Source: Nereocystis luetkeana
Taxonomy: Eukaryota; Sar; Phaeophyceae; Laminariales; Laminariaceae
NCBI GenBank assembly: GCA_031213475.1
Contig: JARUPZ010000003.1
Coordinates: forward strand, 16,920,869-16,984,868
Direction: 5' to 3'
DNA length: 64,000 bases
A program made the translations under genes and the position numbers. A model generated the notes under the pieces. The model made no database searches and was not told the origin of the DNA. It was given only the letters and a program-made list of their open reading frames with translations. This document shows positions 1 through 64,000 of this stretch, one piece after another (the first letter of the stretch is position 1; each line of letters opens with the position of its first letter).

Positions 1-205
1 GTACGGCATATACGCATACGGTGGAGGCCCTGAAGTACGGGTGGGATGACGTTGATTTTAGCCCATGCCGTTTGACGCCTTACCCCTTGCATTGGAGCTC
101 GGACACCAACTGAAGTTGTGTAATCACGCAGTGGCGGTGGCCGTACTCTCGACTTGTTACCGTCAAATTCCTCCCCGCTCTCAAGTCCCAAGAGAGTTGA
201 TAGCT

Positions 206-298
206 TATCTATTGAGGACTGCAGCCCCGTTTTGGGGATAAATCAGTCAAATTCGAAGTAGTTTGTCCTCAAAATGGGGTTGCAGTCCTAAAATGGTT
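206..298. mobile_element. MITE family B copy 1
   Basis: Family B is about 95 bp, an inverted repeat with ends CCTTTTAGRACTGCAGTCCC and a GTTTTGGGGACAAA arm, then the reverse arm TTTGTCCCCAAAACGGGACT. This copy has AGGACTGCAGCCCCGTTTTG at the left and GGGGTTGCAGTCCTAAAATG at the right. Confidence 0.85.
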
Positions 299-759
299 AC
301 TACTATTAATAATAGGACACCCAGGTATAACTATAATACTGCTGTAGACTCTTTCTTAGACTCTTTCTTGCGCACTTATTAATAGCATGGAAATAGTCAA
401 GGACATGTATGCCGGCTATTCGGAAGTTGTATCTTGGCTTCGGAAATGTAATCAGTACGGACGAGGACAAAAGACAAGGACAAGGACGGCGACTCGTACG
501 GACCCTGGATTTACAGGACGTCTTTGCTGTAACCACGAGTATCGGAAGTATCATGGGTGTCATCCATACGTACTGTAGAATCAACGCTTTAGGACTGCAT
601 CTACAGTGTATCGCTCTTTTTCTGACAGTCAATGGACTTCTTCTCCCCTCGGTTTAGTAGCACCAGCAGAGAGAGGCACTGTTCAGTAGTGTTCTCTGTT
701 CACGCTGTGCGGCGGAAAAGGGCACAGGCGCGCAGGCAGTCCCCACCCCATGTCAGTAG

Positions 760-790
<31 letters not shown>

Positions 791-904
791 AGCAGCAAGC
801 ACCTGACGTGAAGTGGGCGTTAAGAGGTACGAAAGGGGGGGGCGAGCAGGGGGTAGGTGTTGACTGCTTTGCAGAGGAGAGGAGCCGCCACGACTGTTGA
901 TCGT

Positions 905-1150
905 TCGCATATTCATCAAAGGAGTACCCCCCCTTCCATCCATTTGCAAACGAGTCCGCCTTACAAACGGTTCTCACAGCAGTAGCGGTAGGATGCAGCT
1001 CACCCTCAAATACACTTCATGCGACTTGCCGAACACCTCACGGCGCTTCGCGGTCGGTGCGAGCAACGTCTGCTTGGTCGCTCAAAATCCGACATATCCT
1101 CGGTCCCATCATACGACGACGGCCATGCATGACATAAGACTTGAGTACCC
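905..1150 (+). repeat. Dispersed repeat F, copy 1
   Basis: Contains AGGATGCAGCTCACC, CTTCATGCGACTTGCC, AACACCTCACGGCGCTTCGC and GCGAGCAACGTCTGC. Copies: about 7520-7640 (minus strand) and 23064-23300 (+), with a partial repeat at 23390-23480. Confidence 0.75.
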
Positions 1151-1312
1151 CCCCCCTCCTATTGAGTACACCCCCCCCCCCCATCCAACGCCGAAGCTCC
1201 CGCTGCCCTTCCCCTCATCATCATCCTCTTCCTCTTTTCCGTTGTCCCTCTTCCTTGTCTCTTCACCTGCTCATCCTGTTTTGCTGCCTGTTGCGTATCA
1301 GTGTCTTCGTTC

Positions 1313-4300
1313 ATGACGGTGGTCGTGGAGGATGGCGATGTGAAGCAGCTGCGCAATCCTGACAACGTCAGTACGAGCGCGGTCCAAGACGGCTTGTATC
1401 TGTATCGAAAGCTGATGGCGTGCGAAGACCCGATCCTCAAGCAACCGGTTCAGTTAGCGATGCAGGTGAGAAAGAGCGTAAGAGCTGCTTTCGTTACTCG
1501 CACTGCCAACTACTGGTGCAATCTGCGCGCAAGCAAGCCCGTGGTGCCTGCCTGTACCGTAAGCATCTTCTCTATTTTTTCTGGTATGCAATCGTTGCGG
1601 TTGGCACATTGGCTGGTACTGATGAGGACCAACGCCCCAATGGGTAGGGTGGGCCGTAACTAGACCAAGTCCGGCGGGCAGGCAGCATAGCCTACTCTAG
1701 ATTTTTGTTGGAGGATGAGTTCGCGCAAGTCCCACGCTACCAGGGGGAGATGACTCCCCCAGATGGCCATCTCCGCTGCCCGTCGTCCTCTCGGGAAACG
1801 GGTCGGGTCAACATACTTACGCGCCCGACGTGGTAGCAGCAGCAGCAGCAGCAGCAGCAGCCTGGTCTGCTATTGCAACCGAGCGGCGGGTTAAAATGGC
1901 GCACGACACGCATTTTCTATGTGGAAGTGTGGTAAGCATCACCCTTTCAGTACTGCTCTGCCTAAAAATACTCGACTTGCCTCTAATTCCAAGGAATACT
2001 CGTAGCACATGTGTCCGCAACTCGGCAACAGGCGTGCACTCATAAATGCCTCAACCCATGGAGGAATATTAGGACTGCAGTCCCGTTTTGGGGACAAAGC
2101 ATTTAGAATTTGACCGGTGTGTCCCTCAGAATGGGACTGCGGTCTTTTTTTTTCACCATTCCGCCGGAGGATAATAATGAAAATGATACCTATCTGTGCC
2201 TGATGAGGACAACCAGGGTTATTACATAGGATTTGTACGAATACGGTAAAAATTCGATGTCGGCATCTTTCGAGCGATGGTAGCATGTTTACAAACCATT
2301 CCAGCATCTCTATACGCGTAGCATCAGTGTATATGCTGCTTGAAGATCGTCACGTGTGGTATTCCGGTAGTTTTGTATTCTTGTCCCTTGTATTAAATAC
2401 ACCGGCGACCACCGTCGACCAATGGCCAGGTGCTGCGCGATAGCTTGCGGCTATACGGGCCGGATCAACTCATCGGGAGCTACAACGGGGGCAAGGATGC
2501 TGTCGTCATTATGCACCTCCACAGGTATCGTACCATAGATCCTATCATCTCAGTATAGCATACTTGGAAGTATCACGCGTCTAGTTACATCGAGTGTCTT
2601 GGCATTTTGGGTTCGATTTTCGCCTCCGCCGGTAAATACTCCCGTTTAAGCTATTCAGAGCTGCTCTATGAGCTCCACAAGTACACTATTAATAGGAGTA
2701 CTGCAAATAGTACGTATTATATCGTAAGGATAATTAATTTCCTTCAATTTTTTCACTATTAATACTAAGAATATGATGCTGTAACAACCTGCTTCGGGGT
2801 CAGGCATTGTAGCGCCTACCATCATAGCGTTTTGCATATACTACTGCAGCGTCTTCTCGAGCCCGAAAACACTGCAAGTGCGGTCGTGGATGTGCACGCA
2901 GCAGTAGGAGCAGGCAGTATGAAGCAGTGTTATGCGCGCATGTTGTACGACCCCGGCCGTTACGTACCTATCGTGCTGCTGCAACTACCATCACGACAGT
3001 TTGTAGGACACCAAATCCAGATTCCCTTTTCACTCAGCAGCCTTGCATACCATGATAGCATGACGTGATAGTGATGCTCTGTACCACTTTGTCGCTACGG
3101 AATATGAGGACAGTTTTGACTACAGATTAGTATACAAGGTGTCGTTATATTTAGGAACAGAGTGATACGATAACATGCGTGGTGTGGCTGATGACGCCAT
3201 CGCCTTTTCCGTTCGTCACTTTTTTCTCCCTAACCCCTTTTATATCCACCATTATGCTAAGAAGCTACTACTGGCTGATAGCGTTAGCCCTGTGAGTCAC
3301 CACACGACTCCAGTCGCGAACTACTTGTTCGTTGGACGAATAATTAGCCGCTTGCCGGAAGTGCCGACTACCCGAGTTTATAGGTTGGGTTTCCATACTA
3401 CAGCAGTATATAGTACTGCAGGAATGATTGTTGGTACAGTTTTTCCTCTGTTTAGGAGGGCGCTCTGCCTGGGAGGGACTGATTCTGCTCGCTTCTCCGG
3501 CCTGGCTTGTTGAGTCCGCAAGTAGGCTGGTCATCAGCTGGCTTCGCAAGCCGACGTGTGGACTGATCTCCGTTGCCGCCAGTGGTTTGCCAACGGTACC
3601 TGCTGTGGTGCCGATTATTAGCTATTTTAGTCGGGTAATCCTGTCGAGTCACAGCTAGCTACATATGTTGTGGTTTGTTGGTTGTCGGTGCCTCCTCTCT
3701 CGTGTTATATACCTGGTATACTTGTACCGCGATAAATGGAGCAGGACTGCTGCCACACCATAAACAAGTCGCCTTTATTTCGTTTATTATTTATTCTCGA
3801 TTCGACCCCTCCGGCCCTTTGGCGCACATGAAGCTCTCCAAGATAGCACTTCAAATTCCGAAGCAGCCCTCGAAAATCGAAAACGCCTGGCTTTCGTGCG
3901 TTGGTGACGCACTAACTCTCCTACGCCTGATGGATACCACATACCACATATACTTCGAACTATACCAGGTACGGTATGTGACGCATATCCTCAACAATCC
4001 CCAAGTGTCTTTACGGGTGCTTCTTGCGTGCGTACGGACTATATTCATACGTTCATACATTTATCGTAGATACCAGTACTTCGTACCTTGTACCTGTTAT
4101 ATATATATACCTGGTATATTATATATATACCAGGTATACCTCAACGTATATTGTCATACAGAGTCCTCTGTGTCGGTGTGTGAGCACAGAATACTAACAC
4201 TAATACTACTGTGTAGGATGAAGAATCAGCACCTGTGCTTTGATTGGTTGGGTAGAAAGAACGGGATAGGGGCACCCCGATAGGCACCAAAACACCAGAC

Positions 4301-7300
4301 TACCCCCTATAAGTTGGTGTTAGGGTGATAGAGCAGGATGATGATAATCAGGTTATGCCCGTGCCGGACGACTCCTTGCTTCGTACCTCGGACGGCATAC
4401 GTTTCCAGGTATCCTCGCATTGGCCGTTGCTTCGAACGCTACTTTTTGTGGTCAATCTTCCTTCTCAAGCGTCAAGTGGCTTGGCCCTTTTAGGACTGAC
4501 TGTTATTACGGGGGACCATAGTAAATACCTGGTAGGAACTACGGTACACACAAAAACCTCTATGTTACCTATTTTTTTCTCACAATATTTGATCCTATTT
4601 ACTATGGCCCCCCGTAATAGGACCGCAGTCTCGTTTTGGGGACAAACTAGTCAAATCCTAAGTACTTTGTCCCCCAAGCGGGGCTGCAGCCCTAAACGGT
4701 TGAGGTGAGAACATCGAAAGAAACAACAACAACCCAACAGTGCGCGGCAGCACCCACGTTCTCGGAGACAAATAAGTACCTGGTAGAAGTTGGAAGTAGA
4801 CGAGCATCACTTTACACTTTGCAGCACTGCCGTAGCAACGCAGCAACACAGGGTCAACAAAGTCTTGGAATCTTGGATTCTTTGTTCGGCCCGGGCTCAA
4901 TTTGTTAGGGCGTATCCTACACTAACTCCAGCGCCGTTTTATCTCTGCGGGCGAAAGTCGACCACAAAAAGTGCCATCGCGTTTGTACCAGGTATCGTAC
5001 TCGGTACGGTAAGGGTCCCTCTTTTAGCGTCGTGCCGGTGTAGTATGCTATGGCAAACAATACCGGCACTACGGTGGCGAAACGGCACTATTAACCCTTT
5101 TAGAGCCGCGGTCCCGTTTTTCGGACAAATTACTTAAAGTTTGAGTGGGTTGTCCCCAAAACGGGACTGCGGTTCTAAAGGGGTTACGCATCACACTGCC
5201 ACACTGATGATGGGAAAGCTATTTTTTTATTTTATTTTTTTTCCCATCCCATTCATTATCTTCGCACATCTTCTTCTCTCTCTCCTTCCAACTCGTAACT
5301 CAGATCCGGGGTCACATAGCAGGCTCTTCTCCCCCCTTCCCGCTACGGTACGTGCCTTCATTTTTATCGCGAGAAGATTTCAGCCTTTTCTTCCCTCGTC
5401 GACTCGCATCGAATTGTGCCTACCCACGCTGCAAGGCGCTCTCAACAATTGAATCCCTTTTTTTTTATTTTTGCAAATAAAGTCAATGTCCGACCCTCCT
5501 AGGGCTCGAACCCAGGACTCAAACAAGTAGAATTCGAGGTTAACCACTTGAACCACCGGGGCGACCGGGTTTAGTCCACAGGCGGGTTTCCCCGGTGTCT
5601 CAGTTGTATATTACCCTCGAATGCTTGTACTAATAGAGTTGATTCCGTGAGTTCGAATCCCACCATGGTCATCATTTTATTTATTTCCAAAAATCAAAAA
5701 AGGAATCAGCTGCTGAATCCGTTTCCTATGCGGTTCGATTTATGAGCTTCAGATTTTGACCCGGTCGCTTTTTCAGATGTGAACTGGGCGAATCGAAGCA
5801 GTCTTCCTATGCGGAAAAATCAGATTTTGTTGTGCGTGCAGAGGTTCGAGCAAACGCCGAGACCAACTGCTGTTGTTGTGGTCTGGCGCCGCGAAGAGAC
5901 GCGCTGGGTGCGCCGCACTGCGCGTAGGACCCAAGCGTCCGAGCCAAGGGTGACTGCCTCTGGTCTGGCGGTGAAGAGACGTGCCGAGTGCGCTAGAGTC
6001 AACCTGTCTTGGTATTTTGTGTTTCACAATGTGGCTGACTGTTCGCCGCTGCTGCTGTATAGCAGTGTAGTCAACGAGTGCGTATCTACGGAGAGGTAGG
6101 CGCCAAGTGCGCTGCTCTTGGTCTCTAGGCCCGAGTACGTATCCACGGAGAGACGCGCCTACCGCGCGTCGGGCGCGAAGGAACGTCGCTATACACCTGC
6201 CACCGTCCAACTCCTCGATCGTTCTGCTGCTGTTTGCTGTCGTGGATAACACCTTGAATTTAGAGAGCATGCCATTTTTCGATTTGACAATCTGATGACC
6301 CAAGTCGTCGGATTTTGGGCCAAAATTCGACGACTTGGGTCATCGGATTCTCAGAACGTTTTTTTTTCCGGTCGGATTTTGCATATTCGAACTGCGTAAG
6401 CAGGGTCTTTCATTTTTTAGATCGAAATATGCAAATCTGGAGCTCGAAAGCGAACCGCACAAGAAACAGCCTGAGAGTGTGTAGCGTGGGTATTTTAGGC
6501 GCAATGAATGAATTAGACTCTAGTAAACGAGGGGAAAAAAGGGCTGGAGTTCAACAATGGCAAGGCATGAACCATAGTGTGTGCGCCTGTGTGTGTGGGG
6601 GGGGGGTTGCTATGTGACCCCGGATATGACTCACGAATAGGAGGGAGACAGAAAAGAAGGGCGGAGATGATAAATGGGAAGCAAAAAACAAACACAAAAA
6701 CTGGCGAAAAAAGAACAAGAAAATACAGATACCCGTGCACGTAGCGGGCAGGTTATTCGTACCGGGCGGCAGGCACTACCACCAGCACTACGGAGGGGCT
6801 ATTACTACCTGGACTGCAGCTTTATGACAGCATCATGAGCGGTAGTATTACTACTGAAGCTCGGGGTCTTGGGCTAGATGATGGTAGCTGGCCTGTTGGT
6901 GACGTACCTGGTGAAGAAATGGCGTGGTTCGTAATGTGAGAAAAAAGAAGCGACAGAGACACAGCAACGTCCAGCATGCAGGGGCGTGCTGTCTCCTGTT
7001 ATGGTACAGCATACAGACAACGTTAACCTTACGCGACTACGATGGACATATTGTCGTTGGGAGTTGTGTGCCAGTATCAACATACACAAAACATAATGGC
7101 TCATCGGCACGTTCTACGAACGAGTACGGCATGTGATCAAGTTGTAGCTTCCTGTTGGTGTTTATAGTCGCAAGACAGACTCAACGTTCTTGAACATTCA
7201 AGAGAAGCAAAAGTACAACGAACCAAGTGGTATTATAGTGGTGGTATTGGTACTAGTGATAGTCAACCCCTCGATCGGAGATGAACGCACAAACCTTTTG

Positions 7301-9068
7301 CAGTTCCCTGTTACGTACTGGTCCAGGCGTACAGGAGTTTTAATGTTATTCCTGAAATGTATAATAACTTTTCATGTTACACCTGAAATTTTAAGACAGA
7401 TATGATAACTATTTAATATCTGGTGCCTGGTAGTACACACGGGGGAGTTATATGTACGCGGGGGGGGGTGTGCTCGTCTCATCCATAGCCGTGGTCGCGT
7501 GACCAGAGACCCTCCCACCCCCACACTGCTGTGACCGAGCGCGTCGGTGTTTCACCAACCAGGCAGACATTGCTTGCACCAAGCGCTAAGCGCCGTGAGG
7601 TGTTTGGCGAGTCGCATGAAGGGTGAGCTGCATCTTGCTATTAATATGTCCCGTTTCTGAGACGGACTGTCTTCGCACGGTTGACAGCGTCGAGATAATT
7701 GACTTGTTTTCCTGGTGTGGCCACTTCCGGAGGGGGCAATGGGTATACTATCTAGCTACCTCGTGGGTACCTTACCATATGCCCTGGTGCACACTACGTG
7801 ATACGATCATCCCCCGTGTGCGGAATTGCGGTTCTCCGCCCCGTACAAATGATCTGACCCGACCGGCAGCCATGCTCGCCGCCAACTGAGGGGGGGGCAT
7901 AATATGTCGCTCTAAGTGTGCTTCCGGCTGTCTAGTCTGTTCAGCATCTCTAGGGGGAGACCGCTTGGTACATCGGTCCCACCACACGAGCTATCCACAG
8001 TCGTGCGTGGGCTCATTTGTACGGGGAAGAAGGTATCAGACAGCAACAAAATCAGGGTGGTGTCGTGTCGCTAGTGGGACCCAACCCCCAACCCGACCCA
8101 ACCCAACCCCAAATGGCTGCACCCCGAAAAATTAGCACACCTACTGGGGGACAGATTGTGATCTAGATCATCGATATCATCTAGTTCCTGGCCTGCCGCT
8201 GTGAATAGAGGTGCAGGATCTGTGTATGGTACAGATTCAACCCAGGGAATATGTCCTAGGGTAGATCATGCAGATTCCACGGCTCAGCTGCCACCCGGCA
8301 ACTTGGGCTAGATAATACAGATCATACAAAAACAGAAATTTAGGCGGTTTGAAACATCTAGCTCTGTCCAAGGTGTAATAAGATTAGTGTTTAACAAAAT
8401 CAGGAGGCAAAAAAAACAACGACATGCAGCGGAACGTCAGCCGCCTAGACCGTCCAGCAGGCACGCACTCAGTCAGTCAGTGTCGCGGCTGCCGAGGACA
8501 ACGACAGGCAACAAGCAGAACATCAGCCGCCGATCAGCCGCACGAACGAACCCAGCAGTGCCGACGCTACTGCGCGCACCCAGTGCACACCACCCAGCGT
8601 CCGTCGCGAATGGGAGCCGCCCCGGCTTCGTTTGCGGGCTCCCGGGTGCTGCTGCGTTCTACTGCGTTGCTCTCAGCGTTGGATATCGATATCAACAGTG
8701 ATGAAGATCGATTTCGATATGATGTCGATGAACAAAAAAAATATATGACTATTTCGTAATAATCGACATGTGCGATCTCGATATTTGATACAGGGTAGAT
8801 TCGTTCAGTGTCACGTTGAAAAAGACGGGGGGTGTAAGGGGACGGGGGGCAAAAAAAAAAGTGCGTCCGACAACTCGATACATGGTCAAAATCGTTATTG
8901 CGATATGATCGACAGAAATGACACACTCGATACGATATACAACTCTGCTTCTTGTGCGTTCTGCTGTTCCATCTCCGTGGCCATGGAGATCCAGCTTCGT
9001 ACCTCTCGGTACCTCTTGGGTACCTCTTTGTTGCAAGAGAGAGAGGTGGAGCGCGACTGTCTGCAAAG

Positions 9069-9102
<34 letters not shown>

Positions 9103-12100
9103 TCTCCGAGCTCTACAGCAGCCAGCAGCACTCATGGACCCGCGGCCTGTGTCGATTTTCTTTTCATTTTTCCTTTCGCAGGGTGCGACCGCTGTGCGTG
9201 TTTTTTGTTTGTCCCTGGTTCTTGATCACTCCAGTCTGTCTTGTGCGCGGACTATCTATATGCGTAGATCATGGCGGCGACTTTTTTTTTAACAACCCAA
9301 CAACTATTAATAAAATAGTGTCCACCATGCACCAACATATTTCGTTTCTTACTTTGGCTCATCCTCCGGCGGATTGGTTAGGTTCAAGTAAGACTAGCTT
9401 AAGGTCACCACACTGCCACGTTCAAGATTCGTGTCGTGTGCAATTTAACCCGCCGTTCCTGCACGAACGCCCACAAGTTGACGACAGTTGAAAAACATAC
9501 CCTGCTGCGCGAGTTACTGGCGACAACTGTATATTTGTCGCAATTCGGGCACACCGCGAAAATGTCTTACTGTAGGTACCAGCAAGAATCTCTCCCTCCT
9601 CGACGCAGCGCAAATCGCATACAGCAGCAGAAAGCTCTTTCTCCCCCTCACGGCTGTTAATTATTACGGGGGGCCATAGTCAATGGGACCTATGGTATAC
9701 ATAAAAACCTGTATAGTCAACCATTTTTACTATTACGGGGGACCATAAGTTAATAGGACCAAATATTGTTAGTAAAAATGGTTAAATATATACCCTGGTA
9801 GGTCTTTATACATAAAAACCTATAAAGTTGACCATTTTTACTATTACGGGGGACCATAATTAATAGGACCAAATATTGTTAGTAAAAATGGTTAAATATA
9901 TAGGTTTTTATCTATACCATAGGTCCTATTAACTATGGTCCCCCGTAATAACAATATTCGGTCCTAATAACTATGGTCCCCCGTAATAGTTCGTGAGACT
10001 CTCGCATTCGTATGGTGAGAAGACGCGCGCCCGTTCTTTCCTGGTCGACTCGCCTCTACAGTAAGTGCGCAATACACCCACTCGAAGGATGTTTCCAAGC
10101 TGGTTTTATCGGCAGTAAATCACTGAAGCAATAAAAACTACAGGGGCGAGTGCAAGAGCCGGTCTCGAAGCCACCAATTTCGTTCGAGCGTGCCTCCCTT
10201 GCTCTGGAAAAAATCGGCTGCGAAAATCACTCTTAGCCTTCTCTAGTCTTGTGTCATGCTTGGTATAGTATACCTAGTGTTGTACTTGATGTTGTTGTTG
10301 TTCTCACATTAACGCACAATTCAATGCAGTCCGTGGTCGCAGGACAGGCTCCAATAACTCTGGAGTGGAAGAAATACCTCCAAGTAAAAACAGAGGCAAA
10401 AAAACAAAAAAACAAGCATACGCACTCCACCACTGCGGACACCAGGGAAGCAAAAAGGAGACTATTAATAGCAGACAAAAACCTAAAAAAAGAAGATGAA
10501 GCTAAGCAAAACAAAAACAAAAACAAAACTAAAACAGACGCAGATAGCAAAACGCAAAAAAAAAGGGTTAGGGTTAGATATCTTATACCAGGCGGTTCTT
10601 ACGGTATTCCAGGTATTATCCTGTGTGTTAGTTAACCACGTTATTCGGAAAAAAAAGTTGTGATTGGTTTCGGGCCGCAAAACCAGTTGCCAGCCTTCAG
10701 GACCCGAAACTGGCGGTTTTTCCGGCAATTAGTTTCCCAAGATCAGTCTCGGGACGGCATTCAACAGGACCTGGCGCTTCATTTTCAACCTACATCGCCC
10801 CCGGAACTGCCGATTGGATTCGCAACGTGGCGGGTTTCCACACGTTGTGGGAGGCAACACGCGAAACATCTCGGAGGTGCATTCTATCGCGTACGAGTGA
10901 GTACGAGTACTACCGTTCTCCTCGTGGTGTGGTTGCATATTTTTGTTCCAGCTTGCTCTCCAGAACGAACCGAAAAGGGGTAATGATGATGACATCGTGG
11001 TCAGAAAAATGCACGTCTGGTCTTGAGGCTCGAAAAATCCGTTTTTTTTTTTCGGTTTTATATAAAGCTTCCGTAAGAGATGGCCCGAGATGAAGAAACA
11101 AGATCGTCGAAACTCATCTCGATCGCCCGTGCTTCGTACGCACTTCAGAGTATGTATGCATAGTGCATACTGTATCAAGCATGATACCTCTGCCTTTATT
11201 TTGTTGGGTCGATGAAGCACATACGGGGGAGGGGGGGGGGCGGGTGCGGATGGAAACCCTTCTGTCCGTTTACATAGTACTTGAGGTATGTAATCAATTC
11301 CATCATGCGTGGAACAGCAGACACCACAGACCATACCGTGCGAAGATGGCACGTAGGAAGTCGAGCGCCAAGCTCGGCAGTGTTGAGCCTGGAGGAGGAC
11401 GTTATTTTGTTGTCCCTGCAGCGGATTTTATTCCCGTTCATCCGTCGCATTCACTTCACACTTAACACTTAACACTTCACAGGCCCCGGCGGCGTTGTCT
11501 ACAATGTACAGTCCTCAGTCTACAGTCTACAGTCAGTTTTTATGGGTGGTGGCCCCAGTGGGAGTAGCTTCGGGCACGACCCACCGGGCCGTACTTGTTT
11601 GTTCGTTGACCCTGGTGTGCTGCTGGGCTGCTGCTGGAGTTCTCTATCCATTGTGTGTTTTTTTTACTGGAATGTTTTTTTATCCACGGAGAACGTTCCT
11701 CCTGGCGTATGCTCCGTATACCTGGTACTGGTTTACAGTACCTGGTACGTCTACTCTCGTACCGTTTTTTTTTTTTTTTCTTCTCATCCCATTCATTATC
11801 TTCGCACATCTTCTTCTCTCTCTCCTTCCAACTCGTAACTCAGATCCGGGGTCACATAGCAGGCTCTTCTCCCCCCTTCCCGCTACGGTACGTGCCTTCA
11901 TTTTTATCGCGAGAAGATTTCAGCCTTTTCTTCCCTCGTCGACTCGCATCGAATTGTGCCTACCCACGCTGCAAGGCGCTCTCAACAATTGAATCCCTTT
12001 TTTTATTTTTGCAAATAAAGTCAAAGTCCGACCCTCCTGGGGCTCGAACCCCGGACTCAAACAAGTAGAATTCGAGGTTAACCACTTGAACCACCGGGGC

Positions 12101-15100
12101 GACCGTTTCCGGCTGTATGCGGTTATTATTTTAATAGTAGCACGGTGTACCAGGTGTCAGGTGGACTTTTTCCGGGGAACATGCTGCCGTTTTTCTCGTC
12201 GTGAGCAATTAGTGAAACAACTGCGTTGAAATTCATCCGAGCGTTTTGTGTTATACAGCGCCCACATCACGCCGGGGGCAAATAAGTGGACCGTCTAGGA
12301 AAGGCGCACGACAGTTCATACATTCGACAGATCATCTACGGACAGTTCATCTACAGATTTATCATCTACAGAGAGATCGTCTGCATATTTTGTCATCTAC
12401 AGATGGATCATCTGCACATAGATCATACGAAGTACCTGGTATACACATGGACCATCTGCACATATATCATCTACAGATAGTTCATCTGCAGATAGTTTAG
12501 CTGCAGATAGTCCATCTGCAGATAGTTCATCTACAGATATATCATCTATATCCTATCCCGCCGTTATGAAGTACTGTGCAGGATATATACAGCGCAGATC
12601 TACAGTAAGTAAGGAAACGTGTCCTACATGGTGCAGATTATATCACTCCCCCCCGGCAACATGAGCTCCTACGGGGGACCATAGTAAATAGGACCAAATA
12701 TTGCTAGTAAAAATAGCAAAATATATAGGTTTTTGTGCGTACCGTACGTTCTATTTAATATGGTCCCCCGTAATAGATCATCTGCGCTGTAAAGATGTAG
12801 AACAGATGAAGCGTCAAGTGAGAATCGATGATCTGTCAGGTTTGTGCACCAGTTGAAGTATGACCTTCCAGCTTGTTACGTTGCAGTTCGGACACGCCCT
12901 TCAGTCTCTACCCCAGCAGTGCCATTGTAGCACACCATAGTACTAGTATTAGTACCACCGTGCTAAGGGTTTGCTCCGTGTGGGCGATGCTGTCATCATG
13001 GTTTCATTTTGTCGCCTTTTTTCTCCTGAAGCATGATACCACTGTGACCTGTCTGTGGGTACTGTACTCCTTCGTCCCTTTTTTCTCTCAGGTATGTATC
13101 ATACGAAGTATAGGATATATCATATGTTCATACGACGCGTTCTACGATAGCGGTAGCACATTTTCGCTAAAATGCTTTCCGAATGACGGGGCTCCTTGAC
13201 CCAAAATTGTCGGAGTGGCAATCTTGTTTAGAAAATTACGTTTTTGTATACTTGGGACACACGAGACAGTTCATCGGGATGCGATTTGATTTTTGCTGAA
13301 GTCAGTTGTCGGGTGAGGCATGGGGCTGCCTCAGAAACAGAAAAAATAGTGTGAACCTCTATCGTGGAACGCCTCAGACCTAATTTACCAGGTATGATTG
13401 AGGCGTTTTGCCTCTCAAGAATGTCGGCGATGTCGTCGCTTGTTCCCTCTTGAATTCGATAGTGCTTTCGTCGCTGCTCCCCTCTCTAGTGACAGTATGA
13501 TCCCTCGTTGCTATCCGGTCGCTTTTCCCCTCTATTACGGGGGACCATTGTTGATAAAACCAAATATTGGCAGTAAAAATGGTTAAATACATACCTGGTA
13601 GGTAATGTCCACCATGGGTCCTATTAACTATGGTCCCCCGTAATAGTGAAAGTAGGATAATCCCGTGGGGGTCAGAATGATAAAATACGTACCGTAGCGG
13701 GTAGAATGCCTCCATCTCTTGGCTAAGGTCCCTATGCCTTCATCTCCTAGGGCCGAGGCCTTCATCGCGGGCGGCCATTGCTTCAACGTCCACTGACCTC
13801 GGCCATCATACCCCGAAGTACTACATAATGGGTGTGGGGAGTTCCAGCAGTTTGTTAGAACAGCCGTGGTCAGTACTAATGGCCAGTGTTGTCCGTTTCG
13901 GAGAGGAAGCGGGAGGGAAACGAGCAGTCGTGCTTCTCCTTCGCTACTACCCACCATTACGCTCCAATACACGATACTTGTAATTGTACTGGTAGTCTAC
14001 TATTGTCAGTATATACCTGGTATATACTGTTTATATTGTATGCATACGAATATATAACATCAAGGTATTAATAGTATCACTACTATGAATACTACGTCTA
14101 CTACCGTAAGCTGCAACCCCTGCCCTTTTTTTGCTGTGCTCTTAACTGAAACACTCACTGAACAAACAAGTGACGCCATAGTCTACACAGCAAAAGCTTT
14201 TACCCAATTCTTCCGGATCTATGTTCGGGTACAGTGTAGTTTTGATACACAGTAGTTCGACCAAACTACGTATTTATTTGATTCTTTCCATCCGGCTTTT
14301 TTCTCTCCGAGCCTTTATTTTTCACTTTTATACTGTGTACTGCATATACCGCCTCGGAGGCCGCTGACGGCAAAAACCTGCCAAGAGTCGAGGTGAAGAG
14401 TAAAAAGTGCTGACCAAACCCCCCGACGAAACGTTTCGGTTGGACGCGTAGGGGAAGGTAGCACCAGCTGACCAAAAACACATTTCTGCCCGAGGGGTCT
14501 TTTGAACAGAGGAACTTCCCAATAAGGCATACCAGGTACTGAGTATGCCCGTCAGGCATCGTTTTTTTTATTATCGTTTTCGTGAAAGACCTGTTGCTTG
14601 CCAGGTTAAGTGTGCCTTTTTTCTTGAAGGCACATATATATTCTGGGTTCAGAGTCCCTCGCGTCAGGACCCTCCGACGATAGCATGCGTCGGGTGTCAC
14701 TTCCTTTTTTTGTGTCTTTCCTTGGTTTTCACTCTGTTTTGGGTGGTTTCGGCCGCCTCTCGCGTACCGTACAGGACTGAGCTCTGTTTGCTGGCTGTGA
14801 ATCGGTACGGTGTTTCAATTTTCAAATCCCTTCAAAGCGCGGGCGAGGTGCCCGGAATTATTTAGCGTTGCACGTACGTATATAGCGTCCGAAAGCACTG
14901 ATAAAAGCACGAATAAACAAACGTGCAACAGGTCTACATTTACGGTGCATGATGGTGTGTGGCCGCAGCAGTGCAGGTGTGATAGTACGCTGCGCGCGTC
15001 GTGTGTACGGCGCCTTGCTTTACACCTGGTAGGTGGGAACTCCACAGCCATCATACCCTAACCCAGCAGCCCAGTCTGTTTCTCATGGTCGATGACGTGG

Positions 15101-18100
15101 TCGGCAGCTATTTTGCTGTTCTATTCTCCACGCCAATTTCCTCCCCCTTTATCAAGCCCCAACTGGGATAAGCTGGCATTGAAAGCATCCTCCCAGCCTC
15201 GCCGTCCTTGGAGTCGTCTGCACAGACCGCGTTACGGAGGCATTACCAAACTCGACCCACCGCCCACATACCGTTGTGTATCTCAGAGGTGTACAACCGC
15301 TTACCGATTAACCCCGTAACGGTTCAACCCCGTATCGATGGTAGCCGGTACCAAACTCGCCGGGAATGTCATGTACTAGGAAACGCGGTACAAGGTTGTT
15401 GGGGGTAATATATGGTCGACTCCTTGTCGGTTATACCAGGTAGCCGGTACCGAACTCGCCGGCAATGCTACTGTATGTATATAGTACGTGAAAAAAACGA
15501 TTCGAGGTTGTACGCGGTTACGGCCGGTACGCGGGTATAGCCGGGACGGAACTCGCCGGGAATTTTACTGGGAAAAGAGGGGGTACTGTTATTTCTTATC
15601 TATAAAATGTGACGCCTCTGTGTTGATTGGAAACCCGATACATTGTGGGTAACGGCCTCGGCACCGGTTTTACGTGTTACAGTTGAATCGCATTTAAATT
15701 GTACTCATACGTATGATGCGTGTGTACGTACACGCCTTTTCGTTTCGTTCGGACGCTTTTGTTTTTGTTCTTTGTTCAATATTGTAGAGCGGCAGTGGCT
15801 CAGTACTGTTTGGACAAGGGACAGGCCTTCAGGACAAAGCTTATCTACTTCGAGAACGATCGAGAGTTTCCCGGTCAGTTCTATGCAGATTATTCGAAGT
15901 GTGAACATGTTACTACTGTTTGTAGTCTGATGCTGCCTGCCCTCGATAGCTGCCCGAATTAACTATCTGCCGTATAGTCTTTGTTGTATGCTCGAGCGGT
16001 ACGAGTACAAGGTTTTCATTTGTGGGGGCATTCGGACGTAGGGGTGTCGCACGGTAGAATCGGATGTCGTTTTATGCAGATAATAGAAACGAAAAAAGCG
16101 ACCAGCCGTTGATTTGTTGTTTTTTTACTACTCTGCCCGACAATATAAGGATTTATTTTATTTTATTTTAGTACACACACGGACCATATATTTCGGGACG
16201 AAGTGGGTTACCGCCCTATTAGCGAAAGGTATGACGATCAGCGCAAGGAAGTCGGCACCAGGTACTTCCGTGCACCCGTACCGGCGTATGAAGGTATTCT
16301 GTAAACACGACTGTAAACATGACTGCTGCTTATTTACCGGAATACACATAGTTATGGTGGTACTTGTGTGTCCTCCCGCTGACACGTGCAATGCGACGGC
16401 ATATATACGCAGAGGTGGAAGAGCTGGTTCTGGAGAACGTCGAGGAGTACGACCTGGAGCTGGCCCGGTATCAGACCGGCTTCGTAGATGGGCTGAAGCA
16501 GCGCATGGAGGACGGAGGGGGCGACAAGTGCTACGGCTTCGTGTTAGGCACGCGTCAAGGGGACCCCAACTGCGGAGCACAGACGAGCTTCACACCCAGC
16601 AGGCACGGCGGTACCATAAGGGCAAGCTCATTATATTCCAAAAATTGGGGAGCATTCGGATTTATTTTTTTTCTATTTGAACGGTACTTCCATTTGGGGG
16701 CAGGGTAGTACGGCAGTAGTGGTCCCTCTATGGTCCCGGTTGAGTATATTGTTGCCGGCTGTAGTGTCGGTGGAATCGCTTGGCATCTATGGGCACCTAT
16801 GGGCACCTATGGGCACCTATGGGCACCTATGGACACCTATGGACACCTATGGACACCTATGGACACCTATGGACACCTATGGGCACCTATGGGCACCTAA
16901 GGGCACCTATGGGCACCTATGGGCACCTATGGGCACCTATGGGCGCCTATGGGCACCTATGGGCACCTATGGGCACCTATGGGCACCTATGGGCACCTAT
17001 GGGCACCTATGGGCACCTATGGGCACCTATGGGCACCTATGGGCACCTATGGGCACCTATGGGCACCTATGGGCACCTATGGGCACCTATGGGCACCTAT
17101 GGGCACCTATGGGCACCTATGGCGTTAACCAGTGTGGCAGTGGCGGGAGTAGTGCCGCTTGCCGCTATAGTGCCGGCATTATGGACTACTATTACGGGGG
17201 GGCATAGTAGATAGGACCTACTTTATATACAAATACCTAGATATTTCGCAATTTTTACTAACAATATTTTGTTCTATTTACTAAGGTCGCCCGTAATATT
17301 AGTAAAGTAGTCAACAGTACCGGGACTACGGATGCATCTCCGATAGCTCGCCCTCCGCAAACATGTGTGCCAGGCAGTCTAGACGAAGAGCTATATTTGT
17401 TTTACCAATATATTATATCATATAGTATCAATAGTATTAGTAGTATGAATAGGAGCTCACACCAGAAAAACGTGTGATGTCTTTTTTTGTTTAATTATTT
17501 TTCAAAGCTAAGAGTATTCAACTGCCCAGAGCGCATAGCGTGGGTAGGCGCTAGTACATCAATTAGACGCGAGTCAACAAGGAAAGAAAGGAATGAAGTC
17601 TTCCTCCCGATAAAAATGAAGGCAATGGAACCGTCGCACGGAAGGGGAAGGGAAGCCTGCTACATAATCGAAACCCCGGATCTGAGTCACGACTAGGAAG
17701 GACAGAAAGGTGACGGTAATAAACGGGATGGAGAAAAAAAAAAAAAGTGTGTGTGTGCCAACCGTTTTCGCGAATGGGCGGTGAGCGCTACTGCTCGTGA
17801 TGACCGGTCTCCTATCGTATTCACCCGCACGTTTCAACCATTCCCACCACCGCCAGGTGAAACGTGATGTCTTGCCACCATAAATGTTGTTGGTGCTGCT
17901 GCTTTCGGAAACTAAACATGTAAGCATGAAACCGTGCAACGTCTGTATGTGCTGCCGTTCCAGCGACTGGATGCCTCCGTTCATGCGGGTCAACCCCATC
18001 CTCGACTGGAACTACGGCCAGGTCTGGGGGTTCCTGCGGACGTTCGAGCTGCCCTACTGCCCGCTGTATGACAAAGGGTACACGTCTCTGGGTGAGGCCA

Positions 18101-20209
18101 GGGTACATGTACGCCATTTCGTGTGGTGCGCTTGGGATACTGCACCTTATTTTGTCTTCTTGGAGAAAAGGTTGAATTGATTGGGTGAAATCATCATTGC
18201 GTGAGGTTACGGCTCGCGCCATTGGGTGAGCCTACAGCGGTTTCAAATTACGCAGCACTTGCAGCAGTTGAAGTGTTGGCAGCAGTTGAACTGTTCAACA
18301 GAAGGCTCTCCGGGAGAAAGTACGTGCATCCACGGCAACCAGACGAAAACGAGGGGAAAAAAATCAATGCTCGGGTAGGTACCACGATCTCCGTCGCAAA
18401 TCTAGTCGCAGTTGAGACTCCTCTCTTGTTTACTACCGCTATTTATATGAACGAAGGCTCGGAAATGTGCTAGTCGTCACCAGCTCACAATAGTTGGTGA
18501 CTCGTATCTTACACCGGCACTATCAAGGTTTTTACTGGCCAACAGAGTAGAGTACCTGGTAGAGATCGGAGCCAAATATTTTCGGGAAACGTCCAGGGAT
18601 ACGTATTTCTTGGGTCTATCTTGGTTTCTGTTTTGTTTTACCCCTCCTGACAGGACGCGTGATGCTGCATTAAGGGTGTGCTTGTAGCACTTTTTTGGCC
18701 AAAAACGTTTTCTGAGTGACGGGGGGGCTCCTTAACCCAAAAATCGTTTTTTTTTCTCACGTGTTTTGTACTACAGTATCGATATGTTCGAGAACACAAG
18801 GATATTTTTGAATGAATAACAAATAGTTCTTCTTACTTGAACGAAACATAGTGGAATCGTTCGTCGGGTTTGCGCTTTCGTTTTGTTTTCTTTCTCAAAA
18901 TCAGTTTTTTTTGGGTGACTTGGTAGTTCCTTGCAGTAGTAATGGTGTAGATGACTTACTAATTGTACAGAGCTCTTCAAGAGAAAAGCCTCTGAAAGAA
19001 TATTAATCTAGGTCCTATACGTGATGCACATGTGTTAGCCATGTGCCACAAGAGTACTCCTGTAGGAGTACTGCAGTTTAGCACCTCGTAGTATTAATAG
19101 TATTGACGCCTGCCACGATAGGAGTGCTGCATTAAAAACACTTTTCGACTTTTTTTTGTCACTGGGACTGATGAGAGACCCTCAACCCAGTAACTAGCCA
19201 GGTTCGTTTTTGATGAATACAGCATTTTTAGTTGTGAACCCATGGCATTGGATTGTTTTTTTCTCAAAATCGGTTTTGAGCGGAGTGGTGAGCTCATTCA
19301 AGTGAAGGATATTTTCAGAAGATTCCCGGTGCGCCGCTACCGCCGTGGCATGTATCTTAGTCTCGATAATAGTGCGCCCATCGTGAAACACGCCTTCGTG
19401 TGTCCTCTGCTCTTGTTTCCCAACACTCCAGGCAATCTGGACAACACGTTCCCCAACCCGAGCCTCAGGAGACGGTCAGGGACGAAAACCGCGAAGGATG
19501 GTTTTGTTGAGCGTGAGGAGCAGGAGGGGGCGGTCGAAGGCGACGAGTACTTGCCTGCGTACATGCTGTCGGATTGGTCTCTCGAGCGAGCGGGACGCGG
19601 AAAGCGGACGATAGATACATTGGCGTGCGAGCTTAGGTGAGCCGTTTCGGTTGCAATTGCAGTGGGCACCCCGAGTTGATCTAAGCCTCTTGAGATCCAT
19701 GTACATTATATCTGTACATGCTGTCGGATTGGTCTCTCTAGCGAGCGGGACGCGGAAAGCGGACGATAGATACATTCGCGTACGAGCTTAGGTGAGCCGT
19801 TTCGGTTGCGATTGCAGTGGGCACCCCGAGTTGATCTAAGCCTCTTGATATCCATGTATGTACATTGTACCATGCCTCTCCGGCATCGAATATAGTCCCC
19901 GTCTATTAATATCAGTAGTATATTATTAATAACAGTACTATTACGGGGGACCATAGTAAACAGGACCTATGGTACGCATAAAAACCTATATGTTTAACCA
20001 TTTTTACTAACAATATTTGGTCCTGTTAACTATGCCCCCCCCGTAATATTAGTAATGCAGACTACGATAAAGGTGCAGCGCTTTTGCCCTGATTTAAAGT
20101 AACTAGAGTAGTCATCGTAATGACGGACGGGGCTTTTGAAGCGAATAGACTGGCTACCGATCCATTGTAGCTTTCGGCCCGATGATACTTTTGTTTTCGC
20201 CTGTTCGCT

Positions 20210-20246
<37 letters not shown>

Positions 20247-23200
20247 GTTTATATCATTGAGTAAGAAAACAATAGCTGTGAGATATATACACCTTGCCCA
20301 TGATATTTTTGTTTCAGGCGTAGCTTTCATTCGTTTTGTCAAGGCGGATTGTTGGCTCAGGTTCGTACAATTAAATCTAGCTTCCATAGTATCATACTAT
20401 TATCCTGTAACCCAAAACCGAATTAGGCCGTAGTTGTGCTCGCATGTTTTATGACTTGGATTACTGTACTACCGGTTCGCGAGACGCCGAACTGTGTGAG
20501 GTACTATTTAACGATAGTGTTCTCAGTATTAGTCGTATTACGGGGGACCATAGTAAATAGGACCAAATATTGTTGGTAAAAATAGGTAAATCTATAGATT
20601 TTTGTGTCTACCGTAGGTCCTACTTAGTATGGCCCCCCGTAATAGTACAGAGCTACAACAAGGTGAAGAGCTTCAACTTTTCTTTGAGAGATGTGTACCG
20701 GGTATATCTCTACAAATACCTGGTGGGTGCTACCTTTTACTGCAGTATAGGAAGCCTAGCCTTGTCCCGGAGGTGACGAGGTCGCGAAGGTGTCGGCTTG
20801 GTGGATAGGTCCCTGGTACGGGGGTCCCGGGTAGGCGTGTTTACCGCATCGTGAGTGAGTCGAGCGAATTTTATTCCTCCAGAGGTGACAAGGAGATGTC
20901 AAACTTTATAAGTTATGGTACGTTGGGTGGGCTTCTTGTAGACGTTACCAATCGAACCCTGAGATTGACACGAGGACCGGTCAAGCCCGTCAAAGACGGG
21001 AGACCGCATGCGACCCGAGATCTTCTGGTGGGGTACTTTGTTCCGGTTTTTCCGTGTATGCGTGTTCCAAGATCTAAGATAGAGGCATACGACCCTGTCC
21101 TTCACAAATATTATTGGTAATATATTAGTATCAGCGTCCCGAATGATGATTGTGTTGTACCTACTGTAGTATTGCATTTTTACACACTTGGTATTACATA
21201 CTGGTAGGGTTTACTAGGATGTTATGTGTATTTGTTGGAGTCCAGCGTGGTGTGATAGTTGAGGTATTTTCGAAGTGTGGGGGTACAGCATACGGTAGAA
21301 AGTCCATGCCATATATGAAATGCCGCCCACGTGTAGTGCAACTCCGTTCGAGTCCTACAGCATCTCATAGTCCATTCGAGTCAATTCGAGTCCTACAGCA
21401 TAAGAATCGTGTCATATTGATGTATGATGAGAGCTGTCCGCTGCACGTAGTCACCTTGCATGGCCTGTGGCTGATGCTGATTGCCCCCCTCTGTAGCGCA
21501 ACCTTATACGAGTACGGCATATTCATCGTCTTCAAGTCCTCACAGGGCTAACAGCACTCCGTGACGATCTTGGACCGAACCTTGAGCATCGGGGTTGCAT
21601 GATGAATGCTGAATGTTGAGTGTTGACTGCCAAAAGCAGCTGTCAAATGTTGAATGCTGAATGTTGAGTGTTGAATGTCACGAGCAGCTGTCCAATGTTG
21701 AATGCTGAATGTTGAGTGTTGAATGTCAAGTGCAGCTGCCACATGTTGGATGCTGAATGTTGAGTGTTGAATGTCAAATGCAGCTGTCAAATGTTGAACG
21801 CTGAATGTTGAGTGTTGAATGTCAAATGCAGCTGTCAAATGTTGAATGCTGAATGTTGAAGGGCAATACCGTACGATACTGTGCAACGACACCCCACTGT
21901 AACTCACCCACCAGAGACCTGGAGAGCAAGCGGCGGAAGGTGCGAGAAGCTCGATCTGCCGGCCTAGTGGTGATTGGAGACGAGATTTTGAAGGGGAAAT
22001 GTCAAGACAGCAACACCGCTTTTGCCACGCAGAAACTGTGGGAGAAGGTGAGGGGAGGCACGAAGGGGGAAGGGGGAAATAACTACGCTTCCTTGATGCG
22101 AAACGTTTGCTCGAGCGCGTATTGAATGATACACCTCGTCGTTTGTCCTTCTGTGCGTCCGATGCGATGTGTGTGTGTTGGTTTGTGGTTTGTGGTTTGG
22201 ACAGGGCATCCCGGTGAAGCGAGTGGCGGTTGTGGCTGACGACGAAGACGCCATCATGGACGAGGTCAGCCCTCCCTCATTACTGCGTTCGCAGTGCTTT
22301 TGTGTAGCCAGGCAGACCGGGTAGGAGATCACGTCTTCGGAATCCAAAGTGTGGACTAGGTCAGCCCTCGTTGCTTTCTCGAAGTTGTGCCCTCTGAGAG
22401 CTTTCGTCTGACCGGGTAGACCGGGTTGGGGATCTCGTCTCTTGGAATCAAACACCTGCTTGTGTGTAGTAGCGATGGGCATTCATTTGCCGTGTCAAGG
22501 GGCAGGGCACGTCGTTTTCGTTCTACAGTAGTGGTGCCTTCTGATTGGTTTGTGTAACCGGCTAGGCTTGGCGGTGGACCTCCTTCTTATGAACCGACGG
22601 ACATATTACAATAGTACGCGAAGTGTTGAAAGGCTCTGTTTGCCGTTTCACAAAGGGGCAGGAGATGTCGTTTTTTGTTCTAGTTGTGATTTGTGTAACC
22701 GACTAAATCGGGCAGGGGACCCCGTCTTTACAAGAACCCATTATATGTTACTGTAGTACGCATAGTGTCGATAGGAACTGTTTGTCGTGTCACGAAGAGG
22801 GTGAGAGATGTCGGAGTTTTTGTTTCGCTTGTATTTTGTGGTGGCTTTGTTGCTCCATCAGGCTGACCTTGTCTCGTGTAGCGTCGGCTGCCTTGTCGCC
22901 GTTGTAGTTGCGCCAAACAGCCTCTCGTGGAGGGCAGCACGTCACAAAATAGTGAACACATCTGACAGATCATTTGACAGGTCGTATCAGTGTAATGCCG
23001 AGTGAGGCGTCCTTGATCTGTATGATCTGTACTACCTTTTCTGTCTCCCCGAGTGGGAGTAATGAACACCCCCCCCCCCCCACCCCCTTGTGACGCTGTT
23101 ATCCATAAGCAAGAACATCCGCCTCAAAAAGCGGTTCTTAGTAGGATGCAGCTCACCTTTCATGCGCCTCGCCCCAATACCTCACGTCGCTTGCTTCGCG

Positions 23201-26200
23201 CTTGGTGCAAGCACTGTCTGCCTGTAGGTCGGTGAAAACCCGACGTGCTCCGTCCCGGCATTGTAGGGATGCGAGGGCGTATGGTCATACGACTACGGTC
23301 ATGCATGATAATGAGGTATCCGTCTCTGAAGGGATGCGTGGTCAATGGCCTAACGGCTAAGGCAAGCAACAAATGAGTACGCCCTCCCCCCCCCTCCGTC
23401 CCGGCATTGTATGCATGGATGCGAAGGTATATGGTCACGACTGCAGTAGGGCAATGCATGATATCGAGTACAAGCCGCCCCTCTCCACCCGCTTGTCGGA
23501 AAGTTCAACTACGGTTCGTGCTACCGATACGTGTACATGTTGCCGGCGGTGGTGCTCGAAGAATAGCATGGCTGTCGAGATTGAGATATGTAGGACATGG
23601 CTCTTGCGCACATGTTTGCCTGGTGGGGTGCAGTGTGATCAAGCTCTTGCTCATCATCTGATGACGAAAATACCGAGGATCTACTGCTTATCTGCAGAGG
23701 AGCTAGACGATCTACGTGGCGATATGAGCTACAGGACAGCATGTAGGTAGGTCCATTCAGGGAAACACCCCTAACGCCTCCACAACAATGGGGGGGAAAC
23801 GGGGATATACATGACAAGTTACATTTTGTGGCTTTGGCGGTTTTGGCGGTTTTGTCCTGATTTTGACAGTTACATATTGTGGTGCCTGCGGTGTTTTGCT
23901 TTTCAACCATTGTCTTGCTTCAGGTGCGACGGCAAGTCCAAGAGTTCGACCTTGTCATCACCAGCGGCGGCATCGGGCCTACCCATGACGACATAACCAT
24001 CTACTCGGTAGCGCGAGCCCTCAACCAGAAAGTCCGAGAAAACAAGGTCGGCTAAATGCTTAGTCATCGCTTGACGCTCTCCTCCCTGGGCACAGTAGCC
24101 CCAGCGTCCTGCTGCGCCATGCAGTGGAGCAAGAAGTGTGGGTCGCGTTGTGGTATTGTTTGTAGTTCGCGGTTTGTCTCAGCAGTACTACTGCCGTGTT
24201 GGGGAATGCAGCACCCCCCGTACTGTGTTGTTTCGCAGTTCACAGTAGCCCCGGCGCTTATGTTTTTTTTTTCGACTTTACAAGACTCGCCTGCGGTGTT
24301 TCATGTATGCAGTAGCCCCAGTACCGTCTTGTGGTGCAGTTCAGTATACAGTAGCCCCGGCGATGCTACTGTGTCGCGGTTTACACCACAGTAGCCCGTG
24401 CTGGACTCCGATATACGGGAACCCCAGCTTGGTGTTGGGCTGCGGTGCACAATAGGCCCGGCACTGCTGTGTAGCGGTATACAGTAGCTCCGACACTGTT
24501 AAGAGTATACTCACATGCTACTGCTGTGTCGCGATATACAGTAGCCCCGGCACTGTGTTGCAATACACGAGACATCCTGCGTCGCGATACTTAGTACGCA
24601 GATAAAATCTCATCGCTAGATCACGATATGCAGTACTCGTACTCCCAGGCCAGTGTCGCGGTATGTATACAGAGAAATGACCCACGTACTCCATGTCACG
24701 CCATACAGCAGCACCCCCCCCAGCACTGTGTGGCGGCCTGGATTTTAGTGACCGTTTCGACTGGCGCTAGTGATAGACTCGTACTGTCACCCGACATAGC
24801 TTTGACTATACAAATCACGGGTCTCTCTCCCCCACATGCGTCTACCAGCTCTAATCTGCTATTAGTAGGAGCATCGAAAGGTATCGCCGTATGCCTGTCT
24901 TTCTTATGCCCTCGCTCTCTAGGAGGACAAACTCTGTCTATATTACGTTGGACGAGACGGTGTGTTGCGTCGGCTGCTTTATCAAGTCACCTGCAGGATT
25001 TCCGTTTACTTATGGCAGCACGGGCTACCTGTAAATATATATATATATATATATACCCTTGCGCCGTTACTTGTCCACGTTTCTCTCCCCCACCCCTCGC
25101 CCCGCGCCCATTTTTTCCCGTGTGCAACGCCTACTGTGCATGTGGGATCCCAGAAAGACTAAATTGACTGGATTTTTGTTGCCTTATTCTACTGTATGAG
25201 GTGTGCGGTGTGCTTTCAGCCGTGGCTATCGCGGAAGACCTGCCGCACCTTTGCAGCACGGCCTCGATTGAAACCCGATAAAATCATGCTTGACCCTTGC
25301 ATGCATATTGTATTCACGTTTTTGTTTTGTTTTTAGGATATGCTGGATAGACTGGCGCACAATTTTGGAGTGGACAGTCCAGACCAGCTCACTGACGCGC
25401 AGCAAAAGGTGATGATGCGGTGCGGTGCTGGGTGTTTTTTTTTTTCTCCCTCCCGCTGTGGCACTCGAGTGATTGCAATCAGCAGCACTTAAGGGGTTGT
25501 TGCTGGCGGTGTTGTTTTGCAGCGCCTCCTTGTCAGCTTCCAGCGGTAACGTTTTTGATGACTTTATAATGACACGTTATTCGTTGGCACATCTTTTTAG
25601 ATGACTTCATGCTGACACCTGTTGCGCCGATACCGCCGTGGGTGTCATCCTTAATCAAAACCACCCTCGTTTCGTTCGTACCGCTCTATGTATGGCACCA
25701 TACTCACAACAATTTCGTCTTGTGCCGCGGTAGATGGCTATGCTGCCGGAGCTGTCGAGGCTGCGGGTGGCGCCCCCTGATGGGCAGCAGGGATGGCCCA
25801 TCCTTCAGACCGAGAACGTCTTCATCCTCCCGGGGGTGCCTCAGTTCTTCCAGGCCAAAATGCAGACCATCGTCGACCATTTCTTGGATACGCGCTCCAT
25901 GGTGAGCCGGCGTCCAGACTTACAGTGTTACTAGTTGAAATGGACACACGGCACGGATGTCGAAGCAACAACGTAACATGGTAGTGTGGTGAGCTGAAGC
26001 TTCAAGTTAATGTCACGACAATGTCTCAAAATGTATATGATGATGATTTTGATTGCAAGATTATTTTACAGACGGTCGTTGTCTTTGGGTACAGGTTGAC
26101 ACCTGGTAGTTTTTCCCCGTCTGTCGAAGCAAATCAAGGAAAATGTCCGGTTCCACTGTAGCTCGCGCCGGATGTATGTCGTAGAGACATTTGCAGGCTT

Positions 26201-28942
26201 CGCAGCTCTGGATATTTTTCAGTTGCTTGCGAAAGCCTGGTTTTGTGTTGTTACGTTTCCATGGTTAGGATGGATTTACCGTGGTTACGACTTTTCTGTC
26301 ATGATTCAGACAGTAATATGTGTGTGTTCTTCACAATAAACCGTTCTTTCTACCCGTCGAGATCCAGCACAACCAGTGTCCGTGCCGATTCTTCAATCCT
26401 AAAAGAGATAACAAGTGCTGTGGTCACAAAGCTATGCCACAGAGATACTACATTGCCACGTATGCAGTAAGCACAGTGGGCAATGCAATGCCATGTTGTC
26501 ATACTGGATACGACAGGCAGTACACACACATTCTATGAAATAGAGAAACGAAAGAAAACAAAGAAAAAACCAAAACAAAGAAGATAAATCGGAAGAGAAA
26601 AAGAAGAAAAAAAACAAGAAGAAACACACTGTCGTGCCCCCCCCCGCAGGAGATGTGGCAGGCGTTTGAAAAGAACGAGCTGGGAAAAAAAGAAAAATAT
26701 GAAAAACACCACTACGTGTAAACAGAGTGAGACTGACAACGAAGAGAAAATAACAGGCAAACTAAAGCACAAAGCACCCTCCAGGTAGCGGCAGCAGTTT
26801 GTGGGTACGAGTAGCATAGCCAGGTTCTCCCTGCTAGTCCGCCTGGTATCTTGTTACCCTGGCTAGCCGTCACCGTCCTGCGTTCGTCACCTATGCCCAG
26901 CCCCTCGGCGTCAGACAAGACGAAACAAGCAAAGCAGGCTCGTCATCCACCCACGCCACACGACTCCTTCAATCAGGCTTACCTATCGAAGAAAAAAAGG
27001 GAAATATATAGAAATAAAATCATGAGAGGATCAGCGCAAGAAAGAAAAAAAAGAAAAGGAAGAGAAGAGAAGACAAGGGAAGGCCACGTTCGAACGAGCT
27101 GCACCAGTTGGTAGCACGAGTAGTATAGTCATGTTCTACTTCCTATTAATAGTCGGCCTGGTGCCTCGTGAAGGTAGGTCGTGGTTAGTAGCAAAGTGTG
27201 TCGTGTTAATAGTTACCTTATAGCACTATCGTCCTTCGGAATGGGTACAAGCCGAGGTTTTTTTGTGTGTCGCGTTTATGTGTCCTGGCTCTGTAGCTTT
27301 ATAGACAGTTAACCGTGATTAGTTGACTCGGTCTTGAGGGCAGCCAAGTATTTCGCCTATGGAGTATTTCTTGTTTGTTTTTTTGGGGGGGGGCAAACGA
27401 AGAGCGACCCCAAAAGCGACAAGTGCCAACTTATCAACCTGCTATTTGGTACCAGGTACTCATATAGACCCAGAAAAACAAAAAGTGCAGAGTAATCCAA
27501 CCTATTAGTAGTACTAGCAGTATACAAGTAGGAAGAACGGACGACGTACCACAACACCCGTGCTGCACCCATGTCTCATCGTGTCGTACTTTTATTTTGT
27601 ATTCCGGGCGCGTCCTCTATCCCACGGAAGCCCCAGCTGCTCTGGTGTCCGATGCCGATGTTGTATTTGTAAACCAAATTACCTCCTTCCTCCCCCTCTA
27701 TAGTATAACAAAGCACAAGGAATTATCAACATGGTTATGAAAGGAGGCCCTGAAACGGAGACATGTCTGACTGTCGACGTCCCTCCAGCGAGCAGGATCC
27801 GCTTTGCGTGTCATTGCGTTCGGTACCATGGGGCCGCCGCTCCTTGGCTCCTCATTCCGATCCTTAAAAATGCCTTGCAAGGCTGAGATTGAACGGATGT
27901 ACCTCAATCGGGCTTCATTCGGGCTTGGCTTGGCTTGGCTTGGCTTGGCTTGAAAAGTGTTTCTATTCTGGTGCTCTGCTGTCGACCACGCTTCTGTATT
28001 TCTTCAACGCTCTGTTTTCGTCTGTTTTTGTTCTTGTTCCGGCAGCACGTGAAGAAGATCGTTCTATCAGCAGACGAATTTTTGATTGTGGACTTCCTCA
28101 ACGACGCTGTGGCAGCTCACCCGAAGGTCACCTTCGGCAGCTATCCCTTCTTCTCCAACCCTGCCTACAAGACGGTAAGCTTCAGATCCCCCCCGCCCCC
28201 CCCTCCCCGGGGTTGCCAGGAGCCCCCCCCCTCCCTCTTTCTCCCCTCTCGCCCCCCGTCCATGCAACCATCCCTCTGCACCTCTCGGTTTTCGATCTTC
28301 TAACCAACCAACCGATCCATCGCTGAAACAATCGATCGAACGCTTGAGCGAATAGCCGATCGCGTTCACCAATCAAACCCAATGTATCGTTGAACCAACC
28401 ATGCGATTGGTCGCTTGACCTTATCGCCAAGTAGCCGATGGCCTGACCAGTCGATCGGTCGTCTGGCCAATTCTCCGATCGCATGACGATTTTTCCGATC
28501 GTTTAACCTATCAAAACGAGTCGAAAGGAGTGGGGTATCTCTCACCCTTTCAAACGAAATGTATCGCTTAGCCAACCCGTAGAATCAAGCGACCGATCGA
28601 TCGTTCTACCAGGTATATAATACACAAGCGCTCGAGGTATCGCTGAACCTGCCGACCGCTATCAGACACTCCATCGCGTTACCAATCAACAACCAACAAC
28701 AGTGTATCGCTCGACTAACCAATCAAAATCAATCGATACAAATCAATCAATCAATGCATCAAGCAATCAATCAACCAACCCACCAATCAGTCATGTTCAA
28801 TCCGTGTTTCTTCACCCAGGTGGTGACGATGGAGGGGGAGCTTCAGGAAGACGTATTAGCAGCAACGAAAACCCTGGAAAAGTTGCTACCCAAAGACTTC
28901 GTCGTCAAGGTCGTAGCAGACGACGACCTTATGGACGTTTGA
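1313..28942 (+). CDS. FLAD1: FAD synthase with C-terminal molybdopterin-binding-like domain, 13 exons
   Basis: Transfers AMP from ATP to FMN to make FAD; the cytosol is the usual site. Exons: 1313-1465, 2430-2524, 15788-15873, 16413-16602, 17964-18091, 19432-19636, 21915-22047, 22205-22264, 23924-24046, 25337-25408, 25734-25901, 28046-28174, 28820-28942. They join in phase to 554 codons plus TGA. Residues about 50-285 form the PAPS-reductase-like FAD synthetase domain: SYNGGKD (PP-loop), [38 protein letters not shown] and [16 protein letters not shown]. Residues about 300-400 form the MoaB/CinA-type domain: [10 protein letters not shown], then [11 protein letters not shown]; exons 10-13 complete the C-terminus. 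From memory, this order matches the Arabidopsis homologue and reverses human FLAD1. The ATG at 1313 is the first in-frame one after a pyrimidine-rich leader; an earlier non-coding exon is possible. Intron 2 is 13.3 kb and intron 4 appears to have a GC donor. Family identity is firm; exon 1 is supported by phase and length only. Confidence 0.93.
2070..2145. mobile_element. MITE family B copy 2
   Basis: AGGACTGCAGTCCCGTTTTG at the left and GGGACTGCGGTC at the right, diverged in the middle. FAD synthase intron 1. Confidence 0.82.
4504..4619. mobile_element. MITE family A, copy 1 (carries ACCWGGT inserts)
   Basis: Family consensus: about 110 bp, nearly a full inverted repeat. It begins TATTACGGGGGACCATAGT, has AATAGGACC and TAGGTTTTTGTG inside, and ends ACTATGGTCCCCCGTAATA, with TA as the likely target duplication. 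This copy has an extra ACCTGGT at 4527-4533, where other copies read AAATAGGA straight through. Confidence 0.92.
4617..4697. mobile_element. MITE family B copy 3, abutting a family A copy
   Basis: AGGACCGCAGTCTCGTTTTG at the left and GGGGCTGCAGCCCTAAAC at the right. It begins at the last bases of the family A copy ending at 4619. Confidence 0.85.
5092..5188. mobile_element. MITE family B copy 4
   Basis: AACCCTTTTAGAGCCGCGGT at the left and GGGACTGCGGTTCTAAAGGG at the right, about 30 bp from a SINE. Confidence 0.88.
5222..5566 (-). mobile_element. tRNA-derived SINE, family 1, copy 1
   Basis: Read on the minus strand, the 5' head is tRNA-like: box A TGGTTCAAGTGG and box B GGGTTCGAGCC, in about 80 bp. 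A conserved body of about 200 bp and an A-rich tail (5222-5243 on this strand) follow. Copies at 11765 and 48424 are nearly identical, so the family has moved recently. Confidence 0.9.
5721..6467. mobile_element. Inverted-repeat element of about 747 bp
   Basis: Left arm 5721-5758 and right arm 6432-6467 are imperfect inverted repeats sharing TGCGGTTCG, TTT and GAGCTYCAGATTT. Part of the left arm recurs in direct orientation at about 5806-5832. The interior has duplicated GC-rich blocks (GAGACGYGC) and a 27-bp palindrome. No transposase. Confidence 0.6.
6292..6346. repeat. 27-bp-arm palindrome with 1-nt centre
   Basis: Left arm CTGATGACCCAAGTCGTCGG plus ATTTTGG; right arm is its reverse complement with 2 mismatches in 27, centre G at 6319. 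It would extrude as a near-loopless cruciform. Confidence 0.92.
6478..6700 (+). mobile_element. Diverged SINE family 1 body
   Basis: Reads in the opposite direction to the other copies: TAGCGTGGGTATTTTAGGCG, then TATGTGACCCCGGATATGAC and GGAGATGATAAATGGGAAGC. The tRNA head is not recognisable, and a poly-G tract was inserted. Confidence 0.7.
7520..7640 (-). repeat. Dispersed repeat F, copy 2
   Basis: The reverse complement reads GATGCAGCTCACCCTTCATG, CACCTCACGGCGCTTAGCGC, GTGCAAGCAATGTCTGCC, matching 985-1080. FAD synthase intron 2. Confidence 0.75.
8155..8312 (+). repeat. Dispersed repeat D, distant copy
   Basis: GATCTAGATCATCGATATCA, CTGCCGCTGTGAATAGAGGT, GCAGGATCTGTGTATGG and CACCCGGCAACTTGGG follow the same block order as the other two copies. 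Confidence 0.5.
9071..9102 (+). repeat. (CAG)n microsatellite
   Basis: About ten CAG triplets in FAD synthase intron 2. Similar CAG/AGC runs lie at 778-800, 1833-1860 and, inside DNAJC21 exon 9, at 43608-43663, where they encode poly-Ser. Confidence 0.9.
9663..9988. mobile_element. MITE family A, nested cluster of three or four copies
   Basis: Repeated TATTACGGGGG..CCATA and CCCCCGTAATA ends with interleaved arms show copies inserted into or next to one another. One arm carries an ACCCTGGT insert at about 9801, at the same position as the insert in the copy at 13533. Confidence 0.88.
10291..10566 (+). repeat. Dispersed repeat G, copy 1 (276 bp)
   Basis: Begins GTTGTTGTTGTTCTCACATT, contains CAGTCCGTGGTCGCAGGACA and CTATTAATAG, and is A-rich toward the end. 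An almost identical copy in opposite orientation is at 52734-53010. No tRNA boxes or inverted ends were seen; type unknown, perhaps a retroposed RNA with an A-rich 3' end. Confidence 0.85.
11765..12104 (-). mobile_element. tRNA-derived SINE, family 1, copy 2
   Basis: Nearly identical to the copy at 5222-5566, including the tRNA-like head (about 12026-12104) and the A-rich tail at the low-coordinate end. FAD synthase intron 2. Confidence 0.9.
12331..12560 (+). repeat. Minisatellite of ATCATCTACAGAT type units
   Basis: Units of 12-15 bp (TCATCTACAGATAG, TCATCTGCAGATAG) recur about 13 times inside FAD synthase intron 2. One unit is interrupted by TACCTGGTA at 12433. It runs into a longer dispersed repeat at about 12540-12668. 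Confidence 0.8.
12540..12668 (+). repeat. Dispersed repeat D
   Basis: Shared blocks: ATCTAGATC/ATCATCTA, CCGCCGTTATGA, GTRCAGGATATRTACA, GTGTCC and CGGCAACATGAG. Other copies are at 38560-38722 (close) and 8155-8312 (distant). Confidence 0.65.
12670..12775. mobile_element. MITE family A copy
   Basis: ACGGGGGACCATAGTAAATA at the left and TGGTCCCCCGTAATA at the right. It lacks the ACCWGGT insert and so serves as an uninterrupted reference copy. Intron 2 of FAD synthase. Confidence 0.92.
13138..13376. mobile_element. MITE family E copy (about 240 bp)
   Basis: Ends GCGTTCTACGATAGCGGT and, reverse-complemented, GGCGTTCCACGATAGAGGT. A second full copy lies at 59697-59940, and related inner parts lie at about 18660-18945 and 19105-19310. 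FAD synthase intron 2. Confidence 0.75.
13533..13645. mobile_element. MITE family A copy with ACCTGGT insert
   Basis: Ends TATTACGGGGGACCAT and TGGTCCCCCGTAATA. TTAAATACAT is followed by ACCTGGT and then AGGT, where other copies read TTAAATATATAGGT. Confidence 0.9.
15335..15575 (+). repeat. Three tandem-like copies of GTAGCCGGTACC..ACTCGCCGG
   Basis: Blocks near 15342, 15440 and 15535 share a KAGCCGGKACNRAACTCGCCGGVAAT pattern, separated by about 95 bp of weaker similarity. The array lies in FAD synthase intron 2 just before exon 3. Confidence 0.7.
16791..17120 (+). repeat. 10-bp minisatellite, 33 units (GGGCACCTAT)
   Basis: Units sit in exact decamer register with a few GGACACCTAT variants and single changes. 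It lies inside FAD synthase intron 4 (16603-17963). Because the period is 10, all three + strand frames are open through it and encode the same 10-residue repeat, [10 protein letters not shown]; this is a consequence of the repeat, not a gene. Confidence 0.97.
17190..17298. mobile_element. MITE family A copy
   Basis: TATTACGGGGGGGCATAGTA at the left and GGTCGCCCGTAATA at the right. It sits just after the 10-bp minisatellite in FAD synthase intron 4. Confidence 0.88.
17512..17752 (+). mobile_element. Diverged SINE family 1 body
   Basis: Contains AGAGCGCATAGCGTGGGTAG, GATAAAAATGAAGGCA, CCCCGGATCTGAGTCACGAC and an A13 tail. The tRNA head is missing or unrecognisable. FAD synthase intron 4. Confidence 0.75.
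18660..19310. repeat. Two diverged inner parts of MITE family E
   Basis: 18660-18945 has GAGTGACGGGGGGGCTCCTT and CTCAAAATCAGTTTTTTTTG; 19105-19310 has GAGTGCTGCATTAAAAACAC and CTCAAAATCGGTTTTGAG. They resemble each other and the inner part of family E. Intron 5 of FAD synthase. Confidence 0.5.
19561..19865 (+). repeat. 155-bp tandem duplication covering the exon 6 / intron 6 junction
   Basis: Copy A (19561-19715) holds the last 76 bp of FAD synthase exon 6, its donor (CTTAG/gtgagcc) and the first intron bases. Copy B (19716-about 19865) repeats this with few changes. Copy B keeps the donor sequence, but its exon-like part has an in-frame TAG (TCTAGC) where copy A has CTCGAGC, so only copy A can be used. 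Confidence 0.9.
19939..20048. mobile_element. MITE family A copy
   Basis: TATTACGGGGGACCATAGTA at the left and CTATGCCCCCCCCGTAATA at the right, in FAD synthase intron 6 after the duplicated exon end. Confidence 0.92.
20536..20644. mobile_element. MITE family A copy
   Basis: TATTACGGGGGACCATAGTA at the left and TATGGCCCCCCGTAATA at the right, intron 6 of FAD synthase, no insert. Confidence 0.92.
21600..21862 (+). repeat. 48-bp minisatellite, about 5.5 units
   Basis: Units contain GCTGAATGTTGAGTGTTGAA and CAGCTGTCAAATG. It ends about 50 bp before the acceptor of FAD synthase exon 7 at 21915, and it displaces the pyrimidine tract an acceptor normally has. Confidence 0.9.
22240..22815 (+). repeat. 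Diverged tandem repeats in FAD synthase intron 8
   Basis: The first pair repeats GGTCAGCCCTC, starting at the exon 8 donor and again at about 22358, with GACCGGGT and GGAATC blocks about 96 bp apart. A second pair has a period of 141 bp (TGTGTAACC at 22551 and 22692). Units are 70-85% alike by eye. Confidence 0.7.
23064..23480 (+). repeat. Dispersed repeat F, copy 3, with a tRNA box A-like stretch
   Basis: Matches 905-1150 (AGGATGCAGCTCACC, ATACCTCACGTCGCTTGC). Its second half (CCGTCCCGGCATTGTA..GCATGATA) is repeated once. Between the two lies TGGCCTAACGGCTAAGGC (23354), like the D-arm/box A of an Arg-type tRNA, but no box B follows. FAD synthase intron 8. Confidence 0.65.
24060..24570 (+). 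repeat. Irregular array of CAGTAGCCCCGGC motifs in intron 9
   Basis: The core CAGTAGCCCCRGC recurs about eight times, often preceded by TCGCGRTWTA and followed by ACTGTGTTG, at uneven spacing of about 30-120 bp. It reads as a decayed minisatellite. Confidence 0.7.
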
Positions 28943-30518
28943 GGCACTTTTTTCGAAGCCCTTCGTGGTGGTCGGGGGGGGGGGGACATCCTGGGTCCAT
29001 CCCCAGGTTTCCAAAGACCGGGCATTGAGACAGGGTGTCCCCTGACGACCACATGTTGCCGACGGGTTTGCGGGTTAAACCCGTCTTTTACAGCGTTTAA
29101 GTATGACTCTTGTACGATATGTGCCTGAGGTACGAGTCCCGCCACGCTGCCGATTTGCGAGTTACGTTGAGTTATGTTGTTGTCGTATCGAAGCAGCGGA
29201 GGGGGGGGTTAGGGTTAGGGCTAGGGTTTGGGGTACTGGGGGCTATCTGCCTTAGATCGTCACTTTCTCAGCTCTTTCCCCCTGCCTGTCGTCATCTGAG
29301 CCTCGTATAGCTAGTACAGTATAGCTATAGCTTAGCCTGTCAGCTTGTTCCGTCTGTTGTGTATTCTACGTGTGTGTTTAGTTGAGTTGCGATCTGTTTG
29401 TCGTGATTTGCCCCAAATCGCGATGTATTTGCCGTCCAATCGCGATGTATCTGCCCCCCCCCCCCCCCCCCCCCATTTTAATGTCATTATGTTATTATGT
29501 TGTCACGCCGGATGTAGAATTCAACTTTGCTATTGATAGTGCTACTATGTGGTAGCGCTGGTGGAACACAGTGCCACAGCACTATAACCACCTTGCAGAA
29601 GTCTGCAGGAGGAGAAGGGGTGGTCGCGGGCAGTGTGTGTGTGTGTGGGGGGGGGTTCTGGGAAAATAGGAAGTTTTGTGGTTGTGTGATAGCGCGTACC
29701 AGGCGTCGGGTGTCATTCATGCATCCATTTGGGTGGCTATTTTTTATGCTCTTAGCACGGAGGCGTTCTCCGAGCGCACAGTTTGGGGTGAATTTTGTGG
29801 AGCGCACTCTGCCTTCCGAAGAGGCAATGCAGACGTACGTGAGCCCTTGCCGATCGCGTTGCGCTCTATCTGTACGTGAGCACCGTACTGTCGTTTTGCT
29901 GTGTGATTCATGCGATTACAATTTTACACTTCACGCTTTTTTACTTTTTTTCAAGGCGTTTGATTTGGCAAGATGTTTTTTGTTCTCGAGGCCGGTTGGT
30001 GTAGACCTATATGGGTATGTTTCGAAGTACACCCACACCTTAAGTCAGGTACGCGGTATTCATAGGCCTACGCTGTCTTTTGGTGGGGCATCATTCATTC
30101 CGTGCTGGTACGGCCGAAGTTTTGATTTTACAGACTTGCATATTCTACCAGGTACGACAACAGCAGTGTTTCTGCTGTGGTTGTTAGGCGTGTCGAACAT
30201 CATTACCACGTTGTCGATTCTTGCTCAAAACGTTCGAATGGTTTAGCCCAAAGCGAAACATCGAATTGCTGGACGTCGGCTACACAGCAGTACATTATGA
30301 CGGGTGTTGACCAACCACAAACTACCGGTATTGTTTACTTAACCCATCCGCCAGAGGACAACACAGTATTCCCCACTTTACTAAGGTTTGTATAAGCTAA
30401 ACTTCGAAAGGGTGGGTCTGTCCACCCCTTTTCCCCTGTTTCTCTAATTACAATACTCTACGTACGTACCGGAATCGAAAGGACACTCCAACGTGCTCCA
30501 ACCAATCAACACTTGACA

Positions 30519-30684
30519 GCAAAGATGTCGGGAGACATGCCAAGCAAGGGAAAATATACGGTGTCAAGTGTGTAGGGCCGAAGTGTTCCACACTAAAACC
30601 TAGTAGTTTGGTGTCAGTAACGGCATGTCAAGGCAAAACTGCTGTCTGTCAAGGGTTGAAAGTCCTGTCTCCCGACATCTTTGC
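30519..30684. mobile_element. 166-bp inverted-repeat element
   Basis: Perfect 19-bp inverted ends (GCAAAGATGTCGGGAGACA at 30519-30537; reverse complement at 30666-30684). The interior is unique. It could be a MITE or a hairpin; no target duplication is evident. Confidence 0.7.
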
Positions 30685-31147
30685 TCAACAGAACCTACTC
30701 GGATGTACACTACCTGCGAGCTAGTCGTGTTCGCGTCGATCTGCCCGTTCCGTGCAGGAGAACTTACTTAGATGTGCCCGAACAACAAATAGAGCCTTTC
30801 CTAGCACGACGGCCAGCTGGCACTCCAACCAAGCAGGCCTCGACGTATTTAAGTCAGGGTCAGAGAGTTAGAATTCCGGGTGGGCCGTCCGCCTTAGCTG
30901 GAAATAATCTCACCGTAATCGGGAAAAGTTACTGACAAAACCCCCCCCACATTAGAACAACATAATTTTATTCGGACAGTTCTGGAGACCTTTGCCAGAC
31001 ATGGCGGGTTCGCGGCGGTTGGGTCTCCAGCTGCTGCGTGATCGCGATCTTTCCCGCCAGCTTGGTGGGCTTTGCCCAGCAGGTCATATCGAATGCCTTG
31101 TCTTCTAGAAGAGGTACGTATCGCTTTCTTTGTACACGCATTCATAT

Positions 31148-31166
31148 CCTACTACTACTACTACTG

Positions 31167-31230
<64 letters not shown>

Positions 31231-31232
31231 CA
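31148..31232 (+). repeat. (TAC)n microsatellite
   Basis: About 27 near-perfect TAC/CTA triplets in intergenic DNA. It opens all three frames and creates spurious poly-Leu, poly-Tyr and poly-Thr reading frames. Confidence 0.95.
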
Positions 31233-31406
31233 CTACTGCTGTAATACGAGTACGAGTAGTAGCTGTAATTGCTGACGAGGAGATCTGTGCGCCATCCCGG
31301 GTGCTGTCATCTTTTTTTTCGGGCGTTGCTCTCGAAGACTTGCCTATCGCCGTCGTTGTTGCACCTGAGTAGTTCGCCGCTGGTCATGTGCATCTGCGTC
31401 TTCTAC

Positions 31407-31511
31407 TATTACGGGGGACCATAGTTGGACCTATGGCATACATAAAAACCTGTATATTTAACCATTTTTACTAACAACATTTGGTCCTGTTAACTATGTT
31501 CCTCCGTAATA
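31407..31511. mobile_element. MITE family A copy
   Basis: TATTACGGGGGACCATAGTT at the left and CTATGTTCCTCCGTAATA at the right, followed by ATTAATTAATA. Intergenic. Confidence 0.9.
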
Positions 31512-32370
31512 TTAATTAATACCAGTACTAGTTAATGAATAGGTGCTTCAAAGAAAATCGCCCCGAATTGGATAACGTCCGAAACGATCATTCGCAGCGT
31601 AAAACCATGAAAAAAATACCCTTCCATATCTGAACGAGCGTGTAGCGGCCCTCCCAATCGTCTCAGCAGCATTTGGATTCCTTACGAGAGGGCGTGATGC
31701 AAAGTTATTTCCACGAAGAGCTTATTGGGGTGTGTGACTCGGCACGGGGCGCAGCTGCGGTGGTGACTGTTTGGATATAAATACATGCAAGACAAGATCC
31801 ATGCATCGTAGAAGTCATCCAAGTTTGGTGCTTTAATCCCCCCCCCTTCCCGCCCTTGTACGCCCTCCCTCGTTGAATGCAAACCCCGCCCTGAATATCG
31901 TCAAACGCCGAGGTAACTAACATCCATCTTGGGACGGGAAACACTCAGCTATGAGCGGCGCCAGCGGAGGGAGCACGCATGCTCCAACACGTTGCCTGTA
32001 TGTGAGTCAATGTTTTCGTATGGGGATATGCATTGCGAGCATTGCAAGCGTTGCCAAGTAGCTTCCGTCCCACACCAGTACTCGTAGCAGTGTGTCCAGT
32101 GCTGTTTGCGTCTCAATGGTGCTGTCTGACAGGCTGATGCTTGTGGCTCGACAAGCTTGGAGTTGCTTCCGTGTTGACACCTTCTACATGGTATGGCATC
32201 ACGCTATCGTATCATGCGATGATATCATGGTATCCTACCACAGCTGCCGGCACACCAGGAGAAGTGCGATATCAAATGGCTTGCTTCAAGGGCATGGTAC
32301 GGCGGTATCAGCGTGTTGTATCTCTGGAGGGTGTGGTGTAGCACTCTGTGATACATACATCACTTACAAC

Positions 32371-32678
32371 ATCACTTCTACTTTCCAGCCTTGCTCGTGG
32401 GAGGTTTTACCCTCAACGAGCTTCTGGACAAGCCGTGGTCGCAGGTGTCCACCCTTCTCCCCCCCGGTACGTGCCTTTATTTTTTGTCGCGCATAGGGTT
32501 CAGCATTCCCACTGCTCGTCGATTTTCATCGAATGTAGCTAACTCACGCTCTCGCGCTTTCCGCTGATCAATTTCTTTTGTGCAAGAAAAAGCCACGAGC
32601 ATGCACTCGGTGAGACTTGAACCCACGAAATTGATCTTAATGGGAACGCAGACCACCTACCAAGCCACCGGGGACGCC
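32371..32678 (-). mobile_element. tRNA-derived SINE, family 2, with a different tRNA head
   Basis: The minus-strand head has box A TGGCTTGGTAGG and box B GGGTTCAAGTC, unlike family 1. The body shares GGTACGTGCCTT, TCGCG, TTCAGC, CTCGTCGA and CATCGAAT blocks in the same order with family 1. Confidence 0.85.
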
Positions 32679-32879
32679 GGCACATATATACCTGGTACCA
32701 GGTACAACGTACAACAGCATGTACAGCAGTGGTCAAACCAACTACTGGCACCGATACGAGCGAGAGGAGGGGGCGTTCAGTTGCCTCGGACAGGACTGCA
32801 GCCTGCAACCTGAGATGTTGACGAGCTGACAAGGGGCGGCAGAGACCTCATATAGTTTCGCGCCCTGTGTGGGTATTTA

Positions 32880-33711
32880 GACCCATGCCAATGGTACAGC
32901 GAAGTTCAAAAGTTTTTTTTCAAATATATTGCTTTAAAAAAACAGCCGAAAATTTTCTCGTACCGCCGCTGTGGAAAAACAAGAGAAAGAAGTTTTTTTT
33001 TTTTTTTGTTTTCCCCCCCAACGGCTGCAGGCGGCGCAATTTGTTTTTTCTGGTTGCAAATTGTCAAGACGCTGATAGAAACCAGATCGTGCGACGATCG
33101 ACGCTCGATCTCGACAGAGACTCAGCCCACGGCCAACCCGCTCGGGATCTGGCAAGGCCAACAAATATAGATGACGGCCTCGAAGATATCAGGTGGACCC
33201 ATGGTCTAGGGGGCGAGAGCTTGCCGGCGGCGTCGTACGGTATCCTCCCAAACCTGGAAAAAACTCTATTTTTTGCCATTCGAGACGGATGGAGAAGTTT
33301 TGTCTTCTGTTTTGTGCAAACCAGCGGCCAAATGTTTTTTTATCATACGCCTGGTCAGCTCCCGCCACATGACACCGGCCATGGTGTGAAGACATTGACC
33401 CTAGGGTGGGTCGGAGCCCCTAACGAGCGCACTCCGTTTAGAATTCATGACGCAATCGTTGGTTTTGTTGATCGATGTCTGTCGAGGACTCGGAATCTCG
33501 CCGCTTCGAACCAAAGATCGGCCTGAGTTTTTCTCAAGCCGATGTTGGGCCAACATCGGCCCCAGATTTGCTTTTTCCGGGCTTTTCCAAAAGTTAGGAA
33601 CTTCTTTTTTTTTTTAGGTGGCCCATAGGAAGCGTGTTCTGAATTTTTTTGGCGGGTATCTTTGAAATTCAAACTTTTTATTGAAACTTCGCTGTACCAC
33701 TGGCATAGGTC
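32880..33711. mobile_element. 832-bp DNA element with about 35-bp inverted ends
   Basis: The left end starts GACCCATGCCAATGGTACAG and the right end, reverse-complemented, GACCTATGCCAGTGGTACAG, with similarity running on to about 35 bp. There is no recognisable transposase. The longest frame (219 residues, + strand) matches no family I know. An internal palindrome (GCCGATGTTGGGCCAACATC) lies near 33538. Confidence 0.8.
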
Positions 33712-33742
33712 TTGAGATTTTTTTATTTTTTTTTTTCAAGAT

Positions 33743-33965
33743 CACTTTTACTTCCCAGCGTTGCTCGTGGGAGGTTTAACCCTTAACGAGCTTCTGGACA
33801 AGCCGTGGTCACAGGTGTCATCCCTTCTCCCCCCCGGTACGTGCCTTTAGTTTTTTGTCGCGCATAGGGTTCAGCATTCCCACTGCTCGTCGATTTTCAT
33901 CGAACAGCGAATGTAGCTAACTCACGCTCTCGCGCTTTCCTCTGATCAATTTATTTTTTGCAAGG
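33743..33965 (-). mobile_element. SINE family 2 body, head missing
   Basis: Close match to 32371-32580, but it stops before the tRNA-like head and is followed by CTATTAATAG. This looks like 5' truncation, as in incomplete reverse transcription. A T/A-rich tail lies at 33718-33742. Confidence 0.85.
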
Positions 33966-34679
33966 TGACAAACTATTAATAGTCTGCAGCTTGGGTACTA
34001 CTGCTGTAAATATTACCTGGTAATATGTACGGCCAGGCTGCTATAATAGAGGGCTCACAAGGCGCAGCGTCTTATCGCCAGCACTATTAATACTATTAAT
34101 ACTATTAATAGTGCTGTATTACTTCTGGAATACCAACGTGATGAGATACTGGCAGTACTGACATACTGGCAGTAACATTTGTACTACTGCTGGAGCTGAG
34201 AACGCCAGTAGAATGTACAGCAGTATATACACTACTGCTGTAGATGACACTCTACGTAGTGTGTGTCCCACAAAGCACCATCCCGCACAACAGCTCCCCC
34301 ACAACAGAAACCCTTACAAAGGAAGCGGAATGGAAAACAGAACACAGACTATTGTGATGAGTGATGGGAAGTGTTATGAGGATTTCAGAACAGATGGCCT
34401 CGGGCGAGGGCTTTCACCAACCGAGGCGGCGGGGGGGGGGTGCTCGCGGCTTCGCTGCAACAGCAGTATACTGAGAGAACCTAGAAGACCGGCAGTCGAT
34501 GTAGCCGGTACATCATGTACTGGCTGCACCACCCCGTAGGACTCTTGAGGCTCCACGGCTTACAAGGCGAACTTGATTGGAAAGCAAACTCCACGCGTGG
34601 AAGAGAAGCCCTAATTGCAGCACCCTGTAGAACAACTCGTGCAACATCACTATCTGTCTGGTTGATCGAGGTCGGCCTT

Positions 34680-34786
34680 TTACCCTTTTAGAACTGCAGT
34701 CCCGTTTTGGGGACAAACCACTCAAATTTCAAGTAGTTTGTCCCCAATTGTCCCCAAAACGAGACTGCGGTCCTAAAAGGGTTAAG
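34680..34786. mobile_element. MITE family B copy 5
   Basis: ACCCTTTTAGAACTGCAGTC at the left and GACTGCGGTCCTAAAAGGGT at the right: the best preserved ends of the family. TTGTCCCCAA is duplicated at the centre. Intergenic. A decayed sixth copy lies at about 53025-53080. Confidence 0.9.
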
Positions 34787-35278
34787 CTGCCCCGAACCGA
34801 ACTTTTTTTGGAAAAGTGCGGCCGCACCTGCCGCCCTTTCGTTCTACTGTACCTAGTGTTCGGGTTGGGGTCAGGGTTGGGGTCCGGTTGGACCTAGACC
34901 GATGTGCAAGATAGAATTTTTCCATGGCAGTGGCCGTGCACAAGATATTTTGCAAGGCGGCGATGCAATTAGGGCTATACCCCTGTGTGCAGTCACCAAC
35001 CCTCCTGCTCGTCCATGTATCTACTGTAAAATCGAACGTAGATTTTATAGCGGCATCACGCAGAATCGGTATCAGGTATATTTTTCGGCGGGTGTATTCA
35101 CTGACTGCGGCCGCATTCTGTAACCCATCTCAATCAACATACTGTACCTTCCTGGTATGACATACCTGACACCTGGTATTTGTATCAGGTAGGCCTGATA
35201 CGATGAACACTTTGGCAATATGAAGGACAAAGGAGATGAATGAAGATGAATGAAGATGAATGAAGATGAATGGGATGA

Positions 35279-35366
35279 ATGGGAGACGTGTACGTCAAGA
35301 ACGGGGGGGCGTTTCGGCCAGTGTTCGTTGTATTTCCGCGGTTCCTCGAGCCAAATACACCAGTGG

Positions 35367-35399
<33 letters not shown>

Positions 35400-35438
35400 C
35401 GATAGTGATGATGATGATGATGATGATGATGGTGGTGA

Positions 35439-35470
<32 letters not shown>

Positions 35471-38400
35471 ATGATGATGCTGATGATGACGATAATGAGG
35501 ATGATGATGGTGGTGGTGGTGGGGGTGATGGTGATGATTATGATTATGGTGAAAATGATGATGATGATGATGCTGCGCAGGTGGCTCTGAACGTGCCACG
35601 CGATGCCACGTCGTCGGACATCAAGAAAGCTTACAGGAAGCAAGCCTTGCAGTGGCACCCGGACAAAAATGTAAGTTTGACGTGCGCGAGTGCTGTCGTA
35701 TGAAGGAGAAAGCTGACTTTTCGTGTTGTACGCGCTGCGCAGGGTAGAGGATACCCTCGAGTTTTTGTGGCGTCGTTTGTCTAAAAATAATGAGTAGAAG
35801 GGACTACCATGTAGTACGATGCATACGATGAGAGTGACGAGTGACGATCCCACATGCTGTTACGTGCTTCCGAGCGAAGCTTGTCCAAAGCAAGGGAGGC
35901 GCACACATCAAATCGGCGTTTGGTTTTCACCTGTCCGTTGTCGATAAATCCAGGTCTGAAAATCGTTCGAGGGTGTGTGTGTTTTCATGCGTGTTGTATT
36001 ATCAGTACGTACTGCTCGTAGTAGCATTGATGAAGGGACTAAGGGGGGACTAAAGAGGGGGCTTGCCTGACGGAAACGGCGGCTGGAGATGTCGCGTGTC
36101 TTGGTTTGCAAGGCTGTGCCGCACATCTTGTAGCAAAACGGTTGGACCTTGTTACCGTGCACTGAGACTGCTCTCTTCAGTTGCATGCAAAGGGTGTGAG
36201 GGTATGACAGCGCGATGCCCTGTACAAATGGCCGGGCGGTACAGATAGACTTCCTCATATACATACTCGTACTGTTGTAGTCTTTTTTTGTGACTACTGC
36301 ACTACACACTATATACTGGTAGACACCAGGGCATCACCTTTGACACGAACCTTCCCGTTTACTGTAGCTGGTATAGTCCATACATGGTATGATATCAAAT
36401 GTGGCCCGACATGATTTGTTACATGGTGTACTGCTTAACGTACTCCATACATGTAATCTGACGCATGAAGAGGTCTACGACATTAAATTGTATTTCCAAT
36501 ATGTTTTTGGCATGGTGTCTGGCTCGATGTATGTCTACATATATACGACACGACACATGACACAATTTATGGCATTGTGTATGACATTGTGACATCGCAG
36601 GTAGGCAATGAGGCGGAAGCTCACGTGCGATTCCAAGAGCTGCAGCACTCCTACGCTGTGTTGAGCGATGCACACGAGAGGAAATGGTACGACGAGCACC
36701 GCGATGAGATTCTCAATCCGGCTCGGTACGGTGATGATGGCGCCAACAGCGACGGAGAGGGAGGGGGCGGACGAACCGTCAATCTCACCAAGTACTTCAG
36801 GTAGGGGACGGGGTTGTGCCGCTGCTGAAAAATTGGAAAGATTTTGTGATTCGGGAAGGGGACCCTATCCTTCCAAGGTGGCGCTGGCTCATGCAGGCTC
36901 TATGGCTCAAGAAGTTTGAGGATTTTTAATGGTAGTGTATACGATGGTGGTAAAGAGGCTACTGCTGTGATGGTGGAGTTGTGGTCCTCAAGTGCTGTAG
37001 CGATGCTACCACCTCGCCAATACTTTTGTGGTATCAGGTAGGTGCTGTCGTGCAATGTAAGGTACTGCCTCATACCATAAATGTATATACTGCCTGATTG
37101 GTTTTTGGCCTTTGCCCTTTCGCTGTCTCCGTGTTCGTCGAGCGTTTATAAATATTGAAGGCAGTACGCTTTCTCCAGGGGCAGTGAAGGGAGTTTTTGT
37201 CTCGCGTTTCGCTTGGCGCAGTTGTGCAGTTGTGTCGTGGCGGAAGAATCCTCCCTTTCGGGGGGTATACGCGCTAGAACCACCTACCGCTTTCAGCTTA
37301 CAACCCGATTCATCATTTCGCCTTTAATAATAGTGCGGGGGACAAAAGTAAATACCAGGTAGGACCTGTGGTACACACAAAAACTATGTACCTATCTTTT
37401 TTTACTGACGATATTTGGTCCTATTTTACTATGGTCCCCTGTGATACGAAGTTGTTTTTTGTGATAAGTCGTATTGCAATGTACACCTGGCACGTGTCGC
37501 TTGTACTTCAAGATGTGACCTGCAATGAGAGGTTATCAAACCCTTTTATAACTGATAGTACTGTGCGGAAGCAGGTACCTAACTCTAATTATAAGTAATT
37601 CGAGGCTACTCTTCCCCAAAATGAGAGTGCATTCCTATTCAGAGTTTTCACCGTGGTACATATCATAGACGTAGTGGATTTTAATGAGACAACTCTCAAG
37701 GAAAGTGTCCCGCAAAAGACCTAATGAACGCCTTCTTTCTTCTGGAAACCCTAAATTCCTGCTCGTATGATGTATATGTGTATATATATATATTTGCAGC
37801 GCTGCGGCGTTCGCCGGGTTCGGAGACGATGAGTCAGGCTTCTACCAGACGTACAGCAACGCTTTCCGAGAGGTTTGGGACTCCGAGAGCGAGTGGGGTG
37901 AAGTCTCTTCTGACGCTCGAAATACCAATGTGCGATGGGGACAAGGCGATGCTCCCGAGATGGGCGGCTCTACGTCGACGTATGAAGTGGCGGAGGAGTT
38001 CTACTCTAGTTGGAGCGCGTTCGTGTCTGGGCTGTCGTTCGGGTGGGTGGACGAGTACAACGTCAATGAGGTGAGGAGCTGAAACGAGCACGCGTCAAAT
38101 GTCGAGAGAGTCGTGTGCTTTGCTTTCGGCTGCTTTGCTTTCGGCGGTGATGTCTTGTGTAGAAGCGACCATCATTGATGGCCCTGAGTGTGAAACCGTC
38201 CTCTTCTCTCCCTTTGAAGCGGTCCTTGGTGACCTTGACAAGTGTTTGTGTTGGTCTGGTTTGCTGTTCTCCCGCGCGAATAGGCTGCTACTATAATGTC
38301 TACCTCGCCATACCTGGTGTATTACGAAGGACTCTTTCATGCGAAACGCGGTAGTAGTGCGACCTGCTTTGTGTCTCTCCGTGCAGGCGTTGCTGCTGCT

Positions 38401-41400
38401 GCTCTCCAATAGCTCCATTCTTGTTAGAGAGATACCACCTACTGTATGATCACATATATTACAATAGTACTGGCATCCTTATGAGAGAGATGCCACCTAC
38501 GACCTACGATCACACTGTATAGTATACAATAGTACTGGCATATCACACGTCGGGCAGATCAGATAGATAATCTAGATAGGATAGATCATCTGCAGATCAG
38601 ATAGATAGCAAATCATCTAGATCATTTCTTTGCCGTTATGATATGTTGTACAGGATATGTACAACTCCGGCACGCGTGTCCTTGAAAATGGTTTATGTAC
38701 GCCGCCCACGCGGCAACATGAGGTATAGATCATACCAGGTGCATACCATACTATCAATAGGAGTCTATAGGCCCTGAATTTCGTGCTGTAATAGTGGGAA
38801 TCGTTTATCTGTCTGCAGTATGGTACCTTTAACCTTTACTACTCCTGCTGCAGTATCGACATGATTTTGGCCGCACAGCACAGCACCGACAACATGTTTT
38901 GTTGTGACAGACTCTGTCCTCGTCAATCGCGCCAGCACCCTTCAATCCTACCATACGCTTTTATTTCGGCCTCACGATGATGCCGTACAGTATTGTATTC
39001 GTTCCTGTTTCGCAGCACTGCTCTTCCGCCTTATGCCACCCTTTTCTCTGCCTTTCGAACACACACACCTGGTATCCCCCCCCCCCCGCTCCATGCCCGC
39101 CTCCACCGAAGGCCGAGAACCGGCGTGTTCGAAGGCTGATGGAAAAGGAGAACGGAAGGAAGAGGGCGGTGGCGAGGAGGAAGTACCAGGACGATGTCAG
39201 GGCCCTCGTTGATTTCTGCCGCAGGAGGGACCGTCGGGTCATCCGGCACAAGCTCAATTTGGCCAAGGAGAAGGAAGCAAGGTACGTGGTACCATGCATA
39301 TAGTAACAACAATACATATATATATATACCAGGTATATTATTGGTACTATATGGTACATATCTATAGTGCACACTTGAGTACATATACTTCGTACCAGGT
39401 ATATTTTATTCTGCACTCCGACGCCAATTTGTAGTAAATGCGAATTGGCTGGCGATATGATACACCTGGTAGGGCATATTGACCAGAAGGAGACTCGAGT
39501 ATTTTTGGAGACTGGGAAAAAAAAAAAGATTTTGGTCGTCGGTAGGATCCACGATCAATACCCGAAGCTCTGTATGCATGTTCTGTAGATTCACAGTTGG
39601 AAAGAAGAGTCGTACGTAACAGCGTTGTTTTGGAGAGACTCAAGTCTGTGCTTATATGAAACCATGTATACGGTATGATTCATCGTTGGTGGTGGATATG
39701 CGTGTCGACACTCTTTGTTCCCTTGGGATGGAGGACTGTTGTATGCATGTTCCAGTTACGAAATACAGTCGGCCTGCCCTTACCATACACGCCTTCCATC
39801 TTCTGTCAAGGTTCGCCGGTATTGTGTATAGTGGGCGGTTGCTGTTCGCATGTGTCACTATTGATGGATCGATTGAAGCAAGTTGGTAACAACGACCGTG
39901 CGCTCATTGGATTGGATGTATTCGCGGCTTTGCGTTTTTCTGGCTAAGGCGGTACTCCTCAGGGGCTGGGCTTACCGCCGTTCTTGCTCCTCCTTATCAC
40001 CCGAAGCGCCTGCGTTTTGCACTCTGTCGTTGCGCGTGTGTCCCTTACCATCCTTGTTCAGGGAGAGGAGGCGGAAGGAAGACGCTGCCAGGCAGAAGGA
40101 GGACATGAAGCAACGAAAACAGGACTGGTAAGTTGGAGTCGCTTCAAGCGCGCCGCTTGCCTGCCAATACACTTACAGCATACTACTATATCCCAGGCAT
40201 GCATGTTTTTCTATAGTGTACTATTAGTAGAAACAGTGCAAACTTCGCGGTAGTTTTAGGGGTTGCCTGGACTTGTGAGTCGTAAGGCGGCTAAGGCAAG
40301 ACGTATAAGGCAGGCAAGACACGCAAGGCAAGGCAAGGCAAGGCTAGCGAAGGTAAGGTAATGTCAGACAGGCCGAGGCAAGCCAAGACATGGCAAGGAA
40401 CAGCAAGGCTTGGCAACTGGCGAGTGCGTGTATTGCCTGCAGTAGTTGTTGGTACTGATGGAATGACCGTGGCTAACCGCACCGCCCCTCGGCGCTTTTG
40501 CTTGCGGACTCACCCCCCCACCCGCTCGCTCAATAAGCAGGGCCCGCGCAAGGCAGGCGGAGGAGGAAGCGGAGGAGGCAGCGAGGGCACGGGACGGCGG
40601 GGGTAAAGCTTTTCGACTGGGCGAAACCGAAAGCGAGGAGGAAGAGGAGGAGGAAGAAGACGCCCGCGGCAAGAATAGGAAACCCAAGCGGTACGCCGTT
40701 TTTTCCTCGGAATCCAACCAGATGTATATAGCATAATGCTGCTACTGCAGTAGACTATAATATGTGAGGCTCTCGTCCCGGAGCCAGCGGCTCGAGGCAC
40801 ATGGACCCGCTGAACTTGTAGGGTATTGCTGTATCGATGTACGCTGATTGCGTGTTGGCGTGTTGTGCAAACCGCACAGAAAAAAATGCCTGAAGCGTCG
40901 TTTAGAGAATATACGTGTGGTGTCGACTGTGTGGTAACTCTACGTGTCATTCCAACCCGCCCCGCCTTGTTTTGTCGCTTGTGCTCTTGTCGTGGCGTGG
41001 CTATGCTATTGTCGCTAATTGGCGCGTGCCGTTTCCACCGCATGCCCTTTTGCACGCCGCCACGCCGTCTCTGCCCGATGGCAACCTGTGACATCACCCC
41101 CTGTTCAGGCGAGGAGGGAAGGCAAAGGCCGCGGGTCGGGTGGAGGAGGAGATGACAACGGTGTTCGTTTGCGCGGTGTGCAAGAAGGACTTCAAGTCGA
41201 AGGGGCAGATGTCCAACCACGAGACTTCCAAGGCCCACAAGAAGAAGCTAAAGGCGGGGATATGTTGTATATGTTTGATACTTGCGCTCGCAGGTGGCAA
41301 TGGGAAAGCGCGTATAGGATAAAAATTGAAATTTACTGTTTTATGCTGTACTACAAAGTCCCCCTTTACTGCAGAGGGACAGAGACCACAGCAGGCGTTC

Positions 41401-43609
41401 GTTCCTCGTGGTATCCGGAGAAAAACGAAGCAGCACAAAAAATAACTTCTGAAAAGCGTGAAAGCTAGAGAAAACAGAAGCAGCCACCGTACAAGTAGTC
41501 TGATATATAGTTGTAGTATTAGGGGGGGCCATAGTAAATGTGACCAAATAGTGTCTGGAAAAATAGGCAAATATATAGGTTTTTGTGTGCCGTAGGTCCT
41601 ATTTACTATGGTCCCCCGTAATATTGCGGGGGACCATAGTAAATAGGACCAAACTTTGTTGGTAAAAATAGGTAAATATGTAGGTTTTTGTGTGTACCGT
41701 AGGTCCTATATAGTATGGTCCCCCGTAATAGTTACATACGTCCCATTTTTCTACACGTTTTATTTTGTGTTTTTCGTTTTTCCATTCCAATATAGTTGGT
41801 GCCTTTCTTGTCACCATGGGCTGTGAGCAGGCTAGGCTATACTATTATACTATTAATAGTGTACCACACTTAATTTAGGCGAGGACGGCAACCGCAGCAG
41901 CAACATCAACAACTTAGAGAATGTCCACTTTAAACTACGGCCGTAACGACTGCTGCGGGAAAATGTTGTCCTTTTGTGTTGGCAGTATCCCGCTAGTAAA
42001 TGCTTGCCAGCGCCAAACTGTTACCAGGACGTGTCATCGTTCGAAAGACCCTCCATGTAGTATCGTTGTGGTGTTCACTATCGATGAGGCTTTTTTTTGT
42101 ACCAAGCATTTCTTACTTCTTTTAACCTCCTGAGGCTTAAAGGCTTGAGACGGGACACCTTGACCATAAAAAGCGACGATTGCAGCAACGACCCCCGCAG
42201 GATTGTTGCGGGACGATGTGATACAATGGTTACTGTCGGAGTTTCATCTTTGCAGTATGGGCGCAACCTGGTCCTACCCGTCCGTGTTTGCTGGGTGCTC
42301 AGCCCGCTCGTACATGGTGATTATACTAGAGTTTAGTTGTTCTGGTGGTTATCTTGTATTGACGTTCATACAGTCATAAAAGAGGTTAGTAGCGATTGTT
42401 TCGGTTTATGACTGTCACAGAGTGCCCTTTACCCAATCGGACATTATCACTTGTTTATAATATGGAAGTGCGTTGTCGGGGGGTCAAGCGTCAAGGGTGA
42501 AGCGGATTGCCCCATACCATATACAAGAATTTTCACGGGCGCCTGCAATGTAAGGCAAAGCTTACCCTTTTGAGCTGGGTGATAAACCAACCCGGAGGTC
42601 TTATTAACATACAGAAAATCCCGAAGCTAGAGAAAATGAAGTCTCCGGATTTTGGTTCATTTTTTTGCTTTCCCTCCAGAGCGAGTCCTTCTTAACGATG
42701 TCTTAATAAAAGCGACAGCTACCCTACCTTACTACCAGGCACCACGTAGCGTTTTTGTTGTTCCTGTGCCTGATACCTTGGTAGATCGTTCCTACCAATT
42801 GTGGCCCCACGCCGGTGCCGGGTTGCTCTTTCCGCTGGCTGAAACAACTATTACTATTAATGGACTATACTACCAGGGTATCAAATATTGCACATGGTAC
42901 GGCACTATCATGTTCTTACGTACACTGCTGCACCATGTTTAAGAATATAGCATGCTGACCCCGTCGTGTGGCTGTTTTTTTTCTTACTTCTATCCGACGA
43001 ATGCTGCCCTTCCTATAGGAGCTCGACGCCCAAATGCTGCGCGAGGCCCTGGCAATCCGCAAGCACGACAGTACCACTAGCGACGAGGAAGACAGCGACG
43101 AAAGCACGGACGATGGTGCCCAGCGCTCTGATCACCACGGCAAGGAAGGGGGGCAGGAAGAGGAAGAGGAAGAGCAAGAGGAAGAGGAAGAGGAAGAAGA
43201 TTTCTTCATGACCTCCGCCATGCGAGAAATAAACTCAGAAGACGACGCGAAGGGGCCTCAGGCGGCGTCAGCTCGGCACAGCCGCGATGCCCCTGCCAAA
43301 AACATACCCACTACAGACGCAGATGCAGATGCAGATGATGCAAGAGCGGGTTCAGATTCAGATTCAGACGAGGGGCGGGGGGGCAGGAGACGCGAGGCGG
43401 GCAGCAGGGGGCGCGGTTTGCCAGAGACGAAGGGAAGGCCGAGGGAAGCCTTTAAAACCCACCAAGGCCACGGCGGGCGAGCAGACGCGGAGCCGCGGGT
43501 GGCGAGACGGGCGAAGAAGAAAAGGGGGAAGAAGCCCAACCCGCGGCCCGTACGAGATACGATGAAGCCGACGCACACGCGAGGCGCTTTCGATTTTGGG
43601 ACAAGTAGT

Positions 43610-43666
<57 letters not shown>

Positions 43667-44542
43667 GAGGATAGCAGTAGTGACAGTGGGAGTGGGAGTG
43701 GGAGTGGAAGCGGGAGTGGGAGCGGGGGTGACTCGGGAAGCGAGGAGGACCCAAACCTGCTGGAGACCTTGGCGGCGGCCTCCGCTGCAGCCGGCGAAAT
43801 CGACCCAGACGGAAGCATGCGCACAGCCGCCGCTGTAGCCGCCTCCGCCGCTGCCGTGGCCGCCGCTAACTCGGCCGCAGGTAGGTTCCACCTCACGGGG
43901 GACCTGGGGGCTGCAGTATCGGCCGCCACCTCGGCTGGACTGTCGTGGTGGAAGAAACACAACGCCGAAGATTCTGAGGAGGAAGGGGAAGGGGACAAGG
44001 TAAGGGGTAAGGAAACTTCCAGCGAAGGCGAGGCAAACAAACATCACGGCAACGCTAAGGGTAGCGGACGTCACGGGTCGATGAAAGACAGGCATAGTAG
44101 AGAAGCAGATGGTGTTGCGGAGGTGGGCGGTGGAGCGGAAGGCCATGGGCATGGTCATGGTCAGGGTCATGGTCGTGGTCGTGGTCATGGGTCTAGCAAG
44201 CGCGTGGGTGCGAGGGGAGAGAGTAGCAGCGACGGAGGGAGTAGTGGGCGTGATAAAGTCCCTGAGCCTACCGGAAAGCGCGGCAGCCACAAGGCTGGTA
44301 GTAAGGGGGGGAAGGGGAAGGGTAACGTTGAGAGCGAGCTGGCGGCGGATAAGGGGGCGAGGAGGCGGAGACGACAGGCTCTCAAAGCCGCCAAAGGGGG
44401 GCATGTTACGGCGCCCGCTGCTGCTGGTGGGTCAGGGGGGGAGGACGGCTTGAGGTGTCGAGTGTGCGGTAGACATTTCCACTCGAGGTCGAAACTGTTC
44501 GCTCATGTCAAGGCGGAAGGTCACGCGCTGCTGGCTCGGTAG
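35279..44542 (+). CDS. DNAJC21: DnaJ homolog subfamily C member 21-like (JJJ1 type), 9 exons
   Basis: Hsp70 co-chaperone that recycles late 60S maturation factors. Exons: 35279-35293, 35581-35670, 36601-36800, 37800-38070, 39112-39281, 40062-40127, 40541-40690, 41109-41253, 43019-44542; they join in phase to 876 codons plus TAG. The J domain starts [15 protein letters not shown] and has HPDKN on exon 2. Then come [19 protein letters not shown] (the DNAJC21 post-J block), a basic charged helix with [20 protein letters not shown], a C2H2 finger [20 protein letters not shown], a long low-complexity tail, and a last C2H2 finger [19 protein letters not shown] close to the stop. Human DNAJC21 has about 530 residues with the same order, so the extra length is mainly the acidic, poly-Ser and Gly/His tail of exon 9. 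Exon 1 is inferred; it fits the family length exactly. The donor of exon 8 reads AAG/GCGGGG, a GC type, unless a tiny exon was missed before 43019. Confidence 0.9.
35364..35576 (+). repeat. (GAT)n/(GGT)n microsatellite in DNAJC21 intron 1
   Basis: Long GAT runs with GGT and GAC variants end directly at the acceptor GCTGCGCAG (35572-35580). The tract reads as poly-Asp in frame with the J domain, but the splice from 35293 to 35581 gives the normal J-domain start. Confidence 0.85.
37331..37446. mobile_element. MITE family A copy with ACCAGGT insert
   Basis: Diverged ends (TAGTGCGGGGGAC at the left, TGGTCCCCTGTGATA at the right). GTAAAT is followed by ACCAGGT and then AGGACC: the same site as in the copy at 4504 but with A at the centre. 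DNAJC21 intron 3. Confidence 0.88.
38560..38722 (+). repeat. Dispersed repeat D
   Basis: TTGCCGTTATGATATGTTGT, ACAGGATATGTACAACTC and CGCGGCAACATGAGG align with 12540-12668. DNAJC21 intron 4. Confidence 0.65.
41517..41730. mobile_element. Two MITE family A copies joined head to tail
   Basis: The first copy ends ..CCCCCGTAATA and the second begins TATTGCGGGGGACC, sharing only the TA/TATT junction near 41622. This is insertion of one copy at the target TA of the other. DNAJC21 intron 8. Confidence 0.92.
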
Positions 44543-44565
44543 CAGTAACAGCAGCAATAGTACAT

Positions 44566-44675
44566 TATTACGGGGGATCATAGCAAATAGGATCGAATAT
44601 TATTTGTAAAAATAGCAAAATGTGTAAGGTTTTTGTGGGTACCGTAGGTCCTACTTGATATGGTCACCCGTAATA
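44566..44675. mobile_element. MITE family A copy in the DNAJC21 3' region
   Basis: TATTACGGGGGATCATAGCA at the left and TGGTCACCCGTAATA at the right. It starts 23 bp after the DNAJC21 stop, so the transcript's 3' UTR probably contains this hairpin. Confidence 0.92.
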
Positions 44676-45482
44676 TTAATATTAATAGTATGTCTCTCGT
44701 GTAGTGATGTTGAGGTACATGGTGAAATAGAGAACACGACACCACATTCCGAAAAAGGTTTTGGATGGAAAACGAACGAGGGGAGTGGGATTTATTTCCA
44801 CTTAACAAAAGTACCAGAGGTGGTATTTCTTGTACTTTTGCACGTTGTTCACTGGGTGTATCCGGTAGATCCCCCTGTTTACGCCTTTAAAAATATTTAG
44901 TTGACGTTAATGTTTTTTGGTGTGCGTATCTGGGAAGTTGCTCGATAATGTTCTCGGATTGAAGACGTAATGAAGACTTAAGTGCGGCGATCAACCATTT
45001 TGTCCAACTGGGACAAGTCGTAGAGACTACCAGGTATTGCTGTATGATACATGTAGCATGGGGGGCTTCGATGGACAGCCTGACAGCCTCACCCCCCCCT
45101 CATAGTTCGCTGACTGTTTTTGTCGCAAGGCCTCACACTATACACACACAGTACATATCATGCATATTTCCGATACTTCGTATGATGCTTCCGATACACG
45201 CGATACTGCGCACTCTGTGCAGTCTATTATGTGTAAGTATGCTACCCGAAAAATAACGGGAAAAGGACCCGTTGAGGAGGCTGTTAGAGGACAAATATTT
45301 GGATGATGACAAGCATGGCGATTATCCACATATTGCACAGTTCAAGTCGTCCTTGTTATGTGTTTCATGCATGATTCCGTACGAGGCCAATGCAGCCCTG
45401 ATCACCATTGCATGCATGCCCTGCGCGACGTTCGACGTGTCAGTCATTACCGTGCTGTATAACTGTACTCGAGGACCTTTTA

Positions 45483-45765
45483 CAGTCTGGGAGAAGGGAT
45501 CTTCAGGTTGGTAGGCTGTTCGGATGTTTTAGTTCCTATTGGGATCAAGGCACGGGCGAAGACCCAACCCAAAACCCCTGGCTCTAACCCTAACCCTGAC
45601 CCCAAACCGCAGCCGAAACGGGCCAAAACTCGCCATAAACGCGGCTACACCGAGTTTGCATCGAACCAGGAAATTTCTCAGATGCGGACGACGATTCCGA
45701 AGTGCAGACCACGCTACACATTTTTTAAGTAAAAAACATCCCTAAAAATCCCTTCTCCCAGACTG
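45483..45765. mobile_element. 283-bp inverted-repeat element with telomere-like core
   Basis: Perfect 18-bp inverted ends (CAGTCTGGGAGAAGGGAT at the left). The interior contains CTCTAACCCTAACCCTGACC, similar to telomeric repeats. The direct target duplication is unclear, and there is no coding capacity. Confidence 0.75.
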
Positions 45766-46381
45766 CTAAACCTACTAGGAGGCGAGGCTGTACGATCTGC
45801 ATGACACGGCCCTAGTGTGCCCATGTTAGCCTGACCTGCACCATCTACATACGTACCCGTGGTGGGTCGTCACGGTTTACCATCTTGTCGGCTGGGATCT
45901 GCATACCGTACTCGCAGTATGGCACCGCCCTTCTGTGCACATGTACGCTTATACATACCTACATGTGTGTTTGCCTTGCCGAGTGAGATCTGCATACACC
46001 TGGTACCAGTACACAAATATGATTATACTGCTACTGTAGTGCACCCTATACCAGGTGCCAGGTACCAGGTACTCACCAGGTATTACGGTATATCATCACC
46101 GCCTATTATTACCAACGAAATATCGGCAAGCAAAGTTGCGTACGTACGTGACGTATGAACTGTTGCATCGTGGGATTGAGATGATCTACAACAACAGCAG
46201 TGTAGTGTAGAAGATGTACCTGGTAAATATGTATGGAAAGTGATACATTCGATGCTGTCCACACACACCAAGCAGTACGAGTACGTACACCACACCTGCA
46301 CACTGGAAGTCGGGAGAGAGAGGAGTAGCTAGAGAGGAGAGAGGCGGTGGGTGGCCGGCGGCCTAATTTTCTAGTTTTTTT

Positions 46382-47360
46382 CAGGGATGCGTATTTCCTC
46401 ACCCGGAACCCAAAAATTTCCGGGAAACAGCCTTTTTCAGCTTTTCCAAAAAATTTCCCCTATTTCCTCTCGTTAGAGGAAAAAAAGGCGTAATTTTGGG
46501 GGGGGGACAAAAAATATCATCCCCGGGTGGCCCATGCACTACATAAAGCACAAGTATAAGATTCGTTCAGGCCTTCGGACAGACATTTTCGATCATTTTC
46601 ACTCTATACCGGCACCAGGTGCACAGCAGTAGTAGCAGTTGCGCACAATGCAAGTACTTTAGTAAATGTTCATCGGTTTCAGTTGATTTTTAATTGTTCA
46701 TGTCCTCGTTGATTTCGTCCTGAAGCAATTTGATACTGGAATAGTAGGACTACTGCCGTAGTACTGATAGCGATCTCTCATGTACGAATATACTTATGAT
46801 ATGTCGCGAGGTAAATCAGCAACACAAAGCGCAAAGCAGGAAGTGAGCAGTTACAGCAGTGCGCTGCTTCGTACGCGTGTAGCGATCGCGACCTTATCCG
46901 CGACTAGAAACTGTAAACATGGACGCTGGACGCCTCAACGAAATCCCAGCGTCCCAGCTGCATCTGCGCCGAGTTCACCCTTTCCATTCGAATATGTCAG
47001 CTCATATATATGATTATATTTTATATTGTATTAATAGTACATTCCTTCGATGATTCCGCTCGCCATAACATCCAATTCCTCGCAGCAAAACATCACATGC
47101 GTACGCAACGCAATGGGCAGCTCTACATTCCCAAATAGTCGCAACCCAAAAATCAGAAATCGAAGTGTGGGCGCCTACGTAGCGCTCTGCTCTGCTGCAC
47201 AGCTTAGCAGCGTTTGAAAAAAAAACGGGGGTTTCCATTCTATATGGAGGCGTTATCTGCCCGGGGATAGGGGACGCAAAGAATTCCCTCTAAAAAAAAT
47301 TATTACCTCGAGCCCTATTAATTTCGGGTAATTACCGCTACCGGGAAATACGCATCCCTG
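46382..47360. mobile_element. Non-autonomous hAT-type transposon (979 bp)
   Basis: Inverted ends CAGGGATGCGTATTTCC (17 bp, perfect) and an 8-bp direct duplication gttttttt on both sides (46374-46381 and 47361-47368). CAGGG ends with an 8-bp duplication are typical of hAT elements. No transposase is present; the interior holds poorly conserved A/T and G-rich DNA. It ends 60 bp before the first candidate ATG of the next gene. Confidence 0.9.
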
Positions 47361-47420
47361 GTTTTTTTTTCAAAGTTCTGCCGAAACGCAACAAAAAGTA
47401 CCCGATGCGGCGCAATTACG

Positions 47421-50400
47421 ATGAAAGCGCTGGTGTCGTGGTCGTGGTGGGTGTACGATAAGCAGCAGCCGGCGGGCGGGGTACGCCCTACCCTGTACTA
47501 CTGCACATATCACACGATGGACGTTGATGGAGAGGAGGACAGCCAGTTTTCGGCGTTCACATCCTCGCTGTCATGGTGGATGATGAAGAGCTTGTGGAAG
47601 GAGGGCATGCCGGACGAAAAGCTGCGGTTACTGGTAGCTGATACCTTCCTCTTGAAAGATGGGCACCCCGAATGCTGGTACTTCACCAGCTCCAAGTCCG
47701 GCCGCGTGCTCAAGGTGTGACATATCGATGGTGACATGGTGACATCGACCACACTCACCCGCGCAGGTGTACGAGCCGCAGGGGTTTATCCGCGTTTCGC
47801 GTTATTACCCCCTGCCTACTTCTGCTGTGCGCACAATAGTATCGGTAACTGCAGTACCTGGTATATGGTATCGCATGATGGCCTGGTGGTACCCTGTTAT
47901 TAATAGCTTATACATCAAAGGTCGAAGAAAGAGCAAACAAGGTACTCGTATGGGAACGTTCGTATTGTATACCATGGTAAATAGAACCATGTTGAGCTAA
48001 ACGGTGAAGGTGATGCCTGGGGCAGTGTCGGATATCGTATCGAACGTTTGGATATATCGAAACATGAAAAAATCGATATATCGGGTGATACAGTATCGTA
48101 CGTGTCTTGTCCTCCACCCTCTGACATCCCGCGTATTTTTCTCTTCTAGGAAGACATTGAACGAAAGCTCAAATCCATCAAATATCGAGGTGATATTGAC
48201 TACCTGGTACACTCTGGTCGGAAATATAAGGGTCGTTTTAACATGAATATGATGACCAAAGTTCCTCATGTTTACGCCCAGAGCGAGAGTTTATCGATAT
48301 CGATATCGATATTTTATCGTAGCGATATCGATGTCGATATCCAACATCAATGCCTAACGCTATATACCCATGTGCGGAGCTGTCCGAGGTCGATGCGCGT
48401 CACAATCAGCGTGACATGGGGCATTTTTTTTTTCGCTCATCCCATTTATTATCTTCGCACATCTTCTTATCTCTAACCTTCCAACTCGTAACTCAGATCC
48501 GGGGTCACATAGCAGGCTCTTCTACCCCCTTCCCGCTACGGTACGTGCCTTCATTTTTATCGCGAGAAGATTTCAGCCTTTGCTTCCCTCGTCGACTCGC
48601 ATCGAATTGTGCCTGCCCACGCTGCAAGGCGCTCTCAACAATTGAATCCTTTTTTATTTTTATTTTTGCAAATAAAGTCAAATGTCCGACCCACCTGGGG
48701 CTCGAACCCAGGACTCAAACACAAGTAGAATTCGAGGTTAACCACTTGAACCACCGGGGCGACCGGCATACCAGTTATACATTGTGGGGCAAGGCAGCAA
48801 ATAAGAAGAAGGGTCGCCGAGCCCCGAGGCGCGTGGTAGCGTATTCGCGTCGTAACCCGCCTTCTCTCTTCGTGAGACCCACACAAACCTTTGCCCTGTA
48901 CAAGTAAAACCTACATATTTGCACCAGGTATATGACATCTCGTGTTACCTATTTCTTATCATAGGTACCGTAGTATTTCAATGATACGATGTGCTCGTGT
49001 ATCATGCACACTCTCCGTGAAGCTTTCCCTTGTTGTCGTATTTTCGGCAACACGATAGCGCGGAGGCAGTGATTGCCGCGTGGGAAATCAAATATACCTG
49101 GTATCCCTGGTAGAGATGAAGCCCACATTTTCGTTTTGTTTTTCACTGCTTTTCTGTACGTACGTAGTCCGGTGATTTGACTGCTTATTCGGGCATACAT
49201 ATGTTTCGCGGCTGGTCGCCCGAACGTAACAAAAAATAGCACCTCTGTCAAAACGCAATCGAGACGAGGCGACCCCTACCTACTACCTACGTACGACTTT
49301 CTTCCGAAAATATAACGACCTTTTTGATCAAATCTTGACATTATCTTGGTACTTATATTTCGGCACATTGTCATACTGAAATTAAAGTTTCCCTGTGTCC
49401 CTCCCTGTCTGTATGCCCCTATCAAAACGAATTTATGGCATGCCATCATCTCATAATGTCACAGCGAGCAAACAAAAGGCTTGACTGGGACGGGCTGGTA
49501 AAGTTCCTCGTTCAACGCGCACGGACCCCATCGGGAGCCACTGGCACCAATTTGAACCACTCATGGCCGCCAGGGGTCATTGCCACCGCAAGGAGACTTA
49601 GAGACGGCCAGACCTCCCCCATGATGCTCACAACCCCGGATTTCAAGTCCTTGAGGGAGAAACACAACGCCGACCTGTTGGACGAGATCGTGGCAGTCCA
49701 ACCGTACGTCGCCAAAACGGGCTTCATGGGTTGTGGGCTCTTCGAGACGGAGTTCCAGCGGAAAGGGCGGCGGTGTGATGCGCAGGCTGCTCTGTCGACG
49801 TTCGAGCTCGCGCAGTGGCCGCAGGAGGACGCGAGGCGGTTTGAATGCTTTCAAAGTGCCGCGGAAGTCCCGGAGAGCTGCAGCTCGAGCTTAGAGCGGA
49901 GGAAGGTGGATAGATCGGCAAAGCGGGTGCACGGTGTTCTGCATCGGGTGCTGGCCATGACCACCAGAAGCGTCGTCGAGCACGTTCAAAGAGAGGTACG
50001 AGGTACACTGAGATCGAGGGTTTTGTCAAAAAATATTCCATGCAAGCTGTGTGTCACGTTGATAGCTCCGCTGCTAGTGATGCTTCCATTGCGAGTAGTG
50101 AAGGTTTTGTATGGCCTCATGCAGGATAGAACTACTACTGTAAGTACGCATACACGATGGAATATTTTGTCAAGGCCTTCGTGCCAGTTTCTATATTCCA
50201 GGTAGTAGAAATTTCGTGATACACTCAATGTGTGGCTCAGGTCTCGGATACAACCACCAAGGGTTTGCTTCAGCCAGACAGGGTTTTCGTTTTGTGTAGC
50301 CTCCCACCAGCACGATGTCGTATATTCTCGCGCTCATCAGGTCGCATAAACGTTGATCGCCAGATTATCATAGAATTACCATCGCAACCTTACCATCTAC

Positions 50401-53400
50401 TTGAATTCCCCTGCCCTAGCATCCAACGCAAGCGGGGAGGTTGGCAGCAACACTCCCGCGAGCATCTTGTTCACGTTTTACGGTTCACGTCCTCCTGCAC
50501 AGTTGCCAGTGGAGGGTCAAATGCGCCTCGAACCTACTCAAACACCATCAAACGCAGACATTCAAACCCTCGCGCGGTACTAAAGTAGCCATGCTTCCGC
50601 GTGTGATCATCTTCTAACGAACAGTCGACGGTACACACCCTACCGCTCGCTTACCATCGTTATATCCCCCCTTCCACACCTCACTCAGACCGGCGAGGTT
50701 ATCCTGCGGGTTGTGGCACAGTACGCGTTTGTCCCGGGCAGCGGCCAGCCCACCCTGCTCTGGCTCGACTCCGTAGAGACGGGAGGTTCCACGCATAAGC
50801 AAGACGTGAACTTAACCTTACACGATTATCAGTGCAACCTAGACGCTAACGCCGCCTTCACGCAGCTCACGCGTGAGTTGGCAGAGACGAGCCGCGAGTG
50901 GTCGACGTTCTTCCCTCCCAAGATGGCCGATATTGCCGGTGGAAAGCTAGCGGCGGGGTCTGGTCTGGGCGCAAGCCCAAGCCCACGATCGTACGCATCA
51001 TCAGAAAACGATAGCGATGCTTCGTCTCAAGCGGAAGAGATATTGAGCTCTATCGCCGAGTCCGGGCTGGCAAAGGGGGTAGTCCCAAACGGGTCATTGT
51101 ACAACAAGCCGAACGAGCCGACCGAGCCAAACGCGACTACTATGGGGGAGGTACCCCTCTCTTCGGAACAGCACCGCCCTATGGGGGTGACATTTGCCTC
51201 CTCTTGTCACCGAGCTCCGACAGGGTTCCCGGCAGCTGGTGGTGTTGCCGAGATGAACCGAAGCCTCCGGGGGCGGAGACCAGAGGTCGGCTACACCGCG
51301 ATGAACGTGGGGATTGGCGGTGGCGGTGGCGGTGGCGGTGGCGGCGCGGGTGTCTGTCGTGATAACTTCACCTTGCCCACGGAGTCGTGGGCTCGCAGAT
51401 CGTCGAGGTGGAGAGGGCTTGACATTTCGGGGACCGGAGAAGGGGGGAAGTGTGGTGCGCGGCTATCGAACAAGGAGTGGGTGCGGAGGAGGTCCATGGG
51501 CACTACGATGAGGTTCGACGATCGAAGGCCGGACTTGAGGCGTGGGTCTGAATCACACCGTCCGCAGACGGCTCCACTATCTGGAGGCTTGGGGGAGGTG
51601 GAGGGTGGGCGGGCTGTGGCGAAGCGGCGCGGCAGCCCTACACGTGGGGGTACCATGAGCCACCGACTGCCCAGCAAAAAGAATGGGTGACTATCGTATC
51701 AACAATTTTGACTTTTTTTACAGACAAAGTAGCAGTAATATTGTTGGGAAATTTAACGTTTTATGAGCGAGGGGTTTCCAGAGTAAATTGCTGTAGGTGC
51801 AGGGTTACAGGGGCGATCAAGTTAGTTTTTTCAAGCGAGGAATCCTCGGCAACACGCATACAGTACATCAGCACGTACCCGCCCACCCCAGCATTCTGAA
51901 GGAAGGAGTGTACGGCAAGGCAACCACCGTATACCTTCGTGGGCATGCTTGGGTTACTAGCGACGTCCCGTGCGATCCCCCCCCCTCCCGTTCGCGCGCT
52001 CGCAACGCTGCTCGGTCTCCCATTCTACCCCATGTTATCCCGTGCTACCTGGTATGGTATTCAACAGTTGTCATGGAGACTACTGCAAGCGCGAGGGGAT
52101 GACGCCGACCAAAGACGCCGAAAATAGTCAGCTTGTGGGAGACAGGCGTGGCCTAAACGGTAGGTCTCCATCAGCCCCGCCGAAAGTTGTACCATACCGA
52201 TCCATCTTGAGGAGCAGGGCGGAGGAGAAAGCTTTATCATTACGGCCGAAGTCACAAATCGGCGCCAGCAAGGGGCGGGAGATGTTCGAGCGAAGTTCGA
52301 CCCCGGGTGGTGGCTTGGTCGGTCTGGGTCTGAGAGGTTCAAAGGTCAGATATTGGTTTTTAATCAAAAGCGAATCGTATTTTGACCAGAGATCAGATGT
52401 TTTGACAGAGAGTGTAAAGTTGTTTCCTTCAACCAGGTATCCGTGTTAATCCTTTTAGTACCGCACTGCACATACATATATAGGAGGGGAGGCGGTCTGC
52501 CCAACAGACTGAAGCCTGGTTATGGCCATCATCGTCATGATGCACTCCTTTCTTTGGGACCCAAGTAACTAGCATGGTGCCATCTGGGCAACTTTGCGTG
52601 TCTGTATGCTCCAGTGCCTGCCTTTGGTATTTTCTTTCCCCCCCGCCCGTGATTATCGCTTTTTTGTCCCTTTCATTTTTTCTTTCATTCCCGTTTGTAC
52701 CTCTTTGTGTCTTTGTTAGTATGGTCCGTTTTGCCTTTTTTTTGCGTTTTGCTATCTGCTTCTGTTTTAGTTTTGTTTTTGTTTTTCTTTTGCTTAGCTT
52801 CATCTTCTTTTTTTTTAGGTTTTTGTCTGCTATTAATAGTCTCCTTTTTGCTTCCCTGGTGTCCGCAGTGGTGGAGTGCGTATGCTTGTTTTTTGTTTTT
52901 TGCCTCTGTTTTTACTTGAGGTATTTCTTCCACTCCAGAGTTATTGGAGCCTGTCCTGCGACCACGGACTGCATTGAATTGTGAGTTAATGTGAGAACAA
53001 CAACAACAATATATACCTCAGTCTAATTCCAAGAAATTTGTCCCCCAAACGGGAGTACAGTCTTAACAGTCCTAAATCAGTTAAAATATGCTGGCATCAA
53101 ACGGTACATCTCTACATGTAGCACGCAACTACAGACACAACGTCCTCGAAGCAACATCGAACATGCCCACTCGACCCCTTTGTACACTTCGCTGGACCCT
53201 GCGCCCGATTTTGCCTGCCTTGCAGAGAAAAGGCAAGGCATGCTTGGCCACGTTAGTTGCGGAACGCATGCGTCTTCTGGCCGCCAATATCAGTGACGAA
53301 GGGCGCGGGGAGTACTTTCGTTTGCGCTCCTCGGACCGAGCGAAGGCGGGAGTGCCGGAGGCGGCACAGCGCGCGGTGGAGGAGTTGGTATACGAGGAGG

Positions 53401-54543
53401 CCTTGAGCCACCTCCATCCAACCACCATTGGTCGGCCGGTGGCTGTGTGCGACACGTGCGCCATGGTAAGAGCACGTGGAGACAAGAGGGTGTCGGAGAC
53501 ACGGAAATCCAGGGGGGGGAGCAACCATTACACAGGAGCTCACTTTTGGCCGCCAAGAGTTTGGTCTGTTTTCGCTCTCCCATTACTCTTCCGGCGACGG
53601 CTGGTTACCCTATTAATAGCATTTTACACACATACAAAAATACGTGCGCTTTAGCGGGGGGGGTGGACATCGTAAGGCTAAGAACTCTGCTCTGAGGCTC
53701 GCCACTTGAAGAAAAACAAACGAGATACAAACAACTTTGGGCCCGGCAGCCCGATTTTTTTCCAATCAAATGTGCTACTCGTACATACATACATACATCC
53801 ACACATGCTGCACTCCTATCTTTATCGTAGCATGCGTCCAGATACAATTGGAATTCTCGAGACAGAAACCCTACAGTAGGTACACCTAGTTTTGTTTCAG
53901 GTCGAACATCAGGCCACCATAAACGCGGCTAACTTCGGTCGAGGAAGCTACTCACATGACAACCCGTGAGGTAAGGGTCTTGTCTTGTGGAACCTTTAAC
54001 GTAATGATTATGACGCTCCTGAACCTATAGGGGGCAGCTGCCTCCGTTAAAGAGTACCAGGTGTAGTCAGTACACCATTCTATCGGGAACGGCATGAGCG
54101 GCGTCGTCACGCTGTTGGAGTCCGTCCATTGCCTGTCGAAAAACGTCGCGTAACAAATCGCACTGACTGAAACTGCGGTCCATCGATCCGGCGCCGCCCC
54201 CTTTCCCCACCAACGTCGAACCCGCCTCCACAAAACAGCCACCACATCTATTCATCTGTTTCATTGTTTCTTCTTCGAACCTCATAAGGTATACGGGCAG
54301 ATGGACTTGTGCCGGAAGCAGACAAAGAGTCTCAAAGCCCTCGCGTGTGGCAACTCCCGGGAGGCTCGGATAGCTTGGACACGCCGGCAACGCCGAGAAC
54401 ACCAACAAAAACAACAGCAACTACTGCCAGATGGAGACCACACCAAGAATAATAGCGAGGACGCCGTCGGAGCGGGCGGCGATGAACCAGCGCTCCTGCG
54501 GCGCTACAGCGAGCTTAACCTGAAGACAATGCCCGCGCGCTGA
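47421..54543 (+). CDS. Unrecognised protein gene, multi-exon, C-terminal VCDTC motif
   Basis: I do not recognise the family. The firm part is phase-0 exons 49465-49995 (RANKRLDWDGLVKFLVQR to VVEHVQRE), 50689 to about 51690 (opens TGEVILRVVAQYAFVPGSG; later Ser/Gly-rich, end not fixed), about 52090-52344 (Ser/Arg-rich), 53226-53465 (RKGKACLATLVAERMR to VCDTCAM) and 54289-54543 (VYGQMDLCRKQTKSLKALA to the stop). The last junction gives VCDTCAMVYGQMDLC, a CxxC-type site that may bind metal. A 42-nt exon at 50245-50286 would also fit. Upstream, an open stretch from ATG 47421 to 47716 (MKALVSWSWWVYDK to SGRVLK), a short VYEPQGFIR exon at 47767-47793 and an EDIERKLKSIKYRGDIDYL exon from 48150 look coding and have good acceptors, but joining them to 49465 is a guess. 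There is no signal peptide or membrane segment. An unassigned cytoskeletal or regulatory role is possible but unsupported. Confidence 0.55.
48424..48764 (-). mobile_element. tRNA-derived SINE, family 1, copy 3
   Basis: Same length, order and orientation as the copies at 5222 and 11765; only scattered substitutions. It lies between putative exons of the unrecognised gene. Confidence 0.9.
52734..53010 (-). repeat. Dispersed repeat G, copy 2
   Basis: Reverse-orientation match of 10291-10566 with very few differences, so both copies are young. It lies in an intron of the unrecognised gene. Confidence 0.85.
53926..53970 (+). other. Possible extra or alternative exon in the unrecognised gene
   Basis: A good acceptor (tttgtttcag near 53900) and a good donor (GTGAG/gtaagg near 53970) bracket 70 nt. 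In the expected phase this stretch reads to a TGA before its donor. Joining 53465 directly to 54289 gives an uninterrupted product, so this is either not an exon or a stop-containing alternative one. Confidence 0.25.
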
Positions 54544-56088
54544 CCCAAACTTACAGGCATCCTGACTGCAGTACCTGTATAGTGAATGGCAAAGTACGTA
54601 CGAACCCTGTCCGTCCCATGAGATAATGTTTGCGGTAATGACCAAGGTCGGCGGCCCACTCGCGACTGACTGACTGTAGTCTCATGCAAAATATAAGAGA
54701 GGGTGGGCTCATGTGCCGAAGCGTTGCCGGCAGTCGATGCGGTAAAACGGTCAAGGGGTTTACTATTCTACTACCTGGTACATTGTTGCATTGATACCTT
54801 GGGTGCGGTGGGAGAGGGTTTTGCGTCTCGGTAGTATACTCGCCGTGCGCGCTTTCTTCGGCAGGTCTTGCGTTGTGGAAATTGCACGTGTGTGGGTGTG
54901 GTCAATGGTACCTTAATCTAGTTAGTCCCAGATATGTGTTTAGCCCCATTGACCGACGAAAGGTCTTTATTACAGTAGAACAGTAGACTATACAAGACTT
55001 GCGCAGCGATAAGAGAGCTGCTCTACACATCAGCGTCAAACTTTAGGCCCGTTTTTTCAGACTGAGATATCGCCCTGTTCATATATAGGGCTTCGAGACT
55101 CCTGTCACAGCTGCGCATCACACTAGCGGTGAGCGGAAACACACCAGTGGAGGGGAAAAGAGGCATGCTCATCATATGCGAATAAACGCACCTCATCACG
55201 CGAATGAGCCAAGTCGTAATATTTCGAAAATAACCAGCAGCAAAGTGCAGGCACAACTATTAAAAGGTCGGTTTTTTGTTAGAAAGCCATCAGGTATGAG
55301 GGAGTATCGCAACACCCGCCTGTGGCAGCGAATGCGAGAGGTAATGCGAGGTTTGGACATCACTGCAGCACTCTCGAACTCCTTCAAAATATTGAAATAC
55401 TGAAATATCATGAGCGAAGCTCAAGAGCCTTCTTTACCAAAACGTCATACCATACAACACGCACAAAAATTCATTACTAATACCTGGCTGACACACATCA
55501 TGCCAAGCAATTGTTACCACTTCCCCTACAACGGTCAGTAGTCCCGCCTTACCATCAACTCCGACCCCCTGGAACTAAGCAAGCAATCAACCATCGGCAG
55601 GACACTCACTGCGACCACCACGGCCAATAATATGTTTCGACCTAGCTTCGATGAATACTACCGTGGGGCCAATCCTTCATCCAACACACAGTAACGCCAC
55701 ACAAGCTCCAAGTCGGGGCTGGACGCCCACTCCCCGCACGCACAAAGAGGTAGCAGGTGATAACCACGCGCGAGAGCTTGTCCAGGCCTGCCTGGAAGCA
55801 AGCCGGACTCCCGTCGCCTTCAAAACCGCAGTAGGGAAACCGGAACCAATTGCAAGCTCCCAAAACAAAAATTAAACGCCATCCTAACATGCGGAAACAA
55901 AAACTTGACGTACTCGTAAGGTCAAATACCCCCCCCCCCCCCTCAACAGCTCAACAGGCATACGGGAAAGCCCACGCGGCAACTCAACGGTACTCTCTCC
56001 ACCTCCAACGGCACTCCACTCAACAAAACACGGACTACTTGTCCGGCCAACAGCGGGGACAACCAGAAAAGGAACCACAGTGGTAACC
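54544..56088. other. Gap between convergent genes
   Basis: Both flanking genes end here, so it should hold two 3' ends. No canonical AATAAA could be tied to either. It has one TACCTGGTA (54772), a C13 tract (about 55930) and no repeat family I recognise. Confidence 0.5.
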
Positions 56089-56276
56089 CTATCCTGCCAA
56101 AGAGGCCACGTATTCTGTGGCCTTTTCTTTGACAGCTTCCACCCCCGCCTCGTCCCCGTGGTCCATTTCGAACTGCAGGTACTTCTTGAAGACGCCCTTC
56201 ATTCGCTTAGCGTTGAAGTCCATGCCCGTCTGAAAGCGGTTGCACAGGTCACATTGGCAGCAGATGGTCGTTCAAG

Positions 56277-56308
<32 letters not shown>

Positions 56309-59300
56309 CCGCGGGAGTGGCGGAGGCATTTCAAAATATCGTGTGCTTTGCAAGTACACAGTGCGAAATGATATTAAAGAAAGGCAAATACTTGGGCGGA
56401 GGGAGAATTCGATGCCATTAAATACAAGGTCACCATTTTTATGGAGGTGGCGAGAAAAAGTCGACACCAACAGAATCGCTATCGCATGGAACTCAGGACA
56501 CTGGTGCAGCTGCATGTTACTCACCCTATGAAGCTGAAGTATAGGGGCTCAGTGCGGTACCCATTTTAGTACACAATGTCCTGGTAACTTTTAATAAATA
56601 AATCCAGCAAGAGGGAACGGTAAAACCAGGTACCTGGTAGGTAGGTATGTATGCTTTGATGTCGCGATTCGGCTACGAATGGCCTTTCTCTGCACCCTCT
56701 CACCAGTCGCTCGAGAAGATTCCTTGCCGCTCTCAAGTCTCCAGCCTTGATCTCCTTGTCGAGGTACACATTCCACAGGTCCAGCCGTTTCGGGTACGAC
56801 GCCATCAGCCCTTCGAACACAGACCTCCCTCTCTCTACAGAACCGTGCTCGAACTCGTTTTGGGCGAACCTGGTCGACAAAAGTTACAAACGATGGTCAA
56901 CTTACAGCAGTGGTTACCTGTTGGGTCAAGGGTAGACAAGCCAATGCAAGCATAATACATACACGAAACACAGTTTCGTGCAAGCTCAGACGTGAGGGGA
57001 CAGCATCAAATGCCGCACCGACAACCCCAAGCCGCTACTGCACCGTCCGCTAGCCCTCGAGCAATGCTTGCTTTGGGTTGGGGCGCGAAAATTTCATGTA
57101 GGGGTAACGGGCAGCACGGTCTAAGACCCAACCGTCGTCACACAAGCAACAATCAACAAGCTATGAAAACACGACTGACGTATACACGGTACAATTTAAT
57201 CCTTGCTACTGCTATGTCTGTTTCCATGTATGGTACCAGCATACAAATGTTGTACTATTAAAATAGACTTGGACTAGAAGAAAAAACTTTAGTGCTGCAC
57301 TGACGTTTCGGGGCACAATCTAACACATGCTTGTCGTCAGTGTGGGGCATGCTTTTACAAATAGCAGTTCGTACTCTTACTACTTGCCACGTATTACATG
57401 GTGAAAGGAAGAGGGCTTAACCTCAGCCATCATCGCAAGGCAGTACTTGAGGTGACAGCGGTGCGTGCTAACGCGTACCGCTGCACATACCTGGATATAA
57501 CCGAGACGTGCTTGTGTCGTGAAAGGGACTGGAGGCTGCGCTGCAACAGCTGTCGCGCCCCGATGTCGTCTCCCCTCCTCAGCCGCAAAAGCTGGTACGC
57601 AACCCACACCTGACAGCGATATGGACCACAACGACCAGGTAGACAAGTTAATACAACCACAACACCACAAAATGACACCGAGTACACTGCCGCTAATAAA
57701 GCGCTGCTACTGCTCTGTCCTGCATATTAGAACTACCGTACGTCCTGCTGCTGCTGCACAAATGCTTGCGAGGGCGACACACCAGTTCTAGACGGGAGTG
57801 CACCGTGGCTGCGGCGGCCGGCAGCAGAAAAACACACAGCTCTTACAGCGTTGAGCTGGGAAACTCAGGCGCGACTAACCCAAGTAATAATTCGTTCCAG
57901 GTCGAAGATGGCCCGCCCGTCAACGCCTCTGGCATGCAAGGCGCTCGCATGCCGCACATGCAAGTATGATCACTCTACCAGGTACTCCGCATTACAGCAC
58001 AGAGAAGGACGGGCCTCGAGACAACGACCACCAACAACAAACCTAACCCTAGACTCCAACAGTACTGTACATATCATCATTAGCTGTGCACGTGTGAGTG
58101 AAATGTACCCTGCTTTCAATCCCACCGAGTTGTTGGGGTTAAAATCTCACCTCGGAAGGTCAGAGGCAGAGTGCTACAAGTGGACTCCTTTTCCCGAAGG
58201 ATAGGGAGTTCCAAAAGCGCTTAATTTTCGCCGCATTCTATACCCAGGGGGTCATACCCGGAGGTCCCCTCGGGCTGTTGATGCGCGAACCGATTATCAC
58301 CCCTACGTACCATGTCACGACACGTGACGTTTTTTTAGTTCGCCGTAACACCCGTCTCTCTAGAAACCCATTTACATCTGCCACTATCCTCACAAAAAAA
58401 TGTGGTGTTACGTGATAGCGGTTGAATGCTAAATAACGAGTGAGGCATGTTATGTGGCACTATTAGTAGGTAACCTTGGGGAGCTTATGAACACGACTAA
58501 ACTTTCAGGACTGCACTATTACGGGGTACCATAGTTAATAGGACCTATGGTATTTACATAAAACCTATATATTCAACATTTTTTACTAACAATTTTTGGT
58601 CCTATTAACTATGGTCCCCCGTAATACTTGAAGCTGTTAATAGACGCCTAGAGCACTGTTGTCGCCGTACGAACCTTCTTGGAATGCCGAAACTTCTTGG
58701 CGGTGGCCTGGAAAACCTCCTCGCACTCCTCCATCTCGTGGGCTTTCTCGTGCATCTGTCCATCATTTCGTGTCAGTATGCAAGCAGCAATCAGTGTTCG
58801 GTATTCAGAGGCCGGTACGGAGAGCCAACGCCAAGGTGAGCTGAACCACCATAAGACAGCTTGATAGCCTTGGAGGTGAAAGCAAACAGTCCCATAGCGA
58901 AACTGGCACCGAGGCGTCAACAACAACAGCGCGAATATCAACCTCGCATGAGGCAGTGAAATATTAACCCCAACGCGGGTCGAAGCTCACGTCACAATTG
59001 TACGAAAGAAACGCAGTGAGCTACATTAATTCAAGCCATGAGAGCGATAGGCGAGACAAAGCACCCCCAGCCACCAAGTCTTCTGTAACACCCTTCGGAA
59101 AACATTAACCCTACCGAGAAAGTAGTACTGCTGTGGGAGTAGTAGGCCAGAATCACAGCTGGCAACTGAGTTCGCCAGTTTGCATGGCGCGACTCCCGCC
59201 AGTGTTTCTAAAACGCGATGTGACTTAGGATGATGCAGATGATGATGTGCTTTGGCGTCGACTGACCTCGGCTACGTGGAGATGCACTTTCTTGGGGTTG

Positions 59301-62300
59301 GTGTTCTGGCAGGCTCGCTCCATGACAGCCTTCAGGGTAGCCCGTGTGCCGTACTTGTGCTCCAAGTTGATAAGCGAAACCCAAAGGTTGTACCGCTCTT
59401 GCTCCAGCCGGAAGGAAACCGCTTTCAGCCCCCTTTCCGCCACAGATCGGGCACCCTACAAGCACCACGTTCAAGCAAAAACGTATCAAGGCCGTCGGGA
59501 GCAAATACAGGGGCGAATCCGACATACAAATACATCACTGAGGTGAAACTGTTGTCCCATTTTACACCGCAAACGGTATACCTGGTATATATCCAATCTA
59601 ACCCCAGGTACTCGTCTCCCAGAACGACTAAGAGCCCACTAGTATTCCGTGTCATTTTTTCCCAATATATATATATATATAATGTAATATATGACCCGTT
59701 CTACGATAGAGGTAGCACATTTCCGCTATTTTTTTTCTGAAAGAGGGGGTTCCTTGATCCCATATGGTCGGAATGGCAGTCAATCTTGACTTTCGACAAT
59801 AAACGTTTGGTAGACTTGGGCCATGGGATTGTTCACCGCGATGCAGTTTGGTTTCTGCTGAAGTTAGTTTTCGGGTGAGGTATGGAGCTCCTCAAGTGAG
59901 GAGCCTCGAGAAAATTTCGTGTGAATCTCTATCGTAAAGTCTGCCGAGCTACCTGGAGAAGCAGCTGCAGCAGCAACAGCCACGTCCTCCAGCCCATGCG
60001 GTGTTCTCCGTGTTTGTGGACTGGCTGACTAGCTTTATTTCACCCGTGTTTTAGGCCACATTGTTCTGGCAAAACACCCGGCATTGAGTTTGATGTGGAG
60101 GGATTTGCGTGTATTTTGCGGACGAAAGAAAAACAAGAATTAAAAGGCTATTCTCACGGTTTTTTACTGATTTCCGTGAAAGTAAATAGTTCCCCTGGGG
60201 TTTCCAAGCATACCAACACATTGTCCCAGTACTTTGGCAGGCGTTTCTTATTGCAGCCCCATACGGCTCGCAGAACAAGACACAGGTGTCACGCGCGAAC
60301 GTGCTCCCCTCGTTTTTACGATCATGTCAACAGCTCTAGCGTCGAGATATACGACATATTGGCCGATTTATGACCTGTAGAGGAATCGCACGTGTTGTAT
60401 GTAATAGTAGTATCCGCCGCTTTAACCCCTATATGTAAGAACGCCGCCTCCGCAAGTAACCCGAACAATTGACATATTCCAAGAACGGGGGACCATAGTA
60501 CATAGAACCAAATATTGTTCGGAAAAATAGGTGAATATATAGGCTGTTGCCTGTAACGTAGGTCCTATTTACTATGGTCCCCCGTTGGTGATACGGTCAC
60601 AGGGATTGGGAGTTCCATTGTATTCATTAAATGTGTTCTTGCCCGAAGGTAGAAAGTAACGTTATTTCTGGATCCAGTTCGTAGTGGAATATACCGAATA
60701 AATATACTAAATATATATATGAGGGGTTACAGCGCCCGCGTACACCATGGCTTTGGCTGTTGGCATAGACGAGGGCGCAGCGCGGACGCGTCTCGTGCTG
60801 AGACTTGTCCGCCAAAAAATAAAGATTTTGGTTGGCGCTACTCGCTTGTTCCCGGATAGGGTGATGAAGGGCGTGCCGTGTTGGGGACATGTGTTTGGGG
60901 CACCTCCGGCAGAAAGACACCCAGTCAGAGCACTGGATGCTGTGCTGGTGCCGCTGAACCGGGGCATCCCTTGCATCCACCTCTCCCCGACCAAGAGACC
61001 ACGAGAGCATCCGTCTGCCGTACTCATATCAACCAAGTCGTAGCGGCCACCACTGCTGCTATTGTGGTCCTTGCTGTTAATAGCAGGGGAATGATCGGAT
61101 GACCGAGTGGAGGTGACAGGCTGTTCCCAATTTTGTCTGCCAAATTCGGCTCTACCAACAAAAAGAGAACACAAATTTATTCTTGGCGTGATTTTACCCC
61201 AAGCATATATTTGTATGTTGCGCACCACGCATCGCGACAAAATCGCCCATACCCGATGTTCTTGAAAAATTCGAGAGGAACCCGATTTGGCTCCAAAGGT
61301 CAAATATCGCGATATTCGTGAGTTTTATATATATCTACTGTAAGCGAAGGACAGGAATTAAAACACTTCCGTAAACACCATGTTGAATAACGCCATCTAC
61401 ACTACTACGAAAACTTCATATCGTAGGTGCTAAATTAAGTAAAAGGATATCCCCCCAAAAAAGTGGTACAAAAATAGTGCTAATAATAGTAGCGTACAGA
61501 GCCGTGCCACCCAAAGTGCAATTCAACCGTTTCAAGAAAAAGTGCTCACTCTCATCATGTTAACAAGACACGCATTAAGGTCCTCACCCCCCTTCCTAAA
61601 CACTGATTTCGAAAGACTTGCGGAACAAAACAGAACACATCGACGACACCTGCAGGAATGATGCTAGAATGTTAAGTCCGGTTGCTATTCCTACTTCTTA
61701 CCTCGACATCGGCGAGAGACAACTTGAAGGCCATGTACTTGACCCAGAGCAGGGAGTTGTTCGGTTCGGCGATCATGAGCCTCTCGAAGTCTCCAGCCGT
61801 CTCGGGGGTACCATCCTACACAAAAACAGTAGACAAAGCATCAAGAGAAAAATATAACAGTAGTACGCATCATCGTTAGCATACTTCGCACCAGGCATGA
61901 ATATATAGCATGATCACCATCATGACCATCATTACTTTCTCGGAAAGAAAACATCAGAGGATACACGAAAGCAAAACAGCAGTACCTGGTACGCGTCATC
62001 GTTAGCATAGAACATGACGGCCATCATTTTTTTTCAAGAGAACATCAGGATAAACGCAGACATGACAGTGGTAGGCATCATCGTTAGCATAGAACATTAC
62101 CACCATCATAAACATCATGATGGCTAGAACGACAAAAACATCACCTTATATAGTTTTTAGCATGACGGAGCCGTTTCCACACCCATCGTCAACTCTAGGA
62201 CGAAAAAATCACCATCGTCATGATAATTAGTACTGTCACCATCTCATCCCCACCATCACCATGGTCTATATCGCTAGCTAGGATGCCAGCAAAAGTGACC

Positions 62301-64000
62301 GACAAACAAACGAAAATAATGGGATCGATCTCGCGGTGAAGAGTACACCCACCAGGTATTAAAAAGAAATTTCAACCCATTCATGAACACAATCAAGCAC
62401 CATATTCGACACAATCAAATCCCCGCGCTTTCGCGGCTTTTCCACCAAAGACCCAACACGTCAGCATCGAACCATTCGTATACACGGCAATAAAAACATG
62501 AGATAACGAAAGCGCATTCAAGTTTGGCACCCAAGGGCAGCAGCATCGCGAGCCTCATCACCACTGCCGGTCGAACATACCTCGTCCTGCAAAGCTCTTT
62601 CCCTCGCGGCAATCCGGTCCTCCTCCTCTCTCCGCTCCTTCGCCTTCTTCCGAGATCGATGACTCTTGCTCCTGACACACAACAGGCAACAGGTCATTTA
62701 GTCCAACATAAATCTTGGGGGGCGTCGTAACGGCACAAGCAGTTTTTATAATATACTATAAAATGTATCAACTCTATTTGAAGCGACTTGACCCAAAATC
62801 CGGAGGGGGGGGGGGGGCTGTTCTAAAGGAGGTCGACATCATTTTTTCATACCAGGTACAGTTAAAAGTATAGAATGTGTACGGTACCCAATAAAAATTT
62901 AATAATAGTGGTATATCAAACGGTATCAAAGGTAAACCGGTAAAATCCAAGCACAGAGGTAAACCTCGGAGGGCGCTGAATAGCTATGCTATCTGCACAA
63001 AGTCTTCTATAAATATTGCAGTCAAGTTGGTTAAGGCTTCTGTAACGAACGCAACAACACCGCGAGTAGCTGAATGGAATAAATTTGGTTGCATAAAACA
63101 AAGTTGGCTGAAAAAAAAATACAATCGGTTGAACAAACAAAAATAGTTGGTTTGGTTCGTCTTATCACCCACCCGTTGCCGTCACCCCCCCCGTTGTCTC
63201 CATCGCTCTCGTCATCGCTGTCTTCGTCCTCATCGCTGCTGGCCCCTGCGCCGCCCATCGAACCCAAACTACCAAAGTCAAGGCTAAACGCGTTGGCACC
63301 CTTCCCAGTCACCCCACCACCACCCAAGCCCTCCTCGAGCACGCTTCGTGGTCGCTTGGAACTCCTCCAGTCTTCTTCGTTCTCGTTCTCTTCTTCTTCG
63401 TCACTGTCGTCCTCCTCCTCCTCGCTGTCATTATCATCACCATCACCATCATCATCATCATCATCATCATCTTGTTCTTCATCTGTCTCGGCTTGATCGT
63501 CCTCGTCGTCGGACACGTCCATCGCCGATACGGCTTTCAACAATTTTTGGCCGCCACTCCCATCTCCTCCATCGTCCTCGTCGTCGCCGCTCTCTTGGTC
63601 ACCGTCGCTGTCGCTGCCCTCAGAGTCCGAACTGTCCGGGTCATCCTTGAAGTAGCTCGGCTTCAAGCTCAGGCTCAGTCGCTTCTTACTTCGCTCCACC
63701 TGTGGCGTGTGGGGTGCATGCGCGGTATGGTATGATTGTCGAAAATAATTTGTGAGTGTCGGAGGCATACCTGGTGTATTCCCGAAAAGAAATTGCGCGC
63801 CACATTTCAAAGGGCTACAACATGAAAAATCACGACCCCAGCACAGCATTGCGCAGCACACCATACCGACTACCTGGTACCTGTATACCATGATAGCACC
63901 CGACTGTGATACCGCACATCCATCACACTATTGCGGGGGGGGGGGCATATTAAATAGGACCTACGGTACATGCACAAACCTATATATTTTCACAACAATA
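56089..64000 (-). CDS. RRP5: rRNA biogenesis protein RRP5/PDCD11, C-terminal part (runs off the window)
   Basis: Nucleolar factor needed for early pre-rRNA cleavages in both ribosomal subunits. Exons in transcript order: 63699-63173, 62671-62581, 61815-61702, 59455-59267, 58755-58675, 57609-57491, 56869-56704, 56229-56089. Lengths and phases close exactly to 475 codons plus TAG. The first visible exon starts VERSKKRLSLSLKPSYF, the linker that normally follows the last S1 domain, then a very acidic stretch of about 150 residues. Next is a basic KKAKERREEE segment and then HAT/TPR repeats: AGDFERLMIAEPNNSLLWVK, QERYNLWVSLINLEHKYG, KKVWVAYQLLRLRRGD, FAQNEFEHGSVERGRSVFEG and PKRLDLWNVYLDKEIKAGD, ending in FKKYLQFEMDHGDE. 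The N-terminal S1 domains must lie beyond 64000. The gene is convergent with its left neighbour. All visible introns are GT-AG. Confidence 0.95.
58517..58625. mobile_element. MITE family A copy
   Basis: TATTACGGGGTACCATAGTT at the left and CTATGGTCCCCCGTAATA at the right, about 50 bp downstream (in gene sense) of the RRP5 exon at 58675-58755. Confidence 0.92.
59697..59940. mobile_element. MITE family E copy
   Basis: CGTTCTACGATAGAGGTAGC at the left; TGTGAATCTCTATCGTAAAG at the right. It aligns along its length with 13138-13376, about 75% alike by eye. RRP5 intron. Confidence 0.75.
60485..60586. mobile_element. MITE family A copy, short ends
   Basis: ACGGGGGACCATAGTACATA at the left and ACTATGGTCCCCCGT at the right; the outer TATT and AATA are missing. 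RRP5 intron. Confidence 0.88.
63929..64000. mobile_element. MITE family A copy, cut by the window end
   Basis: TATTGCGGGGGGGGGGGCATA, then AAATAGGACCTACGGTAC, then CAACAATA at the edge. RRP5 intron. Confidence 0.82.

Follow-up and report, generated by a model that had tools for sequence, protein, structure and literature searches.

The seven-letter word ACCWGGT, a palindrome about its middle base, behaves as a single, nearly invariant unit inserted at TA with a preference for this step, a conclusion supported by comparison of related copies within the window (the whole stretch of DNA that was analysed, 64 kb long). We put at about one in two the probability that TACCWGGTA is the excision scar of a TA-targeting DNA transposon which has since departed. 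If the sites are scars, they preserve a legible history of transposon excision, with nearly one entry per kilobase; if they are not, the cell adds a fixed seven-letter word to its own DNA through an unknown route. Under either reading the word is short and nearly invariant, and the question is therefore easily testable in any strain set. Relatives of one gene of the window are present in the protein collection at 97, 83 and 70% identity.

There are 63 ACCWGGT in the window, for a mean of 8.72 (sd 2.96) in 100 shuffles, 0 of which reached 63, and 39 TACCWGGTA for a third-order Markov expectation of 0.97-1.05. Of all TA-N5-TA words, TA-CCWGG-TA exceeds its expectation by much the widest margin (39 vs 0.67 expected, z 35), and a test allowing for each flank's own preference still gave 39 vs 22.9 (p 1e-7). 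Among the 64 heptamers of the form xyzWz'y'x' lying between T and A, ACCWGGT accounts for 39 occurrences, the runner-up for 10 and the other 63 together for 43. The near-variants TACCCTGGTA, TACCAGGGTA, TACCATGGTA and TACCTTGGTA occur once each in the window. Other TA-bounded words are also found above expectation: TATTAATA (23 vs 1.8), TACGAGTA/TACTCGTA (14 vs 2.3) and TACNGTA (58 vs 20.8). ACCWGGT is also the recognition word of SexAI; we saw no link between this identity and a mechanism.

Evidence for insertion came from the comparison of filled and empty copies of the same repeats. Of 58 sites of the form Y-ACCWGGT-R, 4 lie in simple repeats and were dropped, and the other 54 were searched for empty paralogs. 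The filled and empty sites are:

4527..4533, unstranded: MITE A copy filled with ACCTGGT at MITE position 1; other MITE A copies give 12 empty-site matches.
37354..37360, unstranded: ACCAGGT insert, MITE A position 1, with W opposite to that at 4527; 8 empty-site matches.
13593..13599, unstranded: MITE A copy filled with ACCTGGT at MITE position 2, where others read TATAGG.
9792..9799, unstranded: MITE position 2 filled with the 8-bp variant ACCCTGGT (9663 cluster); the best of 4 empty counterparts reaches 98% over 50 bp.
61984..61990, unstranded: ACCTGGT inserted in a short local repeat outside MITE A.
61856..61883, + strand: empty paralog of 61984, joined flanks identical at 26/28 (93%).
15435..15441, unstranded: ACCAGGT inserted in a degenerate local repeat outside MITE A; a weaker case with an ambiguous gap boundary.
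15324..15368, + strand: empty paralog of 15435, 80% over 45 bp.
9842..9952, + strand: MITE A copy with both MITE positions empty.
12670..12775, + strand: empty MITE A copy reading GTAAATAGGACC.
20537..20644, + strand: empty MITE A copy reading GTAAATAGGACC.
41624..41731, + strand: empty MITE A copy.

An empty TA, the pre-insertion state expected of a Tc1/mariner footprint, was thus found within the window for 5/54 sites versus 2/286 other TA-N5-TA words (Fisher p 0.0014), and random 7-bp deletions, used as a further control, gave an empty counterpart in 8/2867 cases. Five is a small number, in which two sites share a MITE position and perhaps ancestry, and 15435 is ambiguous. The 8-bp variant is a sixth filled site, and two of the six, the clean 61984 and the ambiguous 15435, lie outside MITE A. 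For 61984 there is a second copy at 62036-62109, where the aligner can shift the gap elsewhere. When clean gaps of 4-30 bp between repeats were listed without bias, the 26 rows included the motif at 4525-4528 and 37353 and missed 13593, 15435 and 61984.

These results bear on the original prediction, which had read copies of the MITE as before and after states. The copies at 12670 and 20536 are indeed empty and contain GTAAATAGGACC as quoted, the filled states ACCTGGT (4527-4533) and ACCAGGT (37354-37360) do stand between GTAAAT and AGGA, and the copy at 13533 carries its ACCTGGT. The claim of an exact 7-bp insert in every case is true for 3/4 MITE inserts, because ACCCTGGT is 8 bp long. Since the copies at 4504 and 37331 are inverted relative to those at 12670 and 20536, the comparison had been made between opposite inverted-repeat arms, but reverse-strand matches and the alignment showed that the homologous arm is an empty TA as well. 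Inserts are present at two MITE positions and in two non-MITE repeats, with empty sites outside MITEs for 61984 (clean) and 15435 (weaker, against 15324-15368). Inheritance of all inserts from one MITE ancestor was rejected, 61984 and 15435 being outside MITE A. The copies at 4504 and 37331 carry opposite W and are not supported as sisters in a tree of poor resolution, the best gap-scored pairwise match of 37331 is 4504, and 4527/37354 is the exception to the absence of long common flanks among the 58 sites; from these letters the pair may share the ancestry of its insert.

What is observed is the arrival of a 7-bp unit at TA, at two MITE positions and in at least one clean non-MITE case. In the mechanism that we propose, a DNA transposon would insert at a TA step and duplicate it, and its transposase would later excise it by cutting five bases in from either end, which would presumably leave each flank with a 3' tail CCAGG. 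Annealing of these tails could then follow through four G-C pairs around one A-A mismatch, and repair would set the middle base to A or T. This would be the rule of the Sleeping Beauty scar, whose consensus footprints are given as TACAGTA and TACTGTA in the part of the source available (PMC4378557), extended from three inner bases to five. The parent element must then be rare or extinct here. The form of the sites does fit Tc1/mariner footprints, as predicted for a transposon with CCWGG ends, but the intact element also predicted was not found in the window: no CCWGG-ended pair continued into inverted repeats, the top match among 1595 pairs with a spacing of 60-20000 bp being 14/20, whereas the same test with AGGWCC ends recovered MITE A pieces at 20/20. 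A Pfam search of 19 ORFs and 12 read-through stretches, with a scan by frame that covered the window beyond its first 28 kb, gave no transposase of the superfamily. Counting against a scar are the balance of about 55 scars to zero parents per 64 kb, when MITE A has 16 aligned copies for 23 TATTAATA, and the one-sided C flanks of 18 sites, a feature that is not expected from duplication of a 2-bp target. The accessible text of one source states Tc1/mariner footprints as 2-4 bp (PMC7913693), and the five bases that an element would have left here, with the cut offset that they would imply, exceed that range. Among the matches listed in the open-licence literature, whose titles and abstract openings were covered, none described a W-centred footprint of five bases, and neither TACCTGGTA nor TACCAGGTA occurred as a whole word in the papers among the matches listed.

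The flanking bases provide an argument for another route. TA was said to be duplicated always; this is so on both sides of 39/58 sites (T..A), the others being C..A (10), T..G (8) and C..G (1), which corresponds per 1000 steps to 10.2 sites for TA, 2.3 for CA, 1.8 for TG and 0.27 for CG. A C on one side only is present at 18/58 sites, with 1.85-2.05 expected, and symmetric CA..CA or TG..TG forms number 3 versus about 1.3 (1.27) expected. The target is the symmetric R-TA-Y, T being depleted beside TA (4/78 flank bases, p 0.0009). Among single-mismatch classes, the outer T-to-C alone is clearly enriched (18 observed; internal classes sum to 23 vs about 14), and this excess is not seen in TACGAGTA or TATTAATA. 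Mutational decay of TA was rejected as the origin of the C flanks, because only the outer change is clearly enriched, without like decay at the internal positions. The one-sided C flanks and the few symmetric forms therefore leave room for direct micro-insertion, a kind of process also raised in the original prediction. In this tentative alternative ACCWGGT is placed between a pyrimidine and a purine, mostly T^A and less often C^A or T^G, with no target duplication and no resident element ever; the same near-palindromic tail could, for example, be added to both 3' ends of a break before annealing. Besides the flank counts and the isolated outer enrichment, the missing parent, the scarcity of variants and the restriction of shared long flanks to 4527/37354 favour this route. 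It leaves the origin of the seven letters unexplained, we know of no enzyme that inserts such a fixed 7-bp word, and no empty copy of any C..A site was found in the window, so that CA as a target state is inferred. One-sided TA is also possible with Sleeping Beauty, for which the accessible text of one report gives 2/4 checked non-TA insertions with this form (PMC5801840). Were micro-insertion true, which we consider possible but doubtful, a previously undescribed process would be adding a fixed 7-bp near-palindrome to the DNA at about 0.85 per kb.

A palindrome kept by selection for protein binding or methylation, the differences between MITE copies being incidental, is improbable. ACCWGGT is indeed symmetric, dispersed and well above expectation at about 0.9 per kb, and the HIP1 palindrome is a comparable known case in the part of the literature available (PMC4390886), but the 7-bp gaps against paralogs and the small near-match excess within the core, unlike that of a binding motif, speak against it.

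Still less probable is the growth of heptamer tandem repeats of a type known from some bacteria, the single units being what remains of them. Its support comes from the pattern TACCWGGTACCWGGTA, present in at least 127 loci (9 viral, at least 118 genome), 14 of which were examined and hold heptamer runs, with nearby single units as well in L076, L030 and L100, and from four head-to-tail junctions in the window, two of them via the GCCAGGT variant. The motif clusters, and one longer stretch with several sites, are:

32690..32703, unstranded: two motifs head to tail (ACCTGGTACCAGGT).
56625..56638, unstranded: head-to-tail pair of motifs, in which A and not a pyrimidine precedes the first.
46050..46081, unstranded: three motifs and one GCCAGGT variant.
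3711..4135, unstranded: four motif sites (3711, 3964, 4109, 4129); peptides across all four recur in P0031.

Gaps of less than 40 bp occur at 6 places among the 63 ACCWGGT sites, the rest being mostly single and widely spaced, which argues against such growth. The TACCWGGTACCWGGTA loci were chosen by their tandem pattern and are thus uninformative on single-unit frequency; because they hold heptamer runs, they were set aside as a different thing. Several have extra single TACCWGGTA above expectation. The doublet at 32690..32703 could have arisen either by slippage or by a second insertion, into the TA that a first one had created.

An assembly or base-calling artefact is very improbable: the DNA letters come from one assembly only, but a second sequence of the locus at 3711..4135, P0031 (ENA contig, 1108 bp), matches the window translation at 134/136 residues spanning the first two motif sites (one of the two mismatches is the start residue), and its last 24 residues recur letter for letter in another window frame, crossing the other two. 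Telomerase-like tail addition was rejected for want of support; a GGGTTAGGGTTAG stretch lies near 10570 in the window.

MITE A may itself leave TATTAATA scars on excision; a proposed case is:

27144..27151, unstranded: putative excision scar of MITE A, reading TATTAATA, with CTAG as its target; one empty counterpart at 26807-26847, 83% over 41 bp.

A C-TA-G preference is common to both, with C at 29/46 TATTAATA flank bases and 13/22 at MITE A ends (background 0.20), as expected if MITE A leaves these scars, and the proposed scar, with TTAA inside, departs from the W-centred rule. Empty counterparts of other words were no better than controls (TTAA 1/23 vs 4/311; CNG 2/58 vs 1/226), and the CGAG word had 0/14 in the window. 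MITE A patterns had 0 matches in viral_contigs and 0 in genome_contigs. The proposed MITE A scar resembles the ACCWGGT sites as a TA-bounded short palindrome, presumably a residue of excision, and differs from them by its CTAG rather than RTAY target and by the presence of element copies.

Returning to the scar reading of ACCWGGT, known systems offer three comparisons, each drawn from the part of the source available. HIP1 (GCGATCGC) of cyanobacteria is also a single short palindrome that occurs very densely (PMC4390886), but it is an even palindrome and cyanobacterial, whereas ACCWGGT is odd, the window looks eukaryotic, and empty and filled paralogs point to insertion. Stowaway and Osmar5, from studies in grasses and yeast, likewise leave short pieces of element ends between TA copies, in several forms with 1-4 bp of terminal repeat, whereas the ACCWGGT sites are nearly invariant (PMC1925063). 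Sleeping Beauty (Tc1/mariner) shares with our sites a palindrome of odd length, centred on W and bounded by TA on both sides, at TA steps (PMC4378557); it differs by three inner bases in place of the five of CCWGG, and here 18/58 sites have a one-sided C and the parent element is not seen in the window.

The motif ACCWGGT (W = A or T) is present 63 times in the window, where shuffled versions average 8.7, and its flanking bases are T..A at 39 sites, C..A at 10, T..G at eight, C..G at one and others at five; chance would give about two C..A or T..G sites and about one T..A site.

T..A motif starts, first part: 3711, 3964, 4109, 4129, 4527, 4778, 4987, 11720, 11740, 12434, 13387, 13593, 14015
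T..A motif starts, second part: 14531, 15435, 18554, 27451, 28608, 30147, 32690, 32697, 34015, 37354, 39328, 39394, 45029
T..A motif starts, third part: 46064, 46218, 47856, 48202, 49096, 52047, 54773, 56632, 57977, 59580, 61984, 62851, 63872
C..A motif starts: 15024, 16257, 26101, 35171, 39067, 39464, 45998, 46075, 48923, 62351
T..G motif starts: 6906, 12149, 20718, 38312, 38734, 46050, 54056, 63769
C..G motif start: 46614

Among the 39 T..A sites, 22 have T and 17 have A as the middle base, and the bases adjoining their TA are A (31), G (28), C (15) and T (4), T being depleted (p 0.0009). Only one pair among the 58 sites of these four classes, 4527 and 37354, has a long common flank (34 of 40 bases; 23 of 40 for the second-best pair). 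Among single-mismatch forms, outer T-to-C changes are in excess (18 against 2.05 expected) whereas the internal classes sum to 23 against about 14, and thus the inserts are young or maintained; the C flank seems to belong to the process itself and not to be due to wear.

Empty counterparts, i.e., paralogous copies in which the flanks are joined, were searched in the window after removal of the 7 bases from 54 of the 58 Y-ACCWGGT-R sites, hand-listed and outside simple-repeat arrays (4109, 4129, 12434 and 39328 were dropped). Five sites (4527, 13593, 15435, 37354 and 61984) had one, versus 2/286 other TA-N5-TA words and 8/2867 random positions; a stricter ungapped test retained 2/54, 0/286 and 4/2867, respectively. 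Site 61984 is clean against the empty copy 61856-61883, and against 62036-62109 the aligner sets the gap at another place; 15435 is a weaker case, its paralog reading GGTAGCC with an alternative gap placement possible. The exact 7-bp insertion at TA of the original prediction is supported by these counterparts, but not at 9792, where the insert ACCCTGGT, with four empty counterparts, is 8 bp long.

In the inverted-repeat MITE family A, the inserts occupy two homologous positions rather than one: copies 4504 and 37331 share the first, with opposite W, and copies 13533 and 9730 the second, each of the latter being nearest to the empty copy 9842. In the multiple alignment, 4504 and 37331 each show their highest identity to some other copy that is empty (0.82 and 0.80); gap-scored, 37331 is nearest to 4504 (110, next 101) and 4504 to 20536 (122), and a tree of 14 copies, with no fully supported fork, leaves the two ungrouped. 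Given these mixed results, independent insertion in 4504 and 37331 is possible, and leaving it undecided costs little to excision scar and micro-insertion alike.

The stop-to-stop frame 3639-4280 spans four motif sites and matches one database protein, P0031, from an ENA contig of 1108 bp. The two are identical at 134 of 136 residues across the first two sites (LYTWYT, LYQVRY), the start residue of P0031 being one of the differences, and diverge beyond a TA repeat; the last 24 P0031 residues match exactly another window frame from 4109, across the remaining two sites. This comparison concerns protein letters, not DNA, and filled sites only, with no empty allele. An artefact of window assembly appears to be ruled out by the P0031 residues across all four sites.

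The window has a GC content of 0.49 and 12 stop-to-stop frames of at least 220 aa; ARAGORN found no tRNA in it, Rfam gave no match at gathering scores and none of 19 ORFs reached the Pfam cut-off. A read-through Pfam scan of twelve 15-kb frames covered both strands of 28.0-43.0 kb, the plus strand of 43.0-58.0 kb and the minus strand of 49.0-64.0 kb, and gave, besides two sub-cut-off matches, an FLAD1_M domain near 28.0 kb and the following group:

35587-41241, plus strand, one direction: DnaJ, zuotin-homology and C2H2 (jaz) zinc-finger domains

By our reading these would form a DNAJC21-like gene, and the dispersal of domains of one gene kind across kilobases points to an intron-bearing eukaryote as the source of the DNA, speculatively an alga or another stramenopile. 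The protein at 50584-51687 has 22 relatives among 8000 candidates scored; 21 of them come from contigs no longer than 16.7 kb, and the remaining one from a contig of 560 kb. Among the fetched loci listed, L060, L067, L104 and others carry tandem runs of ACCTGGT/ACCAGGT on bacterial contigs of several phyla, with single units near the runs in some (e.g., L076). Other repeats include 34 copies of the 10-bp tandem unit GGCACCTATG (16782-17122, 97% matches), apparently one family of 341-344 bp (5225-5568, 11765-12105, 48424-48766), and, besides MITE A, another inverted-repeat element whose termini resemble TTAGGACTGCAGTCCCGTTTTGGGGAC (210-302, 2066-2144, 34679-34787). One other clean 7-bp gap between two repeat copies, a single case, was seen at 33901-33907 (CGAACAG, with CGAA repeats around CAG).

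Other TA-bounded words are also in excess. TATTAATA occurs 23 times against 1.8 expected (27144-27151 and 22 further sites) and has a C-TA-G preference in common with the MITE A ends, which read TA-TTACGG: C makes up 29/46 (p 4e-10) and 13/22 (p 8e-5) of their flank bases over a background of 0.20, these p values being too small since TATTAATA is clustered at two places:

34083-34110: three TATTAATA in one 9-bp tandem array
44674-44687: two overlapping TATTAATA beside a MITE A end

From this flank preference we propose that TATTAATA is a MITE A excision scar; one empty CTAG counterpart was found (27144 versus 26807-26847), and 1/23 is no better than controls (4/311). TACGAGTA/TACTCGTA occur 14 times against 2.3 expected:

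TACGAGTA/TACTCGTA sites, first half: 1997, 10902, 16000, 21507, 24634, 26806, 31245
TACGAGTA/TACTCGTA sites, second half: 31251, 32079, 36264, 46276, 47943, 53776, 55911

They have no empty counterparts in the window (0/14), and G adjoins their TA in 17/28 flank bases. They are possibly another scar family; the Minos scar TA-CGAG-TA is similar. Finally, TACNGTA occurs 58 times against 20.8 expected, an excess that lies partly within MITE A copies. Its empties number 2/58 versus 1/226 controls, and the two are of poor quality, one being gapped and the other belonging to a degenerate local repeat.

The motif pattern is real and striking, and its mechanism may be either a 5-base excision scar or a new micro-insertion. 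We give the scar reading of TACCWGGTA a probability of about 0.5, because the parent element with CCWGG ends was not found in the 64-kb window, variants are few, and the one-sided C flank of 18 sites (C..A/T..G) is not predicted by it: a 2-bp duplication at a CA target would yield CA..CA, and CA..CA plus TG..TG were observed three times against 1.27 expected. The direct insertion of 7 bp at Y^R steps, whose target class takes in C..A and T..G, is a tentative and less probable alternative. The proposed excision scar resembles those of Sleeping Beauty, a Tc1/mariner transposon, in its form TA-C..W..G-TA, but is two bases longer. On the scarcity of motif variants the literature is mixed: in PMC3770610 it depends on the cells whether Sleeping Beauty scars are mostly canonical. 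The commonest non-TA targets of Sleeping Beauty are CA/TG, according to PMC5801840. Of the four such insertions whose sequence was determined there, half showed perfect duplications and half a one-sided TA, and such flanks are therefore not unprecedented in that system.
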